From NCBI GenBank assembly GCA_027489245.1, contig JAIYAC010000026.1:1-64000 (forward strand): a DNA stretch of 64,000 nucleotides. Direction: 5' to 3'. Source of the stretch: Neisseriaceae bacterium (GTDB lineage Bacteria; Pseudomonadota; Gammaproteobacteria; Burkholderiales; Chromobacteriaceae). Both the position numbers and the translations under genes were made by a program. Numbering within the stretch: the first letter of the stretch is position 1; every line of letters starts with the position of its first letter. The notes below the pieces were generated by a model, which made no database searches, had not been told where the DNA came from, and was given only the letters and a program-made list of their open reading frames with translations. This document shows, piece by piece, positions 1-64,000 of the stretch.

Positions 1-107
1 AGGAGGCGAACTATACCCACCCCACCCAAACCCGTCAACACCTACACCGCAATAAACTGCAAGCATTTGCTTAAGGTGTTGATTTGCAACGGCACCTAAA
101 AACGAAA

Positions 108-132
108 AAGTTGGCCGCAAGCGGCCAACTTG
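108..132 (-). terminator. Intrinsic terminator built from an inverted DUS-like pair, downstream of sixA
   Basis: AAGTTGGCCGC-AA-GCGGCCAACTT perfect stem; on the - strand it is followed by TTTTTCGTTTTT. Confidence 0.8.
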
Positions 133-154
133 GTGAGGTGTGGGTTTGCCTGAC

Positions 155-616
155 TTAAAGTGATTCGAGCATGGCGGGTGTCATCATGGCTTTGAGGCGG
201 ATTTGCTCGATGCCGTGGCGTTCGCGATGGTTCAGCCACCAGACGGAGCCCTTCTTCACGCTCCATAGCAGCGGCTGTTCGCTAAGCAATGTGGCTGCCA
301 GGCGGCCGATGTAAGGCTGGTGCCCTACCAGGACGATGGTTTTGCCGCATTCCGGCCAGCCTACGGCAGCCAGGACTTCTTCTACAGAAGCATCCGGGTT
401 CAATGCCGGCAGGATCTCGTAGCTTTTTGCCAGAAAGGCTGCGGTTTGCTGGGAGCGCACGGCTTCCGATGCCAGCAAACGGTAATTGTCGGGTAGCTGT
501 TTGTGCAGCCAGTCGGCCATGCGACGGGCTTGCTGTTGGCCGCGGCGGGTCAGCGCGCGGGCCAGGTCGTCATTGCCGTCTTCGGCTTCGGCGTGTCGCC
601 ATAGAATCAGGTCCAT
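155..616 (-). CDS. sixA: Phosphohistidine phosphatase SixA (histidine phosphatase family)
   Basis: MDLILWRHAEAE (RHG-like) N-terminus, VGHQPYIGRLA motif, 153 aa. Confidence 0.85.
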   Translation of the reverse strand: MDLILWRHAEAEDGNDDLARALTRRGQQQARRMADWLHKQLPDNYRLLASEAVRSQQTAAFLAKSYEILPALNPDASVEEVLAAVGWPECGKTIVLVGHQPYIGRLAATLLSEQPLLWSVKKGSVWWLNHRERHGIEQIRLKAMMTPAMLESL

Positions 617-673
617 GGGTGTTCCTCGGTGAATGTTGTTGTGTTTATGGTGTTGCAGTGTAGCGATGCGCCA

Positions 674-1381
674 TTACAGCATCAGGTAATGCACCAGAAT
701 GGGGGCAAGAATGGCTGTAAACAAGCCGGTCAGCCCCATGGCCAGACCGGCAAAGGCACCGGCAGTTTCCGATAGCTGGAAAACACGCGCAGTGCCGATG
801 CCGTGTGCAGCCACGCCGGTGGCGACGCCGAGCACCACATCGTCGTGGATGCGCATCAGCTGTATCAGCGGCTTGGCACAGATGGCACCGATGATGCCGG
901 TAACGATAACAAAGGTAGCCGCCAGTGCGGGGATCCCCCCCAACACCTCGGCCACGCCCATGGCAATCGGTGTGGTAGCAGAACGCGGCGCCAGCGATAG
1001 CACCATGGTACGGGGCATATCAAACAGCAGGCCTGCGCAAACCGCCGTGACGACCCCGGCAGCGCTACCGATAACAATGGCCAGCAGGATGGGCAAGCCA
1101 CTTTTACGCAGCCGGCCCAGGTTGTTGTACAGCGGGATCGCCAGCGCCACAGTCACCGGCCCCAGTAGAAACTGGATAAAGCCGGCGCCTTTCATGTACT
1201 GCTGGAAATCCATGCCCAGCAACAGTAATACCGCAATCACCATGACTGCCCCCATCAGCACCGTATTGGCCAGCGGGTGGCCGTGATAGCGGCGGCTGAG
1301 GGTGAGCGCGGTGCGATAGGCGGCCAACGTTAGCAGCAGGCCGGTGAGCGGGGCGTTTTGCACCCAGGCCAGTACGCTCAT
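674..1381 (-). CDS. LrgB/CidB family membrane protein
   Basis: LrgB-like membrane protein (SLAPRSATTPIAMGVAEVLGG, HGIGTARVFQLSETAGAFAGLAMGL); start trimmed to MSVLAWVQ, overlapping the upstream gene by 4 nt. Confidence 0.85.
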   Translation of the reverse strand: MSVLAWVQNAPLTGLLLTLAAYRTALTLSRRYHGHPLANTVLMGAVMVIAVLLLLGMDFQQYMKGAGFIQFLLGPVTVALAIPLYNNLGRLRKSGLPILLAIVIGSAAGVVTAVCAGLLFDMPRTMVLSLAPRSATTPIAMGVAEVLGGIPALAATFVIVTGIIGAICAKPLIQLMRIHDDVVLGVATGVAAHGIGTARVFQLSETAGAFAGLAMGLTGLFTAILAPILVHYLML

Positions 1382-1734
1382 GCCGGCCTCCTGCGCTTTT
1401 GCCACCACAGCCCCAGCTGCAACACCAGCGCGGTGATGATGAAGGTAGACAGTGTAGCCACCACCAGCAGGATGGGCAGGCTCAGCGGGTGCGCCGACAG
1501 CATGGGCCAGAACGCCAGGATGCCCACCCCCGCGGGGATGAACAGCAGCGACATATGCGTCATCAGTCGCGGGATATTGTCGCGCAGCGCACGCGGCACA
1601 CCGCGGCGCGCGCACAGTGTAATAAACAGCAGCAGCATGCCCAGCACGGCGCCAGGCACTGGCCACCCCAGGCTACGGGCGATGACTTCGCCCATAAACT
1701 GATACGCCAGCAGCCAGATAAAGGTTTCGATCAT
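1378..1734 (-). CDS. CidA/LrgA family holin-like protein
   Basis: IARSLGWPVPGAVLGMLLLF and PAGVGILAFWPML; adjacent to lrgB-like gene; start trimmed to MIETFIWLL. Confidence 0.85.
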   Translation of the reverse strand: MIETFIWLLAYQFMGEVIARSLGWPVPGAVLGMLLLFITLCARRGVPRALRDNIPRLMTHMSLLFIPAGVGILAFWPMLSAHPLSLPILLVVATLSTFIITALVLQLGLWWQKRRRPA

Positions 1735-1803
1735 GACAATAAGAATACAAGGTTGGCCGCAAGGGCAGGACAGCACAAAGCACGTTTTGGCATAATGCCG
1801 CCC

Positions 1804-2337
1804 ATGGATGAAAAACAACGCTGGTCGGCTACGCTGCCAGCATGCAGCCCTTTACTGGCAGCGTGCATGGCGACGCGTGGCTCGCTGACCGAACACCTGA
1901 TGGCAACCGGCCACCCTTTTGCGGTAGATGTGCTGGCACAGGGCCAGACAGCTATCTACGCCGACGAGGCGGAACTGCTGCAGATTAGCGCAAAGCAGCC
2001 GGTTTATGCCAGACACGTTCGATTGATGCTGAATGGCGAAGCCGTAGTCGTCGCCCGCAGCATTACCCTACAAGACAGCCAGGCTTGGCGCCCGATACTG
2101 GAACGCGGCAGCCGCTCGCTGGGCCTCACGCTGTTTGGCGGCCTGCCCGGCCTGGGGCGCGAAGCGCTGCAGTTCCTGCAAACCGCCGCCCCGCACCCGC
2201 TGCACACCCTGGCCAGCGCTTACGATACGCAACACGCTACTCAGCTGGGTGCCCGACGCTGCCGCTTTACCCTGGCCAACTCCCCGCTGCTGGTGAGCGA
2301 GGTGTTTTTACCGGCCCTGGAGAATTACCTGCGATGA
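1804..2337 (+). CDS. ubiC: Chorismate lyase (UbiC)
   Basis: Chorismate lyase-like sequence immediately upstream of and overlapping ubiA. Confidence 0.85.
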
Positions 2338-3212
2338 ACACTGCCCTGCTGCGCGAGCGCGCCACCGTCTATGGCCAACTGATGCGCGTAGACCGGCCCA
2401 TCGGCACCCTGCTATTACTGTGGCCCACGCTATGGGGCCTGTGGCTGGCGTCCAAAGGCCGGCCAGACTGGCTGGTGCTGCTGGTTTTTGTACTGGGTAC
2501 TTTTCTGATGCGCTCGGCCGGCTGTGTGATTAACGATTACGCCGACCGCCATTTTGACGCCCACGTCGCGCGCACCGCCCAGCGCCCGTTTGCCCGCGGG
2601 GCCGTCACCGAAAAAGAGGCGCTATGGTTGGCCGCAGGCCTGGCGCTGCTCAGCCTGCTGCTGGTGCTGCCGATGAACAGCCTGACGCTGCTGATGAGCA
2701 TCCCGGCGGTGCTGCTGGCGGCCACCTACCCGTTTACCAAGCGCTTTTTTCCGCTGCCGCAGGCTTATCTGGGGCTGGCATTTTCGTTTGGCATCCCCAT
2801 GGCCTACGCCGCACAAACCGGCCGCGTCGACAGCACCGCGTGGTGGCTGCTGGCGGCCAACCTGTTCTGGACAGTCGCCTACGACACCGCCTACGCCATG
2901 GCCGACAAACCGGACGACCTGAAAATCGGCATCAAGACCTCGGCCATTACCTTTGGCGACTACGACGTGGCCGCCATCATGCTGTGCCACGGCGTGTTCA
3001 TGGCGCTGATGCTGGGCCTGGGCTGGCAGCTGGGGCTGGGCTGGCCCTACTTTAGCGGCCTGGCGATCTCGGCCGTGCTGATAGGCAAGCAGTATCTGGA
3101 GATTCGCACCCGCGACCGCGGCCTGTGTTTCAAAGCTTTTCTGGACAATAACCGTGTCGGCGCGGTGATATTTGCCAGCCTGCTGCTGGAATACGGACTG
3201 TTGGCGCACTAA
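2334..3212 (+). CDS. ubiA: 4-hydroxybenzoate octaprenyltransferase (UbiA)
   Basis: [64 protein letters not shown]. Confidence 0.95.
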
Positions 3213-3363
3213 GCCCCCATCCTGCGTTACGCTGCCGGGGCGCAGGGGCGGTGCGGGTGTTGATGCGGGCGGCCCCGCAACACGCTGAAAAATTTCGATA
3301 ACATTAACTGGAAATTTCAGCACCATGCACCAAACTCCGCTTATTCACTACCGGAGTTTTTTC

Positions 3364-3678
3364 ATGCCCGCCTTTGCCGACATTCTGCCCACCCTGCCCG
3401 CCATCGACCATATCACCGCACTGAGCCTGCATAACGCTGCCGGCGAGCAAGTGGCGCTGATAGAAGCCAAACCCGGCTCCAGCGGCTCGGTACGCCTGTA
3501 CCACGCCCTGTGGCTGCAGCACGGCTGTATCAACCACGCCGCTGCGCAGCAAGGCCTGGCGCTGTACGCCGAGCACACCGCCGACGCGCTGGCCTTCCCC
3601 GGCAAGCACCCCAATATCGACCGCCTGCTGGCCATTGGCCCCAACGACGCGCTGAGCGTGCAGCTGGTGCTGGCCTGA
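3364..3678 (+). CDS. Small conserved protein, DUF2322-like
   Basis: MPAFADILPTLPAIDHI..., about 104 aa, followed by terminator; family from memory. Confidence 0.6.
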   Translation: MPAFADILPTLPAIDHITALSLHNAAGEQVALIEAKPGSSGSVRLYHALWLQHGCINHAAAQQGLALYAEHTADALAFPGKHPNIDRLLAIGPNDALSVQLVLA

Positions 3679-3696
3679 TACCCTGGCCCCCAACGC

Positions 3697-3724
3697 AAAA
3701 CACCCCGCCGCAGCGGGGTGTTTT
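3697..3724. terminator. Bidirectional intrinsic terminator
   Basis: AAAACACCCCGCCGCAGCGGGGTGTTTT between convergent genes. Confidence 0.85.
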
Positions 3725-3767
3725 ACTAGCCAGACAGGTTAGCCGCAGCTTGCGGCCAACGTGCGGG

Positions 3768-5012
3768 CTAGATGTCCTGCCCTTCGACTATGCCATCGTG
3801 GCTAGCCGACTTGCCTGGCAGTATCAGGTTCAGAATCAGCGCCAGCACCGAGCACAGGCCCACGCCAACCAGGCCGAACGAACCGAACTTCAGCTCCAGG
3901 CCACCGATACCGGCCGTCAGCACCACCGAGATGATCACCAGATTGCGTGGCTCCATCAGGTCTACCTTGGCTTCAATCAGCGTTTTCAGGCCGATGGAGG
4001 CAATGGTACCGAACAGCAGCACCATGATGCCGCCCATCACCGGCATAGGAATGGACTGCAGCAGCGCGTTGAACTTGCCAAAGAACGCCATGGCAATGGC
4101 AAAAATGGCTGCCCAGGTCATCACGACCGGGTTGAAGTTGCGGGTAATCATCACCGCGCCGGTTACCTCGGCGTAGGTGGTCACCGGCGGGCCGCCGATC
4201 AGGCCAGCCACACACACGCCCAGGCCATCGCCAGCCAGGGTGCGGTGCAGGCCCGGGGTCTTGGTGTAGTCCTTGCCGGTCACACCACCAATGGCCATCA
4301 CGCCACCGATGTGTTCAATCGCCGGGGCAATAGCCACTGGCAGCATGAACAGCGCCGCTGCCCAGTTCACTTCCGGGCTGTGGAATACCGGCGCCGCAAA
4401 CCACGGCGCGTTGGCCACCTTGGCAAAATCCACGACACCCATGAAGGATGCAGCGATATAGCCTACGGTCACACCCGCCAGAATCGGTACCAGCTTGAAC
4501 ATGCCACGGGCGTAGATCGATACCGCAATGGTGGTCGCCAGCGAAATGGCGGCCAACAGCAACGAGGTTTCATACGGCATCACCTGCTGGCCACCCGCAC
4601 GGCCCATGGCCATATTGGACGCCGCATTGGCGACCGACAGACCGATGATCATGATTACCGGGCCGATCACCACCGGTGGCAACAGCTTGTTCACCAGCGC
4701 CATGCCACGCCATTTCACGATGGCAGCAAACACAAAGTACATGAAGCCGGCAAAGAACAGGCCAAACATGGTGGCGCCCTGCCCCCAGGTTTGCATCGAA
4801 TAAATGATGGGGCCGATAAAGGCAAAAGACGATCCCAGGAAGATGGGCACCTGGCGGCCGGTGCACAGCTGGAACAGCAGGGTGCCCAGGCCGGCGCCGA
4901 GCAGTGCCATGGCGGGGTTCAGGCCGGTCAGCAGCGGCACCAGTACCAGCGCGCCAAAGGCGACGAACAGGATCTGGGCGCCGGACAGGGCCACTTTCAC
5001 TTGTTGGAACAT
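3768..5012 (-). CDS. uraA: Uracil/xanthine permease family (UraA-like)
   Basis: NCS2 signature regions (FLGSSFAFIGPI, AIAPAIEHIGGVMAIGGVTGKDY, GGPPVTTYAEVTGAVMITRNFNP); start trimmed to MFQQVKVAL. Confidence 0.85.
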   Translation of the reverse strand: MFQQVKVALSGAQILFVAFGALVLVPLLTGLNPAMALLGAGLGTLLFQLCTGRQVPIFLGSSFAFIGPIIYSMQTWGQGATMFGLFFAGFMYFVFAAIVKWRGMALVNKLLPPVVIGPVIMIIGLSVANAASNMAMGRAGGQQVMPYETSLLLAAISLATTIAVSIYARGMFKLVPILAGVTVGYIAASFMGVVDFAKVANAPWFAAPVFHSPEVNWAAALFMLPVAIAPAIEHIGGVMAIGGVTGKDYTKTPGLHRTLAGDGLGVCVAGLIGGPPVTTYAEVTGAVMITRNFNPVVMTWAAIFAIAMAFFGKFNALLQSIPMPVMGGIMVLLFGTIASIGLKTLIEAKVDLMEPRNLVIISVVLTAGIGGLELKFGSFGLVGVGLCSVLALILNLILPGKSASHDGIVEGQDI

Positions 5013-5059
5013 AGGTTTTACCTTCTTGTTGTTGAATGCTTTGTGCTTGCGCGGTGGCA

Positions 5060-5701
5060 TTACACCGTGCAGTACGTCATGTTGTTATCCGTTAGCAGCT
5101 GCGTACTGTGCTGGCGAAACTGCGCCACCATGGCCTGTACCTGCTGGTACGTGTGGTACGCCGGCTGCGCCTGGTAGGCCAGATCCACGCCTAGCCGGGC
5201 GGCCAGCTTCTTGACCGTCGTCGGCTTGACGCAAACGTGCTGCTGCGGGTCACTGTACGCCAGAAAAGCCGTGACCAGTGGCCACTTGGCAGCGTTGGCG
5301 TTTTTGTCGTGGCGGCACAGCAGCAGCACGTCGACAAAATCGTCAAAGTTGGCCGCATCGCAGCGCCCTAGCACCGCGTACAGGCAGCGCACAAACGGCT
5401 CGTGTACATCGGTAAACGCCAGATAATTGCGAAAGGCAATCTTCTCGAAGGTGCTTACCGTGGTACAGCGCCCGACAAACTGCCTGCAGGCCTCGATCAC
5501 CTCGCCATAGCGGCGCTGCGCGATGGCTGCGGCCAACACCGGCTGCGACAGTGCCGTATCAAACAGCGCCATGGCCTGCAGCGTACTGCGGTGCTTTTTG
5601 CCCAGCGCCAGCCAAGCCGGGTCTTGCAAGCCACCGGGAAAGCGCCGCAGAAAGTCCTGCTCGATCTGTGCTGCCTGCGACAGGCTGATGTGGTTTGTCA
5701 T
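5060..5701 (-). CDS. Hypothetical protein between uraA and upp
   Basis: Intact ORF, start MTNHISLSQ; no family recognised. Confidence 0.7.
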   Translation of the reverse strand: MTNHISLSQAAQIEQDFLRRFPGGLQDPAWLALGKKHRSTLQAMALFDTALSQPVLAAAIAQRRYGEVIEACRQFVGRCTTVSTFEKIAFRNYLAFTDVHEPFVRCLYAVLGRCDAANFDDFVDVLLLCRHDKNANAAKWPLVTAFLAYSDPQQHVCVKPTTVKKLAARLGVDLAYQAQPAYHTYQQVQAMVAQFRQHSTQLLTDNNMTYCTV

Positions 5702-5733
5702 GCTGCCCCCCAGGTTGGCCGCGGCTGCAAAAA

Positions 5734-5753
5734 AGCCGCTTTTGCAAGCGGCT
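5734..5753 (-). terminator. Intrinsic terminator of upp
   Basis: AGCCGCTT-GCAA-AAGCGGCT followed by TTTTTT on - strand. Confidence 0.8.
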
Positions 5754-5765
5754 GTCTGCCAGGTA

Positions 5766-6398
5766 TCAGGCGTGTTTGGTACCAAATATCTTGTCGCCGG
5801 CATCACCCAGACCCGGGATGATGTAACCGTGCTCGTTCAGGTGGCTATCCAGCGAGGCGGCCACGATCTGCACATCCGGGTGGGCGTCGTTTACCGCTTT
5901 CACGCCTTCCGGTGCTGCGACCATGACCACGGCTTTAATGTGCTTGCAGCCATTGCGCTTGAGCAAGTCGATCGTGGCAATCAGCGAGCCGCCGGTCGCC
6001 AGCATCGGGTCGATAATCATGGCGATGCGCTCGTCCAGGTTACCGACAAACTTTTCGAAGTACGACACCGGCTCCAGGGTTTCTTCGTTACGCGCCAGGC
6101 CTACCACGCTGATCTTGGCCGACGGTACCAGATCAAGCACGCCGTCCAGCATACCGATACCAGCGCGCAGGATAGGCACCACGGTCACTTTCTTGCCCTT
6201 GATCTGCTGCACGTCAATGGGGCCGCACCAGCCATCGATGGTGACGGTTTCCAGCTCGAAATCACGGGTGGCTTCATAAGCCAGCAGGCGCGCCAGCTCT
6301 TGGGTCAGCAGGCGGAATTTCATGGTGCTGATATCGCCCTCGCGCAGCAGGCCGAGTTTGTGTTGTACCAGCGGGTGATTGACTACGGTGATGTTCAT
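5766..6398 (-). CDS. upp: Uracil phosphoribosyltransferase
   Basis: [63 protein letters not shown]. Confidence 0.95.
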
Positions 6399-6645
6399 GC
6401 TTTTCCCAAACCTTGGCAAAAAGCGGCTGCGCCAGGCTGGTGCCCGTGCAAACCGCTTTTCTTGATACGGAAAACCGGCCGCCAGGCGGCAGCCGGTTCG
6501 CTAAATTGGTATGGGGCGATATTGTACAAGCAAACAGCTGTTTGCAGCCATGCCCTGCATGCAGGGTTTTCCCTGTTTTGTGCGGCCAACTGTGCCAGAT
6601 CAAACGACATGGCGGGTGCCACCTGCTGGCCATACCTGCAAAAAA

Positions 6646-6676
6646 CAAACCCTGCCGCGGCGAGCGACAGGGTTTG
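6646..6676 (-). terminator. Intrinsic terminator of grxD
   Basis: CAAACCCTG...CAGGGTTTG stem, T-run on - strand. Confidence 0.75.
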
Positions 6677-6714
6677 CATACCGATACAGCCGCACACGGC
6701 GGGCTGCAGGGCGA

Positions 6715-7035
6715 TCAGGATGCTGCGATGTCTTTCAGCAGTTCCTGCAGCTCGCCGGCCTGGTACATCTCGTACATGATGTCCGAGCCGCCAACGAACT
6801 CGCCGTTCACGTACAGCTGCGGGATGGTCGGCCAGTTGGCGTAGTCCTTGATGCCCTGGCGTACTTCCGGGTCGGCCAGCACATCGACGGTCACAAACTT
6901 CTCAACGCCACAGGCCTTGATGATTTGTACGGCACGGCTGGAAAAACCGCACTGCGGGAAGGTGGCGGAGCCTTTCATGTACAGCACGACCGGGTTTTCG
7001 GTAACGGTCTGGCGGATGGTGTCCTGAATCGACAT
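6715..7035 (-). CDS. grxD: Monothiol glutaredoxin, Grx4 family
   Basis: CGFS active site in FPQCGFSSRAVQI; YVNGEFVGGSDIMYEM. Confidence 0.95.
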   Translation of the reverse strand: MSIQDTIRQTVTENPVVLYMKGSATFPQCGFSSRAVQIIKACGVEKFVTVDVLADPEVRQGIKDYANWPTIPQLYVNGEFVGGSDIMYEMYQAGELQELLKDIAAS

Positions 7036-7113
7036 GATCTTCCTTTTGCATTAATGGCCGGGCGATTACCCGACAAATTCAATCGACTATTCTAGGGCCG
7101 CTGGCGCTGCGAC

Positions 7114-8367
7114 TCAAGCCTTGCGCTGCAACACGGCGGCAAAAAAGCCGTCGCTGTTATGCAGGTGCGGGCGCAGGCTCAGATAATCACCGGTATCCAG
7201 CGCAATTTTCATCTCGGCCAGCAAGGCATTGGCTGGCAGCAGCTCGAAATCCGGGTGGCTTTCCAGGAACGCATTCACGATGTCCTGGTTTTCTGCCGGC
7301 AGCAGGCTGCACGTGGCGTACACCAGGCGGCCACCAGCGCGCACCAGGCGCGAGGCCGAGGCCAGGATGGCGGTTTGCTTGGCGTTCAGCTCGGCCACGC
7401 TTTCCACGCTCTGGCGGTATTTCAGGTCCGGGTTACGGCGCAGGGTACCCAGGCCGGAGCACGGTGCATCCACCAGCACGCGGTCGGCTTTGCCGGCCAG
7501 GCGTTTTACCTTGGTGTCGTTCTCGTGCGCGATCAGGGTGCTGTTCACGTTGGACAGGCCGGAGCGCGCCAGGCGCGGCTTCAGGTTAGCCAGGCGTTTT
7601 TCGGAGATATCAAATGCGTACAGGCGGCCGGTAGAGGCCATTTGCGCGCCCAACAGCAGGGTTTTGCCACCGGCACCGGCGCAGAAATCCACCACCATTT
7701 CGCCACGGCGTGCGCCGGTCAGCAGGCCCAGCAGCTGGCTGCCTTCGTCTTGCACTTCGATGGCACCACCGACAAACAGCGGGTGACGGGCCAGCGCCGG
7801 CTTGCCTTTCAGGCGGATACCGATAGGCGAATACGGGGTAGGCTCGCAGGCAATGCCGGAATCCTGCAGCTGGATCAGCGCGTCGTCACGCTTCATTTTC
7901 AGGGTGTTCACGCGCAGGTCCAGCGGCGCATAGGACGCCAGGCCCTTGCCCAGTGCAATCACATCGCCTTCTTCCTGCTCGCCCAGCAGGCCGATGACCC
8001 AGCCTGGCAGGCCGGAGCGGGCGCTCAGGTCGTCCGGCAGCTCGGCGCCTTTGACCGACGCCAGCCATTCGCGCTCGGTTTCTTTCATCACGCCATCCAG
8101 CTCGCGCAGGTTGGTCCCGCCGATACGCACCAGGGTGGCCAGCGCCAGGCGGCGCGAGTTCACCTGCTTGCCACACAGCGGGCGCAGGGTTTCCAGGTGG
8201 CGCAGGCAGGCAAAGGCGGTTTCGGCAATCAGGTGGCGGTCTGTGCCGCCCAGCTTGCTGTGCTGGCGGAAATGCGCGGTGAGCACGGCGTCGGCCGGGC
8301 GGTCAAAGCGCAGCATGGCGAATAGCACCTGTTCCAGGTGGTTGAATTGGCTAACGTTTACTTTCAT
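7114..8367 (-). CDS. RsmB/NOP family RNA (cytosine-5) methyltransferase
   Basis: VQDEGSQLLGLL, DFCAGAGGKTLLLGAQM, VLVDAPCSGLGTLRRNPDLK, YATCSLLPAENQ. Confidence 0.9.
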   Translation of the reverse strand: MKVNVSQFNHLEQVLFAMLRFDRPADAVLTAHFRQHSKLGGTDRHLIAETAFACLRHLETLRPLCGKQVNSRRLALATLVRIGGTNLRELDGVMKETEREWLASVKGAELPDDLSARSGLPGWVIGLLGEQEEGDVIALGKGLASYAPLDLRVNTLKMKRDDALIQLQDSGIACEPTPYSPIGIRLKGKPALARHPLFVGGAIEVQDEGSQLLGLLTGARRGEMVVDFCAGAGGKTLLLGAQMASTGRLYAFDISEKRLANLKPRLARSGLSNVNSTLIAHENDTKVKRLAGKADRVLVDAPCSGLGTLRRNPDLKYRQSVESVAELNAKQTAILASASRLVRAGGRLVYATCSLLPAENQDIVNAFLESHPDFELLPANALLAEMKIALDTGDYLSLRPHLHNSDGFFAAVLQRKA

Positions 8368-9520
8368 TGTCTTGTCTCGGTTGTCGTGGCGGCTGTTTCC
8401 ACACAGTGTCGCCATCTAGTTCAATCAGATTCGCACGCAGCTCGAAGCGCTTGTCTTTGTCTACGCGCAGGATACGCAGCGGAATATTGGCAAAGTCGGG
8501 CGCTAGCCAGAACTCGGTGAGCTCGCCCTCTTCGCGCACACGGATGACCACGGCGCGAATCACCCCCGCACCGGTGTCGAAATCGGTTTCGCCTTCTGGC
8601 CGCAGCGCCATGCGGTACACTTTTTTGCCGTTGGTGATCTGCACCGGCGCCTCGCCCATCTTCTTGCCGCGCAGCGCCAGCTGCACCCCCAGGCTGAGCC
8701 AGTCTTGCGCCCCCGGCTGCAAGGGCTCGGTCTTGTGTTCCTTATCGCCATAGGCCAGCGTGGCGGCCGCCCAGTCAAAACGGGCGTACTCGCGCGGCTC
8801 GCCATTACGCGTGGCCTTGAAGCTATCCGGGCGCAAGCCCTGCGGCGTGACGCTGCCGACAGTTTCGTAGCGCAGCTTGGGGCCCACCACCGGTGTGACA
8901 TCGGTGATCAAACTATAGCTGCTGCCATCGCGTTGCCAGCGCATCTCGCCACTGCCCAGCAAAACGCCAGATACATACAGCCCGTACTGCATACGCGCAG
9001 CAGCGGGGAAGCGGGTAATGCGCTCGTCCGGCTTGACGACCTTTTCGCTGTCAGTATCGGCATTGTCAGCGGCGTTGCTGGCCACCTCTGCCTGCGGTGC
9101 ACTGGCCTGCCTGGCAGGCTTGGCCGCGTCAGCCAAGGGGGCGCTGGCCTCTGCCTGTGCCACTTTGTGATCTGGCGCTGGCGGCACAGCTGCCACGGCA
9201 CTGGCGGCTGGCACTGGCCTGGTTTTGGCCGGTGTTTTCTTGCGCTTCGGCTTGGGCTTGTCGGCCACCGGCTGCGACGCCTCGCCACGCGGTACACCCA
9301 GTGTGCCGGGGATGCGCGGTGCGCTCAAAGCGGGCGGCTTGGGTATATCCAGCTGCATGTCTTGCAGCGTGGCGCTGAGCTTGCGCAGCGCCGGGTCTTC
9401 CGGCATGTCGATACTGTCAAACGACACCAGCCCGCTGCCCAGCGCCAACAGGTGCGCCAGCAGGGACAGGATAAAGGCCACCGCCATCAGGCTGGCAGCC
9501 GGTTTGCGCCAGCGCCTCAA
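8351..9520 (-). CDS. DUF3108 domain protein, N-terminal TM and Pro/Ala-rich linker
   Basis: YGLYVSGVLLGSGEMRWQRDGSSYSL; N-terminal membrane anchor. Confidence 0.75.
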   Translation of the reverse strand: MRRWRKPAASLMAVAFILSLLAHLLALGSGLVSFDSIDMPEDPALRKLSATLQDMQLDIPKPPALSAPRIPGTLGVPRGEASQPVADKPKPKRKKTPAKTRPVPAASAVAAVPPAPDHKVAQAEASAPLADAAKPARQASAPQAEVASNAADNADTDSEKVVKPDERITRFPAAARMQYGLYVSGVLLGSGEMRWQRDGSSYSLITDVTPVVGPKLRYETVGSVTPQGLRPDSFKATRNGEPREYARFDWAAATLAYGDKEHKTEPLQPGAQDWLSLGVQLALRGKKMGEAPVQITNGKKVYRMALRPEGETDFDTGAGVIRAVVIRVREEGELTEFWLAPDFANIPLRILRVDKDKRFELRANLIELDGDTVWKQPPRQPRQDNESKR

Positions 9521-10155
9521 TGCGGTGCCGGTACCATCAGTGCTGCCTGGGCTTGGCTAGCGGCTACGCCCGTGACACGGCTGCCACGCACCTGCAGCTG
9601 GCCGGCGACAAACTGGCGCACGGCCTGCGGGTACAGCTGGTGCTCCAGCGCCAGCACACGGTTAGCCAGCGCGGCCTCGGTATCGTCATCCAACACCGGC
9701 ACCACGCCTTGGGCCACGATCGGGCCGTGGTCCAGCTCGGCCGTGACGAAATGCACGGTGCAGCCGGCTACCTTGCAGCCCATGTCGATAGCACGCTGGT
9801 GGGTGTGCAGGCCGGGGAAAGACGGCAGCAGCGAGGGGTGAATGTTCAGCATGCGGCCTTCGTAGCGGGCGGTAAACGCGGGCGTCAGGATGCGCATGAA
9901 GCCTGCCAACACCACCAGATCAGGCGCGAAGGCGTCGATCTCGCTGGCCAGGCGTTCGTCAAACGCTTCGCGGCTGGCAAACTGCTTGTGGTCCAGGCCG
10001 ACGGTAGCAATGCCACGCTCGGCAGCCCAGGCCAGGCCGGCGGCGTCGGGGCGGTTGGCGATGACGGCAGCAATGCGGGCGCCGGCGATCTGGGCGTCGA
10101 CGATGGCTTGCATATTGGAGCCACGGCCGGAAATCAGGATGACGATGTTTTTCAT
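9517..10155 (-). CDS. purN: Phosphoribosylglycinamide formyltransferase
   Basis: MKNIVILISGRGSNMQAI, NIHPSLLPSFPGLHTHQRAI. Confidence 0.95.
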   Translation of the reverse strand: MKNIVILISGRGSNMQAIVDAQIAGARIAAVIANRPDAAGLAWAAERGIATVGLDHKQFASREAFDERLASEIDAFAPDLVVLAGFMRILTPAFTARYEGRMLNIHPSLLPSFPGLHTHQRAIDMGCKVAGCTVHFVTAELDHGPIVAQGVVPVLDDDTEAALANRVLALEHQLYPQAVRQFVAGQLQVRGSRVTGVAASQAQAALMVPAPH

Positions 10156-10207
10156 GTCAGCAGTCAGAAACGGTTATGCAGTAGCAGAAAAGGTTGGCCG
10201 CAAACAG

Positions 10208-10236
10208 AAACGCCGCCAGCACTGCCGGCGGCGCTT
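10208..10236 (-). terminator. Intrinsic terminator of purM
   Basis: GCCGCC...GGCGGC hairpin between purN and purM. Confidence 0.55.
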
Positions 10237-10255
10237 TGCCTTAGCCAGACAGGGT

Positions 10256-11293
10256 TTAGCCTACCTGGGTCTGGTGCTCGTCGCCGTGACGGGCGCGAAT
10301 CACGCCAATGCGCGATACGGTTTCGCCCTGCTCGGTCAGGAAGGCCGCTGCCGCGTCGGCATCCGCCGCGTCCACGATCACCACCATACCGATACCACAG
10401 TTGAAGGTGCGGTACATTTCCTGCGCGTCCACATTGCCTTCGGCTTGCAGCCACTGGAACAGCTTGGGCATGGTCCAGCTGGTAGCATCGATCTGGGCTA
10501 CGGTGTTGGCTGGCAGTACACGCGGGGTGTTTTCGGTAATGCCGCCACCGGTGATATGCGCCATGCCTTTCACCGTCAGCTTCTCCATCAGCGCCAAGAG
10601 GGGCTTCACGTAGATGCGGGTCGGGGCAATAACGGCCTCACGCAGGGTTTTGTCGCCGTCAAAGGCGGCGTCCAGGTCTGGCTGGGCGCGCTCGATGATC
10701 TTGCGCACCAGGCTGTAGCCGTTGGAATGCACACCGTTGGATTTCAGGCCCAGTACCACATCGCCCGGCTTGATGTCGCGGCCGGTGATCACCTTGCTCT
10801 TTTCAACCACGCCAACGGCAAAGCCGGCCAGGTCGTATTCGCCTACCGGGTACATGCCCGGCATTTCGGCGGTTTCACCACCGATCAGTGCGCAGCCTGC
10901 TTGCTCGCAGCCTTCGGCGATGCCCTTGATTACGTCGGTAGCTTGCGGTACGTCCAGCTTGCCGCAGGCAAAGTAATCCAGGAAGAACAGAGGTTCGGCG
11001 CCTTGTACCAGAATGTCGTTGACACTCATGGCCACCAGGTCGATGCCGACGGTATCATGCTTGTTCCAGTCAAAGGCGAGCTTCAACTTGGTACCGACGC
11101 CGTCAGTACCGGAAACCAGTACCGGCTCTTGGTATTTTTTGGAAATTTCCACCAGTGCGCCGAAACCGCCGAGGCCACCGAGGACTTCCGGACGCATGGT
11201 GCGTTTGGCAAACGGCTTGATGTTTTCGACGAGCGCGTCGCCTGCATCGATATCGACGCCGGCATCACGGTAACTGAGGGACGTGGTGTTCAA
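10256..11293 (-). CDS. purM: Phosphoribosylformylglycinamidine cyclo-ligase, probable TTG start
   Basis: [46 protein letters not shown]; likely start TTG AAC ACC ACG. Confidence 0.93.
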
Positions 11294-11385
11294 GGTAAAC
11301 TCGCTTTCTGCTAACGTGATCGTTTTGCTGCTTTGAGCGCCCTGGGCTCTTGGCCCAAAGCGGCTGTATTTTAACTGAAAAGACA

Positions 11386-12462
11386 ATGGAACGCTCCCGC
11401 TCTGTTTATCTTCCGTGGTTGATTATCGCTATCGCACTGGCAGCCTTGCTATGGCTGGCTGGCAGGCTGGCTGGCGTACTGGCGCCTTTTGTCACCGCGG
11501 CTATCCTGGCCTATATCCTGGACCCGGCAGTAGACCGGCTGCAGGAGAAAGGCCTGTCGCGCACCAGCTCGCTGCTGCTGGTGATGGCAGGCGGGTTTAT
11601 TGCCATACTGGGGCTGATCCTGATTGTGGTGCCCATGCTGGTATCGCAGGCACAGGCGCTGGCAGCGCGGCTACCGGTACTGGTGGATTTTGTGCAACAC
11701 CAGGTCTTGCCGCGTATCAATGGCTGGCTGGGCACCAGCCTGAGCATAGACAGCGACAGCTGGCGCAATGTACTGAGCCAGAATGCCGGCAATGTGCGCC
11801 AGACCATTACCCGCGTGGCACCACAGCTTACCCATGGCGGCGCGCTGCTGCTGTCCAGCCTGGCTAACCTCAGCCTGCTACCCATCCTTTTGTATTACTT
11901 CCTGCACGGCTGGGACGATATGGTGGTGCGCATTGCCAGCCTGATACCGCGGCGCTGGGAGGCAGAAGTGGGCCGCCTCGCACGCGAAGTAGACAGCATG
12001 CTGGGGCAGTTTCTGCGCGGCCAACTCTCGGTCATGCTGATCATGGCCGCCATTTACGGTGGCGGGCTGTGGCTGGTGGGGCTGGACTCGGGCGTGGCCA
12101 TCGGCATTATTGCCGGCCTGCTGGTTTTCATTCCTTATCTGGGTGCCTTTCTGGGCCTGCTGCTGGCCACGCTGGCGGCCGTACTGCAGTACGACAGTGC
12201 CAGCGGCATCCTGATGGTGTGGGGCGTGTTCATGGTAGGGCAAATGCTGGAAAGCTTTCTGGTGACCCCTTATCTGGTGGGCGAGCGCATCGGCCTGTCA
12301 CCCATGACCGTGATCTTTGCGCTGATGGCGTTTGGCGAGCTGATGGGCTTTGTCGGCATCCTGTTGGCCCTGCCGCTATCTGCCATTAGCGTGATTCTGA
12401 TGCGCCATCTGGTCAGACATTATTTCAATAGTGGCTTTTATCAGCGTAAAATCGACCCCTGA
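11386..12462 (+). CDS. AI-2E transporter family (PerM-like) membrane protein
   Basis: Multi-[51 protein letters not shown]. Confidence 0.85.
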
Positions 12463-12480
12463 CTCTTTTTGACCGCCCCC

Positions 12481-13158
12481 ATGTTGGATCAGCTTGTTCT
12501 AGACCTCAGCCCCACCCCGCTCCCCGCCTTCGATAACTTCCTGGCGCAGCGCAACCGCGAAATCATCGCTGCGCTCACCCACGAAGAAGGCGAGCGCTTC
12601 GTGTACCTGTGGGGCGAGCCTGGGTGCGGCAAGACCCATCTGCTGCAGGCGTGGATCGCCCACGCCGAGCGCATGGGCCGCGCCTCCATCTACCTGGACG
12701 CCCAGCACGAGCAGCTACCCGACTTCGCGCGCGAGGCCAGCTTCATCGCCGTCGACCACGTGGACGACCTGCCGCCGGACGACCAGATCATGCTGTTTTC
12801 CATCTACAACTCGTTGAAGGAAAGCGGCGAAGGCCGCCTGCTGATGGCCGGCCGACAGCCACCAATGCAAGCCCCGGTGCGCGACGACCTGCGCACCCGC
12901 CTGGGCTGGGGCCTGGTGTTCGAGGTAAAAGCCCTGTCGGACGACGACAAGCTGGCTGCCCTGCGCCACCACGCCGCCAGCCGCCAACTGGCCATTGGCG
13001 ACGACGTCTTCCGCTACCTGCTCACCCACTGGCGGCGCGACCTGTCCAGCCTGATTACCATGCTGGACACACTGGATCGCTACTCGCTGGCCATGCGCCG
13101 GCCCATTACCGTGCCGCTGGTGAAAAACGTATTGCAAACCGCCAACCCCGGAACCTGA
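12481..13158 (+). CDS. hda: DnaA regulatory inactivator Hda
   Basis: Short DnaA-like AAA+: FVYLWGEPGCGKTHLLQA, VDHVDDL, RTRLGWGLVFEV. Confidence 0.85.
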   Translation: MLDQLVLDLSPTPLPAFDNFLAQRNREIIAALTHEEGERFVYLWGEPGCGKTHLLQAWIAHAERMGRASIYLDAQHEQLPDFAREASFIAVDHVDDLPPDDQIMLFSIYNSLKESGEGRLLMAGRQPPMQAPVRDDLRTRLGWGLVFEVKALSDDDKLAALRHHAASRQLAIGDDVFRYLLTHWRRDLSSLITMLDTLDRYSLAMRRPITVPLVKNVLQTANPGT

Positions 13159-13159
13159 C

Positions 13160-13828
13160 ATGAATCTTGCCCTGTTTGACCTAGACAACACCCTGATTGC
13201 CGGTGATTCCGACACCGAGTGGCCCAAGTTCCTGATCAAACGCGGCATTCTGGACCCTGACCACCACGCCCGCCAGAACGATTACTTCTACGAACAGTAC
13301 AAAGCCGGCACGCTGGACATCTACGAGTTTCTGGACTTTCAGCTGGCCCCGCTCACCCGCTTCAGCCGCAGCGAACTCGACACCCTGCACGCGCAGTACA
13401 TGCAGGAACACATCCTGCCCATCATCCCGCCCAAGGCGCGCGAGCTGGTGGCTGCCCACCAGGCCGCCGGCGACGTGGTGATGATCATCACCGCCACCAA
13501 CCGCTTCATCACCGCCCCCATCGCCCGCGAGCTGGGCGTGGCGCACCTGATTGCGGTAGAGCTGGAAGAAGACGCAGCCGGCAACTACACCGGCAAGCCC
13601 ACCGGTACGCCCAGCTTCCAGGCAGGCAAGATCACCCGCCTGAACGAATGGTTGGCCGCACGCGGCGAAACGCTGCAAAGCTACGACAAGAGCTATTTCT
13701 ATAGCGATTCGCGCAACGACCTGCCGCTGATGTCCATCGTCACTCACCCGGTAGCAGTAGATGCCGACGACACCCTGCTGGCACACGCCCAGACGCACGG
13801 CTGGCCCACCATCACGCTGCGCGACTAA
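13160..13828 (+). CDS. HAD-IB family hydrolase (SerB-like)
   Basis: LALFDLDNTLIAGDSD, conserved HAD motif III region YFYSDSRNDLPLM. Confidence 0.85.
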   Translation: MNLALFDLDNTLIAGDSDTEWPKFLIKRGILDPDHHARQNDYFYEQYKAGTLDIYEFLDFQLAPLTRFSRSELDTLHAQYMQEHILPIIPPKARELVAAHQAAGDVVMIITATNRFITAPIARELGVAHLIAVELEEDAAGNYTGKPTGTPSFQAGKITRLNEWLAARGETLQSYDKSYFYSDSRNDLPLMSIVTHPVAVDADDTLLAHAQTHGWPTITLRD

Positions 13829-13831
13829 GCC

Positions 13832-14350
13832 ATGCTGCACCTCACCACCGCTACCGCTGCCGACCTGCCCGCGCTATGCCGCCTGGTCAACCTGGCCTAC
13901 CGCCCCGGCACCGGCCAGGCCGGCTGGACGCACGAGTCGGCGCTGGTCAGCGGTGAACGCACCAACCCGGCGCAGCTGGCCGCCGTACTGGCTGCACCCG
14001 GCCAGATCTTGCTGGGCTGGCAGCAGCAACAGCTGGTGGCTTGCGTGCACATCGAGCCGGCAGACGGCTACGGCTACATCGGCATGCTGGCGGTAGACCC
14101 GGCCTGCCAGGCTGGCGGCATCGGCAAAACCATGCTGGCTCACGCCGAAGCCGTGCTGATACAGCAATACCGCCTGCCACGCGCGCGCATGAGCGTACTG
14201 GCTGGCCGGCCCGCGCTGCGCGATTACTACCTGCGCCGTGGCTACCAGCCCACCGGCCAGCGCCAGCCCTACCCGCTGGATGCCGGCGTCGGCCTGCCGC
14301 TGGATAGCTCGCTGGACCTGGAAATCCTGGAAAAACCGCTGGCCGCCTGA
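13832..14350 (+). CDS. GNAT family N-acetyltransferase
   Basis: YGYIGMLAVDPACQAGGIGKTMLAHAE; DYYLRRGYQPTGQRQPYPLD. Confidence 0.85.
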   Translation: MLHLTTATAADLPALCRLVNLAYRPGTGQAGWTHESALVSGERTNPAQLAAVLAAPGQILLGWQQQQLVACVHIEPADGYGYIGMLAVDPACQAGGIGKTMLAHAEAVLIQQYRLPRARMSVLAGRPALRDYYLRRGYQPTGQRQPYPLDAGVGLPLDSSLDLEILEKPLAA

Positions 14351-14362
14351 ACCGGAGCTGCA

Positions 14363-15241
14363 ATGGACAAACTGGACGCTTTTCTTACCCGTGCCGAAGC
14401 CCTGATGGCCCGCCTGGAACCGCTGCTCCCCCCGGCCATCCCCCAGCCGGACTGGTCTGCCCCCGCGTTTCGCTGGTGCCGCGCCGGGCTAAGCGGGTGG
14501 CTGGAAGCCATCCACGACCCGCATACCGTGCGCCTGGCCGACCTGACCGATATCGAGCGCCAGAAAGCGCAAATCGTGCGCAATACCGAGCAGTTTCTGG
14601 CCGGCCGCCCGGCCAACAACGTACTGCTTACCGGCGCACGCGGCACTGGCAAATCGTCGCTGATCAAGGCCCTGCTGGCGCAGTATGCCGCGCAGGGCTT
14701 GCGGGTGATCGAAGTAGACAAGACCCACCTGCCCGACCTAGGCCAGATCGTGGCGCTGGTGGCGGCGCGGCCAGAACACTTCATCCTGTTTTGTGACGAC
14801 CTGTCGTTTGAAGAAGGCGAAGACAGCTACAAGGCGTTGAAATCGGCGCTGGATGGCGGCCTGGCGCAGCGTGCGGCCAACCTACTGGTATACGCCACCT
14901 CCAACCGCCGCCACCTGATGCCCGAGCGTGCCAGCGAAAACCGCGAAGGCTGGGTGAAAGATGGCGAAATCCACCCCGGCGAAACCACCGAAGAAAAAGT
15001 GTCGCTATCCGACCGCTTTGGCCTGTGGCTATCGTTCTACCCGTTTGACCAGCACGCCTACCTGGCCGCCGTGCGTGGCTGGCTGGCACACTTCAGCCTG
15101 CCGCTAGACGCCGAAGCCGAACGCGCCGCGCTGCAATGGAGCCAGCTGCGCGGCAGCCGCTCCGGCCGCGTAGCTTGGCAGTTTGCCTGCGACTGGGCCG
15201 GGCGGCACCCCGCCGAACGCGTGGCCGAGCTGGGCCACTAA
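14363..15241 (+). CDS. ATP-binding protein, DUF815 family
   Basis: NVLLTGARGTGKSSLIKALL (Walker A), FILFCDDLSFEEGEDSYK, RSGRVAWQFACDW. Confidence 0.85.
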   Translation: MDKLDAFLTRAEALMARLEPLLPPAIPQPDWSAPAFRWCRAGLSGWLEAIHDPHTVRLADLTDIERQKAQIVRNTEQFLAGRPANNVLLTGARGTGKSSLIKALLAQYAAQGLRVIEVDKTHLPDLGQIVALVAARPEHFILFCDDLSFEEGEDSYKALKSALDGGLAQRAANLLVYATSNRRHLMPERASENREGWVKDGEIHPGETTEEKVSLSDRFGLWLSFYPFDQHAYLAAVRGWLAHFSLPLDAEAERAALQWSQLRGSRSGRVAWQFACDWAGRHPAERVAELGH

Positions 15242-15279
15242 ACCCGACACCGGCCGCCTGGCGGCCAACCCTGGGCACC

Positions 15280-16221
15280 ATGACTGAACACAAGCACACT
15301 ATCCCCGTGGTCGCCGGCGCGCTGATGCGCCCGGACGGCCAGTTCATGCTGGGCAGCCGCCCCGCCGGCAAACCCTACCCGGGCTACTGGGAGTTCCCCG
15401 GCGGCAAGGTAGAAGCCGGCGAAGCGCCATTCGACGCCCTGGTGCGCGAGTTCCAGGAAGAAATGGGCATCACCGTCACCCACGCTACCCCCTGGCTGCG
15501 CCGCGCACACCACTATGAACACGCGTCGGTAGAACTGCTGTTCTACCGTATCTGGGCGTGGCAGGGCGAGCCGCAACCACACGAAGGCCAGGCCTTTGCC
15601 TGGCAGGAGCCTGGCCACCTGTCGGTAAAACCCATGCTGCCGGCGAACGACCCCATCTTGCGCTCGCTGCAGCTGCCGGACGTGCTGAACCTCACCTGCA
15701 TCAGCGAAACCGGGCGCGACACCCTGCTGCACAAGCTGGCACAGCGCCAGGACGCCCCGTGGGTGATCGTGCGCGAGCCGCAAAAAAGCCGCGAACAGTT
15801 GGCCGCACTGGTAGGTGAACTCAGCGAGATCATTCACCCGCGCGGCGGCAAGCTTATCGTGAACGCCGACCCGGCGTGGCTGAAAGGCTGGCCGGTGGAT
15901 GGCGTGCACCTGAATAGTGCACGGCTGGCCGCCTGCGAAGCACGCCCGCACTTTGCCTGGGTGGGCGCCTCGTGCCACAGCCGCGCCGAGCTGGCCCACG
16001 CCGCCGCACTGGGGCTGGACTACGCCCTGCTGGGCCACGTACAAGCCACCGCCAGCCACCCCGGCCAGCCCCCGCTGGGCTGGGATGGCCTGGCGAGCTG
16101 CCTGGCGCCGGCGGCACCGCTGCCAGTCTTTGCCCTGGGTGGGCTCTATGCGGCCAACCTTGAGCAGGCCAGACAAGCCGGCGCCCACGGCGTGGCGCAA
16201 ATGCGGGGGGCCTGGCAATGA
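15280..16221 (+). CDS. Nudix (MutT-like) fused to thiamine phosphate synthase-like domain
   Basis: Nudix box GKVEAGEAPFDALVREFQEEMGI; C-terminal ThiE-like GCSCH/LGHVQ region (VGASCHSRAEL, ALLGHVQATASHPG). Confidence 0.88.
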   Translation: MTEHKHTIPVVAGALMRPDGQFMLGSRPAGKPYPGYWEFPGGKVEAGEAPFDALVREFQEEMGITVTHATPWLRRAHHYEHASVELLFYRIWAWQGEPQPHEGQAFAWQEPGHLSVKPMLPANDPILRSLQLPDVLNLTCISETGRDTLLHKLAQRQDAPWVIVREPQKSREQLAALVGELSEIIHPRGGKLIVNADPAWLKGWPVDGVHLNSARLAACEARPHFAWVGASCHSRAELAHAAALGLDYALLGHVQATASHPGQPPLGWDGLASCLAPAAPLPVFALGGLYAANLEQARQAGAHGVAQMRGAWQ

Positions 16222-16649
16222 AGAAACTCAGCCGCCAGCAATGGCTATTTGTCGGCATTGCCCTGATCTGCTTTGCCCTGCTGAAGGCCGGGCTGATTTA
16301 CTGGTACCTGCAAAACAAAGGCAGCGAGCTGCAGCGCCAGGACGTGAGCTGCAGCAACCTGCAGCAAGGCTGCACCCTGCCCGATGGCAGCGTGCTGCGT
16401 TTTGACCGCGCACCACGCCATAGCAAGCCTTTCCTGATCACCCTCAGCAAGACGGCCGGGGCCGCGCCGGCGGCGGAGTTTTCCATGGAAAAAATGGACA
16501 TGGGCTTTAACCGTTACCGCTTTGTCGATGGCCAGACGCAGTGGAAGGCTAACGTCACCCTACCGGTATGCATCAGCGGCAGCGGCGACTGGCTGCTAGA
16601 CCTGAAATACACCGACCACAGCTACCGCGTACGCTTTAAAAGCCTGTAG
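16218..16649 (+). CDS. Small membrane-anchored hypothetical protein
   Basis: N-terminal TM helix; overlaps preceding stop by 4 nt. Confidence 0.65.
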   Translation: MKKLSRQQWLFVGIALICFALLKAGLIYWYLQNKGSELQRQDVSCSNLQQGCTLPDGSVLRFDRAPRHSKPFLITLSKTAGAAPAAEFSMEKMDMGFNRYRFVDGQTQWKANVTLPVCISGSGDWLLDLKYTDHSYRVRFKSL

Positions 16650-16898
16650 CGCCAGCCAGGCCAGCCGCGGTGGCTGGCCATGCGGGGCTGCACTGTTGGC
16701 CGCAGCACACCACACCACCGCACGCATGGCCAAGCGGCCATCGCTTGCCCTCTGCATGTCGGCCGCGGGCTTGTCAGCCCCTCGTTCCCCCTGCGGTCGC
16801 CATCTCTCTCAGCGCACCGGCCCAGGCTGCCTCAGCCTCACGCAAGCCCCAGCAATGAGCGGCCATTTCCTACGCAAACTCATCGATGCCAAGCAGGC

Positions 16899-16914
16899 TG
16901 GCACACTGCTTGCT
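16899..16914 (+). promoter_or_regulatory. Candidate sigma-54 (-24/-12) promoter
   Basis: TGGCAC-ACTGC-TTGCT matches TGGCAC-N5-TTGCW exactly, in a convergent intergenic region. Confidence 0.6.
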
Positions 16915-17003
16915 TAATAAACCCTGCTCTTTGGAGCGACAGGTGTTGTTTCCCGCATTTTGGGCTGGGTTTGAATAAATCCGGCATGGAGAGGGAAATA
17001 TTT

Positions 17004-17041
17004 TGCACGGATTTGGTGCAAAAGCTTCCCGAATTGGTGCA
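17004..17041. promoter_or_regulatory. Candidate NtrC enhancer: one full palindromic site and one half-site 21 bp apart
   Basis: TGCACGGATTTGGTGCA (17004-17020) fits TGCAC-N-GGTGCA glnA-type sites; TTGGTGCA at 17034-17041. Confidence 0.6.
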
Positions 17042-17056
17042 AAGCGCCAATTCGGG
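17028..17056 (+). terminator. Hairpin overlapping the NtrC half-site, possible terminator
   Basis: CCCGAATTGG / CCAATTCGGG 10-bp perfect arms followed by GGCTTCTTTT. Confidence 0.45.
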
Positions 17057-17151
17057 GCTTCTTTTCAGGATATTGCGCCACGCACACTGCGGGGCGCCAG
17101 GTTTGATAGAGGGAGAACCAGAACGGCTAAGCCGTCATCTCAACAAGCCAG

Positions 17152-17182
17152 GGGTTGGCCGCAGCCATGCGGCCAACCTTTT
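17152..17182 (+). terminator. Intrinsic terminator from an inverted DUS-like pair
   Basis: GGTTGGCCGCA-gcca-TGCGGCCAACC then TTTTGCTTTT; no annotated + strand gene directly upstream. Confidence 0.75.
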
Positions 17183-17222
17183 GCTTTTCTGGCGCCCCAC
17201 ACCACAGCAGCCATGCCCCATT

Positions 17223-17774
17223 TCAGGGCTGATCGCCCACCAGGTAGCGTTTGCTCATCTGCTTGAACAGCGCCGACCCCGACACCCGCAAGCACTCGAA
17301 CAGCACCATCTCACGCGTTACCAGCACCGCCCCGGCATCCCGCATGCGCTGCAGGCCGTACTCGCGGTTAAGCTCGCCGCGGCTGGACACCGCATCCGCT
17401 ACCACAAACACCTGCTTGCCTGCCTGCAACAGCTCCATCACCGTTTGCAGCACGCAAACGTGCGCTTCCATGCCGCAAACGATGACCTGGTGGCGCGACA
17501 TCAGGCCATCAGGTAAACACTGGCCGGCCACGCAGGAGAAATGCAGCTTTTCCACCACGTCAGCCTGCGGTGCGGCCTCTAGCAGAAGTGGCAAAGTGCC
17601 GCCCAAGCCCTGCGGGTACTGTTCGGAAAACACCACCGGCAGCCCCAGATCCACCGCCGCCGCAACCAGCCAATGGCAGCGCGCTACCATGCCGTCGGCG
17701 TCCAGTACGGCGGGCACCAGCTTTTCCTGTATATCCACCACCAATAGCGTGGCATCGTCTTTTTCGATAAGCAT
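17223..17774 (-). CDS. Isochorismatase family cysteine hydrolase
   Basis: ATLLVVDIQEKL, VVEKLHFSC, VIVCGMEAHVCVLQT, VFVVADAVSSR. Confidence 0.9.
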   Translation of the reverse strand: MLIEKDDATLLVVDIQEKLVPAVLDADGMVARCHWLVAAAVDLGLPVVFSEQYPQGLGGTLPLLLEAAPQADVVEKLHFSCVAGQCLPDGLMSRHQVIVCGMEAHVCVLQTVMELLQAGKQVFVVADAVSSRGELNREYGLQRMRDAGAVLVTREMVLFECLRVSGSALFKQMSKRYLVGDQP

Positions 17775-17908
17775 CGCTCTTCCTCCGGATGACGTTGCAG
17801 CTTAACCGCAGCGCATAATCAAGGGCAAACCCCTGATGGGCAAGGTAATAAAGTATGGCAACATCACCCATCCACAAAACCAACAGGCCTACGCCGCCGG
17901 AGAGTGAC

Positions 17909-20740
17909 ATGCTGCAAGGTGCTTACCGCGAATTCCATCAACGCATTCTGGAAACCCTGCCTGCGCGCCGCGTGTTTACCGACCCGCTGTCCACCCTGGC
18001 TTACGGCACGGATGCCTCCTGTTACCGGCTGACGCCCAAGGTGGTGATCAAGAGCGAAAACGAAGCCGAGGTCCGCACCATTCTGCGCGAGGCAGCCAGC
18101 CTGCAGCTGCCGGTGACCTTCCGCGCCGCCGGTACCTCACTGTCGGGCCAGGCGGTGAGCGATTCCATCCTGATTGTGGCCAGCCACGGCTGGAAAAACC
18201 TGCAGGTACTGGATAACGGTCTGGCCATCCGCCTGCAGCCCGGCGTGATCGGTGCCGAAGCCAACGCCGCGCTGCTGCCGTTTGGTCGCAAGATCGGCCC
18301 CGACCCGGCCACCATCAACTCGGCCATGATCGGCGGCATCGTCAACAACAACTCCAGCGGCATGTGCTGTGGTACCGCAGAAAACACCTACCAGACGCTG
18401 AAATCGCTGCGCATGGTGCTGGCCGACGGCACCGTGCTGGACACCGGCGACGCCGCCAGCGTGGCCGCCTTCCGCGTGAGCCACGCCAGCCTGCTGGCGC
18501 AGCTGGATGCGCTACGCCAACGCATTCTGGCCGACGACACGCTGGCTGCGCGTATCCGCCGCAAGTACAAGATGAAGAACACCACCGGCTACAGCCTGAA
18601 CGCGCTGCTGGATTTTGCCGACCCGGTGGACATGCTGGCACACCTGATTGTGGGCAGCGAAGGCACGCTGGCCTTTGTGTCCGAGGTAACGTACCACACC
18701 GTGGTAGAGCACCCGCACAAGGCCTCGGCCCTGGTGTTCTACCCCGACATCAAAGCCGCCTGTGACGCGATCCAGATCCTGGCACAGCACAAGGATGTGG
18801 TGTCGTCCGCCGAGCTGCTGGACCGCGCCAGCCTGACATCGGTAGAAAACAAGGCCGGCGTGCCGGATTTCATCAAGACGCTGGGGCCGGACGCCGCTGC
18901 CATCCTGATCGAAACCCGCGCCGCCACCCCGGAGGCCATTGCGGCCAACGTGGCGGCCATCAGCGGCTTTATTGCGCACATCACCACCGAAACCGGCATC
19001 CGCTTTACCAGCGACGTGGCCGAGTACACGCAGTACTGGAACATCCGCAAAGGCATGTTCCCCAGCGTGGGGGCCATGCGCGCCGCCGAGACCACGGTCA
19101 TTATCGAAGACGTGGCCTTCCCCATCGAGCACCTGGCCGAAGGCACGCTGAAGCTGCAGGCGCTGTTCCGCCAGTTCCACTACGACGAGGCCATCATTTT
19201 CGGCCACGCGCTGGAAGGCAACCTGCACTTTGTGTTTACCCCCAACTTTAGCGGCCCGGCCGAAATCGCCCGCTACGAGGCATTTATCGAGGCGGTGTGC
19301 CAGCTGGTAGCGGTGGAGTACGAAGGCGCGCTGAAGGCCGAGCACGGCACCGGCCGCAATATGGCGCCGTTCGTGGAAATGGAATGGGGCCCGGCCGCCT
19401 ACCGCCTGATGCAGGAAATCAAGGCGCTGTTCGACCCGCAGGGCATCCTGAACCCGGACGTGATCATCACCCACGACAAGCTGCTGCACGTGCGCGACCT
19501 GAAGCCGATCCCTGCGGCCAACCCGCTGATCGACAAGTGCATCGAGTGCGGCTTCTGCGAAGTGATGTGCCCCAGCCGCGCCATTACCCTGACCCCGCGC
19601 CAGCGCATTGTGGCCAACCGTGAAATGGCGCTGCTGGAAAAAACCGGCGACAGCGAACGCCTGGCCGAGATCCGCAGCGCCTACCAGTACGCTGGCGACG
19701 AGACCTGTACCACCTGTGGCCTGTGCGAAACCGCCTGCCCGGTGGGCATCAACACCGGCAGCCTCACCAGCCTGATCCGCCAGGCCAGCCTGAGCGATGT
19801 AGGCTGGGCGGTGGCCAATACGCTGGCCGACAACTTTGCCAGCGCCACTACCGGCGCCAAGCTGGGCCTGAAAGCGCTGGACGTGGTGCACGCCGTCGCG
19901 GGCGATAGCGCCACCGGCGGTGTAATGCGCGCGCTGCGCAAAGTGGGTGGCCGCCATATTCCGCGCTGGAACCGCTACTTCCCGCGCGCTGCCGGCCAGA
20001 TGAAAACACTGGGCGTCAACGCACACAGCCCGCGCCAGGTGGTGTACCTGCCGTCCTGCCTCACCCGCACCTTTGTGCCGTCGCGCCATATGCCGGACCA
20101 GCGCCCGCTGAACGAAGTGGTGGCGTCGGTACTGGGCAAAGCCGGTTACGGTATTGTTTACCCGGACGGACTGGCCAACCTGTGCTGCGGCACGCCGTTC
20201 AAGTCCAAAGGCGCGCAGGACGCTGCCGACAAAAAGGTGAGCGAGCTGGAAGCGGCGCTGCTGGCCGCCAGCGACAACGGCCGCCTGCCGGTGATCATCG
20301 ACAACGGCGTGTGTACCGCTGCGCTGCTGGATGGCATCCGCGACCCGCGCCTGCAGGTCATGGACGTGACCAGCTTTGTGCACGAAGTCGCCGCCGAGCA
20401 CCTGGCCTTTACCCCGCAAGACGAGCAGGTCGCGCTGCACGTGGTGTGCAGCATGCGCAAAAAAGGCCAGGCCGGCATGCTGAACGCGCTGGCAAGCCGC
20501 TGCGCCACGCAGGTGCTGGAACCCAAAGGCATTACCTGCTGCGGCTTTGCCGGCGACAAAGGCTTTAGCCACCCGGAGCTGAACGAAAGCGCACTGACCG
20601 GCCTGCGCCAGCAGGTACGCGACTGCGGCAGCGGCTTTTCCACCAGCGCCACCTGCGAGATCGGCCTGTCCGAACACGGCGGCATCCCCTACCAGCACCT
20701 GATGGTACTGGTAGACCGTGCCACCCAGGCCAAACGCTAA
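17909..20740 (+). CDS. FAD-binding oxidase with C-terminal Fe-S ferredoxin-type domains (D-lactate dehydrogenase/glycolate oxidase-like)
   Basis: TFRAAGTSLSGQAV FAD-binding region; CIECGFCEVMCPS and CTTCGLCETACPV; CCG-containing C-terminus. Confidence 0.88.
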   Translation: MLQGAYREFHQRILETLPARRVFTDPLSTLAYGTDASCYRLTPKVVIKSENEAEVRTILREAASLQLPVTFRAAGTSLSGQAVSDSILIVASHGWKNLQVLDNGLAIRLQPGVIGAEANAALLPFGRKIGPDPATINSAMIGGIVNNNSSGMCCGTAENTYQTLKSLRMVLADGTVLDTGDAASVAAFRVSHASLLAQLDALRQRILADDTLAARIRRKYKMKNTTGYSLNALLDFADPVDMLAHLIVGSEGTLAFVSEVTYHTVVEHPHKASALVFYPDIKAACDAIQILAQHKDVVSSAELLDRASLTSVENKAGVPDFIKTLGPDAAAILIETRAATPEAIAANVAAISGFIAHITTETGIRFTSDVAEYTQYWNIRKGMFPSVGAMRAAETTVIIEDVAFPIEHLAEGTLKLQALFRQFHYDEAIIFGHALEGNLHFVFTPNFSGPAEIARYEAFIEAVCQLVAVEYEGALKAEHGTGRNMAPFVEMEWGPAAYRLMQEIKALFDPQGILNPDVIITHDKLLHVRDLKPIPAANPLIDKCIECGFCEVMCPSRAITLTPRQRIVANREMALLEKTGDSERLAEIRSAYQYAGDETCTTCGLCETACPVGINTGSLTSLIRQASLSDVGWAVANTLADNFASATTGAKLGLKALDVVHAVAGDSATGGVMRALRKVGGRHIPRWNRYFPRAAGQMKTLGVNAHSPRQVVYLPSCLTRTFVPSRHMPDQRPLNEVVASVLGKAGYGIVYPDGLANLCCGTPFKSKGAQDAADKKVSELEAALLAASDNGRLPVIIDNGVCTAALLDGIRDPRLQVMDVTSFVHEVAAEHLAFTPQDEQVALHVVCSMRKKGQAGMLNALASRCATQVLEPKGITCCGFAGDKGFSHPELNESALTGLRQQVRDCGSGFSTSATCEIGLSEHGGIPYQHLMVLVDRATQAKR

Positions 20741-20880
20741 GCAGCCACGCGCCTGCGGCCAACCTTGCTGCCCGTGCCGGCTTGCCCGCACGGGCAGTTG
20801 CCATTTGGCGGGCTGCAATGGCAAGGTAAAGCTTCGGGCACGGCCAGCCGCCGCCGCAGCCCATCAACTCCGGAGCCCCC

Positions 20881-21936
20881 ATGGCTTATACCATTCGTCG
20901 TCTGCAGCCCACCGATGCGGCTGCGCTGTTCCGCCTGCGCCAATCGCCCGGCGTCGTACGCAACACCCTGCAGCAGCCGTTCCAGTCGCTGGCGGCCACC
21001 CAAGCCTTTCTCGATCACTACCCGGAAACCAGCCACGCGCTGGTAGCCTGTACCGAAAGCGGCGAGCTGGTGGGCTGTGGCGGCCTGCATCTGCCAGGCC
21101 ATAGCCTGCGCCGCCGCCATAGCGCGCTGTTCTTTTTGTTCGTGCGTGACGACTGGCAGGGCAAGGGCGTGGGCAGCGCCCTGCTACGCGCGGTGCTGGA
21201 CTACGCCGACAACTGGCTGGACCTGAAGCGCATCGAGCTGGACGCCGTGCACGACAACCACGGCGCCATCGCGCTGTACGAGCGCTTTGGCTTCCGCCAC
21301 GAAGGCGTCAGCCGTGGCTTCAACCTGCGCGAGGGGGTGTACGAAGATGCTGTGCTGATGGCGCGGCTGCGCTTTCGCGAGGGCGAACTGGGCGACGGGG
21401 TGGGTGCATCCAGCGACCAGACTGTCGAGCGCGTGCCCGCCGGCAGCCCCTTCAGCTTGCGCCACGCCGAGCCGGGCGACGCCGCCGGCATGGCTGCGCT
21501 GATGGCCTACGACAGCACCTACGGCAACACGCTGCAGCTGCCCTACCCCACCACGGCCAACTGGCAAAAACGGCTGGCCAAGCACGGCGGCACAATACTG
21601 GTAGCCTGCGACGCGGGCGGTGCCCTCATCGGCCACTGCGGCAGCTGGGCGCCGCACGACAACCCGCGGCTGGCACACATCGTTGGCGTAGGCATTACGG
21701 TAGCGCCAGCATGGCAAGGCCGGGGCGTGGGCAGCGCGCTGCTATCCGCCATGGTGCAGCAGGTGCGCGATTACCAGCCCTACCGCCGCATGGAGCTGAC
21801 GGTATTTGCCGGCAACACGCCGGCCATTGCGCTCTACCGCAAACTGGGCTTCCAGCAGGAAGCCGTGCTGGCAGGCTACGCCTTCCAGGCCGGGCAGTAC
21901 CGCAATTGCCTGCAGATGAGTTTGTGGCTGAAATAA
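20881..21936 (+). CDS. Double-domain GNAT acetyltransferase (two fused GNAT modules)
   Basis: Two acetyl-CoA motifs: DDWQGKGVGSALLRAV and APAWQGRGVGSALLSAM; two NH-rich C-terminal segments (HDNHGAIALYERFGF, AGNTPAIALYRKLGF). Confidence 0.88.
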   Translation: MAYTIRRLQPTDAAALFRLRQSPGVVRNTLQQPFQSLAATQAFLDHYPETSHALVACTESGELVGCGGLHLPGHSLRRRHSALFFLFVRDDWQGKGVGSALLRAVLDYADNWLDLKRIELDAVHDNHGAIALYERFGFRHEGVSRGFNLREGVYEDAVLMARLRFREGELGDGVGASSDQTVERVPAGSPFSLRHAEPGDAAGMAALMAYDSTYGNTLQLPYPTTANWQKRLAKHGGTILVACDAGGALIGHCGSWAPHDNPRLAHIVGVGITVAPAWQGRGVGSALLSAMVQQVRDYQPYRRMELTVFAGNTPAIALYRKLGFQQEAVLAGYAFQAGQYRNCLQMSLWLK

Positions 21937-21990
21937 GCAGATGGAGATACTCAGTCTCGCCATCGCAAGACTGAGTAAACGCGCCGACCT

Positions 21991-22686
21991 CTAATTGATC
22001 GGCGAGGTGACTGGCAGAACAAGACGGATTGCATAACGGATCGAATCTGACAGCTGTCTTCGTAAGCGCTGCTGCATATCGGACTGCTGCTGTGGGGTGT
22101 AGTCAGCAAAACTAGGCTTGAAGGGCAAGTCCATATCTGCACGCCCCTTACATGGCAGTTCTCCACCTAATTCCCAGCCGAGTTGATTGCGGGTTGCCAC
22201 ATCGTAGACCGAAACCGTGTAAAAAGCATAAATGCAGCGCGACTCAATGCCGAGTAGGCTTCGTTCGGAAAAGCCATAGCCTTTTTTAAACTGCGGCATA
22301 TCCGGACGACTCACCGGCCGCAAAACTAGCAATCGGTCATAGTGCTGATTGGCAGCAGCACGCCAGAAATCCTCTTGTTCAAGCACGGCCTCTTCTACAC
22401 GGGCCCACGACATGATCGAGACCTCGAATGGATAGCTTGTTGACAAAGCGCGTAGAACTTCCTGCTCGGCAAAGTCGTTTATCTGCCAGTGACTGACATC
22501 CGCCTCAAAAGCGCTGTTCTGGAAAACCGTGGTTCCGATGGAGACGCCATGAAACTGGTTACTCATTAACGATACAACCCCCAAGTGCTTGCTTGTCGCA
22601 ATTTCACTTTGTGGCACTGGCCCCTTCAACCCCGCGCAGCCTGCCAGCAACAGTGTTGATATAAATGCACATAGCCATTGTTTCAT
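21991..22686 (-). CDS. Putative lipoprotein of unknown function
   Basis: Lipobox LLAGCAG; region visibly AT-richer than surroundings. Confidence 0.7.
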   Translation of the reverse strand: MKQWLCAFISTLLLAGCAGLKGPVPQSEIATSKHLGVVSLMSNQFHGVSIGTTVFQNSAFEADVSHWQINDFAEQEVLRALSTSYPFEVSIMSWARVEEAVLEQEDFWRAAANQHYDRLLVLRPVSRPDMPQFKKGYGFSERSLLGIESRCIYAFYTVSVYDVATRNQLGWELGGELPCKGRADMDLPFKPSFADYTPQQQSDMQQRLRRQLSDSIRYAIRLVLPVTSPIN

Positions 22687-22766
22687 ACCGTCTCCTTTTT
22701 ATCGAAATAGCATTATAACATTGCCTAATGCATGATTTCACGCCAGCCAGAGAAACACTAAACGAC

Positions 22767-22796
22767 AAAGCCCCGCAATGCGGGGCTATTTTTTGA
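22767..22796 (-). terminator. Intrinsic terminator
   Basis: AAAGCCCCGCAATGCGGGGCT hairpin. Confidence 0.7.
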
Positions 22797-22809
22797 CCAC
22801 CCGGCGCGC

Positions 22810-22992
22810 TTAGCGCTTGCCGAAATGGTAGGGCGACAGCTTGTAGTACGGGTTCAGCGGGTGCCAGCCGGACAGGGCTTTGGGCTGTGCCGTCAGGCGG
22901 GTACGCACGGCACCGGCCAGAAAGGCCAGAGCACCACCCACGATGGGCATCAGCAGAAAGTAGACCGCGCACAGCACAATCAGGGTTTCCAT
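22810..22992 (-). CDS. Small (60 aa) membrane protein
   Basis: METLIVLCAVYFLLMPIVGGALAFLAGAV hydrophobic N-terminus; RBS-like tctcc (complement) upstream. Confidence 0.6.
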   Translation of the reverse strand: METLIVLCAVYFLLMPIVGGALAFLAGAVRTRLTAQPKALSGWHPLNPYYKLSPYHFGKR

Positions 22993-23004
22993 GATTTTTC
23001 TCCA

Positions 23005-23022
23005 ATAATGTCTAGACATTAT
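23005..23022. promoter_or_regulatory. 18-bp perfect palindrome, candidate operator
   Basis: ATAATGTCTAGACATTAT just upstream of RBS of the 22810-22992 gene; core fits GT-N-TA-N-AC. Confidence 0.5.
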
Positions 23023-23097
23023 CGGCCAGGGCAACAGAAAAATCGTTCAGAAACAGGACACTAGCTTTGGCAGGCGCGACATGGCGGCGCAGAAAAA

Positions 23098-23126
23098 CAA
23101 AAAGCCGCCCGAAGGCGGCTTTTTTG
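23098..23126 (-). terminator. Intrinsic terminator of the rpsF-priB-rpsR-rplI operon
   Basis: AAAAAGCCGCCCGAAGGCGGCTTTTTT. Confidence 0.9.
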
Positions 23127-23145
23127 ATGATGCCGTTACGCTGGA

Positions 23146-23595
23146 TTAAACAGCAGCAACAACAACGATCTTCACTGCAGCAACCACGTCGTGGTGCAGA
23201 GCGATTTCAACGTCGTACTCACCGATAGCCTTCAGCTGGCCGTTCGGCAGACGAACTTCGAAACGCTTAACTGCAACGCCAGTAGCGGTGATGGCTTCGG
23301 CGATGTCAACGTTGGTTACGGAACCGAACAGACGGCCGTCAACACCCGCTTTTTGAGCGATGGTGAAGGAAGCGTCTACCAGTTTTTCAGCGCGAGCTTT
23401 CGCGTCTGCCAGAATTTCAGCCTGTTTGGCTTCCAGCTCGGCACGGCGAGCTTCGAATTCTTGCAGGTTAGCGGCGGTTGCGCGTTTTGCTTTGCCTTGC
23501 GGGATCAGGAAGTTACGGGCGTAGCCGTTCTTCACGTTTACCACGTCACCCAGTACACCCAGGTTAGCAACTTGTTCGAGCAGAATGATTTGCAT
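23146..23595 (-). CDS. rplI: 50S ribosomal protein L9
   Basis: [36 protein letters not shown]. Confidence 0.98.
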
Positions 23596-23618
23596 CTTGT
23601 CGTATCCTTATCCCGGAA

Positions 23619-23846
23619 TTAATGCTGGTCGGTGTACGGCAGGAAGGCCAGGAAGCGCGCGCGCTTGATGGCTTCGGACAGCTGACGCTGATAGCCTGCT
23701 TTGGTGCCGGTGATACGGGCCGGGATGATTTTGCCGTTTTCGGCAATGAAGTCCTTCAGCAGATCAACGGATTTGTAGTCGATTTCCTTGATGCCTTCCG
23801 CGGTAAAGCGGCAGAACTTCTTGCGCTTGAAGAGTTGACGAGCCAT
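23619..23846 (-). CDS. rpsR: 30S ribosomal protein S18
   Basis: [30 protein letters not shown]. Confidence 0.98.
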
Positions 23847-23850
23847 GTGA

Positions 23851-24168
23851 TTAACCTTTAACAAATTCAACAAATTCGATGTGTAGAACCAACCGCGGAT
23901 TACGGAGACTGCGCTGATTCAGAAAGCCTGTGCAGTGCACGGTGTTTCCTGCCATCTTCCCTGCCAGCTGTTTGGCTAGCGCCCCCATGGCTACGGCCTG
24001 TATTTCGCAGGACACGTCGCGCTCCAGGGTGGCAATGGTTTGCCGGGAGTGGTGCCTTAGCCACATTTCCAGTACCGGCATGCCGGCTGGGGTGTGTCGC
24101 AAAGGGTCTTCGCGTTCGACCGTAACGGTCAGTTCAAGTCGGTTCTGCAAGGATGCAGTGTTGCCCAA
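23851..24168 (-). CDS. priB: Primosomal replication protein N (PriB), TTG start
   Basis: Position between rpsF and rpsR; OB-fold-like ECxxxGQ-type sequence; TTG GGC AAC start. Confidence 0.85.
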
Positions 24169-24546
24169 TTAGGCAGCTACTTCAGCCTCGGCTGCAGCTT
24201 GCTGGCCTTCCAGCAGGCTCTTGGCCTTTTCGTCCTTCATCATCGGGGATGCTTCGGTGATAGCACGAGTCATCTTGATGGTCAGGTGACGCAGAACGGC
24301 GTCGTTGAATTTGAAGGCGTGCTCGATCTCGGCCAGCGTTTCCGGAGCGCACTCAACGTTCATCAGAACGTAGTGAGCTTTGTGAACTTTCTGGATCGGG
24401 TAAGCCAGTTGACGACGGCCCCAGTCTTCCAGACGGTGGATCTTGCCATCAGCGTTCAGGACCATGCCCTTGTAACGCTCAACCATAGCACCAACCTGTT
24501 CGCTCTGATCCGGATGGACGATGAACACGATTTCGTAATGCCGCAT
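24169..24546 (-). CDS. rpsF: 30S ribosomal protein S6
   Basis: [25 protein letters not shown]. Confidence 0.98.
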
Positions 24547-24693
24547 GTGAACTCCTTGTGGCTATAAAGCCCTTCGTCATGCGCGATAGCGAAGGGCAAG
24601 GGTTAAAAGCTGAAGATTGTACGGAGTTTGGCCTGCGCTAGCAAGCCAAACGCGTGGATATTCAGGTATTTGCTGCCCGCAGCGGCCAGCGTG

Positions 24694-24900
24694 TCAGCCG
24701 ATTACATCAAAACCGGCGTTTTCTACTGCCTGTTGCCAGGCAGCGGGCTGCGCGTCACCGTCAAAACGGATGGTCACGGCCTTGCTGGCCAGGTCTACCT
24801 GCACCTCGGCCACGCCGGCTACCGCCTGCAGCGCGCGGCTGACGCCGGCGGCGCAGCCGCCGCAGGTCATGCCGTCTACCTTGATGATTTGCTGGTTCAT
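24694..24900 (-). CDS. copZ: Heavy-metal-associated (copper chaperone, CopZ-like) protein
   Basis: GMTCGGCAAGVSRAL MxCxxC motif. Confidence 0.85.
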   Translation of the reverse strand: MNQQIIKVDGMTCGGCAAGVSRALQAVAGVAEVQVDLASKAVTIRFDGDAQPAAWQQAVENAGFDVIG

Positions 24901-24914
24901 GCTTGTTCTCCTGT

Positions 24915-25220
24915 TCAACGCATTTTCTTGAGCAGGGCCATCACCTCGGCGATGGCCTCGTCGCTATTGCCTTCGTTTACCGCACGGGCCACGCAGCCCT
25001 TGAGGTGGTTTTCCAGCAGCTGCTGCGCCACGGCGTCCAGCGCCGAACGCGCAGCGGCGATCTGGGTGAGCACATCCACGCAGTAGCGGTCGCCTTCTAT
25101 CATGCCGGCGATGCCGCGCACCTGGCCCTCCAGCCGCGCCAGGCGCTTCATCAGCGCGGCCTTGTCGGGCTGCACCACGCTTTTCGGGCTGCTGCAGCAG
25201 TCGTGTTGTGGTTCAGTCAT
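24915..25220 (-). CDS. CsoR-family metal-sensing transcriptional repressor
   Basis: [26 protein letters not shown]...[11 protein letters not shown] ligand pattern of Cu-CsoR. Confidence 0.85.
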
Positions 25221-25223
25221 GGT

Positions 25224-26723
25224 TTAGCCCGGCAAAAAGTCGATTTGCGCCATCATGCCCTGGTCTTCGTGCTCCAGGATGTGGCAGTGGAACATGCGCA
25301 GGCCGGGCAGCGTCTGCACGAAGCGCAGGCGTACCATGCCGCCAGCCGGCACGTTGACGGTATCGCGCCAGGCCAGGAAGGGCTCGTCCTCCCAGAGGCC
25401 ATCTACCGTGCGCGCCAGTACCTGGAACTGCGTGCCGTGCAAGTGGAACGGGTGGTCCATGTGCGCATCGGCAATCACTTCCCATTCCTCGATGCGGCCA
25501 ACCTGCCCGGTGCCGTCGATGCGGTTCATGTCGTAGCTTTGGCCGTTAATCAGGAACGGCGCTTTCGGGTCGGCCATGTTTTCGGATAGCACGATCTTGC
25601 GGCGAAAACCCGGTGCGCCCAGCGGTGCAATAGGCCGCAGGCTGGCGGGCAGCGCCAGGGTTGGCCGCATGCCATGGGCCACAATGCTGGCCAGCGTGTC
25701 GTCTTTTTCCTGCTCCGGGTGCATGCGCTTGCCACGCTCGTAGGGCTGGCTGATCAGGCCCGCCGGCTGGCCGGGCTTGAAGCGGCCGGTAACCACCAGC
25801 TCGCAGCGCTCGCCTGGCGACAGCAGCACGCTGTCTACCGGCAGCGGCGCGCCGATCAGGCCGCCGTCGGTGCCCACCAGCTGTACCTCGTGTGCCGGCA
25901 GTGCCAGTTTGATGATGCGGCTGCTGCTGGCGTTCCAGATGCGCCAGCGCTGGCGCTCGCCTTCGCCCAGCGTGATCACTGGCTGCCACGCGCCGTTGAT
26001 CAACACGAACTGGCCTTCGCGGCCATCGTGCAGGTCGGCCATATCGTTGGCCGCAATCTGGCCATCGGTGGCCAGCTTCAGGTCGGACAGCAACAGGTGG
26101 CGCTCTGGCAGGTGGCGCAGCGGGTCGGTTTTGCTACGCACGATAATCGGGCCGGCCAAACCGCGAAACGCCTGCTCGGCAGTATGGCCGTGCGGGTGCG
26201 GGTGGTACCAGTAGGTGCCGGCGCAGCCTTGCGGCAGCGTGTAACGGTAGCGGCGCCCCTTGCCTGGCAGCACCGGGTCTTGCGGGTTGCCGTCCTCTGC
26301 CGGTGGCACCGGCATACCGTGCCAGTGAATGGTAGAAGGCTGCGGCAGCGCGTTATCAAAACCGATATCGACTTCGTCGCCTTCCCATAGCTCGATCAGC
26401 GGGCCGGGCACGCTATCGTTAAAAGCCCAGAAGGTGGTTTGCCGGGCATCGCCCCACAGGGCTACCTGCACCGGTGCGGCGCGCAGGCTGGCGGCAAAAC
26501 AGCCGGGCTCTGCCGCCTGGTTGACCAGCGGCTGCAGGGCGGGCAGGTGCTCGCCACGCGGCAGGCTCAGGCCCTGGGCGGCGGGCGCGGGCGCGGGCAT
26601 GGCGTGGCCCATATCGTGACCCATGGCCGCGTGGTCCATGGCGGTTTGTGCTTGCGCCTGGCGCAGCGCAGGTAGCGCCACGGCCAGCAGGCCGGCGGCT
26701 TTCAGAAAATGACGACGTTGCAT
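25224..26723 (-). CDS. Multicopper oxidase, Tat-exported
   Basis: RRHFLKA Tat signal; HWHGM, YWYHPHPHGHTAEQ, HPFHLHGTQF, MFHCHILEHEDQGMM copper motifs. Confidence 0.92.
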   Translation of the reverse strand: MQRRHFLKAAGLLAVALPALRQAQAQTAMDHAAMGHDMGHAMPAPAPAAQGLSLPRGEHLPALQPLVNQAAEPGCFAASLRAAPVQVALWGDARQTTFWAFNDSVPGPLIELWEGDEVDIGFDNALPQPSTIHWHGMPVPPAEDGNPQDPVLPGKGRRYRYTLPQGCAGTYWYHPHPHGHTAEQAFRGLAGPIIVRSKTDPLRHLPERHLLLSDLKLATDGQIAANDMADLHDGREGQFVLINGAWQPVITLGEGERQRWRIWNASSSRIIKLALPAHEVQLVGTDGGLIGAPLPVDSVLLSPGERCELVVTGRFKPGQPAGLISQPYERGKRMHPEQEKDDTLASIVAHGMRPTLALPASLRPIAPLGAPGFRRKIVLSENMADPKAPFLINGQSYDMNRIDGTGQVGRIEEWEVIADAHMDHPFHLHGTQFQVLARTVDGLWEDEPFLAWRDTVNVPAGGMVRLRFVQTLPGLRMFHCHILEHEDQGMMAQIDFLPG

Positions 26724-26753
26724 AACGCCTCCCTGTGTCAGTTGCAGATGACT

Positions 26754-26774
26754 ATATACCCCACAAGGGTATAC
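26754..26774. promoter_or_regulatory. Candidate CsoR operator upstream of the copper operon
   Basis: TATACCCCACAAGGGTATA-type inverted repeat (ATACCC-N5-GGGTAT) about 33 bp upstream of the MCO start. Confidence 0.65.
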
Positions 26775-26817
26775 AGACAAGGCAATCACCAGGGTGTTCC
26801 TGTAGCGTGGCAATAAA

Positions 26818-26844
26818 AAACCGCCACATCAGGTGGCGGTTTCG
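26818..26844 (-). terminator. Intrinsic terminator of 26867-27250 gene
   Basis: AAACCGCCACATCAGGTGGCGGTTT with A/T run. Confidence 0.8.
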
Positions 26845-26866
26845 CGGTGGCAACACGCGGTGTCGT

Positions 26867-27250
26867 TTACTTGGGCAACACCATTCGGGCCCCTACCATG
26901 CAGCGCCCTTTGAAAGGCAGCTTGAACTTGGTCAGCAGCTTTTCGGTTTCTTGCCTGAACTGTTCGGCGTTGGCACGTGCTTCGGTACCCGTCTTGCCCT
27001 TCACCAGAAAGGCAGCGCCATTGCGGTAGTTCTCATCCAGGAAATACGCTTCGGTGACGGCGCCGCTTTTTACTTTGGCAATGGCCTGATTAATCAGCTC
27101 TGGAAACAGTTTGTTGAATTCCTCACTGACCACACCATCCTGCCGCTGATCCGGCATGCAGGTCATTAAGGCATGGGGAGTGGCCACGGTGGTGGCGGCC
27201 ATCGCACTGGCAGGCAGCGCCATTATTAACAGTAGTGCTAGTTTCTTCAT
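26867..27250 (-). CDS. Secreted hypothetical protein
   Basis: Signal peptide MKKLALLLIMALPASAMA; no family recognised. Confidence 0.65.
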   Translation of the reverse strand: MKKLALLLIMALPASAMAATTVATPHALMTCMPDQRQDGVVSEEFNKLFPELINQAIAKVKSGAVTEAYFLDENYRNGAAFLVKGKTGTEARANAEQFRQETEKLLTKFKLPFKGRCMVGARMVLPK

Positions 27251-27373
27251 CGCCCTTATTCCTCGTTTTTTATTGAAAGTAAATTCATTTCTACTTTCAA
27301 AAACAAGGCTAGCACGAGCGGTGGCGCAGGGGCAGCCACCGGGGGCATGGCAATAAAAACCGGCCACAAAAAA

Positions 27374-27408
27374 CAGCAGGGGCTGGCCTGCCCGGCCAGC
27401 CCCTGCTG
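27374..27408 (-). terminator. Very stable 15-bp-stem terminator downstream of rlmB
   Basis: CAGCAGGGGCTGGCC-TGCCC-GGCCAGCCCCTGCTG, followed by TTTTTTG on - strand. Confidence 0.85.
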
Positions 27409-27444
27409 CGCAAAACCACGTTGGCCGCGGCCAACCTTGGCGGC

Positions 27445-28191
27445 TTAGCCCTGCTTGAGCACGCGCTGACGGCGGCTTTCGCTCAGTACCATGCCGGACG
27501 ATACCGACACGTTCAGGCTCTCTACGGTGCCGAACATGGGGATGGACACCAGCACGTCGCAGTGCTCACGCGTCAGGCGGCGCATGCCCTCGCCTTCCGC
27601 CCCCATCACCCAGGCCAACGGGCCGCTGGCGTCAAAGTGATACAGGTCGGTATCGGCTTCCATGGTGGTACCGGCAATCCACACCCCGGCGTCTTTCAGG
27701 TCGCGCAAGGTGCGCGCCAGATTGGTTACCGTGATGTAGGGCATCACCTCGGCAGCACCGCAGGCTACCTTGGACACGGTGGCATTCAGCGTGGCGGTGC
27801 GGTCTTTCGGGGCGATGACAGCGTGCGCGCCCATGGCGTCGGCCACGCGCAGGCAGGCACCCAGGTTATGCGGGTCGGTGACGCCGTCCAGAATCAGCAG
27901 CAGTGGCGGCTCGGACAGGTTTTCCAGTACGTCGTCCAGGGTGACGAAATTCTGGTTGGCGTCGATCATGGCCACCACGCCCTGATGGCGGGCATTGCCG
28001 GTCAGGCTGTCCAGGCGGGCCTTGTCCACAATGTGGGCTTTCACGCTCTCGCTGGCCGCTTTGTCCAGCACGGCTTGGGCACGGGCGTCCTGACGGCCGC
28101 CCGCCAGAAAGATTTCCAGCACGGATTTCGGGTTTTGCCACAGGCGGGCATTAACGGCATGAAAGCCGTGAATGAGTTTCTTGTTGCTCAT
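27445..28191 (-). CDS. rlmB: 23S rRNA (guanosine-2'-O-)-methyltransferase RlmB
   Basis: [58 protein letters not shown]. Confidence 0.95.
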
Positions 28192-28260
28192 GAGGCATCA
28201 CCTTATCAATAGAACCGCGCATTGTACCGCTTAATGCGCGGCGCTTTGTGCTTTTGCAGC

Positions 28261-31200
28261 TTACAGCTCGTCGTCGCCGTCCATCAGCAGGGGCACCTGC
28301 TGCTGTCGTGCGGCCAACCACTGCACCAGCTCGCTAGCCGGCAGCGGCCTGCTGAAGAAATAGCCCTGCAAGATGGCGCAGCCCGCCTGGCGCAGGAACG
28401 CGCCCTGGGCGGCGGTCTCTACCCCCTCGGCAATCACGGTGAAGTGCAGCTTGCGCGCCATGGCGATAATGGCCTCGGTAATGGCGGCGCTGTCGCCGTC
28501 GTCCGGCAGGCCCTCGATAAACGAGCGGTCTACCTTCAGGTAATCCAGCGGAAAGCGCTTGAGTGTGGACAGCGAGGAATAGCCGGTACCGAAGTCGTCG
28601 ATGGACAGTTTCACCCCCAGCGCTTTGAGCTCGCCCAGCAGGGAGATGGCTTCCTGCGGGTTTTGCATCAGCATGGACTCGGTGATTTCCAGCTCCAGCC
28701 GCGCCGGCTGCAGGCCGGTGGTGGCCAGCACGTCGTTCACTTCGTTCAGCAGGGTTTGCTGTTCGAACTGGCGAGCGGACAAATTGACTGCCAGCCGCGG
28801 TACACGCATGCCGGCTTTATCCCACGCAATCATTTGATGGCAGGCTTCGCGCAGCACCCAGGCACCGATCGGCTTGATCAGGCCGGTTTCTTCTGCCAGC
28901 GGAATGAAGCGCCCCGGCGGCACCAGCCCCAGCTGCGGGTGACGCCAGCGTATCAGGGCTTCCACGCCTTCCAGTGCCACACCGTCGCAGGAAACCTGCG
29001 GCTGGTAGTGCAGCTCGAACTCGCGCCGTTCCAGCGCCTGGCGCAAACCGCTTTCCATCAGCAGGCGCTCGAAGGTTTGCGTGTTCATGTCGGCATCAAA
29101 GAACTGATAGGTGTTCTTACCGGCTTCTTTGGCGCGGTACATGGCGGCGTCGGCATTTTTCAGCAGTGTGGCGGCGTCTATGCCGTCGTTGGGGTACACG
29201 CTAATGCCGATACTGCCGCTGACAAAAACTTCGTGCTGCTCTACCCGCATCGGGCGGGCCAAGGCGGCCAACACTTCTTCGGCCATGCGGCCCAGCGCTT
29301 CGTGGCTGTCGAAGTCGCTCACCAGCAGCGTAAACTCATCGCCGCCCAGCCGGGCTACCAGGCCAAAACGCTGCGCCGACTGGGTCAGCCGGGCGGCAAT
29401 TTCGTGCAGGACCTCATCGCCGGCCTGGTGGCCGAACGAGTCATTGATCAGCTTGAAGCGGTCCAGATCGATAAACATCAGCGCCAGCGCCGGCACGGCT
29501 TCGGCAGACTCGATAATGGTATTGTCGATGGCCTCGATCAGCGCGCTACGGTTGGGCAGGCGGGTAAGCGGGTCGTGGCTGGCCAGAAACTGCAGGCGGT
29601 CTTCGGCCTGCTTGCGCCCTGTAATGTCGGAAAACACGCCCACATAGTGTGTCAGCCCGCCATGGGTTGCCCGTACGGCGCTGATGGACAGCTCGGCCAC
29701 GTAGGGGTCGCCGCTTTTATGGCGGTCGAACATTTCGCCTTTCCAGTGCCCATCGCGCTCCAGCGACTCGACCAGCGAGCGGTTGCGCTCGCGGTTGGCC
29801 GTACGCAGCATGCGCGATACCCGGCCAATGGCTTCGTCCGAACCAAAGCCGGTAATACGGGTGAACGCCTGGTTAACCATGACGATGCGGCCTTCGGCAT
29901 CGGTCACCAGAATGCCCTCGGTGGCGTTGTCGAATACCGTCGCCGCCAGACGCAGCTCGGCGCTGGCCGCCACGCGGTCGGAAATATCCATCACCACGCC
30001 GATGATCGCCTTGCGACCCTGGTAGTCGAACAGGCGGCTGTGCACTTCCACATCCACCTCCTCGCCATCCTTGCGCAGCAGCCGCGTGGTGTAATGCATG
30101 TTCTGGATACGGTCGGCCATGCGGCGGCGGATTTGTGCACTGATACGCTGTGCCTCCGCGGGCGACAGCACCATGCCGATATGGCTGCCCACCAGCTCGT
30201 CGGCACTATATTGCACCAGGTCGGCCAGCTTGGGGTTCACATACATCAGCTCTTCTTCCTGCGTGATGTAAATGCCCACCATGGATTGCTCTACCACGGC
30301 ACGGTACTTTTCTACCGCCTCCTGGCGCAAACGCTCTTCGGCAGCACGCTGGGTAATGTCTACTGAAATACTGCCCACGCCGGAGGGCAGGCCTTCACTA
30401 TCAAATAGTGGAAACACGCTGGACAACATGCGCAGGCTCTGGCCGTCTACCGTGATGTTTTCTTCGAACTGGCGCGGCTCCAGGCTACGCAGCACCTGCA
30501 GGTCGTGCTCGGTAATCAGCTTGGCTTCTTCGGCGGCAAACACATCGCGCGCCGCACGCCCCTTGAAGTACAGCGGCGACAAGCCAAACAGCCGGGCAAA
30601 ATTCAGATTCACCACCAGATAGCGGCCATCCAGATCTTTCAGCGTCATCAGGCTGGTGCTCTGGTTCAGCAGCGACTCAAAGCGCGCCTGCACATCCTGC
30701 AGCAAACGCTCGCGGCGGCGGTAGCCATCGCCAAATACCGCCACCATCCCTGCCAACAGAACCAGAATCGCCACCAGTAGCCAGCCAGCCGGATTCAGGC
30801 TTAGCGGCCATGGCTGGCCCCATAGCAAGCCAGGCAAAGACAGGGTAAACAGCAGCGCCACCCCAGCCCCGGCCACCCCGGTCAGCCCGCCCCGCAGCGC
30901 CGCCAGAAACAGCAGCGGCAAGAACACCAGCAGACAAGACGTAAAACAAGCCTGGCGCTGCAGTGCCCACAAGACGCTGCCCGCCAGCACGGTAGCCAGC
31001 ATCAGCCACAGGGTGTCACGGCGCATGGCATCACTGGGGAAGCTGGCATAGGCCAGCGGCAGCACCAGCACCAGCGTTAGCCATGCCAGCAGAAAATGCT
31101 GCGCCAGTACCGGCCAGCTGGCTGCCGGCATGACCCCGGCCAGTGTGGCCACCAGCGCCGCAGCGGGCAAGGCACAACGCAGCTGCAAACGCAAAAGGGA

Positions 31201-31506
31201 AGGTAGGGAAGCCAGCCTGTAATCGGCAGCAGGCAGCACGCGGGACAGGGCCAGCAGCATGCTGGCAAACGACAGGGTCCACAACACGGCTTCCGCCAAG
31301 GGCATGGTCAGCAGCGCCAGCAGTGCCACCGGGCCACCCCACCACCACACCACGCCAAAACGCCCGGCCGCAAAGCGCCAGGCCATCATGGCATGGGCCA
31401 CAAAGGTGGCCATCGGTAACGCCCCTTGCCACTGTTGTGGCCAGAACAGCATGCCTGTTGCAAACAAAATCAGTGCGACCAGCGCACCTATGGTGTTTTT
31501 TTCCAC
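28261..31506 (-). CDS. Membrane-anchored PAS/GGDEF/EAL c-di-GMP signalling protein
   Basis: N-terminal multi-TM region, PAS repeats, ARLGGDEFTLLV, EGVEALIRWRHP, DDFGTGYSSL. Confidence 0.92.
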   Translation of the reverse strand: MEKNTIGALVALILFATGMLFWPQQWQGALPMATFVAHAMMAWRFAAGRFGVVWWWGGPVALLALLTMPLAEAVLWTLSFASMLLALSRVLPAADYRLASLPSLLRLQLRCALPAAALVATLAGVMPAASWPVLAQHFLLAWLTLVLVLPLAYASFPSDAMRRDTLWLMLATVLAGSVLWALQRQACFTSCLLVFLPLLFLAALRGGLTGVAGAGVALLFTLSLPGLLWGQPWPLSLNPAGWLLVAILVLLAGMVAVFGDGYRRRERLLQDVQARFESLLNQSTSLMTLKDLDGRYLVVNLNFARLFGLSPLYFKGRAARDVFAAEEAKLITEHDLQVLRSLEPRQFEENITVDGQSLRMLSSVFPLFDSEGLPSGVGSISVDITQRAAEERLRQEAVEKYRAVVEQSMVGIYITQEEELMYVNPKLADLVQYSADELVGSHIGMVLSPAEAQRISAQIRRRMADRIQNMHYTTRLLRKDGEEVDVEVHSRLFDYQGRKAIIGVVMDISDRVAASAELRLAATVFDNATEGILVTDAEGRIVMVNQAFTRITGFGSDEAIGRVSRMLRTANRERNRSLVESLERDGHWKGEMFDRHKSGDPYVAELSISAVRATHGGLTHYVGVFSDITGRKQAEDRLQFLASHDPLTRLPNRSALIEAIDNTIIESAEAVPALALMFIDLDRFKLINDSFGHQAGDEVLHEIAARLTQSAQRFGLVARLGGDEFTLLVSDFDSHEALGRMAEEVLAALARPMRVEQHEVFVSGSIGISVYPNDGIDAATLLKNADAAMYRAKEAGKNTYQFFDADMNTQTFERLLMESGLRQALERREFELHYQPQVSCDGVALEGVEALIRWRHPQLGLVPPGRFIPLAEETGLIKPIGAWVLREACHQMIAWDKAGMRVPRLAVNLSARQFEQQTLLNEVNDVLATTGLQPARLELEITESMLMQNPQEAISLLGELKALGVKLSIDDFGTGYSSLSTLKRFPLDYLKVDRSFIEGLPDDGDSAAITEAIIAMARKLHFTVIAEGVETAAQGAFLRQAGCAILQGYFFSRPLPASELVQWLAARQQQVPLLMDGDDEL

Positions 31507-31681
31507 CTCTCCCCTGCCTGTTTTATCGTAACGCCGCCCCGCCCCCGTACAAGCAGGCTGTATTCATTCTGTGGTGAACTTACGGGTGGGACACTGGATT
31601 CATGATGAAGGTCGCTGTCTGGCGCAGCTGTAGGCCCAGTGTGGCTCTATAATACCTGCCTCTTTGAGAATGTGTAGCGAT

Positions 31682-34600
31682 ATGACCAGCACTTTGCCAC
31701 CGTGGCCCGCAAACGGGCAGAAGACCCTGCTGGCCCTGCCAGCCGGCAGCGCCGATAGCGCCCTGATCGCCGCGCTGCCGGATAGCGGCCAACCTATCCT
31801 GATCCTGACTGCCAGCGCGCAAGATGCCCAGCGGCTAAAGGCAGAGCTGCCCTTCTTCCGCCCCGCGTGGCGCATTGCCCTGCTGCCCGACTGGGAAACC
31901 CTGCCCTACGACCATTTTTCGCCACACAGCGACCTGGTCTCCGAGCGCCTGGCCACGCTGTGGCAAATCCGCAATGGCGAGTGCGATGTGGTGATCGCGC
32001 CGCTCACCACCGCCATCACACGGCTATCGCCAATGAGCTTTCTGCTGGGCCGCACCTTCTGGCTCAAGCTCAAACAGCGCCTGGACGTAGACCGCCTGCG
32101 CGCCGATATGGTCACCGCCGGCTACCAGCACGTATCGCAAGTGGTGGCACCGGGCGAGTTTTCGATTCGCGGCGGGCTGGTGGACCTGTTCCCTATGGGC
32201 AGCGCCCTGCCCTACCGCATCGACCTGTTCGATGACGAAATCGATAGCCTGAAAACCTTCGACCCCGACACCCAGCGCACCCTGTACCCGGTACCGGAAA
32301 TCCGCCTGCTGCCGGCGCGCGAGTACCCCACCGACGACGCCGCCGTCACCGCCTTTCGTCAGCACTACCGCGAAAAAATCGACGGCGACCCGTCCAAAAG
32401 CCGCATCTACAAAGATGTGTCCAATAACTTGTGGCCGGCCGGTATCGAGTACTACCTGCCACTGTTCTTCGAGCACACCGCCACCCTGTTCGACTACCTG
32501 GGCGACAGCGCACAGCTGATCCTGCACGGCAATGTGATGGCCGCCGCCGAAGACTTCTGGCGCGATGCGCAAAGCCGCCACAATATGGCCGGCGGCAACC
32601 CGGAGCGCCCGGTGCTGCCCCCGGCCGAGCTGTTCCTGCGCCCGGACGAGCTGATGGGTGCCATCAAGCCCTACGCCCGGCTGGACATGTCCGGCACCGG
32701 CGACTGTGGCTACCTGCCGCTGCCCGAGCTGGCGGTAGACCGCCGCGCCGACAACCCGCTCACCAAGCTGGCCGACTTCACCCGCCGCTACAGCGGCCGC
32801 GTGCTGATTGCCGCCGAAAGCCTCGGCCGGCGCGAAACCCTGCAGCACTTTTTGCAGGAACACGGCATCAAGGCGCAGCCGGTAGACAGCTGGCAGGCGT
32901 TTGTCGATAGCCGCGCGCCGCTGGGCCTGATCCACGCCCCGCTGTTTAACGGTTTCGAGCTGCACCATGCCGGTATCGCCATCGTGACCGAGGCCGAGCT
33001 GTACCAGCACATTGCCCGCAGCCAGGGCAAGCGCCGCAAAACGGCGGCCAACAACGACGCCATGCTGCGCGACCTGGCCGAGGTCAAAGTAGGCGACCCG
33101 GTGGTGCACGAATCGCACGGCATCGGCCGCTATATGGGCCTGGTGTCCATCGACCTGGGCGAAGGCGAAACCGAAATGATGCAGCTGGAGTACGCCGAAG
33201 GCGCCACGCTGTACGTGCCGGTGGCGCAGCTGCAGCTGATCAGCCGCTACGCCGGCCACGCCAGCGACAATGTGCAGCTGCACCGCCTGGGCAGCCCGGC
33301 CTGGGACAAAGCCAAAAAACGCGCCGCCGAAAAAGCCCGCGACACCGCCGCCGAGCTGCTGAACCTGTACGCCCAGCGCGCCGCGCGCGAAGGCCACAGC
33401 TTTACGCTGAACCACCACGATTACGACGCCTTTGCCGCCGGTTTCGGCTTTGAAGAAACCCCCGACCAGGCCACCGCCATCGAAGCGGTGATCCACGACA
33501 TGACCAGCGGCCGCCCGATGGACCGCCTGGTGTGCGGCGACGTGGGCTTTGGCAAAACCGAAGTCGCGCTGCGCGCCGCCTTTGTGGCGGTGATGGGCGG
33601 CAAGCAGGTGGCCGTGCTGGTGCCCACCACCCTGCTGGCCGAGCAACATTTCCAGAACTTCAGCGACCGCTTTGCCGACTGGCCGGTACGCATTGCCGAG
33701 CTGTCACGCTTCAAGAGCGCCAAGGAAGTAAAGCAGGCGATGGAAGGGTTGGCCGCAGGCAGCATCGATATCGTCATCGGCACCCACAAGCTGGTGCAGC
33801 CGGATGTCAGCTTCAAGAACCTGGGGCTGGTGATCATCGACGAAGAGCACCGCTTTGGCGTGCGCCAGAAAGAGCAGCTCAAGCGCCTGCGCGCCAATGT
33901 GGACGTGCTCACCCTCACCGCCACGCCGATTCCGCGCACGCTGTCCATGGCGCTGGAAGGCCTGCGCGAATTCTCGGCCATCACCACCGCGCCGTCGCGC
34001 CGGCTGGCGGTAAAAACCTTCGTCAGCCCCATCAACAACGGCATTATCCGCGAGGCCATGCTGCGCGAGTTCAAACGCGGCGGCCAGGTGTTCTTCCTGC
34101 ATAACGAAGTAGACACCATCGAAAACATGCGCGAAAAGCTGGCCGAACTGGTGCCAGAGGCGCGCATCGCGGTGGCGCACGGCCAGCTGCGCGAGCGCGA
34201 GCTGGAACAAGTGATGCGCGACTTCCTGCAGGTGCGCTACAACGTGCTGCTGTGCTCCACCATTATCGAAACCGGCATCGACATCCCCAACGCCAACACC
34301 ATCCTGATCAACCGTGCCGACAAGTTCGGCCTGGCCCAGCTGCACCAGCTGCGCGGCCGGGTTGGCCGCAGCCATCACCAGGCCTACGCCTACCTGCTTA
34401 GCGGCGAAGGCATGACGCGGGACGCGCAAAAGCGGCTGGAGGCGATCCAGGCGTCCGAAGAGCTGGGTTCGGGCTTCTACCTGGCCATGCACGACCTGGA
34501 AATCCGCGGTGCAGGCGAGGTACTGGGCGAGGGGCAATCGGGCGAGATGCAAGAGGTGGGCTTCAGCCTGTTTACCGAAATGCTGAAGCAGGCGGTGCGC

Positions 34601-35077
34601 GACCTCAAAAAGGGCCGCGAGCCGGACCTGGACGCACCACTGGGCGTGACGACCGAAATCAACCTGCACAGCCCGGCGCTGCTGCCGGACGACTACTGCC
34701 CCGGCGTGCACGAGCGGCTGGTGATCTACAAACGGCTGGCCACCTGCGACAGCGAGGACGAGATCGACACCATCCACGAGGAGCTGATCGACCGTTTCGG
34801 CCTGCCGCCGCAAAACGTGAAAACGCTGATCGAAAGCCACCGGCTCAGGTTGGCCGCACGCGAGATGGGTATCCAGAAACTGGACGCCAGCGAGGTGGCT
34901 ATCCAGCTGACGTTTGTGCCGAACCCGCCCATCGACCCGATGAAGATCATCCAGCTGATCCAGAGCAAGCGTAACTACAAGCTGGCCGGCCAGGACAAGC
35001 TGCGCGTGGAAAGCCCGATACCGGATGTCGCCATGCGCATCGTGCGCGTGAAAGAGCTGATGAAAGAGCTGGGCTAG
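31682..35077 (+). CDS. mfd: Transcription-repair coupling factor
   Basis: CarD-like domain, VCGDVGFGKTEVALRAAF, DEEHRFGVRQKE, TLTATPIPRTL, RGRVGRS. Confidence 0.98.
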   Translation: MTSTLPPWPANGQKTLLALPAGSADSALIAALPDSGQPILILTASAQDAQRLKAELPFFRPAWRIALLPDWETLPYDHFSPHSDLVSERLATLWQIRNGECDVVIAPLTTAITRLSPMSFLLGRTFWLKLKQRLDVDRLRADMVTAGYQHVSQVVAPGEFSIRGGLVDLFPMGSALPYRIDLFDDEIDSLKTFDPDTQRTLYPVPEIRLLPAREYPTDDAAVTAFRQHYREKIDGDPSKSRIYKDVSNNLWPAGIEYYLPLFFEHTATLFDYLGDSAQLILHGNVMAAAEDFWRDAQSRHNMAGGNPERPVLPPAELFLRPDELMGAIKPYARLDMSGTGDCGYLPLPELAVDRRADNPLTKLADFTRRYSGRVLIAAESLGRRETLQHFLQEHGIKAQPVDSWQAFVDSRAPLGLIHAPLFNGFELHHAGIAIVTEAELYQHIARSQGKRRKTAANNDAMLRDLAEVKVGDPVVHESHGIGRYMGLVSIDLGEGETEMMQLEYAEGATLYVPVAQLQLISRYAGHASDNVQLHRLGSPAWDKAKKRAAEKARDTAAELLNLYAQRAAREGHSFTLNHHDYDAFAAGFGFEETPDQATAIEAVIHDMTSGRPMDRLVCGDVGFGKTEVALRAAFVAVMGGKQVAVLVPTTLLAEQHFQNFSDRFADWPVRIAELSRFKSAKEVKQAMEGLAAGSIDIVIGTHKLVQPDVSFKNLGLVIIDEEHRFGVRQKEQLKRLRANVDVLTLTATPIPRTLSMALEGLREFSAITTAPSRRLAVKTFVSPINNGIIREAMLREFKRGGQVFFLHNEVDTIENMREKLAELVPEARIAVAHGQLRERELEQVMRDFLQVRYNVLLCSTIIETGIDIPNANTILINRADKFGLAQLHQLRGRVGRSHHQAYAYLLSGEGMTRDAQKRLEAIQASEELGSGFYLAMHDLEIRGAGEVLGEGQSGEMQEVGFSLFTEMLKQAVRDLKKGREPDLDAPLGVTTEINLHSPALLPDDYCPGVHERLVIYKRLATCDSEDEIDTIHEELIDRFGLPPQNVKTLIESHRLRLAAREMGIQKLDASEVAIQLTFVPNPPIDPMKIIQLIQSKRNYKLAGQDKLRVESPIPDVAMRIVRVKELMKELG

Positions 35078-35160
35078 ACACAGCCAGCGCTAGCCCGGCG
35101 GCCTGCAAGGCCGTGCCGGGGCGGGCCATTTCACCTGCCCCCAGCCCCTGGGAGCCCATA

Positions 35161-35197
35161 CAAGCCACTGCGCCGTCTTAGCCGGCGCAGTGGCTTG
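35161..35197. other. 15-bp perfect hairpin downstream of mfd
   Basis: CAAGCCACTGCGCCG-N7-CGGCGCAGTGGCTTG, no T-tract. Confidence 0.7.
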
Positions 35198-35466
35198 TGG
35201 TTATCCGGGCAATAAAGCACAAAACAGGGTGAACTTGATGCATCGCAACATGTCATCTTGCTATAAGGTCGGCAGATATCTATAAATTACACACTAAAAT
35301 GACTGCATGGTGCGATCCGCCATGCTGGCGCTTCCCTGTGTCGTTTTCAGCCGCCACACAGCACACGCCTGCCGTAAGCCTGCCCGCGTGACAGGCCTGT
35401 CGCACCTGCCGCATCACAACGCAGCGCAAAGCAAAATCAACTTACCTAACCGGTTAGAGGTGTTAC

Positions 35467-37077
35467 ATGAAGATCGCCACCCGCTTGCAATTACAAACGC
35501 TGGTTGCTGTTGCGGCATTTGCCACGATTTTGCTGATTGCCTTTGTACAGCTGGCCAGTATCAAAGAAAAGTCGGCCGTCATCGCTGAAGATGTCGTGCC
35601 CGGTATCGAGCTGCTGGGTACCGCCAGCTTGAACTTTGTGCAACAACGCGCCGCCTTGCTCAGCCTGGTGGCCACAGAAGAAGCCGCTACCCAGGATGCC
35701 ATTCTGGTGGCCTACCAGGACTACCGCCAGCAGGTAGAGCGCAACCTGCAAAGCTACGAAGCCTTGGCCAGTGACAGCACGGATAAACAGCTGCTGGAGG
35801 CATTCCGTAGCGGGGTAGCCCGTACCAATCAGACCTACGACCAGGTGTTGGCCGCATTCAAGGCGCATGACACGGCCAATGCAGAAAACATACTGAACAG
35901 TACCCGTAGCGATTTCCTGCAGGTGCGTGATACCGCGCTGAAAGCCATCGAGTACAACAAGCAAGTGGGCCGCGAAGCCCATCAGGCGCTAAAAGAAGCA
36001 GAGCATCGCGCCCTGCTGTGGCTGTCGATTACCGCCGGGATCGCCTTGCTGGCGCTGATCATCATTGCCGTGCGTACCTACCGCCAGATTGTGGGCAGCA
36101 TCCACGATGCCGCCAGCGATATTGCCGACATGACCGAGCACCTGGACCTGTCGCGCCGCTGCCAGATTCGCCACGACGATGAAATGGGCGGCCTGCTACG
36201 CCACTTCAACCAGTTGGCCAGCCGCCTGCACACCAGCATGCAGCGCGTGGCGGCGTCGTCTACCGACGTCGCCTCGGCTGCGGCCAACCTGGCCAGTGCC
36301 GCCGGGCAAGTGGCTGCCGGCTCAGCCGCGCAAAGCCAGTCGGCGTCGTCCATGGCGGCAGCGCTGGAGCAGATTACTGTCAGCATCAACCATGTAGCCG
36401 ACCGCACGCAGGAGGCCAACACCCTGGCGCAGGACACCGGCCACAAGGCACGCCACGGCGAACAGGTGATAGAAAGCAGCAACGGCACCATCCTGAGCAT
36501 GGCCGGCTCGGTACGCGACGTGTCTACCCATATGCAGGCGCTGAATCAGCAGACCAATGCCATCCATAGCGTCATCAACGTGATACGCGACGTGGCCGAC
36601 CAGACCAACCTGCTGGCACTGAACGCCGCCATCGAGGCCGCGCGGGCTGGCGAGATGGGCCGTGGCTTCGCCGTGGTGGCCGACGAGGTACGCAAGCTGG
36701 CCGAGCGCACCGCCAGCTCCACCACCGAAATCGCCCAGATGATCAACACCATGCAAGGCAAATCCGACGATGCCGCAGCCGGGGTGAATCGTGCGGTCAG
36801 CAGTGTGGAAAGCGGGGTACAGGAAACCGAGCGCGCCCGCCTGACCATGCAGGAAATCGCCCAGGCTGCCGACGATAACAAAGGGGTGGTAGGAGAGATC
36901 GCCAGTGCCATCCGCGAGCAAGGTGCCGCGGCCAACAGCATTGCCCAGCAGGTAGAAACCGTGGCGCAAATGTCGGAAGAAAACGCCAGCGCCGCCCACA
37001 GCGTGACCGACCTGGCCGAACACCTGAACACGCTGGCTAGCCAGCTGGACCAGGAGGTCAAAAACTACCGGCTGTAA
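35467..37077 (+). CDS. Methyl-accepting chemotaxis protein (4HB sensor)
   Basis: Signalling hairpin [43 protein letters not shown]. Confidence 0.95.
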
Positions 37078-37128
37078 GTCTGGCGACAAACCACTGCAGC
37101 ATGGCTGCGCGGCGTTGTTGTTACCCAT

Positions 37129-37160
37129 ACCCCCCGTTTGCAACGCAGGCGGGGGGGTTG
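37129..37160 (+). terminator. Intrinsic terminator of MCP gene
   Basis: CCCCCCGTTTGCAACGCAGGCGGGGGGGTTGTTT. Confidence 0.7.
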
Positions 37161-37186
37161 TTTAAGCGCAGCCGGCTACACCATCC

Positions 37187-37945
37187 TTACGGTAGCGTTT
37201 GCAGCACCTGCGCCAGGCTGCTGCCAAAGTGCTGCTGGTAAAACAGGTCCAGCTGGCCATGCTTGCGCAGCAAGGCGGCCTCGCTATCTACCCCGTCGCG
37301 CAGCGACTCCAGCCCCGGGCGCAGGCTAAGCGGCTGGCCGACACTGGCTAATAAGGGGCTCAGGCGCTTCACCTTTTGCCGGATGTGCTCGGCAAGCCCT
37401 TCTGTCGCCAAGGCGTCATCAAACACCACGTCGACACGGCCACCCGCCAGCATCTGGATGCCGCGCGGCGTGTCCAGCACGTCGACCCGACGCCAGTCGG
37501 TGTGGGCTTTCAGTACCGCCGGGTAGTCGTAGGCCGCCACCCAGCCCACACGTTGGCCGCGAAACAGCGCCAGGCTATCAAAGCTTTGCAGCGAGCTATG
37601 GGCCGGGACCCAGGCACTGAGGACCCAGAACACCAGCGGCTGGCGCGTTTGCACCCAGCCGGGCGGGCTGTCGGCTGCGCTGGCAAACGCCAGTACATCC
37701 ACCTGGCCCTGCCTGGCCAGACGCAGGCACGCGGCGGCGGCCTTGAACACATATTTCAGCCGCACTTGCTGTACGGTAGCCACCCTGCCCAGCACATCGG
37801 CGACCAGGCCCTCGGCAGGTTTGCCACTACTGCTATCGATAAACGGGGGCCATGGCTCGGCGCACACCGTCAGCACCGGCGCGGCCTGTGCCCAGGCCAT
37901 ACTGCCGAACAGCATGCCAGCGGCCAGACAAGAAGAAACACGCAT
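37187..37945 (-). CDS. Periplasmic substrate-binding protein-like (SBP family 3)
   Basis: Signal peptide; VCAEPWPPFIDSSSGKPAEGLVADVLGRVA. Confidence 0.8.
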   Translation of the reverse strand: MRVSSCLAAGMLFGSMAWAQAAPVLTVCAEPWPPFIDSSSGKPAEGLVADVLGRVATVQQVRLKYVFKAAAACLRLARQGQVDVLAFASAADSPPGWVQTRQPLVFWVLSAWVPAHSSLQSFDSLALFRGQRVGWVAAYDYPAVLKAHTDWRRVDVLDTPRGIQMLAGGRVDVVFDDALATEGLAEHIRQKVKRLSPLLASVGQPLSLRPGLESLRDGVDSEAALLRKHGQLDLFYQQHFGSSLAQVLQTLP

Positions 37946-38032
37946 CGCACTCCAGCCTTTCGATAACGAAACATTGCATGATGACTGCTTACATTATGCG
38001 TAAATGGCTAGAAAATACGAGTGTTATCCTGC

Positions 38033-38731
38033 TCAGGCTTGCATGAGCCAGGCCGCAGCGGCTTCGGCGTGTAACTGTGCGGTATCGAATAGCGGCAGGC
38101 TGGTATCGGCCGGGCCAATCAGCATGGCGATTTCGGTACAGCCCAGAATCACCGCTTGCGCGCCATCGGCCCGTAACGCTTCGATAATGGCCAGATAGCG
38201 CTGCCGCGAGGCCGCCACTACCTGCCCCTGGCATAGCTCGTCAAAAATCACGCGATGTACCTCCGCACGGTCTTCCACAGCGGGCACGTACACCTGCAAG
38301 CCTGCCGCCTGCAGGCGGGCGCGGTAAAAGTCGTCTTCCATGGTGAAGCGGGTACCGAGCAGGCCCACCCGTGCGATGCCTGCCGCCTGCAGCGCGGCAA
38401 TGGTGGGGTCGGTAATGTGCAGCAGCGGGATACCGGCCAGGGCCGCCACCTCCTCCGCCACCTTGTGCATGGTATTGGTACAGATCACCAGCGCACCGGC
38501 ACCGGCTGCGGCCAACCCTTTGCCCGCCTGGCCCAGCAGCTGCGCCGCCGCCGCCCAGTCGCCCTGCCGCTGCAGTGTGGCAATCGTGTCGAACTCCACA
38601 CTATGCAGCAGCAAGGGCGCCGAGTGCAGGCCGCCCCGGGCAGCACGCACGTAGCGGTTGATGTGGGTGTAATAGTGCACGGTGGATTCCCAGCTCATGC
38701 CGCCGAGCAAACCCAGTATTTTTTGTGTCAT
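38033..38731 (-). CDS. Aspartate/glutamate racemase family protein
   Basis: LGLLGGMSWEST, ICTNTMHKVAE, VILGCTEIAMLI. Confidence 0.92.
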   Translation of the reverse strand: MTQKILGLLGGMSWESTVHYYTHINRYVRAARGGLHSAPLLLHSVEFDTIATLQRQGDWAAAAQLLGQAGKGLAAAGAGALVICTNTMHKVAEEVAALAGIPLLHITDPTIAALQAAGIARVGLLGTRFTMEDDFYRARLQAAGLQVYVPAVEDRAEVHRVIFDELCQGQVVAASRQRYLAIIEALRADGAQAVILGCTEIAMLIGPADTSLPLFDTAQLHAEAAAAWLMQA

Positions 38732-39340
38732 TTACCATACCTGCGCTAATGTCAGTTCGTCCCATAATAACCAGGCTGCCGTCGCCGCCATCAGCCCGGC
38801 CATCACGCCATTAAACAGCCTGCGCGCCCGCGGCTGGCTCAGGTAGCGGCGCAGCCCCTCCCCCAGCGCCGCCCACAGGCAGATGCAGGGAAAGTTGATC
38901 AGCGCACACAGCCCGGCCAGCGCCAGCGCGTGCTGCCAGCCCGCCGCAGCGGGCAGAAACAGCAGGCTGGTATTCACCACCATCACCCAGGCTTTGGGGT
39001 TCACCCACTGGAACGCCGCCGCACCGATAAAGCGCATTGGCGTAACGGCCTGCCTGGCCTCGGGCGCGCCGGCCAGCCACACCTGCCACGACAGCCAGAA
39101 CAGATAGCCACAGCCCATCAGGCTAAGCAGCAAACGCCACTGGTTCAACAGCGCCATCACCCAGCCCAGCAACAAGGCCACCACCAGCACCTGCACGCCA
39201 TGGCCAATGCTGATACCCAGCAGGTGCGGCAGGCTGCGACGAAAACCGAAATTGACGCCCGATGCGGCCAACATCAGGTTATTGGGCCCCGGCGTGATGG
39301 ACATCAGCGAGACATAGCTCAGTAGTGGCAAGGTCAGCAT
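38732..39340 (-). CDS. LysE family transporter
   Basis: MSITPGPNNLMLAASGVNFGFRRSLPHLLGISIGH. Confidence 0.9.
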   Translation of the reverse strand: MLTLPLLSYVSLMSITPGPNNLMLAASGVNFGFRRSLPHLLGISIGHGVQVLVVALLLGWVMALLNQWRLLLSLMGCGYLFWLSWQVWLAGAPEARQAVTPMRFIGAAAFQWVNPKAWVMVVNTSLLFLPAAAGWQHALALAGLCALINFPCICLWAALGEGLRRYLSQPRARRLFNGVMAGLMAATAAWLLWDELTLAQVW

Positions 39341-39493
39341 GGCAGCCTCCTGTGGTGGGTACAGGGCTATCGTAGACAAAGCCGCTTGCCGGTGACAGAG
39401 CCAAGAATTTATTATTGTCATGGTGACAGTTTGCTGCGGCATAGCACTGTCACCCTGCTTTCTCTACCCTACTGTCACACCCGCGAGCCCGCC

Positions 39494-40924
39494 ATGGAAA
39501 CCAGCACCCTGTACCAGCAACTGGCCGACGACCTGTCCAGCGCCATCAACCGCGGCACCCTGCCCCCCGGCTCGCGTCTGCCGTCGGTGCGCAAAACAGC
39601 ACACAGCCGCCAGCTGTCGCTCAATACCGTGGTAGCGGCCTACCGCGTGCTGGAAGACCGTGGCCTGGTAGAGGCACGGCCGCAGTCCGGTTATTACGTG
39701 AAAGCACGGCTGGCGTCCCCCGCACGCGGCGCGCTGCGCGAGGCTGGCCCGGCGCAGGGTACCGACGGCGCGGTGCTGGACCTGATTGGCGCCGCGCTGC
39801 AGGCGCAGCAGACGCCAGGCTATATCGACATGGCGCTGGCCTGCCCGCGCGGCGGCGACTTCTATCCCGCCGGCAAGCTGGCACGGCTGATGGGCCAGGT
39901 GCTGCGCAAAAATCCGGGGCTGGTCAGCAACTACGCCCTGCCGCCGGGCTCCGAGCGGCTACGCACCCAGATTGCTCGGCGCGGGCTGGAGCTGGGCATG
40001 GCGCTGCAGGCCGATAACATCATTCTCACCCACGGCGCCATGGAAGCCCTGCAGCTGGCGCTGCGCGCGGTGTGCCGCCACGGCGACACCGTGGGTATCG
40101 AGTCGCCTACCTATTTCAACCTGCTGCCGCTGTTTGCCAGCCTGGGGCTGAAGGCCGTGGAAATCCCCACCGACCCGCAGCACGGCCTGTCGCTGGACGC
40201 GCTGGACATGCTACTGACAGAAAAACGGGTCCAAGCGGTCGTGGCCATGCCCAATGTGCACAACCCGCTAGGCTGCAGCATGTCTACCGACAACAAGAAA
40301 AGGTTGGCCGCACTGGTCAACCGCCACCAGGTACCGCTGATCGAAGACGCGCTGTACGCCGAGCTCCAGTTTGGCGACGCGCTGCAGCCGGCGGTAAAAG
40401 CGTACGACCCGGGCGGCTGGGTGATCGTGTGTGCCAGCTATACCAAAACCCTGGCACCGGACTTTCGCGTGGGCTGGCTGGAGGGTGGGCGCTTTGGTGC
40501 AGAGATCAAGAAGCTGAAGTTCGCCAGCTCGATTGCCGAGCCGCTGGTGCTGTGCGAAACGCTGGGCGCGTTTCTGGAATCAGGCGGCTACGACCATCAC
40601 CTGCGGGCGCTGAAGCGCCGCTACACCCTGCACGTGGACAAAGTGCGCGCCATGATTGCCGAGCATTTTCCGCCCGGCACCCGCGCCACCCACCCCAGCG
40701 GCGGCTTTCTGATCTGGGTAGAGCTGCCGGAAGGCTACGACACCGTGCGTCTGTTTGACCTGGCCATTCACGAGCGCATCAGCATCTCGCCCGGCCCGCT
40801 GTACTCGCCAAGCGGCCGCTACCGCAACGCACTGCGCATCTCCTGCTGCCAGCCGCTGGATGACCGCTTTACCAGTGCGCTGCGTACCGTGGGCGAGTTG
40901 GCCGCACAGTGCCGCCACAGCTGA
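39494..40924 (+). CDS. MocR-type PLP-dependent aminotransferase/GntR regulator
   Basis: N-terminal wHTH (LPPGSRLPSVRKTAHSRQLSLNTVVAAYRVLEDRGLVEARPQSGYYV) fused to class I aminotransferase. Confidence 0.92.
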   Translation: METSTLYQQLADDLSSAINRGTLPPGSRLPSVRKTAHSRQLSLNTVVAAYRVLEDRGLVEARPQSGYYVKARLASPARGALREAGPAQGTDGAVLDLIGAALQAQQTPGYIDMALACPRGGDFYPAGKLARLMGQVLRKNPGLVSNYALPPGSERLRTQIARRGLELGMALQADNIILTHGAMEALQLALRAVCRHGDTVGIESPTYFNLLPLFASLGLKAVEIPTDPQHGLSLDALDMLLTEKRVQAVVAMPNVHNPLGCSMSTDNKKRLAALVNRHQVPLIEDALYAELQFGDALQPAVKAYDPGGWVIVCASYTKTLAPDFRVGWLEGGRFGAEIKKLKFASSIAEPLVLCETLGAFLESGGYDHHLRALKRRYTLHVDKVRAMIAEHFPPGTRATHPSGGFLIWVELPEGYDTVRLFDLAIHERISISPGPLYSPSGRYRNALRISCCQPLDDRFTSALRTVGELAAQCRHS

Positions 40925-41114
40925 TACCGGCCGCGCCAGCGCGCACCGCACTGTGTACGGCAAGCCACACGCCAGGGGCGCCTGGCTACCATAGCAATAA
41001 AACCCCGCATTGACCCTGTGTTTATACGCTGCCGATACTGGCTTGCCACGGTATGGCATGGCGCCGTACCTGCTGGCAATCCATGCAAAAGAACAATACA
41101 CAGAGGGGTAATCC

Positions 41115-41492
41115 ATGAATCTGCGTCAGCTATTTCTGCTTAGCACCGCCATCGGCCTGGTGCCCATCGCACTGTCCTACGGCCTGGCGCCGCAACAAAG
41201 CCTGAGCGAGCTGTTTGGCCTGAAGATAGATAGCGTCAACGGTTTTCACATTTTTCGCGCCATCACGGGCCTGTACCTGGCGCTGGTAGTTTTCTGGGTA
41301 GTGGGCGCCTTGCGCGCACCTTTACGCCAGGCGGCGCTGCTGAGCCTGGTGGTGTTCATGCTGGGGCTGGCGATGGGCCGGGTGGCCAGCCTGCTGTTGG
41401 ATGGCATGCCCGATACACTGCTGATCGTTTACCTGGTACTGGAGTTGAGCATCGGCCTAGTAGGGATATGGCTGCTGAAGCGGCCAGACTGA
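41115..41492 (+). CDS. DUF4345-like small membrane protein
   Basis: Four TM helices; FHIFRAITGLYLAL. Confidence 0.7.
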   Translation: MNLRQLFLLSTAIGLVPIALSYGLAPQQSLSELFGLKIDSVNGFHIFRAITGLYLALVVFWVVGALRAPLRQAALLSLVVFMLGLAMGRVASLLLDGMPDTLLIVYLVLELSIGLVGIWLLKRPD

Positions 41493-41507
41493 CGATACGC
41501 GCACACG

Positions 41508-41541
41508 AAAAAGCCTGCTTGCAACGCAAGCAGGCTTTTTT
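41508..41541 (+). terminator. Intrinsic terminator
   Basis: AAAAAGCCTGCTTGCAACGCAAGCAGGCTTTTTT. Confidence 0.9.
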
Positions 41542-41638
41542 TATGCATACCAGGCTAGGTCGGTGCCTCCCAGCCGGGTCCGGCGGTTTGCCGGCATGCG
41601 GCTTTAATCAACCCTGCACCGCAAACAGGCGATCGCCA

Positions 41639-42571
41639 TCAAGCCATCACACAGTTGCGCCCGGCCGCCTTGGCCCGGTACAGCGCCATATCGGCTTGCT
41701 GGATCAGGCTGTCTAGCGTGAGCTCCGGCACCATGGTGGCACAGCCGATGCTGACACTCAGCAAGGGCGCGTTTTCCCATGGCAACACTATCTGCGAGAC
41801 CAGCGTGCGGATGCGCTGTGCCATGGTAATGGCACCGCTCAAAGCGGTAGCAGGGAGCAGCAACAGGAACTCTTCACCGCCCCAGCGGGCCACACAGTCC
41901 CCCTGGCGCGCGCAGGCTTGCAGGGTAGCGGCCAGCAGGCACAGCGCCTCGTCACCACAGCTGTGGCCGAAGCGGTCGTTCAATGCCTTGAAGTGGTCTA
42001 TATCGCACAGCAATACGGTAAAAGGCTGGTCGCGGTGCAAAAAGGCATTACGCGCCAGCTCCAGCTGCATCTGGGCTTCACGGCGGTTGGCTAGCTGGGT
42101 CAGCGGGTCGGTAATGGACAGGCGGCGGTTTTCTTCCACCATGCAGTGCAGGTCGTGTACGTCGCGAAAGGTCACGATATGCCACGATGGCAACACCTCG
42201 GCCTTGATCTGGGCGGCAACAATGAACCAGCGCCGCTCGCCGTTCTTGCAACGCACCATGGCGCTGGTCTCGGCTACGTTTTCACCCCGTGTCAGGCTAT
42301 CTTCCACGGCCTGCTGCCATTCGCGGGTAATTTGTTGTCGATAAATGGGGTCGGGATACGCCAGCTGGAACCAGCTGAGCATATCGGGCATTTCCTCGGC
42401 GGTGTAACCGATCTGCTGCAGGAAAGCCTTGTTGATGAACAGATGGTTGCGCTTGCCCTCCAGGGCCGGATCCGAGCTGGACACCAGCGCCGGGATAGGT
42501 ATCACATCCAGGCTATGAAACAGCACCTTTTCGATGTCGTATGGTGCCAAAGCTTGCTGCCCCGTCGACAT
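41639..42571 (-). CDS. PAS-GGDEF diguanylate cyclase
   Basis: DPLTQLANRREA, CDIDHFKALNDRFGH, RWGGEEFLLLLP. Confidence 0.92.
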   Translation of the reverse strand: MSTGQQALAPYDIEKVLFHSLDVIPIPALVSSSDPALEGKRNHLFINKAFLQQIGYTAEEMPDMLSWFQLAYPDPIYRQQITREWQQAVEDSLTRGENVAETSAMVRCKNGERRWFIVAAQIKAEVLPSWHIVTFRDVHDLHCMVEENRRLSITDPLTQLANRREAQMQLELARNAFLHRDQPFTVLLCDIDHFKALNDRFGHSCGDEALCLLAATLQACARQGDCVARWGGEEFLLLLPATALSGAITMAQRIRTLVSQIVLPWENAPLLSVSIGCATMVPELTLDSLIQQADMALYRAKAAGRNCVMA

Positions 42572-42771
42572 GTTTTTCCCCTGTCAGGCGGCGGTGTGCA
42601 CGAAGGTCAGCCCCGCCTGATAATGTTTTTATGATATCCGGGCGCGTCGCTACGCCCCTTCTCGAGATTTATACTGCTAAACCTGCAAGGGTGAAATAGT
42701 GGCATCACATCTTCTTATATTTCGATATATATGCTTCTTATCAAATAGCGAACTTATAAATCGGCAAATGT

Positions 42772-42817
42772 AAAATACCCCGCATAGCTTCCTTGGAAGC
42801 CATTTATACGGGGTATT
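42772..42817 (-). terminator. Terminator of carboxypeptidase gene (nested hairpin)
   Basis: AATACCCCG...CGGGGTATT enclosing GCTTCCTTGGAAGC. Confidence 0.65.
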
Positions 42818-42881
42818 ATTCCATTTAGCTGGGCAACGTCAGCATAATCTGCCACACCCTGCCCTTGCCCACCTGGCGGGT

Positions 42882-44369
42882 TCAGCCCAGATAACGTGCC
42901 TGCAAATGCGCACGGAAGTGCGCAGGGTTCAGGCTCTCACCTGTGGCGCGGCGCACCAGCTCCGGGGTGCTCCACAGGCTGGCTTGCTGCCAGATATTGG
43001 CTTGCAGCCAGTCGAATACCGGTGCCAGGTCGCCTGCGGCAATCCGGCTGTCCAGGTCGGGGTATTGCTGGCGCAAGGTGGCAAAGTACTGCGCGGCGTA
43101 CATGGCACCCAGGGTATAGCTGGGGAAATAACCAAAGCTGCCGTCGGTCCAGTGGATATCCTGCAGGCAACCGTTCTGGTAATTGCCACGGGTATCTACC
43201 CCCAGATAAGCCATCATCTTTTCGTCCCACAGCGCCGGAATATCTTCTGCCTCGATCTCGCCTTCGATCAGTGCGCGCTCGATCTCGAAGCGCAGAATCA
43301 CGTGCGCAGGGTAGGTCAACTCGTCGGCATCCACGCGGATATAGCCCGGGCGCACGCGGCTGTACAGCAGGCCCAGGTTGGCCGCATCGAACGCTGGCTG
43401 GTCGCCCAGGTGTTTTTTTACCAGCGGGGAGATCAGCTGCAGGAAGGCCGGGTTGCGGCCCAGCTGCATTTCAAACGACAGGCTCTGGCTTTCGTGTATG
43501 CCCATGGAGCGGGCGTGGCCCACGGGCAGGTGGGCCAGCTCGCGTGGCAGGCCTTGCTCGTAACGGGCGTGGCCGGTTTCGTGCACGATGCCCATCAGGC
43601 TTTGCACGAAATCATCTTCGCGGTAGCGGGTGGTAATGCGCACGTCTTCGGCCACGCCACCGCAGAAGGGGTGTACCGATACGTCCAGGCGGCCGGCGTC
43701 AAAGTCGAAGCCCAGCAGGCCCATCACCTCGACACCCAGCGCGCGCTGTGCCTCGATGGCAAACGGCCCCTGTGCTTGCAGCACCTGTTCGCCAGCCTGC
43801 TTGTGCATGGTGTCGCGGATCAGGCCGGGCAGCCAGCTTTTCACATCGTCGAAAATGCGCTGTACTTCGGCGCTATTCATGCCGGGCTCGTACAGGTTCA
43901 TCAGCGCGTCGTAGCGCGATACGCCGGTGGCGTCGGACAGGTATTGTGCTTCCTCGCGCGACAGCTTGACCACCTCGCGGAAGTTCTGCAAAAAGCCCTG
44001 CCAGTCGTTGGCCTTGCGCTGGCTACGCCAGGCGTGTTCGCAGCGGCTACCGGCCAGGCTTTTGGCTTCGACCAGGCTGGCGGGCAGCAGGTTGGCTTTT
44101 TGCCATTCGCGGCGCATTTCGCGCAGGCTGGCTTGCTGCACCGGGGCCAAGGCTTCGGCGGCGGCGGCATCAAACAGCGGGGTCAAGGACGGGTCGGTCA
44201 GCGTGTGGTGCATCAGTACTTGCAGCTCGGCCATGGCGGCGGCGCGGGCGTCGTTACCTTTGGATGGCATCATGGCGGCCTGGTCCCAGCCGGCCATGGC
44301 GGCCAGATGCTGATAGCGGTACAGGCGGGTAAAGGCGGTTTCCAGCTGCGGATAGGCGGAATGGGTCAT
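42882..44369 (-). CDS. M32 family carboxypeptidase (Taq-type)
   Basis: GIVHETGHARYEQG (HExxH), MGIHESQS. Confidence 0.93.
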   Translation of the reverse strand: MTHSAYPQLETAFTRLYRYQHLAAMAGWDQAAMMPSKGNDARAAAMAELQVLMHHTLTDPSLTPLFDAAAAEALAPVQQASLREMRREWQKANLLPASLVEAKSLAGSRCEHAWRSQRKANDWQGFLQNFREVVKLSREEAQYLSDATGVSRYDALMNLYEPGMNSAEVQRIFDDVKSWLPGLIRDTMHKQAGEQVLQAQGPFAIEAQRALGVEVMGLLGFDFDAGRLDVSVHPFCGGVAEDVRITTRYREDDFVQSLMGIVHETGHARYEQGLPRELAHLPVGHARSMGIHESQSLSFEMQLGRNPAFLQLISPLVKKHLGDQPAFDAANLGLLYSRVRPGYIRVDADELTYPAHVILRFEIERALIEGEIEAEDIPALWDEKMMAYLGVDTRGNYQNGCLQDIHWTDGSFGYFPSYTLGAMYAAQYFATLRQQYPDLDSRIAAGDLAPVFDWLQANIWQQASLWSTPELVRRATGESLNPAHFRAHLQARYLG

Positions 44370-44451
44370 GGCAGGCACCGTGGGTAAACAAGGCTGCGAT
44401 GATGCCTGCAGCGGCGCCGGGCGGCAATTGTCTGTTCGGACGGTGGCCTGT

Positions 44452-45114
44452 TTAGCTGGGTGTTGCGCCAGGGCGCGGTGTGGCGCGTACGTCGGCGTCC
44501 GGGAACGATATCCAGTAGTAGAAAAACTCGCGCGCAATGGCCAGAAAGGTGTCCCGCGCCTGGCTATCGCCCAGGTGCAGCAGCATCGCGTCGATGGCGG
44601 TACGGAAGCTGTCCGGGTGATGCGGGTGGCCATGCAGCAGGTAGAGCAGCGGGCGGATCAGGTCGCCACGCTCGGCCAGCATGCTTTCATCCGAGCCCAG
44701 CTCGTACAGCTGGCCCAGATAGATGTCCAGCGATGGCGGGTAGCGGGTAAAGCCGTCGCTCACCATGCGCTGCTGCAGGCTTTCAAAACTGCCGTGTGCC
44801 GGCAGCCGGATGTGGTGGGTGGTAAAGCCGTCGCGTGCATTGAGTGCCGCCAGTTTTTTGACATCATCCAGCCAGAAATAATAATACTCGCGCGCCGCCG
44901 TCATGGCGCCGGCGCGATCGTCTGGCGGGCACAGCGACAGCAGGGCATCGACCGCGGCGCGGTAGATATCTGCCCCACCGCGCTGGCTACGCAGGATCTG
45001 GTTCAGCCGTGCCAGGATACGACGGCGGTAGGCAACCACATCGCCCCCTGCGCCCTTGCTGTCCAGCAGGCGCAGATAGGCGTCCAGCGCGTCGTCCATT
45101 TTATCCTGAGGCAT
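44452..45114 (-). CDS. Hypothetical protein with an internal duplication
   Basis: YRAAVDALLSL...AREYYYFW and FRTAIDAMLLHL...AREFFYYW repeats. Confidence 0.7.
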   Translation of the reverse strand: MPQDKMDDALDAYLRLLDSKGAGGDVVAYRRRILARLNQILRSQRGGADIYRAAVDALLSLCPPDDRAGAMTAAREYYYFWLDDVKKLAALNARDGFTTHHIRLPAHGSFESLQQRMVSDGFTRYPPSLDIYLGQLYELGSDESMLAERGDLIRPLLYLLHGHPHHPDSFRTAIDAMLLHLGDSQARDTFLAIAREFFYYWISFPDADVRATPRPGATPS

Positions 45115-45126
45115 GGTCTGGCTTCC

Positions 45127-46185
45127 TTACAGTAGCTCGGGGGCGGGTACACCAGCGCTGCGCGCAGCAGCCAGGATGGCGGCCCATTCATTATCCGACA
45201 TCTCTACCCCGTGCAGCGCCGCCTCGGCGGCACGCAGGCGCTCCGGCTCGCCGGCCTGCATCAGCGGTGGCTGCCCGGCGGGCGGCGGCGAGCTGCGGAT
45301 ATAGGCCGCCATGGCGTCGTATTCCTCACGCAGCCAGCTCACGTCGGCTACCGCCTCCGGGTCGATGATGACCGCAGTCAGGTTATTCACAATGCCACCC
45401 AGGCGGGCATTGCCCGGCTGCAGCGTCCCGCCGCCCGACAGCAAACCTGCCAGGAACTCGATGGCCGCGACCAGGCCACCGCCTTTGTGCGCCGCAATGG
45501 GGCGCAGTGCCCCGGTTGGCTGTTCATGCATGGCTGCAGGGTTGGCCGTGGGTAGCCCAGCCGCGTCCAGCATGACTTCTTCGTCAAAAGTTTTGCCTGC
45601 CAGGTAGGCGACCCGCGTTTTGCCGTAAGCCACCATGCTGGTGGCAAAGTCCAGAATAAAAGCCGGCTCGCGCTCGCCCGCCGGAAACGCCACGCACAGC
45701 GGGTTGGTGCCAAAACGTGCGGCGGAGCCACCAAACGGCGCCACCAGCGGCTGGGGGAAATCCGTCACGTTGACAAAAAACAGCCCGACTTTACCCGCCG
45801 CGGCCACCTGCTCGCCATAGCTGCCGATACGGCCCATGTGGTGGCTATTACGCACGGTGAGCAGCACGATGCCGGTGTGGGCTACGCGCTCGATGGCGGC
45901 GTCCACCGCCTCGCGCACCACGCGCTGGCCGTAGCCGCGTTCGCCGTCAAATTGCAGGATGGCCCCGCTGTCGTTCAGCAGCCAGGCCGGCTCGCCCGGC
46001 TGCAAGGTGCCGGCGCGTACGCTGTCCACATAAAAAGGCAGCATGCCCACCCCGTGGCTGGGGTGGCCCTTGAGGTTGGCCGCCACCAGGTGCTGCGCCA
46101 CCACATCGGCTTCTTCATTGGCAGAGCCCAGCGCCAGCAAAGTGGCGTGGGCCAGACGGTACAGGGTTTGTTCGGTCAGCAGCAT
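45127..46185 (-). CDS. Ldh family (malate/L-lactate dehydrogenase-like) oxidoreductase
   Basis: GHPSHGVGMLPFYVDSVRAG, VRNSHHMGRIGSYGEQVAAAGKVGLFFVN, FGTNPLCVAFP. Confidence 0.92.
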   Translation of the reverse strand: MLLTEQTLYRLAHATLLALGSANEEADVVAQHLVAANLKGHPSHGVGMLPFYVDSVRAGTLQPGEPAWLLNDSGAILQFDGERGYGQRVVREAVDAAIERVAHTGIVLLTVRNSHHMGRIGSYGEQVAAAGKVGLFFVNVTDFPQPLVAPFGGSAARFGTNPLCVAFPAGEREPAFILDFATSMVAYGKTRVAYLAGKTFDEEVMLDAAGLPTANPAAMHEQPTGALRPIAAHKGGGLVAAIEFLAGLLSGGGTLQPGNARLGGIVNNLTAVIIDPEAVADVSWLREEYDAMAAYIRSSPPPAGQPPLMQAGEPERLRAAEAALHGVEMSDNEWAAILAAARSAGVPAPELL

Positions 46186-46192
46186 GCGGGGC

Positions 46193-47323
46193 TTAGCTCA
46201 CGTTATGGTTGGGCTGCAGGGTCAGGCGCAGGTCATGGCCTACCATGCGGGTGTCGCTGATGTGCAGCGGCAGCTTGTCGTCCAGCGACTGCAGTGCGGG
46301 CCAGGCAAACAGCCCGCGTGCCGCATCGCCAGCCAGATAGGGCGCCAGGTACAGCACGATATCGTCTACCAGCCCGGCTTGCGCCAGCGCGCCATTCAGG
46401 CCGGCACCGGCTTCTACCATCAGCTCGTTGACGCCATCGGCTGCCAGGCTTTGTAACAGCGCGGCCAGGTCGACGTGCTGATCTGGCGCAGGCAACACGC
46501 GGATTTGCACGCCACGCGCCAGGTAGGGTTCGTGCCGCTGGCTATCGGCTACCGTGGTCACCAGCAGGGTGGGCGCCACGGCAGTATCGTAAATGCGCGC
46601 CGCAGGCGGTGTGGCCAGGCGGCTGTCTACCACCACGCGCAGCGGCTGGCACGGCACGGCCACCTCTCGCACGGTCAGCTGCGGGTCGTCGGCCAGTACG
46701 GTACCGCTGCCGGTGAGAATGGCACAGTTGGCCGCACGCAGTTGCTGTACATCCAGGCGGGCAGCCGGGCCGGTAATCCACTGGCTTTGCCCGTTCAGCA
46801 GGGCGGTCTTACCATCCAGCGTGGCGGCGGCTTTCAGCGTGACCCAGGGCCGCTGGCGCGTGACACGCGACAGGAAGCCACGGTGTACGTGCTGTGCCTC
46901 GGCCTGCAGGCAGCCTGCCACCGCAGGAATGCCGGCCGCGTTGAGCATGGCAATGCCACGCCCGGCTACCTCGTGGTACGGGTCCACCATGGCGGCCACC
47001 ACGCGGCCGATGTTTTCCTTGATCAGGCGCTCGGCGCACGGCGGGGTGCGGCCGTAATGGCTGCAGGGCTCCAGCGTGACGTAGGCGGTGGCGCCGGCCG
47101 GGCTATGGCCGCGGGCGTAGCAGTCTTTGATGGCCTGGATTTCGGCGTGGTCGCCGCCCACGCGCAGGGTGGCGCCCTCGCCTATCACCTGGCCATCGCG
47201 CACCAGTACGCAGCCGACACCGGGGTTGGGCGCGGCACGGCGGGTGGCCGCTGCCGCCAGGCGCAGCGCCTGCTGCATGTATTGGTAGTCTTGCGGCTGC
47301 AGGCCAAGGGGCGCACTCATCAT
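46193..47323 (-). CDS. ribD: Bifunctional riboflavin deaminase/reductase RibD
   Basis: NPGVGCVLVRDGQVIGEGATLRVGGDHAEIQA, TLEPCSHYGRTPPCAERLI. Confidence 0.95.
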   Translation of the reverse strand: MMSAPLGLQPQDYQYMQQALRLAAAATRRAAPNPGVGCVLVRDGQVIGEGATLRVGGDHAEIQAIKDCYARGHSPAGATAYVTLEPCSHYGRTPPCAERLIKENIGRVVAAMVDPYHEVAGRGIAMLNAAGIPAVAGCLQAEAQHVHRGFLSRVTRQRPWVTLKAAATLDGKTALLNGQSQWITGPAARLDVQQLRAANCAILTGSGTVLADDPQLTVREVAVPCQPLRVVVDSRLATPPAARIYDTAVAPTLLVTTVADSQRHEPYLARGVQIRVLPAPDQHVDLAALLQSLAADGVNELMVEAGAGLNGALAQAGLVDDIVLYLAPYLAGDAARGLFAWPALQSLDDKLPLHISDTRMVGHDLRLTLQPNHNVS

Positions 47324-47862
47324 GCCGGCCCTTGCGCGCTACGCCAGTCGGCAGCCAGCTGGCTGTAGATACGTGCGTCCCAGAAGCGCTCGCGGATACG
47401 CAGATAGCCGCGCAGCACGCCTTCCTGGGTAAAGCCGCTACGCTCGGCTACCGCGCAGCTGCGCAGGTTGGCCGCCGCGCTCACGATATCCACACGGTTC
47501 AAGCCCAGCTCGGCAAAGGCAGTATGCAGCACCTGCGCCAGCGCCTGCGGCAGGTAGCCGCGGCCAACGTAGGCGTCGGCCAGCCAATAGCCGATGGAGC
47601 CGTGCAGGTTCAGCAGGCTCACGCCGTGCAGGTCACACACGCCGGCGGGCTGGCCGTCGGCCAGAATCAGCCAGGTGTACACGCGGCCGGCATCGCGTTC
47701 GGTTTGTGTGTGCTGGATGAAAGCCAGCGAGTCGCTGCTGCTGCGGGTGGTGTCCACCCAGGGCAGCCACTGCGACAGGCTGTCGCGGCTGCTATCTACC
47801 AGGGAAAACAGCGCGTCGGCATCGGCGGGTTCAAGCGGGCGAAGGGTAATGGGGGAAGTCAT
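47320..47862 (-). CDS. GNAT family acetyltransferase (RimJ/RimL-like), copy 1
   Basis: LSQWLPWVDTTRSSSDSLAFIQ, GYWLADAYVGRGYLPQAL. Confidence 0.88.
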   Translation of the reverse strand: MTSPITLRPLEPADADALFSLVDSSRDSLSQWLPWVDTTRSSSDSLAFIQHTQTERDAGRVYTWLILADGQPAGVCDLHGVSLLNLHGSIGYWLADAYVGRGYLPQALAQVLHTAFAELGLNRVDIVSAAANLRSCAVAERSGFTQEGVLRGYLRIRERFWDARIYSQLAADWRSAQGPA

Positions 47863-47919
47863 GTCAGGCTTTCTGATGTCACTGCAAGCCCACAGACTAA
47901 GGTTGGCCGCAAGCCAGCG

Positions 47920-48459
47920 TCAAGCCTGCCCATGCTGGCGTACTGCCCATTCCGTGGCCAGCAGGCTGTAGCAGGCGGCATCATGTGGCTGGCCATGTAG
48001 CCATAGATGCTGGCGCAGTATGCCCTCGAAGCAAAAGCCTGCACGCTGCGCCACCGCGATGCTGCGCACATTGCCTAGCGCCGGATCGATCACCAGGCGC
48101 TGCAGGCCCAGCGGGCCAAAGGCCTGCCCGCACAGCTGCTGCAGGGCCGCCTGCATCACGCCGCGGCCAACATAGGGCGGCGCCAGCCAGTAGCCGACGC
48201 AGGCACGATGGTTGGCCGCAGACACGGTGTGCAGCCCGCACACGCCAGCCAGCTGGCCATCCACCAGAATCAGCCAGTCGTACTGGCTGCCTTGCTGGCG
48301 CGCCGCGACGCTATGGCGCAGAAAAGCCAGGCTGTCTGCCGCGCTATGGGTGGTGGCCACCCACGGCAGCCAGCTGGCTAGTGCGGCACGGTGTGCGTCT
48401 ACCAGCGCAAACAACGCGTTGGCGGCGAGCTCGGTAGCGGGCTGAAGCTGAATACCCAT
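47920..48459 (-). CDS. GNAT family acetyltransferase (RimJ/RimL-like), copy 2
   Basis: LASWLPWVATTHSAADSLAFLRH, GYWLAPPYVGRGVMQAAL. Confidence 0.88.
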   Translation of the reverse strand: MGIQLQPATELAANALFALVDAHRAALASWLPWVATTHSAADSLAFLRHSVAARQQGSQYDWLILVDGQLAGVCGLHTVSAANHRACVGYWLAPPYVGRGVMQAALQQLCGQAFGPLGLQRLVIDPALGNVRSIAVAQRAGFCFEGILRQHLWLHGQPHDAACYSLLATEWAVRQHGQA

Positions 48460-48495
48460 GCCCTTCTCCCCTATCAATCAATGCAGCACATGAAA

Positions 48496-48519
48496 AACCC
48501 TGTCGCGCACGACAGGGTT
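48496..48519 (-). terminator. Intrinsic terminator of nrdR
   Basis: AACCCTGTCG-CGCA-CGACAGGGTT followed by TTT on - strand. Confidence 0.8.
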
Positions 48520-48570
48520 GTCTGTTTGAGCACAGGGCGAATACGGCGCGCCCTGCTGCCAAGGCCGGCC

Positions 48571-49026
48571 TCAGCCTTTGCCCTGTATTTCCTCGATGGC
48601 ATCGGTGAACTCGGAAATATCCTGGAAGCTCTTGTACACCGAGGCAAAGCGCACGTAGGCCACTTTATCCAGCTTGGCCAGCTCGTTCATCACCATTTCG
48701 CCGATGTAGCGGCTGGACACCTCGCGCTCGCCCAGCTGCAGCAGGCGCTGGCTGATGCGGTTGATGGCGTCGTCTACCAGCGGGGTGGACACCGGGCGCT
48801 TGTGCAGCGCGCGCAGGAAACTGGTGCGGACCTTTTCCACGTCGAACTCGGTGCGATGGCCGCCGGTTTTCACCACTTGCGGCATGCGGACTTCGGCAGT
48901 TTCAAAGGTTGTAAAGCGCTTGTCGCAGCTGGTGCAGCGGCGGCGGCGACGTATGCTGCTGCCGTCTTCGCTGACGCGGGAATCTACCACCTGGGTATCG
49001 GCGCAGCCGCAGAAGGGGCATTTCAT
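48571..49026 (-). CDS. nrdR: Transcriptional repressor NrdR
   Basis: [42 protein letters not shown]. Confidence 0.98.
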
Positions 49027-49094
49027 GGCTTTACAATCCTGGCTATTTCAATAGCCTGATGTTATCAGCTATCGCCGCCGGGCAACAGTAATGC

Positions 49095-49616
49095 TCATTT
49101 TTTGGGCAAACACCTGTCGCCATCGCGCACGCCATGCTCTGCGGCCAGGGCGTCGCGCGCATCGGCGGCGGCCAGCATGGCCTGCAGGTGCTCGGGGAAA
49201 ACGGGCTGTGGTGCTGCGGCCAGCGCGGCGGCGTCAAACCAGCGCCCCGGCCCCATGCTGGCTTGCTCCTGCGCACTCCAGCCATGCTGCTGCAGGGCAA
49301 TGCGGCCAACCCGTACGTGAAAGTAATGCTCGTCGGCCCACACCTCGCCCCCGTCCGGCAAGCGCATGGCGAACTGCCGCCGCGCCAGCGGCTCGCCAGG
49401 GTCGGCCAGCGGGTAGCCGGTTTCCTCTCGGCATTCGCGGCAGGCGGCGTCGGCCAGGCTTTCGCCTGCGTGCACACCGCCACCGGGGGTGAACCAGTAA
49501 GCAATACGGCCGCCCATTGCAGGCGGCCGGTAGGGGAACAGCAGCACCGCACCATCGGGATTGCGCAGCAGCAAACGCGCAGCGACGCGTACCGGCAGGG
49601 CGGCGTGTCGGCTCAT
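49095..49616 (-). CDS. Nudix hydrolase
   Basis: [26 protein letters not shown]. Confidence 0.9.
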
Positions 49617-50608
49617 CGGCTCATCAGCCAGTCCACGTAGCGGTCTACACCCTGCTCGACGGTGAGCATGGCGTCGCTGTAACCGGCGCTGCGCAGCTTG
49701 CCGATATCGGCCTGGGTGAAGCTCTGGTACTTGCCTTTCAGCGCGTCCGGGAAGTCGATGTATTCCAGAATGCCCTGCGCTACCAGCTCAGACAACGTCA
49801 GCGCCGGCTTGCCTTCGTGGCGGCGGCAGGCGTTGACGGTGGCCACGGCCACATCGTTGAACGGCTGCGCGCGGCCGGAGCCCAGGTTGAAGATGCCGCT
49901 CTTGTCCGGGTTGTCCAGGAAGTACAGGTTTACCTTCACCACGTCTTCTACCGACACGAAGTCGCGGCTCTGGGTGCCGTCGGCGTAGCCGTCGTAGCCG
50001 CCAAACAGCTTCACCTTGCCGGTTTCGCGGTACTGGTTGAAGTTGTGGAAAGCCACCGAGGCCATACGGCCTTTGTGCTGCTCTTGCGGGCCGTACACAT
50101 TGAAGTAGCGGAAGCCGGCCACTTGCGCGGTCAGGCCTTCGGCCATGCGGCGGCGCAGGATCTGGTCGAACAGGAACTTGGAATAGCCGTACACGTTCAG
50201 CGGGCCTTCGAACTGGCGGTCTTCCTTGAAGGTGGTGCCTTTGCCGTAGGTTGCGGCGCTGCTGGCGTACAGGAAAGGGATTTCTTCGGCCTGGCAGAAT
50301 TCGAACAGCTCCAGCGTGTACTGGTAGTTGTTCTCCATCATGTACTTGCCGTCGTGGTTCATGGTGTCGGAGCAGGCGCCCTGATGCAGGATGGCGGTGA
50401 TTTCACCGTCGAAATCGCCGCTGCCGATCAGGCTGATGAAGTCTTGCTTGTCCAGGTAATCGCTGATTTCGCAGCCCACCAGGTTCACAAACTTGTCACC
50501 CTTGCTGAGGTTGTCCACCGCCAGGATGTCGGTTTCGCCACGCGCGTTCAGCGCCTTCACGATATTGGAGCCGATAAAGCCGGCCGCGCCGGTAACCACG
50601 ATAGTCAT
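49613..50608 (-). CDS. hldD: ADP-L-glycero-D-manno-heptose-6-epimerase
   Basis: [64 protein letters not shown]. Confidence 0.96.
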
Positions 50609-50627
50609 GCTTGTTCCTTATATGCGT

Positions 50628-51209
50628 TCAGAAGGCGCTGCCTGGCTGGGCCAGGAATGTCAGCTCGTCCTGGGTAGACGGCCGCTCCAGCGCCGCATTG
50701 CGGTGCGGGAAACGGCCGAAACGGGCGACGATCTGGTGATGTCGCCGGGCAAAATCGATTACATTGTCGCGCCCTGGGCTGCCCTGCGGCAGGCTCTCGA
50801 AGCAGCGCACGGATGCTTCCTGGTCGGCCAGCTGTTCGCTGTGCTCCAGTGGAAGGTAGACAAACCAGCGCGCCACCGGCGGCAGCCGCACGTCCAGCCG
50901 TGCCGCCAGCGCGGCGTGGCTGGCGGCCAGCGCCAGCGCATCGGTGGCAAAGGCCTGCGCCTGGCCACGGTACAGGTTGCGCGGGAACTGGTCGGCCACG
51001 ATCAGCCAGGCCAGCACCTGGCGCGCGTCGCTGGCGTCGGGCTGCAGCGTGCCTGCGGCCAACTGGGCCAGCAGCGGCGCAAAACGCTCGCGGATGATGC
51101 CGTCGAATACCGGGTCTTTTTTGAACCAGGCGTCACGCGGCAGGGCCAGCATGTCGTCGCTGCTGCCCCCGAACCAGAACTGCAGCACTTGCTCGTACCA
51201 GATCATCAT
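50628..51209 (-). CDS. DUF924 family protein
   Basis: VLQFWFGG, DQFPRNLYRGQAQAFATD, FVYLPLEHSE. Confidence 0.9.
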   Translation of the reverse strand: MMIWYEQVLQFWFGGSSDDMLALPRDAWFKKDPVFDGIIRERFAPLLAQLAAGTLQPDASDARQVLAWLIVADQFPRNLYRGQAQAFATDALALAASHAALAARLDVRLPPVARWFVYLPLEHSEQLADQEASVRCFESLPQGSPGRDNVIDFARRHHQIVARFGRFPHRNAALERPSTQDELTFLAQPGSAF

Positions 51210-51232
51210 CCGCTCCTTGCTAAACAGGGTGG

Positions 51233-52195
51233 TTACAAGGCAAACAACTCGCGCTGGTGGCACACGGCGGTACCCAGCTTGGCCACCACGATACCGGCGG
51301 CGGCGTTGGCCAGGCGCATGGCCAGCGGCATGGCCAGCTCTGCGGCCAACATCAGGCCCAGGGTACCGATAACGGTGTCCCCCGCGCCGGAGACGTCGTA
51401 TACCTCTTGCGCCAGCGTGGGCTCGTGCACGGCGCCCGCTTCACGGTACAACGTCATGCCCTCTTCGCTGCGTGTCACAAGCAGCGCGTCCAGCTGCAGC
51501 TGGACGCGTAGCGCCTGCGCTTTGGCGGCTAGCTGTTCGTCGTTCTGCCAGCTACCGGCTACCTGCTTGAACTCGCTGCGGTTAGGCGTGAGCAGCGTGG
51601 CGCCGGCGTACTTGCTGTAATCGTCGCCTTTGGGGTCGATCAGCACCGGTTTGCCGGCGGCACGCGCCAGTTCGATCATGCGGCTTACATGGGTAAGGCC
51701 GCCTTTGCCGTAGTCGGACAGGATCACCACGTCGTGCGCGGCCACAATGGCGGCGTAGTCGTCCAGCTTGTCGGCCAGAATTTCGTGGCTGGGCGCATCT
51801 TCGAAATCCAGGCGGATCAGCTGCTGCTGCCGCGCCACCACGCGCAATTTGATGGTGGTGGAAATACCGGGGTCGCGCTTGAACGACGGGGTAATGCCGT
51901 CGCTTTCCATCAGCCGTGTCAGCGCGGTGGCGGCTTCGTCGTCGCCCACCACGGACAGGATGGTGGCCTTGCCGCCCAGGCTGGCGATATTGCGCGCCAC
52001 GTTGGCCGCACCACCGGCACGCTCTTCCATGCGGGCGATCTTGGCCACCGGCACCGGGGCTTCGGGCGAGATGCGCGATACGTCGCCAAACCAGTAGCGG
52101 TCCAGCATCACATCGCCTACTACCAGCACACGGCTATTGGCCAGGCGGCGGGTCAGGTCTTCCGGGCTCAGGCCCAGCTGTTGCATCAGGGTCAT
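51233..52195 (-). CDS. D-glycero-beta-D-manno-heptose-7-phosphate kinase (RfaE1/HldA-type, kinase domain only)
   Basis: VLVVGDVMLDRYWFGDVSRISPEAPVPV, GGAANVARNIASLGG, DVSGAGDTVIGTLGLM. Confidence 0.93.
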   Translation of the reverse strand: MTLMQQLGLSPEDLTRRLANSRVLVVGDVMLDRYWFGDVSRISPEAPVPVAKIARMEERAGGAANVARNIASLGGKATILSVVGDDEAATALTRLMESDGITPSFKRDPGISTTIKLRVVARQQQLIRLDFEDAPSHEILADKLDDYAAIVAAHDVVILSDYGKGGLTHVSRMIELARAAGKPVLIDPKGDDYSKYAGATLLTPNRSEFKQVAGSWQNDEQLAAKAQALRVQLQLDALLVTRSEEGMTLYREAGAVHEPTLAQEVYDVSGAGDTVIGTLGLMLAAELAMPLAMRLANAAAGIVVAKLGTAVCHQRELFAL

Positions 52196-52208
52196 GGGCT
52201 ACCTCGGC

Positions 52209-52955
52209 TCAGGCCAGGCTGGCCTGGTAGGCCTGGATATCGGCGTTGATCTTGTTCAGCACCATCAGCGGGTCGTCGGCGCGGGTAATGGGGCGGCCGA
52301 TGACCAGGTAGTCGGAACCGGCTTGCAGCGCGGCGACCGGCGTCATCACGCGGCGCTGGTCGTCAGCGGCGCTGTCGGCCAGGCGGATGCCCGGCGTCAC
52401 CAGCTTGAAGTCCTGGCCCAGCTCGGCTTTCAGTACGCCGGCTTCCTGCGCCGAGCACACTACACCATCCAGACCGCTATCGCGGGTGAGGCGCGCCAGG
52501 CGCAGCACGTGCTCTTGCGGCGGCACGGTAATGCCGATTTCCAGCAGGTCGGCAGCGTCCATGCTGGTAAGCACGGTCACGGCAATCAGCAGCGGGCGCT
52601 GGCTGTACTGTGCCAGCGCGTCGGCCGAGGCTTCCATCATGCGGCGGCCGCCACTGGCGTGCACGTTCACCATCCACACCCCGGCTTCGGCGGCCATTTT
52701 GCAGGCGTGCGCTACGGTATTGGGAATGTCGTGGAATTTCAGGTCCAGAAACACCTGGAAGCCGCGTGCGGCCAACTGCTCCAGCAGCTGCGGGCCGGCG
52801 GCGGTAAACAGTTCTTTGCCTACCTTGAGGCGGCACTGCGAGGGGTCCAGACGGGAAGCAAAGGCCAGTGCGGCGTCTGCGGTGGCAAAATCCAGCGCCA
52901 CCAGTACCGGCGAATTAACGTTGGCCGCAAAGCCATGTGCCATTAACGGGTTCAT
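52209..52955 (-). CDS. pyrF: Orotidine 5'-phosphate decarboxylase
   Basis: [42 protein letters not shown]. Confidence 0.95.
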
Positions 52956-52986
52956 GTTTTCCTGTCTTTCTTGTCGCGTATTCGGT

Positions 52987-54150
52987 TCAGTGGTTTTCGG
53001 AGCGGTTAGGCGTAAAGCTTTCCCACTCGCCGCAGGCGGGGCAATGCCAGAAGAAAGCCCGCGAGCGGAAGTTGCAGCGTTTGCAACGGTGTACGGTCAG
53101 GCGCTGTGCGTGCTTCATGATCAGCGCACGCGCCACTTCGGCGTCCAGGCGGCCTTCGGTGCTGAGCTCGTCCATCTGCGATTCCACCAGGCGGTAAACG
53201 CCCAGCAGGCTGGGGCGTGCATGCACTGCTTCGCGGGCGGCTTCCAGCGCACGGGCTTCGCCTTCGTAGGTGGCCACCTTCTGGTACAAGAGGTCGGTGA
53301 GTTCCAGCTGCGAGAAGGTGCGCTGATAGCCGCGCAGCAGGGCTATGCCTTCCTGCGGCTTGCCCAGCGCCTCGTAGGCGTCAAACAGGCGCTCGGCCAC
53401 CATGGCCAGGTATTCGTAGTTTTGCTTTTCGATGGCTTGCCACGCGGCAATAGCGGCCTCGTGCTGGCCCTGTGCGGTTTCGATATCGCCCAGCAAAATA
53501 CTGGCACGCACGCATTTACGGTTGGCCGCAAAGGCATTTTTCACCGCTTCGCGTGCCTTGTCGAAATCAGACTGGTACAGCGCGCCCTGGGCCAGCTCGC
53601 AGTAGAACTGCGCCACTTCGTGCTGGAAGCTGTGGGCATCGCTACGCAGCTCCAGCGCGGTGGCAATGGCCTTGGCCCAGTCGCGGTCTTGCTGGTAGAT
53701 GGACAGCAGCTGCTCGCGCGCGGCGCGGCCCATGGTCTGGCTATCCAGCAGCTTCAGCAGGATTTCTTCGGCACGGTCTACCAGGCCTGCCTTGTGAAAG
53801 TCTTGCGACAGCTCGAAGCGCACCAGCGCCTTTTGCTCGCGCGTCAGGTCGGGCAGCTCCAGCACCTGCTGGTGCAGGCGGATGGCGCGGTCATTTTCGC
53901 CACGGCGGCGGTACAGTTTGCCCAGGCTGAGCTGCACTTCCAGCGCGTGCGGGTGGGCTCGTGCCACCTCGGACAGCGAACGGGCCGCTACGTCGGTCTG
54001 GTCATCTACCAGCGCATCCAGGCCTTTATAAAAACCGGCAGGTACTTCACGCGCCTGCTTCAGCACTGCACGCATGTCTACGCGTGCGGCCAACCACCCC
54101 AGGCCAAAAAAAGCCGGGAACAGTAACAGCCACCACAAATCGATATCCAA
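52987..54150 (-). CDS. lapB: Lipopolysaccharide assembly protein LapB (YciM)
   Basis: TPR protein with N-terminal anchor and C-terminal rubredoxin-like CKRCNF...[10 protein letters not shown]; next to lapA. Confidence 0.92.
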
Positions 54151-54181
54151 AATTCAACCTCGGAGCAAAAAACAGGATGGC

Positions 54182-54487
54182 CTAGTCGGCCAGGGCGTCG
54201 CTGGGGTCTACCACCACCTTGCTGCCCTGACGGGAGCGCAGCTCTTTCTTGAGCTGCGACAGCTCGCGGCGTACGCGCAGGGAATAGGCAAAGGTGGCCA
54301 CCAGGCCAATGAGGGCGCCGGCTACAAAGAAAATCAGCAGCAGCAGAATGAGCGGGGCTTGCCAGCTCTGGCCAAAGAACAGCTTGAATTCCACCACGGC
54401 GCTGTTTTGCACCGTCACGGCAATCAGCAATACCAGTACGAGCAGCTCAAACAAGCGGAAGAGATAACGCATCAGGGGCTTTCGCAT
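54182..54487 (-). CDS. lapA: LapA family protein (DUF1049)
   Basis: Two TM helices; adjacent to lapB. Confidence 0.88.
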   Translation of the reverse strand: MRKPLMRYLFRLFELLVLVLLIAVTVQNSAVVEFKLFFGQSWQAPLILLLLIFFVAGALIGLVATFAYSLRVRRELSQLKKELRSRQGSKVVVDPSDALAD

Positions 54488-54545
54488 CGTCGCAATGCTG
54501 CAAGTTTAAACGAAAGCGACACCCCTCCCAAGTAAAGCGCAGATA

Positions 54546-54577
54546 AAAAAAGCGCCGCAGACAAGCTGCGGCGCTTT
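54546..54577 (-). terminator. Intrinsic terminator of ihfB
   Basis: AAAGCGCCGCAG...CTGCGGCGCTTTTTTT on - strand. Confidence 0.9.
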
Positions 54578-54596
54578 GGGACAGGCAAAAAACTGC

Positions 54597-54899
54597 TTAG
54601 TCGTTCGAACCGGTCAGATCAACCCGCTCTCTCAGTTCTTTACCTGCCTTGAAGTGAGGCACGTATTTCTCAGGAACGACAACGCTGGAGCCAGACTTGG
54701 GATTGCGGCCCATCCGCGGCGGACGGTAGTTCAGGTCGAAGCTACCGAAACCGCGGATTTCGATCCGCTGCCCTTTTGCCAAGCTGCTGGCCATTGCATC
54801 CAGAATGGTTTTAACAGCCAGCTCAGCATCTTTGGCGACCAACTGAGGATAACGCTCGGCAAGCCTCGCTATAAGCTCAGATTTGGTCATGTCCATCAC
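54597..54899 (-). CDS. ihfB: Integration host factor subunit beta
   Basis: [43 protein letters not shown]. Confidence 0.96.
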
Positions 54900-56597
54900 T
54901 TATTCGTTGCCGCCGGACAGTTTAGCCTTCAGCAGCGCGCCCAGGCTGGTGGTACCAGCGGAAACGTTGGAGTCGCCAGCGCCGATAGCGGACATGGCTG
55001 CTTTCTCTTCCTGTGCGTCCTTGGCTTTGATAGACAGGCTGATAGCGCGGGACTTGCGATCAACAGCAATGATCACAGCCTCAACTTCGTCGCCTTCTTT
55101 CAGAACCGAGCGAGCGTCTTCAACGCGGTCGCGGGACAGTTCGGAAGCACGCAGGTAGCCTTCAACGTCGGTATCCAGAGTCACGGCGGCGCCTTTGGCG
55201 TCAACGGTCTTCACGGTACCTTTAACCAGCGCGCCTTTGTCGTTCATGGCTACGTAGTTGTTGAACGGATCGCCTTCCAGCTGTTTGATGCCCAGGGAGA
55301 TGCGCTCTTTTTCCACGTCGATGGACAGAACGATGGCTTCAACCTCGTCACCCTTCTTGAACTTGCGCACAGCGTCTTCGCCGGTTTCGTTCCAGGACAG
55401 GTCGGACAGGTGTACCAGGCCGTCGATACCGCCAGGCAGGCCAACGAACACGCCGAAATCGGTGATCGACTTGATCGCGCCTTTCAGCTTGTCGCCTTTC
55501 TTGAAGTTGTCAGCGAACTCGTTCCATGGGTTAGCCTGGCACTGTTTCATGCCCAGGCTGATACGACGACGGTCTTCGTCGATTTCCAGGATCATCACTT
55601 CTACTTCGTCGCCAACCTGAACAACCTTGGACGGGTGTACGTTCTTGTTGGTCCAGTCCATTTCGGACACGTGTACCAGGCCTTCGATGCCTTGTTCGAT
55701 TTCCACGAACGCGCCGTAGTCGGTCAGGTTGGTTACCTTGCCGAACAGACGGGTGCCGGACGGGTAACGACGGGACAGGCCCACCCACGGATCTTCGCCC
55801 AGTTGCTTCAGGCCCAGGGATACGCGGTTTTTCTCCTGATCGAACTTCAGGACTTTGGCTTCTACTTCGTCGCCAACTGCCAGAACTTCGGACGGGTGCT
55901 TAACACGGCGCCATGCCAGGTCGGTAATGTGCAGCAGACCATCGATACCGCCCAGGTCAACGAACGCACCGTAGTCGGTGATGTTCTTGACGATACCTTT
56001 GATGATGGCACCTTCACGCAGGGTTTCCAGCAGCGCTTTGCGCTCTTCGCCCAGGGTTTCTTCCAGAACAGCGCGACGGGAAACAACAACGTTGTTACGC
56101 TTGCGGTCCAGTTTGATAACCTTGAACTCAACTTCTTTGCCTTCGTACGGGGTGGTGTCTTTCACCGGACGTACGTCAACCAGGGAACCCGGCAGGAAGG
56201 CGCGGATGCCGTTAACCATAACGGTCAGGCCACCTTTGACTTTGCCGCTGATAACGCCGGACAGGATCTTGCCAGCTTCCAGAGCCTCTTCCAGGTCAAC
56301 CCATGCAGCCAGACGTTTGGCTTTTTCACGGGAGAGCTTGGTTTCGCCAAAGCCGTTTTCCAGGGAGTCGATCGCAACAGTAACGAAATCGCCGATAGCA
56401 ACTTCAACTTGGCCGTTGTCGTTCTTGAACTCTTCAACCGGGATCAGGGATTCGGACTTCAGACCGGCGTTAACAGTCACGAAGTTGGAATCGATGCCAA
56501 CGACTTCAGCGGTGATTACTTCACCAGCACGCATTTCTTGCAGAGCCAGGCTCTCTTCGAACAGGGCGGCGAAGCTATCCATAACGAGGGTAGTCAT
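54900..56597 (-). CDS. rpsA: 30S ribosomal protein S1
   Basis: Repeated S1 domains ([24 protein letters not shown] etc.). Confidence 0.98.
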
Positions 56598-56691
56598 CAG
56601 ATGTAACTCTCAGGCATGCCTTGCGTCACGCGGGGTTAGGTTTTTCATACGCCGTCAGCGCAAGGTATGACAGACGGCGGCTTACAAAAAA

Positions 56692-57366
56692 TTAATGGCC
56701 GGTGCCACGGGCCTTGTCGAACCACGACAGTACCTGCGCCACCGCTTGTTCGATGGTCAGGTCCGAGGTGTCCAGCAAGTGGGCATCCGGCTCTTGTCTT
56801 AGCGGGGCAACCGCCCGTGCCGCGTCGCGCGCGTCACGATCAGAAATGTCCAGCTGAATCTGAACGAGGTTAGCAGATTCCCCTTTTGCGATCAACTGCT
56901 TATAGCGCCTTTCGGCACGTACCAGCGCCGATGCCGTCAGAAAAACCTTCAATTCCGCCCGCGGAAACACTACCGAGCCCATATCGCGGCCGTCGGCTAC
57001 CAGGCCGGGCGGTACCAGAAAATCGCGCTGGCGAGTCAGCAGCGCAGCGCGCACGGCCGGCAACGCCGCCACTTTCGAGGCGCCCATGCCGATATCTTCG
57101 GCACGGATGGCCGCGCTGACATCGGCCTCGCCCAGCCAGGTTTTGCCGTCGTGAAACGCCGCCGGCAGCTGTGCGGCCAGTCGTGCCACGTTTTGTTCGT
57201 CTTCCCAGCTTACGCCTTCGCGCAGCGCGTACAGCGCCGTAAGGCGGTACAGCGCGCCGGAATCCAGATAATGCAGCCCAAGCTGCTGTGCCACCAGGGC
57301 AGCCACCGTGCCCTTGCCGGAAGCGGAAGGGCCGTCGATGGTAATGACAGGTTTGAGCGTAGGCAT
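56692..57366 (-). CDS. cmk: Cytidylate kinase
   Basis: VITIDGPSASGKGTVAALVAQQLGLHYLDSGALYR. Confidence 0.97.
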   Translation of the reverse strand: MPTLKPVITIDGPSASGKGTVAALVAQQLGLHYLDSGALYRLTALYALREGVSWEDEQNVARLAAQLPAAFHDGKTWLGEADVSAAIRAEDIGMGASKVAALPAVRAALLTRQRDFLVPPGLVADGRDMGSVVFPRAELKVFLTASALVRAERRYKQLIAKGESANLVQIQLDISDRDARDAARAVAPLRQEPDAHLLDTSDLTIEQAVAQVLSWFDKARGTGH

Positions 57367-57511
57367 GGCGAAGACCTTGAATCAAAACCGGCAATTGTAG
57401 CGCAAGCAGTACAAAAAGAGAGCGTTTGCGTGGCGGCGCACAATACAGGTACAGTCGTTGCCGAGATCACCCGGCGGGGCACAGCCCTGCAGCAAAACAG
57501 ACAAGAACATC

Positions 57512-58804
57512 ATGGAACAACTACACCTACAAGCTATCGGCCCGCTGGCCGGCACCATCAAACTGCCCGGTTCCAAGAGCATTTCCAACCGCACCCTGCT
57601 GCTGGCGGCACTGGCCGAAGGCAGCACGCTGGTGCGCGACCTGCTGGACTCCGACGACATCCGCCGCATGCTGGAAGCGCTGGCCACGCTGGGCGTGCGC
57701 GTAGAACAGCAAGGCGACAGCCGCGACTTTCTGGTGCACGGCACCGCGGGTGCCTTCAGTGTCAAAGACGCCGACCTGTTTCTGGGTAACGCCGGCACCG
57801 CATTTCGCCCGCTGACCGCCGCACTGGCGCTGATGCAGGGCCGCTACCACCTGCACGGCGTGCCGCGCATGCACGAACGCCCCATCGGCGACCTGGTCGA
57901 CGCGCTGCGCGTGGCCGGTGCCGACATCGACTACCTGGGCAACGACGGCTACCCGCCGCTGCAGATCAAGCCGGCCAGCCTGAACGCCGGCCAGGTCATT
58001 CCGGTAAAAGGCAATGTGTCCAGCCAGTTTCTGACTGCCCTGCTGATGGCGCTGCCGCTCACCGGCGAGGATGTGACCATCGAAGTGGTGGGCGAGCTGA
58101 TTTCCAAACCGTATATTGAAATCACCCTGAACCTGATGGCACGCTTTGGCGTACAAGTGCAGCGTGACGGCTGGCAGCGTTTCACCATCGCCCGCGGCCA
58201 ACGTTACATCAGCCCTGGCGAAATCCACGTGGAAGGCGACGCCTCCAGCGCGTCCTACTTCCTGGCAGCCGGTGCGCTGGCCGGCGGCCCGGTACGCGTG
58301 GAAGGGGTTGGCCGCAGCAGCATTCAGGGCGACGTGAAGTTTGCCGACGCGCTGGCGCTGATGGGTGCCGAGATCACCCTGGGCGACAACTGGATCGAAG
58401 CACGCGCCCCTGCAGGCGGCCTGCAGGCTATCGACGTGGACCTGAACCACATCCCCGACGCCGCCATGACCATCGCCGTGGCCGCGCTGGCCGCCAAGGG
58501 CACCACTACCATCCGCAATGTGGAAAGCTGGCGCGTGAAAGAAACCGACCGCCTGGCCGCCATGGCCACCGAGCTGCGCAAGGTCGGCGCCAGCGTGGTG
58601 GAAACGCAGGACAGCATCAGCATCACCCCGCCGGCGCAGCTGATTGCCAACGCCGAAATCGACACCTACGACGACCACCGCATGGCGATGTGCTTCTCGC
58701 TGGTGGCGCTGCTGGGTACGCCGGTGGTGATTAACGACCCGAACTGCGTAGCCAAGACCTTCCCCGACTACTTCGAGGTACTGGGCAAGCTGGCCGCAGG
58801 CTAG
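57512..58804 (+). CDS. aroA: 3-phosphoshikimate 1-carboxyvinyltransferase
   Basis: [49 protein letters not shown]. Confidence 0.97.
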
Positions 58805-58824
58805 GCACCACACCGCCCAAGACA

Positions 58825-58855
58825 AAACCGCTGCCGCCACGCAGCGGTTTTTTTA
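58825..58855 (+). terminator. Intrinsic terminator of aroA
   Basis: AAAACCGCTGCCGCCACGCAGCGGTTTTTTTA. Confidence 0.9.
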
Positions 58856-58924
58856 TGCATGGTGGCTTGCCAGCACATAGCCAAAAACACAAAATATGCC
58901 ACTCTAAAAACAACAAGGCACAAG

Positions 58925-59368
58925 ATGATGAGCAACCCGTTTGAGCAGCGCCGTGACTTCATGCAGCGCTTCGACATGGCCGTGCCGGCGCAGCCGCAGT
59001 ACCAGCCGCAGGCGCTGGCCATGTGGCAAACCATGCTGCAGGAGGAGTGGCAGGAGTTCAGCAGCGCGCTGGCCGACTATCAGGCCATGCCGCAAGCGGA
59101 TGCCGCCACGCAGCAGCAATTACAGGCCGAGTTGGCCGCAGAAGGCGTGGACGTGCTGAATGTGCTGTGCGGGCTGTTGCTGTCGCAGGGCTTGCCGCTG
59201 CAGGCGATGTTCGACGCCATCCATGCGGCCAACCTGGCCAAGTGCGCGGGCGGCCAGGTGCTGCGCCGCGCCGATGGCAAGATCCTGAAACCGGCCGGCT
59301 GGCAGCCGGCCGACAAACTGGGCGTGATCCGCGCCGCCGCCAGCCGCCTGGACGGCACGCAGTCGTAA
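58925..59368 (+). CDS. MazG-like/phosphoribosyl-ATP pyrophosphohydrolase-like protein
   Basis: MWQTMLQEEWQEFSSAL, EGVDVLNVLCGLLLSQGLPL, IHAANLAK. Confidence 0.7.
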   Translation: MMSNPFEQRRDFMQRFDMAVPAQPQYQPQALAMWQTMLQEEWQEFSSALADYQAMPQADAATQQQLQAELAAEGVDVLNVLCGLLLSQGLPLQAMFDAIHAANLAKCAGGQVLRRADGKILKPAGWQPADKLGVIRAAASRLDGTQS

Positions 59369-59382
59369 CAGAAGACGGCGGC

Positions 59383-59841
59383 TTAGCGGCGTGTTGCGGC
59401 CAACCTTTGCAGCAGCTTGTCCAGCTGGGCGCCAAAGGCCTGGCGGTCGCGCTGGCTGAACGCCGCCGGGCCGCCGGTTTGTACGCCGCTATCGCGCAGC
59501 TCGGTCATGAAATTACGCAGCGCCAGCGCCTCGCGGATGGTGGCGTCGCTGTACAGCTCGCCGCGCGGGTTCAGCGCCAGCGCGCCCTTGGCCACCACCT
59601 GCGCGGCCAGCGGAATATCAGCGGTGACGACGATGTCGCCCGGCTGCGCCTGCTGGGCGATGTGGTTATCGGCTACGTCGAAACCGGCTGGCACCTGCAC
59701 GGCACGGATATGTGGCGATGGCGGCACGCGCAGCAGCTGGTTGGCCACCAGCACGGTAGCGGTAGCGGTGCGGTCGGCCGCGCGAAACAGGATATCCTTG
59801 ATGACCGCCGGACAGGCGTCGGCGTCTACCCAGATCGTCAT
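59383..59841 (-). CDS. UPF0178/DUF188 (YaiI/YqxD) family protein
   Basis: [54 protein letters not shown]. Confidence 0.93.
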
Positions 59842-60743
59842 GCGTTGCCCCGGTTGAAGTGTTGTTGCCATTGCTGGCGGGCTTCGCGGGCGCGCTCGAA
59901 ACGCGTGGTCATGGCCTCCGCGTCGCCTGCCAGCAGCTCCTGGCGCAGTGCGGCCAAGGTTGCCTGGAAGGCATCCAGCTCGGCCAGCAGTGCGTCACGG
60001 TTGGCCAGCGCGATGTCGCGCCACATCTCAGGGTGGCTGCCGGCAATGCGGGTAAAGTCGCGAAAGCCGGTGGCGGCAAAATCGAAACAGCGCGCCGCAT
60101 CGGCTTTGGCCACGATGGTGTCTACGTAGGCAAAGGCCAGCAGGTGCGGCAGGTGGCTCACAGTGGCAAACACCGCGTCGTGCTCGGCGGCGCTCATCTC
60201 GTACACACGGGCGCCGCAGGCTTGCCACAGCGCGCGCACCAGGGCGGCGGCGGCAGGGCGGGTTTCCGGCAGCGGGGTGACAACGATGCGGCGGTTATCG
60301 TACAGGCCGTACTGGGCAGCGGCAGCGCCAGACAAGTCGGAGCCGGCAATCGGGTGCGCCGGTACGCAGCTGGCCAGGTGGGCTGGCAGGTGCTGGCGCA
60401 TCAGCGCCACCACGTCGCTTTTGGTGCTGCCGCCGTCGGTTACCACACAGTGTGGTGGCAGGTGTGGGGCGATGTCGGCAAACACTCGCGCCATCTGCCC
60501 CACCGGGGTGGCCACCAGCACCACGTCGGCGTGGCGTACCGCGTCGGCCGCGCTGTGGCTGGCCTCGTCTATCACGCCCAGCTCGATGGCACGCTGCAGG
60601 TTGGCCGCAGAGCGCCCTACGCCGATTACCTTTGCCACCCGCCCGGCACGGCGCAAGGCTAGCGCAAACGAGCCGCCAATCAGGCCCACGCCGATTACTA
60701 CCAGGGTCAATCCGCCCTCACCCGCCTGCATGCTATCGCCCAT
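59838..60743 (-). CDS. tyrA: Prephenate dehydrogenase
   Basis: [50 protein letters not shown]. Confidence 0.92.
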
Positions 60744-60801
60744 CACTGTCTGTTCAGAGCCGTTATCATAACCGCATTCGTGTGTACTCAAGGGAGCCAC
60801 C

Positions 60802-61098
60802 ATGCACTGTTCGCTGTATATCTATTACCGCGTCAATGGCAATTTCCTGCCATTTCAGCAAGCCTCGGCCAGGCTAATGGCAGAAGTTCATGAAAAATTG
60901 CGGATAACAGGCAGACTATTGCAACGTCGCGATGACGCACAAACCTGGATGGAAATCTACGAGCCGGTCACCGACGCCGCCGCGCTGCAGCAGCTGCTCG
61001 CCGAAGGGGTGGCCGGCGACCCGTGCTGGCAGGGTGTCAGCAGACACGAAGAATGGTTTGTACCGCTGCCTGCTGAAATGAGCCAACCGATAGCATAG
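60802..61098 (+). CDS. DUF4936-like protein
   Basis: LYIYYRV...WMEIYEPV, about 98 aa. Confidence 0.7.
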   Translation: MHCSLYIYYRVNGNFLPFQQASARLMAEVHEKLRITGRLLQRRDDAQTWMEIYEPVTDAAALQQLLAEGVAGDPCWQGVSRHEEWFVPLPAEMSQPIA

Positions 61099-61232
61099 CG
61101 CCTCAGCCCTGCCGCATGACAATAAACTAGACATTTAATATCAATAATTTACCTGCAAAATTTAATTTATTGCCAAGTTGAAATTGCCGCCGCCACTCCC
61201 TAGCCTGACTGTAAACACTCGGGGAGAAAAAC

Positions 61233-62852
61233 ATGTATCAGCTCTTCAGCATCCGGCAAAAGCTGCTGGCGGCCTTTGGCATCATCTTGCTACTGATGGC
61301 CATGATGGCCGCACTGGTCATGCAGAAGCTCAATGTGATCGAGCACGACCTGGAAGAAATCGTCGAGGATCTCAGCCCGGAAATGGTGCTGTCCGCCGAG
61401 CTGATGCAGCTCAGCATGGACAACGCGCTCCTGGCGCACCGGCGCCACCTGCAAGATAGCCCGGCACTACAGCAGCAAATGCAGCAGCACCGCCAGCAAA
61501 GCCTGGCGGCGCTGGACAAGCTGCAGCAGCTGGAACACAAGGATGCCGGCAAGCAGCAGCTACAGCAGCTGCAAGGCTTGCTGCAAGCCACGCACGCCAG
61601 CCAGCTGCAATTCGACCAGCTGCTGGCCAGCCACGATGCTGGCGCCGGCCAATGGCTGCTACAGCGGCTAGACCCGCAAACCGACACACTCGTCACGGCA
61701 CTCAAGCAGTTCATTGCCCTGCAACGTCAGACCATGCAGCGCGCCGAACAAGAAGCCATCACCAGCTACCACCAGGCCGAAACCACGCAGCTGATCGTGG
61801 GGCTGGCTTCCCTGCTGCTAGGCACGGCCATTGCCTGGCTGTTTGCCGGCAAGCTATCGGGCCACCTGCGCAGCCTGGTGCGCGAGACGCAACGCATTGC
61901 CGCGGGCGACCTGCGCCCGCGCACGCACCCCTTACCCGCCGCCAAACGCGACGAAACACTGCAGCTGGCACACGCCACGGACAGCATGCGCCAGCAGCTG
62001 GCCGATACGCTAGCCAGCATCCGCCAATCGTCGTTTGCCGTCAGCGATGCCTCGCACGAGCTGTCGAGCATGTCGGAACAAGTGGCCATCAGCGTACAGC
62101 GCCAGGCCGAAGCCACCGGGGAAGCCAGTGCCACGCTGGAAGAACTGACGGTCAGCATCAACCACGTATCGGACAATGCCGAAGAAGCCAACCAGCGCTC
62201 GCAGCAGGCCGGGCAGCAAGCCGGGCAAGGCGTGGCGGCCGTGCAGGCGTCACTGCAGCTGGTGCGCCAGGTTGGCCGCAGCGTGCAGCAAACCGGCCAG
62301 GCGCTGGGTGAGCTCACACGCGAGGTACAAGAGATCGACCGCATTGTGACCGTGATCCGCGAGGTAGCCGACCAGACCAACCTGCTGGCGCTGAATGCCA
62401 GCATCGAGGCCGCACGCGCGGGTGAAGCCGGGCGCGGCTTTGCCGTAGTGGCCGACGAGGTACGCAAGCTGGCCGAGCGCACCGCCACCGCCACGGGTGA
62501 CATCACCGGCATGATTGGCCGCATCCGCCAGGGCGTGCACGATGTAGAACACCAGATGGGTCAAAGCGAACAGCAAATGACACAAGCAGACCAGGCCACA
62601 CAGGGCAGCAGCCATACCATACAGGCGGCGCAGCAATTCAGCGCGCAGGCCAGCCAGGCAGTGGGCGGCATCAGTGCGGCGCTGGGCGAACAGCGCGGTG
62701 CCAGCCAGGTACTGGCCTGCAGCATGGAACAGGTGGCGCAGATGGCCGAGGAAAACAGCGCAACCGTAGAGGAGCTGGCTACCACGTCCAGCCAGCTGAG
62801 CGCGCTGGCCGACAGCATGCAGCAGATGGTGGCGCGCTTCCGGCTGGCCTGA
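61233..62852 (+). CDS. Methyl-accepting chemotaxis protein
   Basis: HAMP plus [47 protein letters not shown]. Confidence 0.95.
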
Positions 62853-63656
62853 TCAGGCGGCGGGCAGGTGCTGCTGCAGGCGGGCGGCCAGCGGCCAGGC
62901 CTGCCATGTGCGCCCATCCAGCTGGCGCACCGGCCAGATACCGGCCAGGCTATTGCAGACGAACACTTCATCCGCGGCCAACAGTTCGGCAGGCAACACG
63001 CGCTGCTCGGCTACCGTCATACCCAGCTGGCGCGCGGTCTCGATGATGCAGGCGCGCATGGCACCGGATACGCCGCAGCGGTCCAGCCGCGGCGTAAACA
63101 GCTGCCCCGCTTGCACCCAGAACAGGTTGCTCATGGTGCCTTCCACCACGGTGCCATCGCTGTCCAGCATCAGACCTTCGGCGATGGCCGGGTCGCTCCA
63201 CTCGCTGCGCGCCAGCACGTTTTCCAGCCGATTCAGGTGTTTGATCCCCGCCAGCAAAGGCTGCAAGCCCAGCTGCGTGCTGCACCAGCGCAGCGCAATG
63301 CCCTGCGCGGCACGCTCGGCCGGGTAACCCACCCACGCGGCAGCGCTGACGATGCGGGTAGGCTGCACCGTGGCCGGTATGGCGTAGCCACGTTGGCCGC
63401 TGCCACGCGTCAGCACCACCTTGGCCACGGCGCGCGGCAAGCCGGCGCAGACGGTGGCGATTTCTGCCAGCAGCAGCGCCTCGTCCGGGCACGGCAGGCG
63501 CAAGGCGGCGCAGTCTGCGGCCAACCTTTGCCACTGCCAGCGCCATAGGCGGGGCTGGCCAGCCAGTACTTCCAGCGTGCGGTACAGGCCGTCGCCGTAG
63601 GCCAGGCCACGGTCGCTAGCCGGCAGGCTGTCTGCGACGACACCATTGATCAGCAT
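62853..63656 (-). CDS. pabC: Aminodeoxychorismate lyase
   Basis: GLAYGDGLYRTLEVLAGQPRLWRWQWQRL, VEGTMSNLFWVQAG, GVSGAMRACIIETA. Confidence 0.9.
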   Translation of the reverse strand: MLINGVVADSLPASDRGLAYGDGLYRTLEVLAGQPRLWRWQWQRLAADCAALRLPCPDEALLLAEIATVCAGLPRAVAKVVLTRGSGQRGYAIPATVQPTRIVSAAAWVGYPAERAAQGIALRWCSTQLGLQPLLAGIKHLNRLENVLARSEWSDPAIAEGLMLDSDGTVVEGTMSNLFWVQAGQLFTPRLDRCGVSGAMRACIIETARQLGMTVAEQRVLPAELLAADEVFVCNSLAGIWPVRQLDGRTWQAWPLAARLQQHLPAA

Positions 63657-64000
63657 GCCAGCTCCTTGCCCAGGCAAATGGACGCGCTGCGGCCAACATA
63701 ATGGCCGTAAGGGGGAATCTCGCGGTAGCCGTGGCGCAGGTAAAACTGCACGGCACGGGTATTGATGCGGCGGGTAGACAGCCACAGCTGGCGATAGCCA
63801 AAGCCTGCGGCCTGCTGCTCCAGCGCCGCCAGTAGCTGCACGCCCAGGCCCTGGCTGCCGGGCGCCGCGTACATGCGCTTGAGCTCGGCCACACCCTGCA
63901 GCAAGGGGCGCAGCGCGCCACAGCCATGCGGCTGGCCGCCAGCATCACAGGCCAGCAGGAACACGGCACCGTCGCCGCGCACGTCGTCGGCGTCAAACGA
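63650..64000 (-). CDS. GNAT family acetyltransferase, truncated by window edge
   Basis: ELKRMYAAPGSQGLGVQLLAALEQQA, NTRAVQFYLRHGYREIPPYG; frame open to position 64000. Confidence 0.85.
   Translation of the reverse strand, partial: SFDADDVRGDGAVFLLACDAGGQPHGCGALRPLLQGVAELKRMYAAPGSQGLGVQLLAALEQQAAGFGYRQLWLSTRRINTRAVQFYLRHGYREIPPYGHYVGRSASICLGKELAC

Follow-up and report, generated by a model that had tools for sequence, protein, structure and literature searches.

The closest described counterparts of the motif reported here are the DNA uptake sequences (DUS) of the Neisseriaceae. A CTG core is common to all eight known Neisseriaceae DUS dialects (Frye et al. 2013, PMC3630211). In Neisseria, DUS are bound by the minor type IV pilin ComP (2M3K, 5HZ7, 2NBA; Berry et al. 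2016, PMC4906244). Two disulfides, involving four cysteines, delimit the DD region of this protein, and the one that links to beta1 has been described as crucial (PMC4906244). Here, we describe a dispersed motif in a 3.5 Mb genome of the freshwater genus Vogesella (Chromobacteriaceae). The 10-mer GTTGGCCGCA, or AG-GTTGGCCGCA as a 12-mer, is very probably the DNA uptake sequence of Vogesella. It would belong to a branch of the Neisseriales DUS with a CCG core and be read by a ComP-type minor pilin of the type IV pilus. A family thought to lack it thus probably tags its own DNA for natural transformation, and the CCG-core DUS/ComP branch is best read as a system in a third family.

The window, that is, the whole stretch of 64,000 nucleotides analysed, contains 51 exact copies of GTTGGCCGCA, 28 on the plus strand and 23 on the minus strand. 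Dinucleotide shuffles of the window (n = 100) give an expectation of 0.53, and the highest count in any shuffle was 3. A first-pass annotation, made from the sequence alone, had put the number at about 50, roughly balanced between strands and with fewer than one expected, and had placed copies in both genes and gaps, with about a third extending to a 12-mer. All of this holds, as 40 copies lie inside predicted genes and 11 in gaps, and 17 of the 51 extend to AGGTTGGCCGCA. The many one-mismatch variants that it also mentioned need qualification. Almost all differ at the final A or in the flanking bases on the 5' side (the nine-base core GTTGGCCGC occurs 73 times in the window). Single mismatches within the core are found about as often as chance predicts, and their small surplus includes C-to-T/G-to-A transitions.

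The comparison with a Markov model that the annotation had proposed gives a genome-wide count nowhere near expectation. There are 2,301 copies of GTTGGCCGCA, 1,158 and 1,143 on the two strands, an observed/expected ratio of 98.6 under an order-3 model, and the 12-mer occurs 798 times, with a ratio of 605. Like a DUS, GTTGGCCGCA is the most over-represented 10–12-mer, has a count in the range of about 900–6,000, and is found on both strands. Beyond some three bases, the sequence flanking the motif is almost uninformative, which rules out a gene-family repeat, as the annotation had argued. A codon or composition artefact is also ruled out: gaps have twice the motif density of genes (1.10 versus 0.56 per kb across the genome), and altered control words are rare. 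An Rfam search of the window returned no match, and a literature search with the motif strings returned no paper on DNA uptake among the matches listed.

Table 1. Positions of the motif array, example copies and inverted pairs in the window.
Feature	Position	Strand	Context
Array of 51 exact GTTGGCCGCA among 73 GTTGGCCGC cores	110..63697	both (28 +, 23 -)	about 0.8 exact 10-mers per kb
Inverted pair of motif cores, gap 2	110..129		RNA fold -16.7 kcal/mol, z -3.3; immediately beyond the 3' terminus of gene 155-616 (-)
Genic example copy of GTTGGCCGCA	5348..5357	+	within gene 5060-5701 (-)
Inverted pair, two full 10-mers (GTTGGCCGCAgccaTGCGGCCAAC) then T-rich stretch, terminator-like hairpin	17154..17177		RNA fold -31.1 kcal/mol, z -4.1; in the gap beyond the gene ending at 16649, facing gene 17223-17774 (-)
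Overlapping inverted pair of 9-mer cores (GTTGGCCGCGGCCAAC)	27420..27435		gap adjoining gene 27445-28191 (-); hairpin not above chance in RNA folding
Genic example copy of GTTGGCCGCA	59131..59140	+	within gene 58925-59368 (+)

Inverted pairs at terminators, which the annotation had listed among the hallmarks of uptake sequences, are common throughout the genome. There are 102 pairs in the +- and 99 in the -+ arrangement, where about 28 of each are expected, and 15 same-direction pairs in total. Inverted pairs lie a median of 17 nt from the 3' end of a gene, and 60% have a T-tract, versus 20% of random gaps. They are terminators at gene ends, as in DUS. The left flank of the leftmost pair in Table 1 is A-rich, and the sequence after the stem is therefore T-rich for the minus-strand gene.

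Comparison with relatives, also proposed by the annotation, shows that all 14 Vogesella genomes carry GTTGGCCGCA, at 1,885–2,895 copies per genome, and that sister genera carry dialects of their own. The dialects share a 5' A/AG context and differ in the last two bases, the Vogesella form ending in CA. One sister dialect, GTTGGCCGAA, occurs in five other genera of Chromobacteriaceae (1104 copies in G014, 893 in G023, 185 in G030, 2169 in G015, 581 in G024, 1245 in G017, 1851 in G022, and 1389 in G018), and another, GTTGGCCGAG, in a single genus (1940 in G025 and 1593 in G016). The CA, AA, and AG forms are mutually exclusive over 62 genomes, each genome being near background for the other dialects, and, as with DUS, they are conserved within lineages and distinct between them. 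No dialect was found in Chromobacterium, Paludibacterium and other members of the Chromobacteriaceae, and a survey of 401 genomes of the order found the motif in no other family. In the positive-control family (f44), canonical DUS-like words reach about 2,300–5,400 in 10 of 11 genomes. The Chromobacteriaceae do not reach such numbers, the CTG-core word GNNGNCTGAA occurring in 335–632 copies in those tested.

The annotation had stated that the motif matches neither DUS nor USS and lacks the CTG core. The core is indeed missing at +6 to +8, where all three dialects have CCG, but the motif is not unrelated to the Neisseria DUS: aligned in register, the 12-mer AGGTTGGCCGAA shares 9 of its 12 positions with DUS dialects of the Neisseriaceae (chance about 0.01). 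The Pasteurellaceae USS cores AAGTGCGGT and ACAAGCGGT appear in neither the over-represented words nor the motif logo.

A pilin gene near pilQ (C1:41419-41835) encodes a ComP ortholog. In a PDB profile search with this pilin, ComP of N. subflava and N. meningitidis came first (E 1.9e-20 and 2.9e-19), and its three best PDB sequence matches are all ComP. A Foldseek search with its AF2 model (pLDDT 89.6) found only ComP below E 1e-3. By sequence and predicted fold, the closest solved relatives of the pilin are Neisseria ComP, the DUS receptor. Vogesella ComP has two cysteines rather than four; in alignment A1, cysteine conservation is limited to the C-terminal pair (C126, C135), and the second disulfide, from beta1 to the DD region, is missing. 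All dialect-bearing genomes have a ComP ortholog. An N-x-D-x-G sequence in its beta1-beta2 loop is present in 23 of 24 dialect-bearing versus 0 of 28 dialect-free genomes, an association that traces back to about three changes in the phylogeny, too few for independent contrasts. The exception is G022 (80% complete, 7% contaminated), which bears a dialect yet lacks the loop sequence. The net charge of the pilin head does not distinguish dialect-bearing from dialect-free genomes.

Type IV pilus genes, which the annotation had suggested looking for, are present, including PilQ, PilT/PilB-type ATPases and pilins, together with RecA. A FimT-like pilin lies in a minor-pilin cluster on C15. DprA was found in 14 of 14 Vogesella genomes and ComEC in 12 of 14, comEC being absent from the analysed assembly and not found in G002. 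The absence in the analysed assembly looks like missing sequence, because the whole region of 20 kb surrounding comEC in G010 is also missing from it. Regular expressions for ComM, ComEA, ComF and others gave no match, but such patterns are too crude to indicate absence, and the one for DprA likewise missed a dprA that exists.

An uptake sequence could also be read by another pilin, such as the one on C15 or the GspH/FimT-like pilin whose gene (C1:40880-41419) immediately precedes comP in Vogesella. The latter adjoins comP in 14 of 14 Vogesella loci and in no locus of another genus, Vogesella ComP is without a disulfide that matters in Neisseria, and FimT is reported to bind DNA in natural transformation (PMC8897410). 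However, the AA and AG dialects occur in genera whose comP loci have no upstream pilin, every dialect-bearing genome has a ComP ortholog, and the DNA-contacting loop of this ortholog is not the same in genomes with and without a dialect. Recognition by a different pilin is therefore unlikely.

Less likely still is a chromosomal motif of HIP1-like or methylation-linked type, which DNA modification, repair, or a nucleoid protein would maintain and to which competence is irrelevant. The strictness of the nine-base core, with internal mismatches near chance, is what a modification target would show, but this explanation accounts for neither the genus-specific dialects in the last two bases and the pairing at terminators nor the in-register DUS similarity (9/12, P about 0.01) and the association with ComP. 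A polar motif that organises the chromosome, like Chi or KOPS, would likewise be dispersed, frequent and over-represented, and there is a slight surplus on the G-rich strand (1138 versus 975). This corresponds to 54:46 leading:lagging, far below the strong replichore polarity of Chi/KOPS, which is thereby ruled out, and coding sequence has a comparable excess (1.52 versus 1.14 Mb). The strand clustering that the annotation had raised as a counter-indication is thus not seen; genus dialects and inverted pairs at gene ends do not fit such a motif either, and it is scarcely credible.

The annotation had proposed a distinct dialect of uptake sequence whose receptor has a specificity of its own. 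This putative dialect is the best reading of these genus-specific, exclusive dialects, the type IV pilus genes and the ComP ortholog. ComP on the surface of the pilus would bind free motif-bearing DNA, biasing uptake towards tagged DNA, and pilus retraction would draw the bound DNA through PilQ. The DNA would then pass ComEC, be protected by DprA, and be recombined by RecA. Since tagged DNA would recombine more often, the tag would build up and be maintained genome-wide, and be more frequent in gaps and terminators, the places in which it is least harmful. Motif sites are conserved between species: 53 of 68 are intact at 89% identity, versus 0.45 for control 9-mers, and 32 of 80 at 78% identity, versus 0.23. 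The longest motif-free gaps (29, 27, and 13 kb, about 50% GC) are islands, and integrase or MobA genes lie inside the motif-free gaps that were scanned.

On balance, DUS/ComP appears to be older than the Neisseriaceae, having been present in an ancestor common with the Chromobacteriaceae. The CTG- and CCG-core branches would have split as ComP recognition loops diverged. Chromobacterium, Paludibacterium, and most members of another genus would later have lost the system, their motif disappearing and their ComP loop drifting. If so, the CTG core and double-disulfide DD region are features of the Neisseriaceae branch rather than requirements for ComP recognition. A DUS/ComP branch in a third family also challenges the view that the core and both disulfides are required. 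Three clean dialects, ComP orthologs, dialect-free relatives that still have ComP, and environmental members provide natural contrasts for finding which ComP residues read the motif. Vogesella is predicted to be transformed best by tag-carrying DNA; a 2025 genetic study of Vogesella used conjugation (PMC12826045).

Among known systems, the Pasteurellaceae USS (Hin-USS, Apl-USS) is a functional analogue, being a dispersed short self-DNA tag linked to type IV pilus competence, but it has an unrelated sequence, a predicted receptor in ComN/PpdA, and belongs to another class of bacteria (PMC12616744). Neisseria ComP differs from the Vogesella pilin in having the beta1–DD-region disulfide, and identity in the fold alignment is 27–28%. 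Vogesella ComP also has N-x-D-x-G in the beta1-beta2 region, and its gene lies near aroB-aroK-pilQ, preceded by that of another pilin. Both are prepilins with the same predicted fold, a conserved WPxLP segment and a C-terminal cysteine pair, and Vogesella has R at the places aligned to Nm R84 and K94, as counted by hand from the alignment. Unlike the Neisseriaceae DUS, the new motif has C at +7 (CCG, not CTG) and G at +5, and sits in the Chromobacteriaceae. It resembles them in its length of 10–12 bases, a semi-conserved AG in front, a density of about 1 per 1.5 kb on both strands, inverted terminator pairs, and dialects by genus. The AA form agrees with AG-mucDUS and AG-simDUS at 9 of 12 bases in register, and AA-king3DUS has C at +9, as does the Vogesella form ending in CA (PMC3630211).

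The first-pass annotation had reported about 50 exact copies of the 10-mer GTTGGCCGCA on both strands, and recounting gives 51 in the window (28 on the plus and 23 on the minus strand), where shuffles yield 0.53. The excess extends across the draft genome from which the window is drawn as contig C11, positions 1-64000 (G000, Vogesella; 3.51 Mb, 61.7% GC, 88% complete). Vogesella is placed by NCBI taxonomy in family Chromobacteriaceae, order Neisseriales. In G000, GTTGGCCGCA is the top-ranking 10-mer by count, and the comparison with a Markov model that the annotation had proposed finds 2,301 copies (1,158 and 1,143 on the two strands), which is 98.6 times the order-3 expectation. The 12-mer AGGTTGGCCGCA occurs 798 times, or 605 times its order-3 expectation. 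The 9-base core GTTGGCCGC is strict, with single internal mismatches at about chance level; the slight excess of mismatched copies includes C-to-T and G-to-A transitions, as expected of copies in decay. The base following the core is A in 72% of copies, and the 5' flanking bases favour A and G. Vogesella indigofera DSM 3303 carries 11 copies in 21 kb.

All 14 Vogesella genomes contain GTTGGCCGCA in 1,885–2,895 copies, while each of 47 non-Vogesella genomes has at most 58. Related words in sister genera were found by a k-mer screen of 20-kb stretches, and subsequent whole-genome counts resolve three mutually exclusive dialects (see the table). No dialect was detected in Chromobacterium (g7), Paludibacterium (g8, a few genomes of which are slightly above background), g9, or nine of ten g6 genomes, and a count over 401 genomes from the GTDB order shows the CA and AA forms to be abundant in Chromobacteriaceae alone. 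As a positive control, 10 of 11 genomes of family f44, which we take to be Neisseriaceae, contain the canonical DUS-like word GNNGNCTGAA ~2,300–5,400 times; its count in the Chromobacteriaceae tested is 335–632, approximately background. One f44 genome of 1.6 Mb (G149) is without canonical DUS, having only 102 copies of GNNGNCTGAA.

Features and dialects, with locations (G, genomes; g, genera of Chromobacteriaceae; C, contigs; L, extracted loci)
Feature	Location	Remarks
Predicted hairpin from inverted pair	window 17154-17177	folds better than shuffles
Predicted hairpin from inverted pair	window 110-129	folds better than shuffles
Second-longest stretch without exact 10-mer	window 20764-25492	predicted genes few and short; adjoins CueO-like multicopper oxidase gene (25224-26723)
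Motif-free islands	G000 C20:227419-256601 and C2:35694-63176	27-29 kb, ~50% GC; integrase, Fic, OLD-like/AAA genes
ComP-like pilin	G000 C1:41419-41835	near aroB, aroK, pilQPO
GspH/FimT-like second prepilin	G000 C1:40880-41419 (L003:968-1504)	directly upstream of comP
Two tandem ComP-like pilins	G022 C3:1518400-1520000 (L197)	one with GFTLLN replacing GFTLxE
Dialect GTTGGCCGCA (CA)	Vogesella	whole-genome counts
Dialect GTTGGCCGAA (AA)	g2, g3, g5, g10 and one g6 species	185-2,169 copies
Dialect GTTGGCCGAG (AG)	g4	1,940 and 1,593 copies

The AA dialect is thin in two genomes, G024 (581 copies; genus mate 2169) and G030 (185; genus mates 893 and 1104). This may be decay after competence loss, although ComP looks intact there. 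In G018, the sole dialect-bearing g6 genome, 11 copies of GTTTGCCGAA lie beside 18 of GTTGGCCGAA in 40 kb (L071, L072); GTTTGCCGAA may be an additional tolerated variant, or the dialect may be changing.

An explanation of the motif by methylation or composition would leave genus-specific, exclusive dialects without a reason. Strand clustering of the Chi/KOPS type, which the annotation had set against its own reading, is not seen either, since orientation relative to GC skew is 54:46. An uptake-sequence dialect, as first proposed, is instead well supported by computation, drawing on abundance, dialects, distribution, and a ComP relative (ComP being the DUS receptor, a minor type IV pilin of Neisseria). 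Uptake, binding, and a drive maintaining the motif would follow in Vogesella.

Motif density in G000 is 1.10/kb in gaps and 0.56/kb in genes (codon-model gene calls), with genic copies using all six frames, chiefly those giving Leu-Ala-Ala or Ala-Ala-Asn. Within 40 bases, there are 102 +- and 99 -+ inverted neighbours, against ~28 expected of each kind, and 15 same-direction neighbours. Inverted pairs are mostly intergenic, with a median distance of 17 bases to a gene 3' end, and a T-rich flank accompanies 60% of close intergenic +- pairs but 20% of random gaps, which agrees with their earlier placement at terminators. Sites also persist: between Vogesella species at 89% identity, 53 of 68 are intact (0.45 for control words), and at 78% identity, 32 of 80 (0.23). 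GC content is ~50% in the three largest gaps lacking the motif (29, 27, and 13 kb). Genes for integrase, MobA, Fic, and an OLD-like protein occur in the gaps scanned. In Vogesella, foreign DNA is detectable by uptake-sequence density.

The suggested search for type IV pilus genes found PilQ, PilT/PilB-type ATPases, and a ComP-like pilin in G000, which also encodes RecA and a full set of prepilins. The top three PDB sequence matches of the ComP-like pilin are ComP proteins of N. subflava and N. meningitidis (E 1.9e-20 to 8.9e-19). Searched with its AlphaFold model (pLDDT 89.6), Foldseek returns ComP entries as the sole matches under E 1e-3. The gene for the GspH/FimT-like prepilin neighbours comP at each of the 14 Vogesella loci, and none of the comP loci from other genera has it there. 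DprA is encoded by 14 and ComEC by 12 of 14 Vogesella genomes; comEC was not found in the assemblies of G000 and G002. The 20 kb surrounding comEC in the near relative G010 is wholly missing from G000, so this gap looks like absent sequence.

Orthologs of ComP occur in nearly all Chromobacteriaceae genomes examined, with g9 an apparent exception. G036, presumably Chromobacterium violaceum ATCC 12472, has one. A 2013 study found no ComP in C. violaceum by BLAST (PMC3630211). The beta1-beta2 loop is one of two DNA-contacting parts of Neisseria ComP (PMC4906244), and in the region aligned with it, N-[TVA]-D-x-[GD] is present in 23 of the 24 orthologs whose genomes bear a dialect and in none of the 28 whose genomes do not. 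G018 has this motif and its sister species lack it. From these alignments, the loop appears to track dialect presence, but the association involves ~3 changes on the pilin tree, too few for statistics, and is therefore a lead. The lone exception is G022, which has 1851 AA-dialect copies, yet lacks the N-x-D-x-G loop.

No description of DUS in Vogesella or Chromobacteriaceae was found in the open-access journal literature searched. Obvious DUS were missing from Laribacter, Lutiella, Pseudogulbenkiania, and Chromobacterium in a 2013 survey, which placed DUS origin after the split from those genera (PMC3630211); papers from 2025 again call the CTG core universal and limit DUS to two families. Aligned unshifted, the AA-form 12-mer AGGTTGGCCGAA shares 9 of its 12 bases with AG-mucDUS and with AG-simDUS, a match that random 12-mers reach against seven ungapped dialects with P ~0.01 (both strands, small shifts allowed). 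AGGTTGGCCGCA reaches only 8 of 12 (P ~0.06), so the resemblance is carried mainly by the AA form. Bases other than +5 and +7 are each found at the same position in some Neisseriaceae dialect, and C at +9 is common to Vogesella and king3DUS (PMC3630211).

Gap enrichment, inverted pairs near gene ends, motif-free islands, and site persistence are all known habits of DUS. The Vogesella system differs from known DUS in family (Chromobacteriaceae), in receptor disulfides, and in its core. The ComP orthologs across Chromobacteriaceae retain the C-terminal cysteine pair but not the remaining two cysteines found in Neisseria ComP. In the core, the noted absence of CTG is borne out: CCG replaces the CTG of all eight Neisseriaceae dialects (PMC3630211).

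Follow-up and report, generated by a model that had tools for sequence, protein, structure and literature searches.

Candidate sigma-54 promoter between two gene ends

In the 64,000-nt stretch of Vogesella DNA analyzed here (the window), a plus-strand gene ending at 16649 and a minus-strand gene ending at 17223 converge, and the gap between their 3′ ends contains an apparent sigma-54 promoter. What would such a promoter serve between two gene ends? A first-pass annotation, which had described the gap in the same way, proposed a noncoding RNA controlled by sigma-54 and NtrC. It had placed there a sigma-54 box at 16899-16914, an NtrC palindrome at 17004-17020 with a second half-site 21 bp away, a hairpin at ∼17028-17056 with a T-rich tail, and a terminator at ∼17152-17182. 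The box and both NtrC elements were found as placed, and the hairpins were recovered as terminator-like structures at 17027-17057 and 17150-17181; shuffled sequence gives 0.7 ± 0.8 such matches. The features of the locus are collected in Table 1, with the predicted +1 position set 12 nt past the C of the −12 element.

Table 1. Predicted features of the intergenic locus and its neighboring genes
Feature	Positions	Strand	Evidence or remark
143-aa protein gene, upstream neighbor, outside the sRNA	16218-16649	+	No NCBIfam match
Sigma-54 promoter (−24/−12), TGGCAC-N5-TTGCT, TGGCACACTGCTTGCT	16899-16914	+	Box kept at all 46 sRNA loci
Predicted sRNA, long form, ∼264 nt	16925-17188	+	Conserved block, fold z of −6.1, terminator end; transcript inferred
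Predicted sRNA, short form, ∼142 nt, should the internal hairpin act as a terminator	16925-17066	+	Fold z of −5.2
5′ hairpin GCUC-N4-GAGC, then conserved GACAGGUGUUGUU	16926-16937	+	Arms invariant in 14 Vogesella, loop variable
Hairpin of variable sequence with stem kept (UUUCCC/GGGAAA, CUUCG/CGAAG, and CUCUG/CGGAG types)	16947-17000	+	Single folds of 14 species; arm-swap control
NtrC-type site TGCAC-N5-TGGTGCA, TGCACGGATTTGGTGCA, center at +87	17004-17020	+	Arms invariant in 14 Vogesella, center variable
Strong hairpin (17027-17057) plus T-rich tail, possible internal terminator/attenuator, Vogesella only	17027-17066	+	
Second NtrC half-site (TGGTGCA) at a distance of 21 bp, within hairpin 17027-17057	17035-17041	+	Conserved in Vogesella
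GGUUUGAUAGAGGGAGAACC, purine-rich loop flanked by short pairing arms	17100-17119	+	Nearly invariant within Vogesella; other genera have the related AAAGGRGA
Hairpin ACGGC-NNA-GCCGU, family-wide 3′ module	17123-17135	+	100% of cells paired
Intrinsic terminator, inverted pair of abundant repeat word GGTTGGCCGCA	17150-17187	+	Hairpin spans 17150-17181
Isochorismatase-family hydrolase gene, downstream convergent neighbor, synteny anchor	17223-17774	−	

The sigma-54 box reads TGGCAC-ACTGC-TTGCT, and its sole departure is an A where G often follows TGGCAC. Perfect boxes number 11 per 7.0 Mb of strand in the Vogesella genome, so that ∼0.0008 would be expected per 520-nt strand window, and the box at this locus is therefore beyond chance. 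The palindrome differs from TGCACCA-N3-TGGTGCA at 2 of 14 positions. Sites with one or two mismatches are present near the sigma-54 promoter in 14/14 Vogesella.

Conservation within Vogesella

When relatives were searched at the DNA level, the region 16894-17203 turned up in 13/13 other Vogesella genomes, which is the conservation of sites that the first-pass annotation had named as a check. It begins at the sigma-54 box and ends past the second terminator. Among the 14 Vogesella sequences, per-column identity rises from 0.52 before the box to 0.86 within it; it is 1.00 in both arms of the NtrC-type site and 0.59 in its five-base center, and 0.98 in both the hairpin at 17028-17057 and the 3′ core at 17102-17141. 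The species covered by a pattern scan of the genome set include V. indigofera, V. oryzae, V. aquatica, V. urethralis, V. margarita, V. fluminis, V. alkaliphila, and V. mureinivorans, and the next genus in that scan is Pseudogulbenkiania (P. ferrooxidans 2002 and P. subflava). Invariant arms around a free center would fit the binding site of a dimeric protein, yet they would fit a stem too; because the site can form an RNA stem in Vogesella, invariance of the arms alone is no proof of protein binding.

A structured RNA with a family-wide 3′ module

Folding of the RNA of 16920-17200 gives −131 kcal/mol (z = −6.1). For its 5′ half, the structure was taken from individual folds; RNAalifold on a MAFFT alignment was misled by an indel. 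Folded one by one, the 14 Vogesella sequences share a single architecture between the promoter and the NtrC-type site, built from differing stem sequences. In the arm-swap control, the stem at 16947-17000 scored a mean of −16.7 kcal/mol with its own arms versus −12.9 kcal/mol with swapped arms, which gives moderate backing to this stem. Since the stem survives sequence change, the stretch upstream of the NtrC-type site is arguably transcribed. The hairpin at 17027-17066, which is restricted to Vogesella, lies directly 3′ of the NtrC-type site. It includes the second half-site, and thus the putative enhancer and the possible attenuator overlap.

The module common to all genera consists of a purine-rich stretch (AAAGGRGA/AGAGGGAGA), a CGGC-NNA-GCCG hairpin, and a terminator. 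Standard pairs occupy 93.7% of its cells, and its covariation score is greater than that of any of the 500 shuffles or of any slid control. In the hairpin at 17123-17135, the outer pair is A-U in nine sequences, those of Vogesella and Pseudogulbenkiania, and G-C in the six from other genera.

The conserved core could in principle encode a short peptide instead, as it includes a stretch like a Shine-Dalgarno sequence, AAAGGAG/AGAGGGAG, which is followed just after by an ATG in some genomes of genus g7. The start codon is not conserved, however, and the compensatory changes fit RNA structure. Because different species read the same core nucleotides in three frames, no reading frame is conserved, in keeping with the transcript without a protein proposed by the first-pass annotation. 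A small protein gene is largely refuted and, in our estimate, highly improbable. The predicted product is short and structured, lacks a conserved open reading frame, and ends at an intrinsic terminator, the features by which an sRNA is recognized.

Rfam searches at gathering scores returned no match for the window and six homologous loci, and a relaxed scan of 16880-17220 returned weak matches at chance level only. Several GGA motifs lie in loops within 16930-17120, as might be expected of an sRNA that sponges CsrA/RsmA, but CsrA (PF02599) is absent from 13/13 family genomes examined, with control genomes positive. The absence of CsrA excludes such a role in those 13 genomes, and we regard its probability as negligible.

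The terminator contains an abundant repeat word

The stem of the sRNA terminator (17150-17181) is an inverted pair of a hugely overrepresented word. The sequence AGGTTGGCCGCA occurs 798 times in the Vogesella genome, where 1.3 occurrences are expected. The pattern GTTGGCCGMA occurs 2323 times in the Vogesella genome of the window, 1951 to 2925 times in other Vogesella, and ∼630 to 2230 times in Pseudogulbenkiania, g3, g5, g10, and genome G018; the reversed pattern gives roughly 15 to 50. Judging from these counts, the word behaves like a DNA uptake sequence (DUS). P. ferrooxidans 2002 (G014), formerly Lutiella nitroferrum, carries 1149 copies of GTTGGCCGMA. It is one of two Pseudogulbenkiania-related genomes in which no obvious DUS was reported (PMC3630211). 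The terminators of the g7 sRNAs (L092, L094, L100, and others) often have arms of the GTTGTCGAAG type instead; within 42 kb of g7 loci, this word has 16 occurrences, some of them being the sRNA terminators themselves, and it may represent another dialect of this type of repeat. Direct-repeat matches of the terminator across the genome were rejected as sRNA copies and belong to this separate repeat.

Distribution across the Chromobacteriaceae

An initial covariance model for the 3′ module recovered 14 copies from Vogesella, three from Pseudogulbenkiania, and one divergent but syntenic copy from a further genus. More copies, laid out alike, were found downstream of the isochorismatase orthologue, where the DNA was read in nine genera. 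The covariance model R2 of the 3′ module, built from 15 of the 46 sequences (31 being outside the training set) and leaving out the promoter, detected one strong copy per genome in 46/62 family genomes, representing six genera: 14/14 Vogesella, 3/3 Pseudogulbenkiania, and, in other genera of the Chromobacteriaceae, 1/1 of g5, 1/1 of g10, 9/10 of g6, and 18/19 of g7. In a 401-genome sample of the order, credible copies were confined to this family, which we take from its named relatives to be the Chromobacteriaceae. No copy was detectable by R2 in four family genera that do have NtrC. A match in G024 was discarded for want of a promoter, and a weak match outside the family (G381) was rejected.

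Because the promoter is absent from R2, the presence of a sigma-54 box at every copy is an independent test. Scored against YTGGCAC-N5-TTGCW, a box was found upstream of 46/46 copies, with at most one mismatch in 45 and two in G077; the class-defining GG-N10-GC within TGGCAC-N5-TTGCW was likewise present. The box, NtrC-like site, hairpins, and terminator are conserved together, which favors the sigma-54/NtrC-controlled noncoding RNA of the first-pass annotation as far as sequence comparison can.

The NtrC-like site lies on different sides of the promoter

An NtrC-like site (≤3/14 mismatches) accompanies 45/46 sRNA loci, and its position is constant within lineages. The center of the site is at +87/+88 in all Vogesella and at +98/+100 in all Pseudogulbenkiania, downstream of the start and inside the predicted transcribed region. 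In four other genera, it lies upstream, at −84 to −162 and mostly at −96 or −120. The usual position of an NtrC enhancer is upstream, at about −100 to −140, which we treated as a usual and not an obligatory criterion; the sites in the four other genera agree with it, and those in Vogesella and Pseudogulbenkiania do not. Upstream of the sRNA promoter, NtrC-like sites are lacking in the Vogesella and Pseudogulbenkiania genomes, save one with three mismatches at −320 in G003. The enhancer would be conventional if another sigma-54 promoter lay between the NtrC site and the 3′ module, but a reading of 17021-17100 revealed none. Among the 46 loci, those of a few relatives have weak NtrC-like sites only or, in G054, none. 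NtrC-like sites with ≤3 mismatches are frequent in general, numbering 323 in the 3.5-Mb genome.

The downstream enhancer had been flagged in the first-pass annotation as atypical and as a possible sign of a relict glnA/glnK region. Its position stands and proves to be specific to the Vogesella and Pseudogulbenkiania lineages. Reading the locus as a relict, or as shared intergenic DNA without a product, would agree with an enhancer in an unusual place and with the convergent gap, but both glnA and glnK-amtB occur intact at other places, under promoters of their own, and the folds, covariation, and terminator are conserved across six genera. We therefore dropped this reading, which we consider very unlikely. 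Since the same RNA has an upstream NtrC-like site in relatives, the enhancer appears to have changed sides in the Vogesella/Pseudogulbenkiania lineage(s). The isochorismatase tree (support of 50/60) is weakly consistent with a single origin of the downstream arrangement.

Candidate activators

The Vogesella genome encodes NtrC above the TIGR01818 cutoff, with NtrB adjoining, and RpoN, glnK-amtB, and Hfq are also present. NtrC scored above the cutoff in 21/22 genomes examined, the sole exception being the outlier genome G019, which also has no sRNA. The ntrC gene and the sRNA are on different contigs in the Vogesella genome (C6 and C11) and ∼30 kb apart in several other genera. The genome also contains 11 HTH_8 matches, mostly to proteins resembling bacterial enhancer-binding proteins (bEBPs), and the NtrC-type site can form a stem in the RNA; a sigma-54-driven sRNA might thus respond to another such protein, with TGCAC-N5-TGGTGCA serving only as an RNA hairpin. 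In four other genera, however, the motif is upstream of the promoter and so cannot be in the RNA. Moreover, it equals the motif of glnA and that of a site before ntrB in the Vogesella genome, and G019 lacks both the RNA and NtrC. A different activator is accordingly improbable in our view, and NtrC remains the favored one. The NtrC-like sites of the Vogesella glnA lie at −97, −114, and −127 of its sigma-54 start, like those of the sRNA genes in the four other genera.

The site just before ntrB (CGCACCAAAGTAGTGCA; G000, C6:138630) is a good NtrC-type site, which suggests autoregulation of ntrBC.

Proposed mechanism

From the conservation, promoter, NtrC-like site, structured RNA, and lack of a conserved reading frame described above, we infer with high confidence that 16899-17188 is an sRNA gene, probably transcribed under sigma-54 and NtrC, with phosphorylated NtrC (NtrC-P) presumably acting from downstream. 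Under nitrogen limitation, NtrC-P would bind the predicted site at 17004-17041 and loop back to the sigma-54 polymerase at 16899-16914, leading to initiation near 16925. NtrC enhancers are able to act from downstream when experimentally placed there. Transcription would stop at 17181-17188, with perhaps some termination at 17057-17066. The sRNA probably acts in trans and is likely stabilized by Hfq; its conserved working part would be the 3′ module, made up of a purine-rich loop, a CGGC-NNA-GCCG hairpin, and a terminator.

The broader proposal, to which we assign about an even chance, is that of a nitrogen-responsive sRNA, found throughout a family of water and soil bacteria, whose enhancer switched sides, being upstream in four genera and at approximately +88 to +100 in Vogesella and Pseudogulbenkiania. 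A plausible course would combine the rise of a new sigma-54 box, upstream of the old NtrC site, with decay of the former promoter. If the proposal is true, NtrC-bound DNA inside the gene must be crossed by every polymerase, which might give self-limiting bursts, with possible further attenuation at the internal terminator that adjoins the enhancer.

Our working guess, by analogy with NrsZ and GlnZ, is that the sRNA regulates nitrogen or carbon use in trans. When crudely defined gene starts of one genome were scored by duplex energy, no target stood out. The groEL leader (a bulged match of ∼17 nt) was rejected as a target; the match is shared with G004 and absent in other Vogesella and other genera. 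The sRNA seeds differ between genera.

Comparison with known systems

A literature search that reached a minority of the subscription journals found no report of an sRNA in Vogesella. NrsZ of Pseudomonas aeruginosa was reportedly described by Wenner et al. in 2014. It is an intergenic sRNA, dependent on NtrB/C and RpoN and induced by nitrogen limitation, of ∼226 nt with additional shorter forms (PMC8395346). The Vogesella sRNA is alike in kind, with control by NtrBC and RpoN predicted from sequence. NrsZ adjoins ntrC, whereas the Vogesella sRNA is beside an isochorismatase gene with ntrC on another contig, and its NtrC-like site is downstream. Because the location differs and an Rfam scan found no homology, we do not file the sRNA as NrsZ.

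Binding sites of a bEBP past a sigma-54 start are known from the FlbD-dependent flagellar promoters of Caulobacter, which have downstream ftr sites. Those promoters differ in serving protein-coding flagellar genes and in their activator. LuxO is the bEBP of Qrr1. Qrr1 of Vibrio fischeri is likewise an sRNA from a sigma-54 promoter activated by bEBPs (PMC10162802), but it is a quorum-regulatory RNA with other bEBPs, and the sequences were compared by Rfam scan only. GlnZ of enterobacteria, likewise a noncoding arm of the NtrC regulon, is cut from the glnA 3′ untranslated region, whereas the Vogesella sRNA has a predicted sigma-54 promoter of its own (PMC9731577).

V. indigofera, whose genome carries the sRNA, can be manipulated genetically, and a complemented rpoN mutant exists in this species (PMC12826045). 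Set beside these systems, the sRNA family and its side-switched enhancer appear new, and the kind of regulator is already known. The loci provide natural pairs in which the same sigma-54 gene has its enhancer either upstream or downstream, and therefore the old question of what the position of an enhancer does to sigma-54 activation becomes testable on native promoters.
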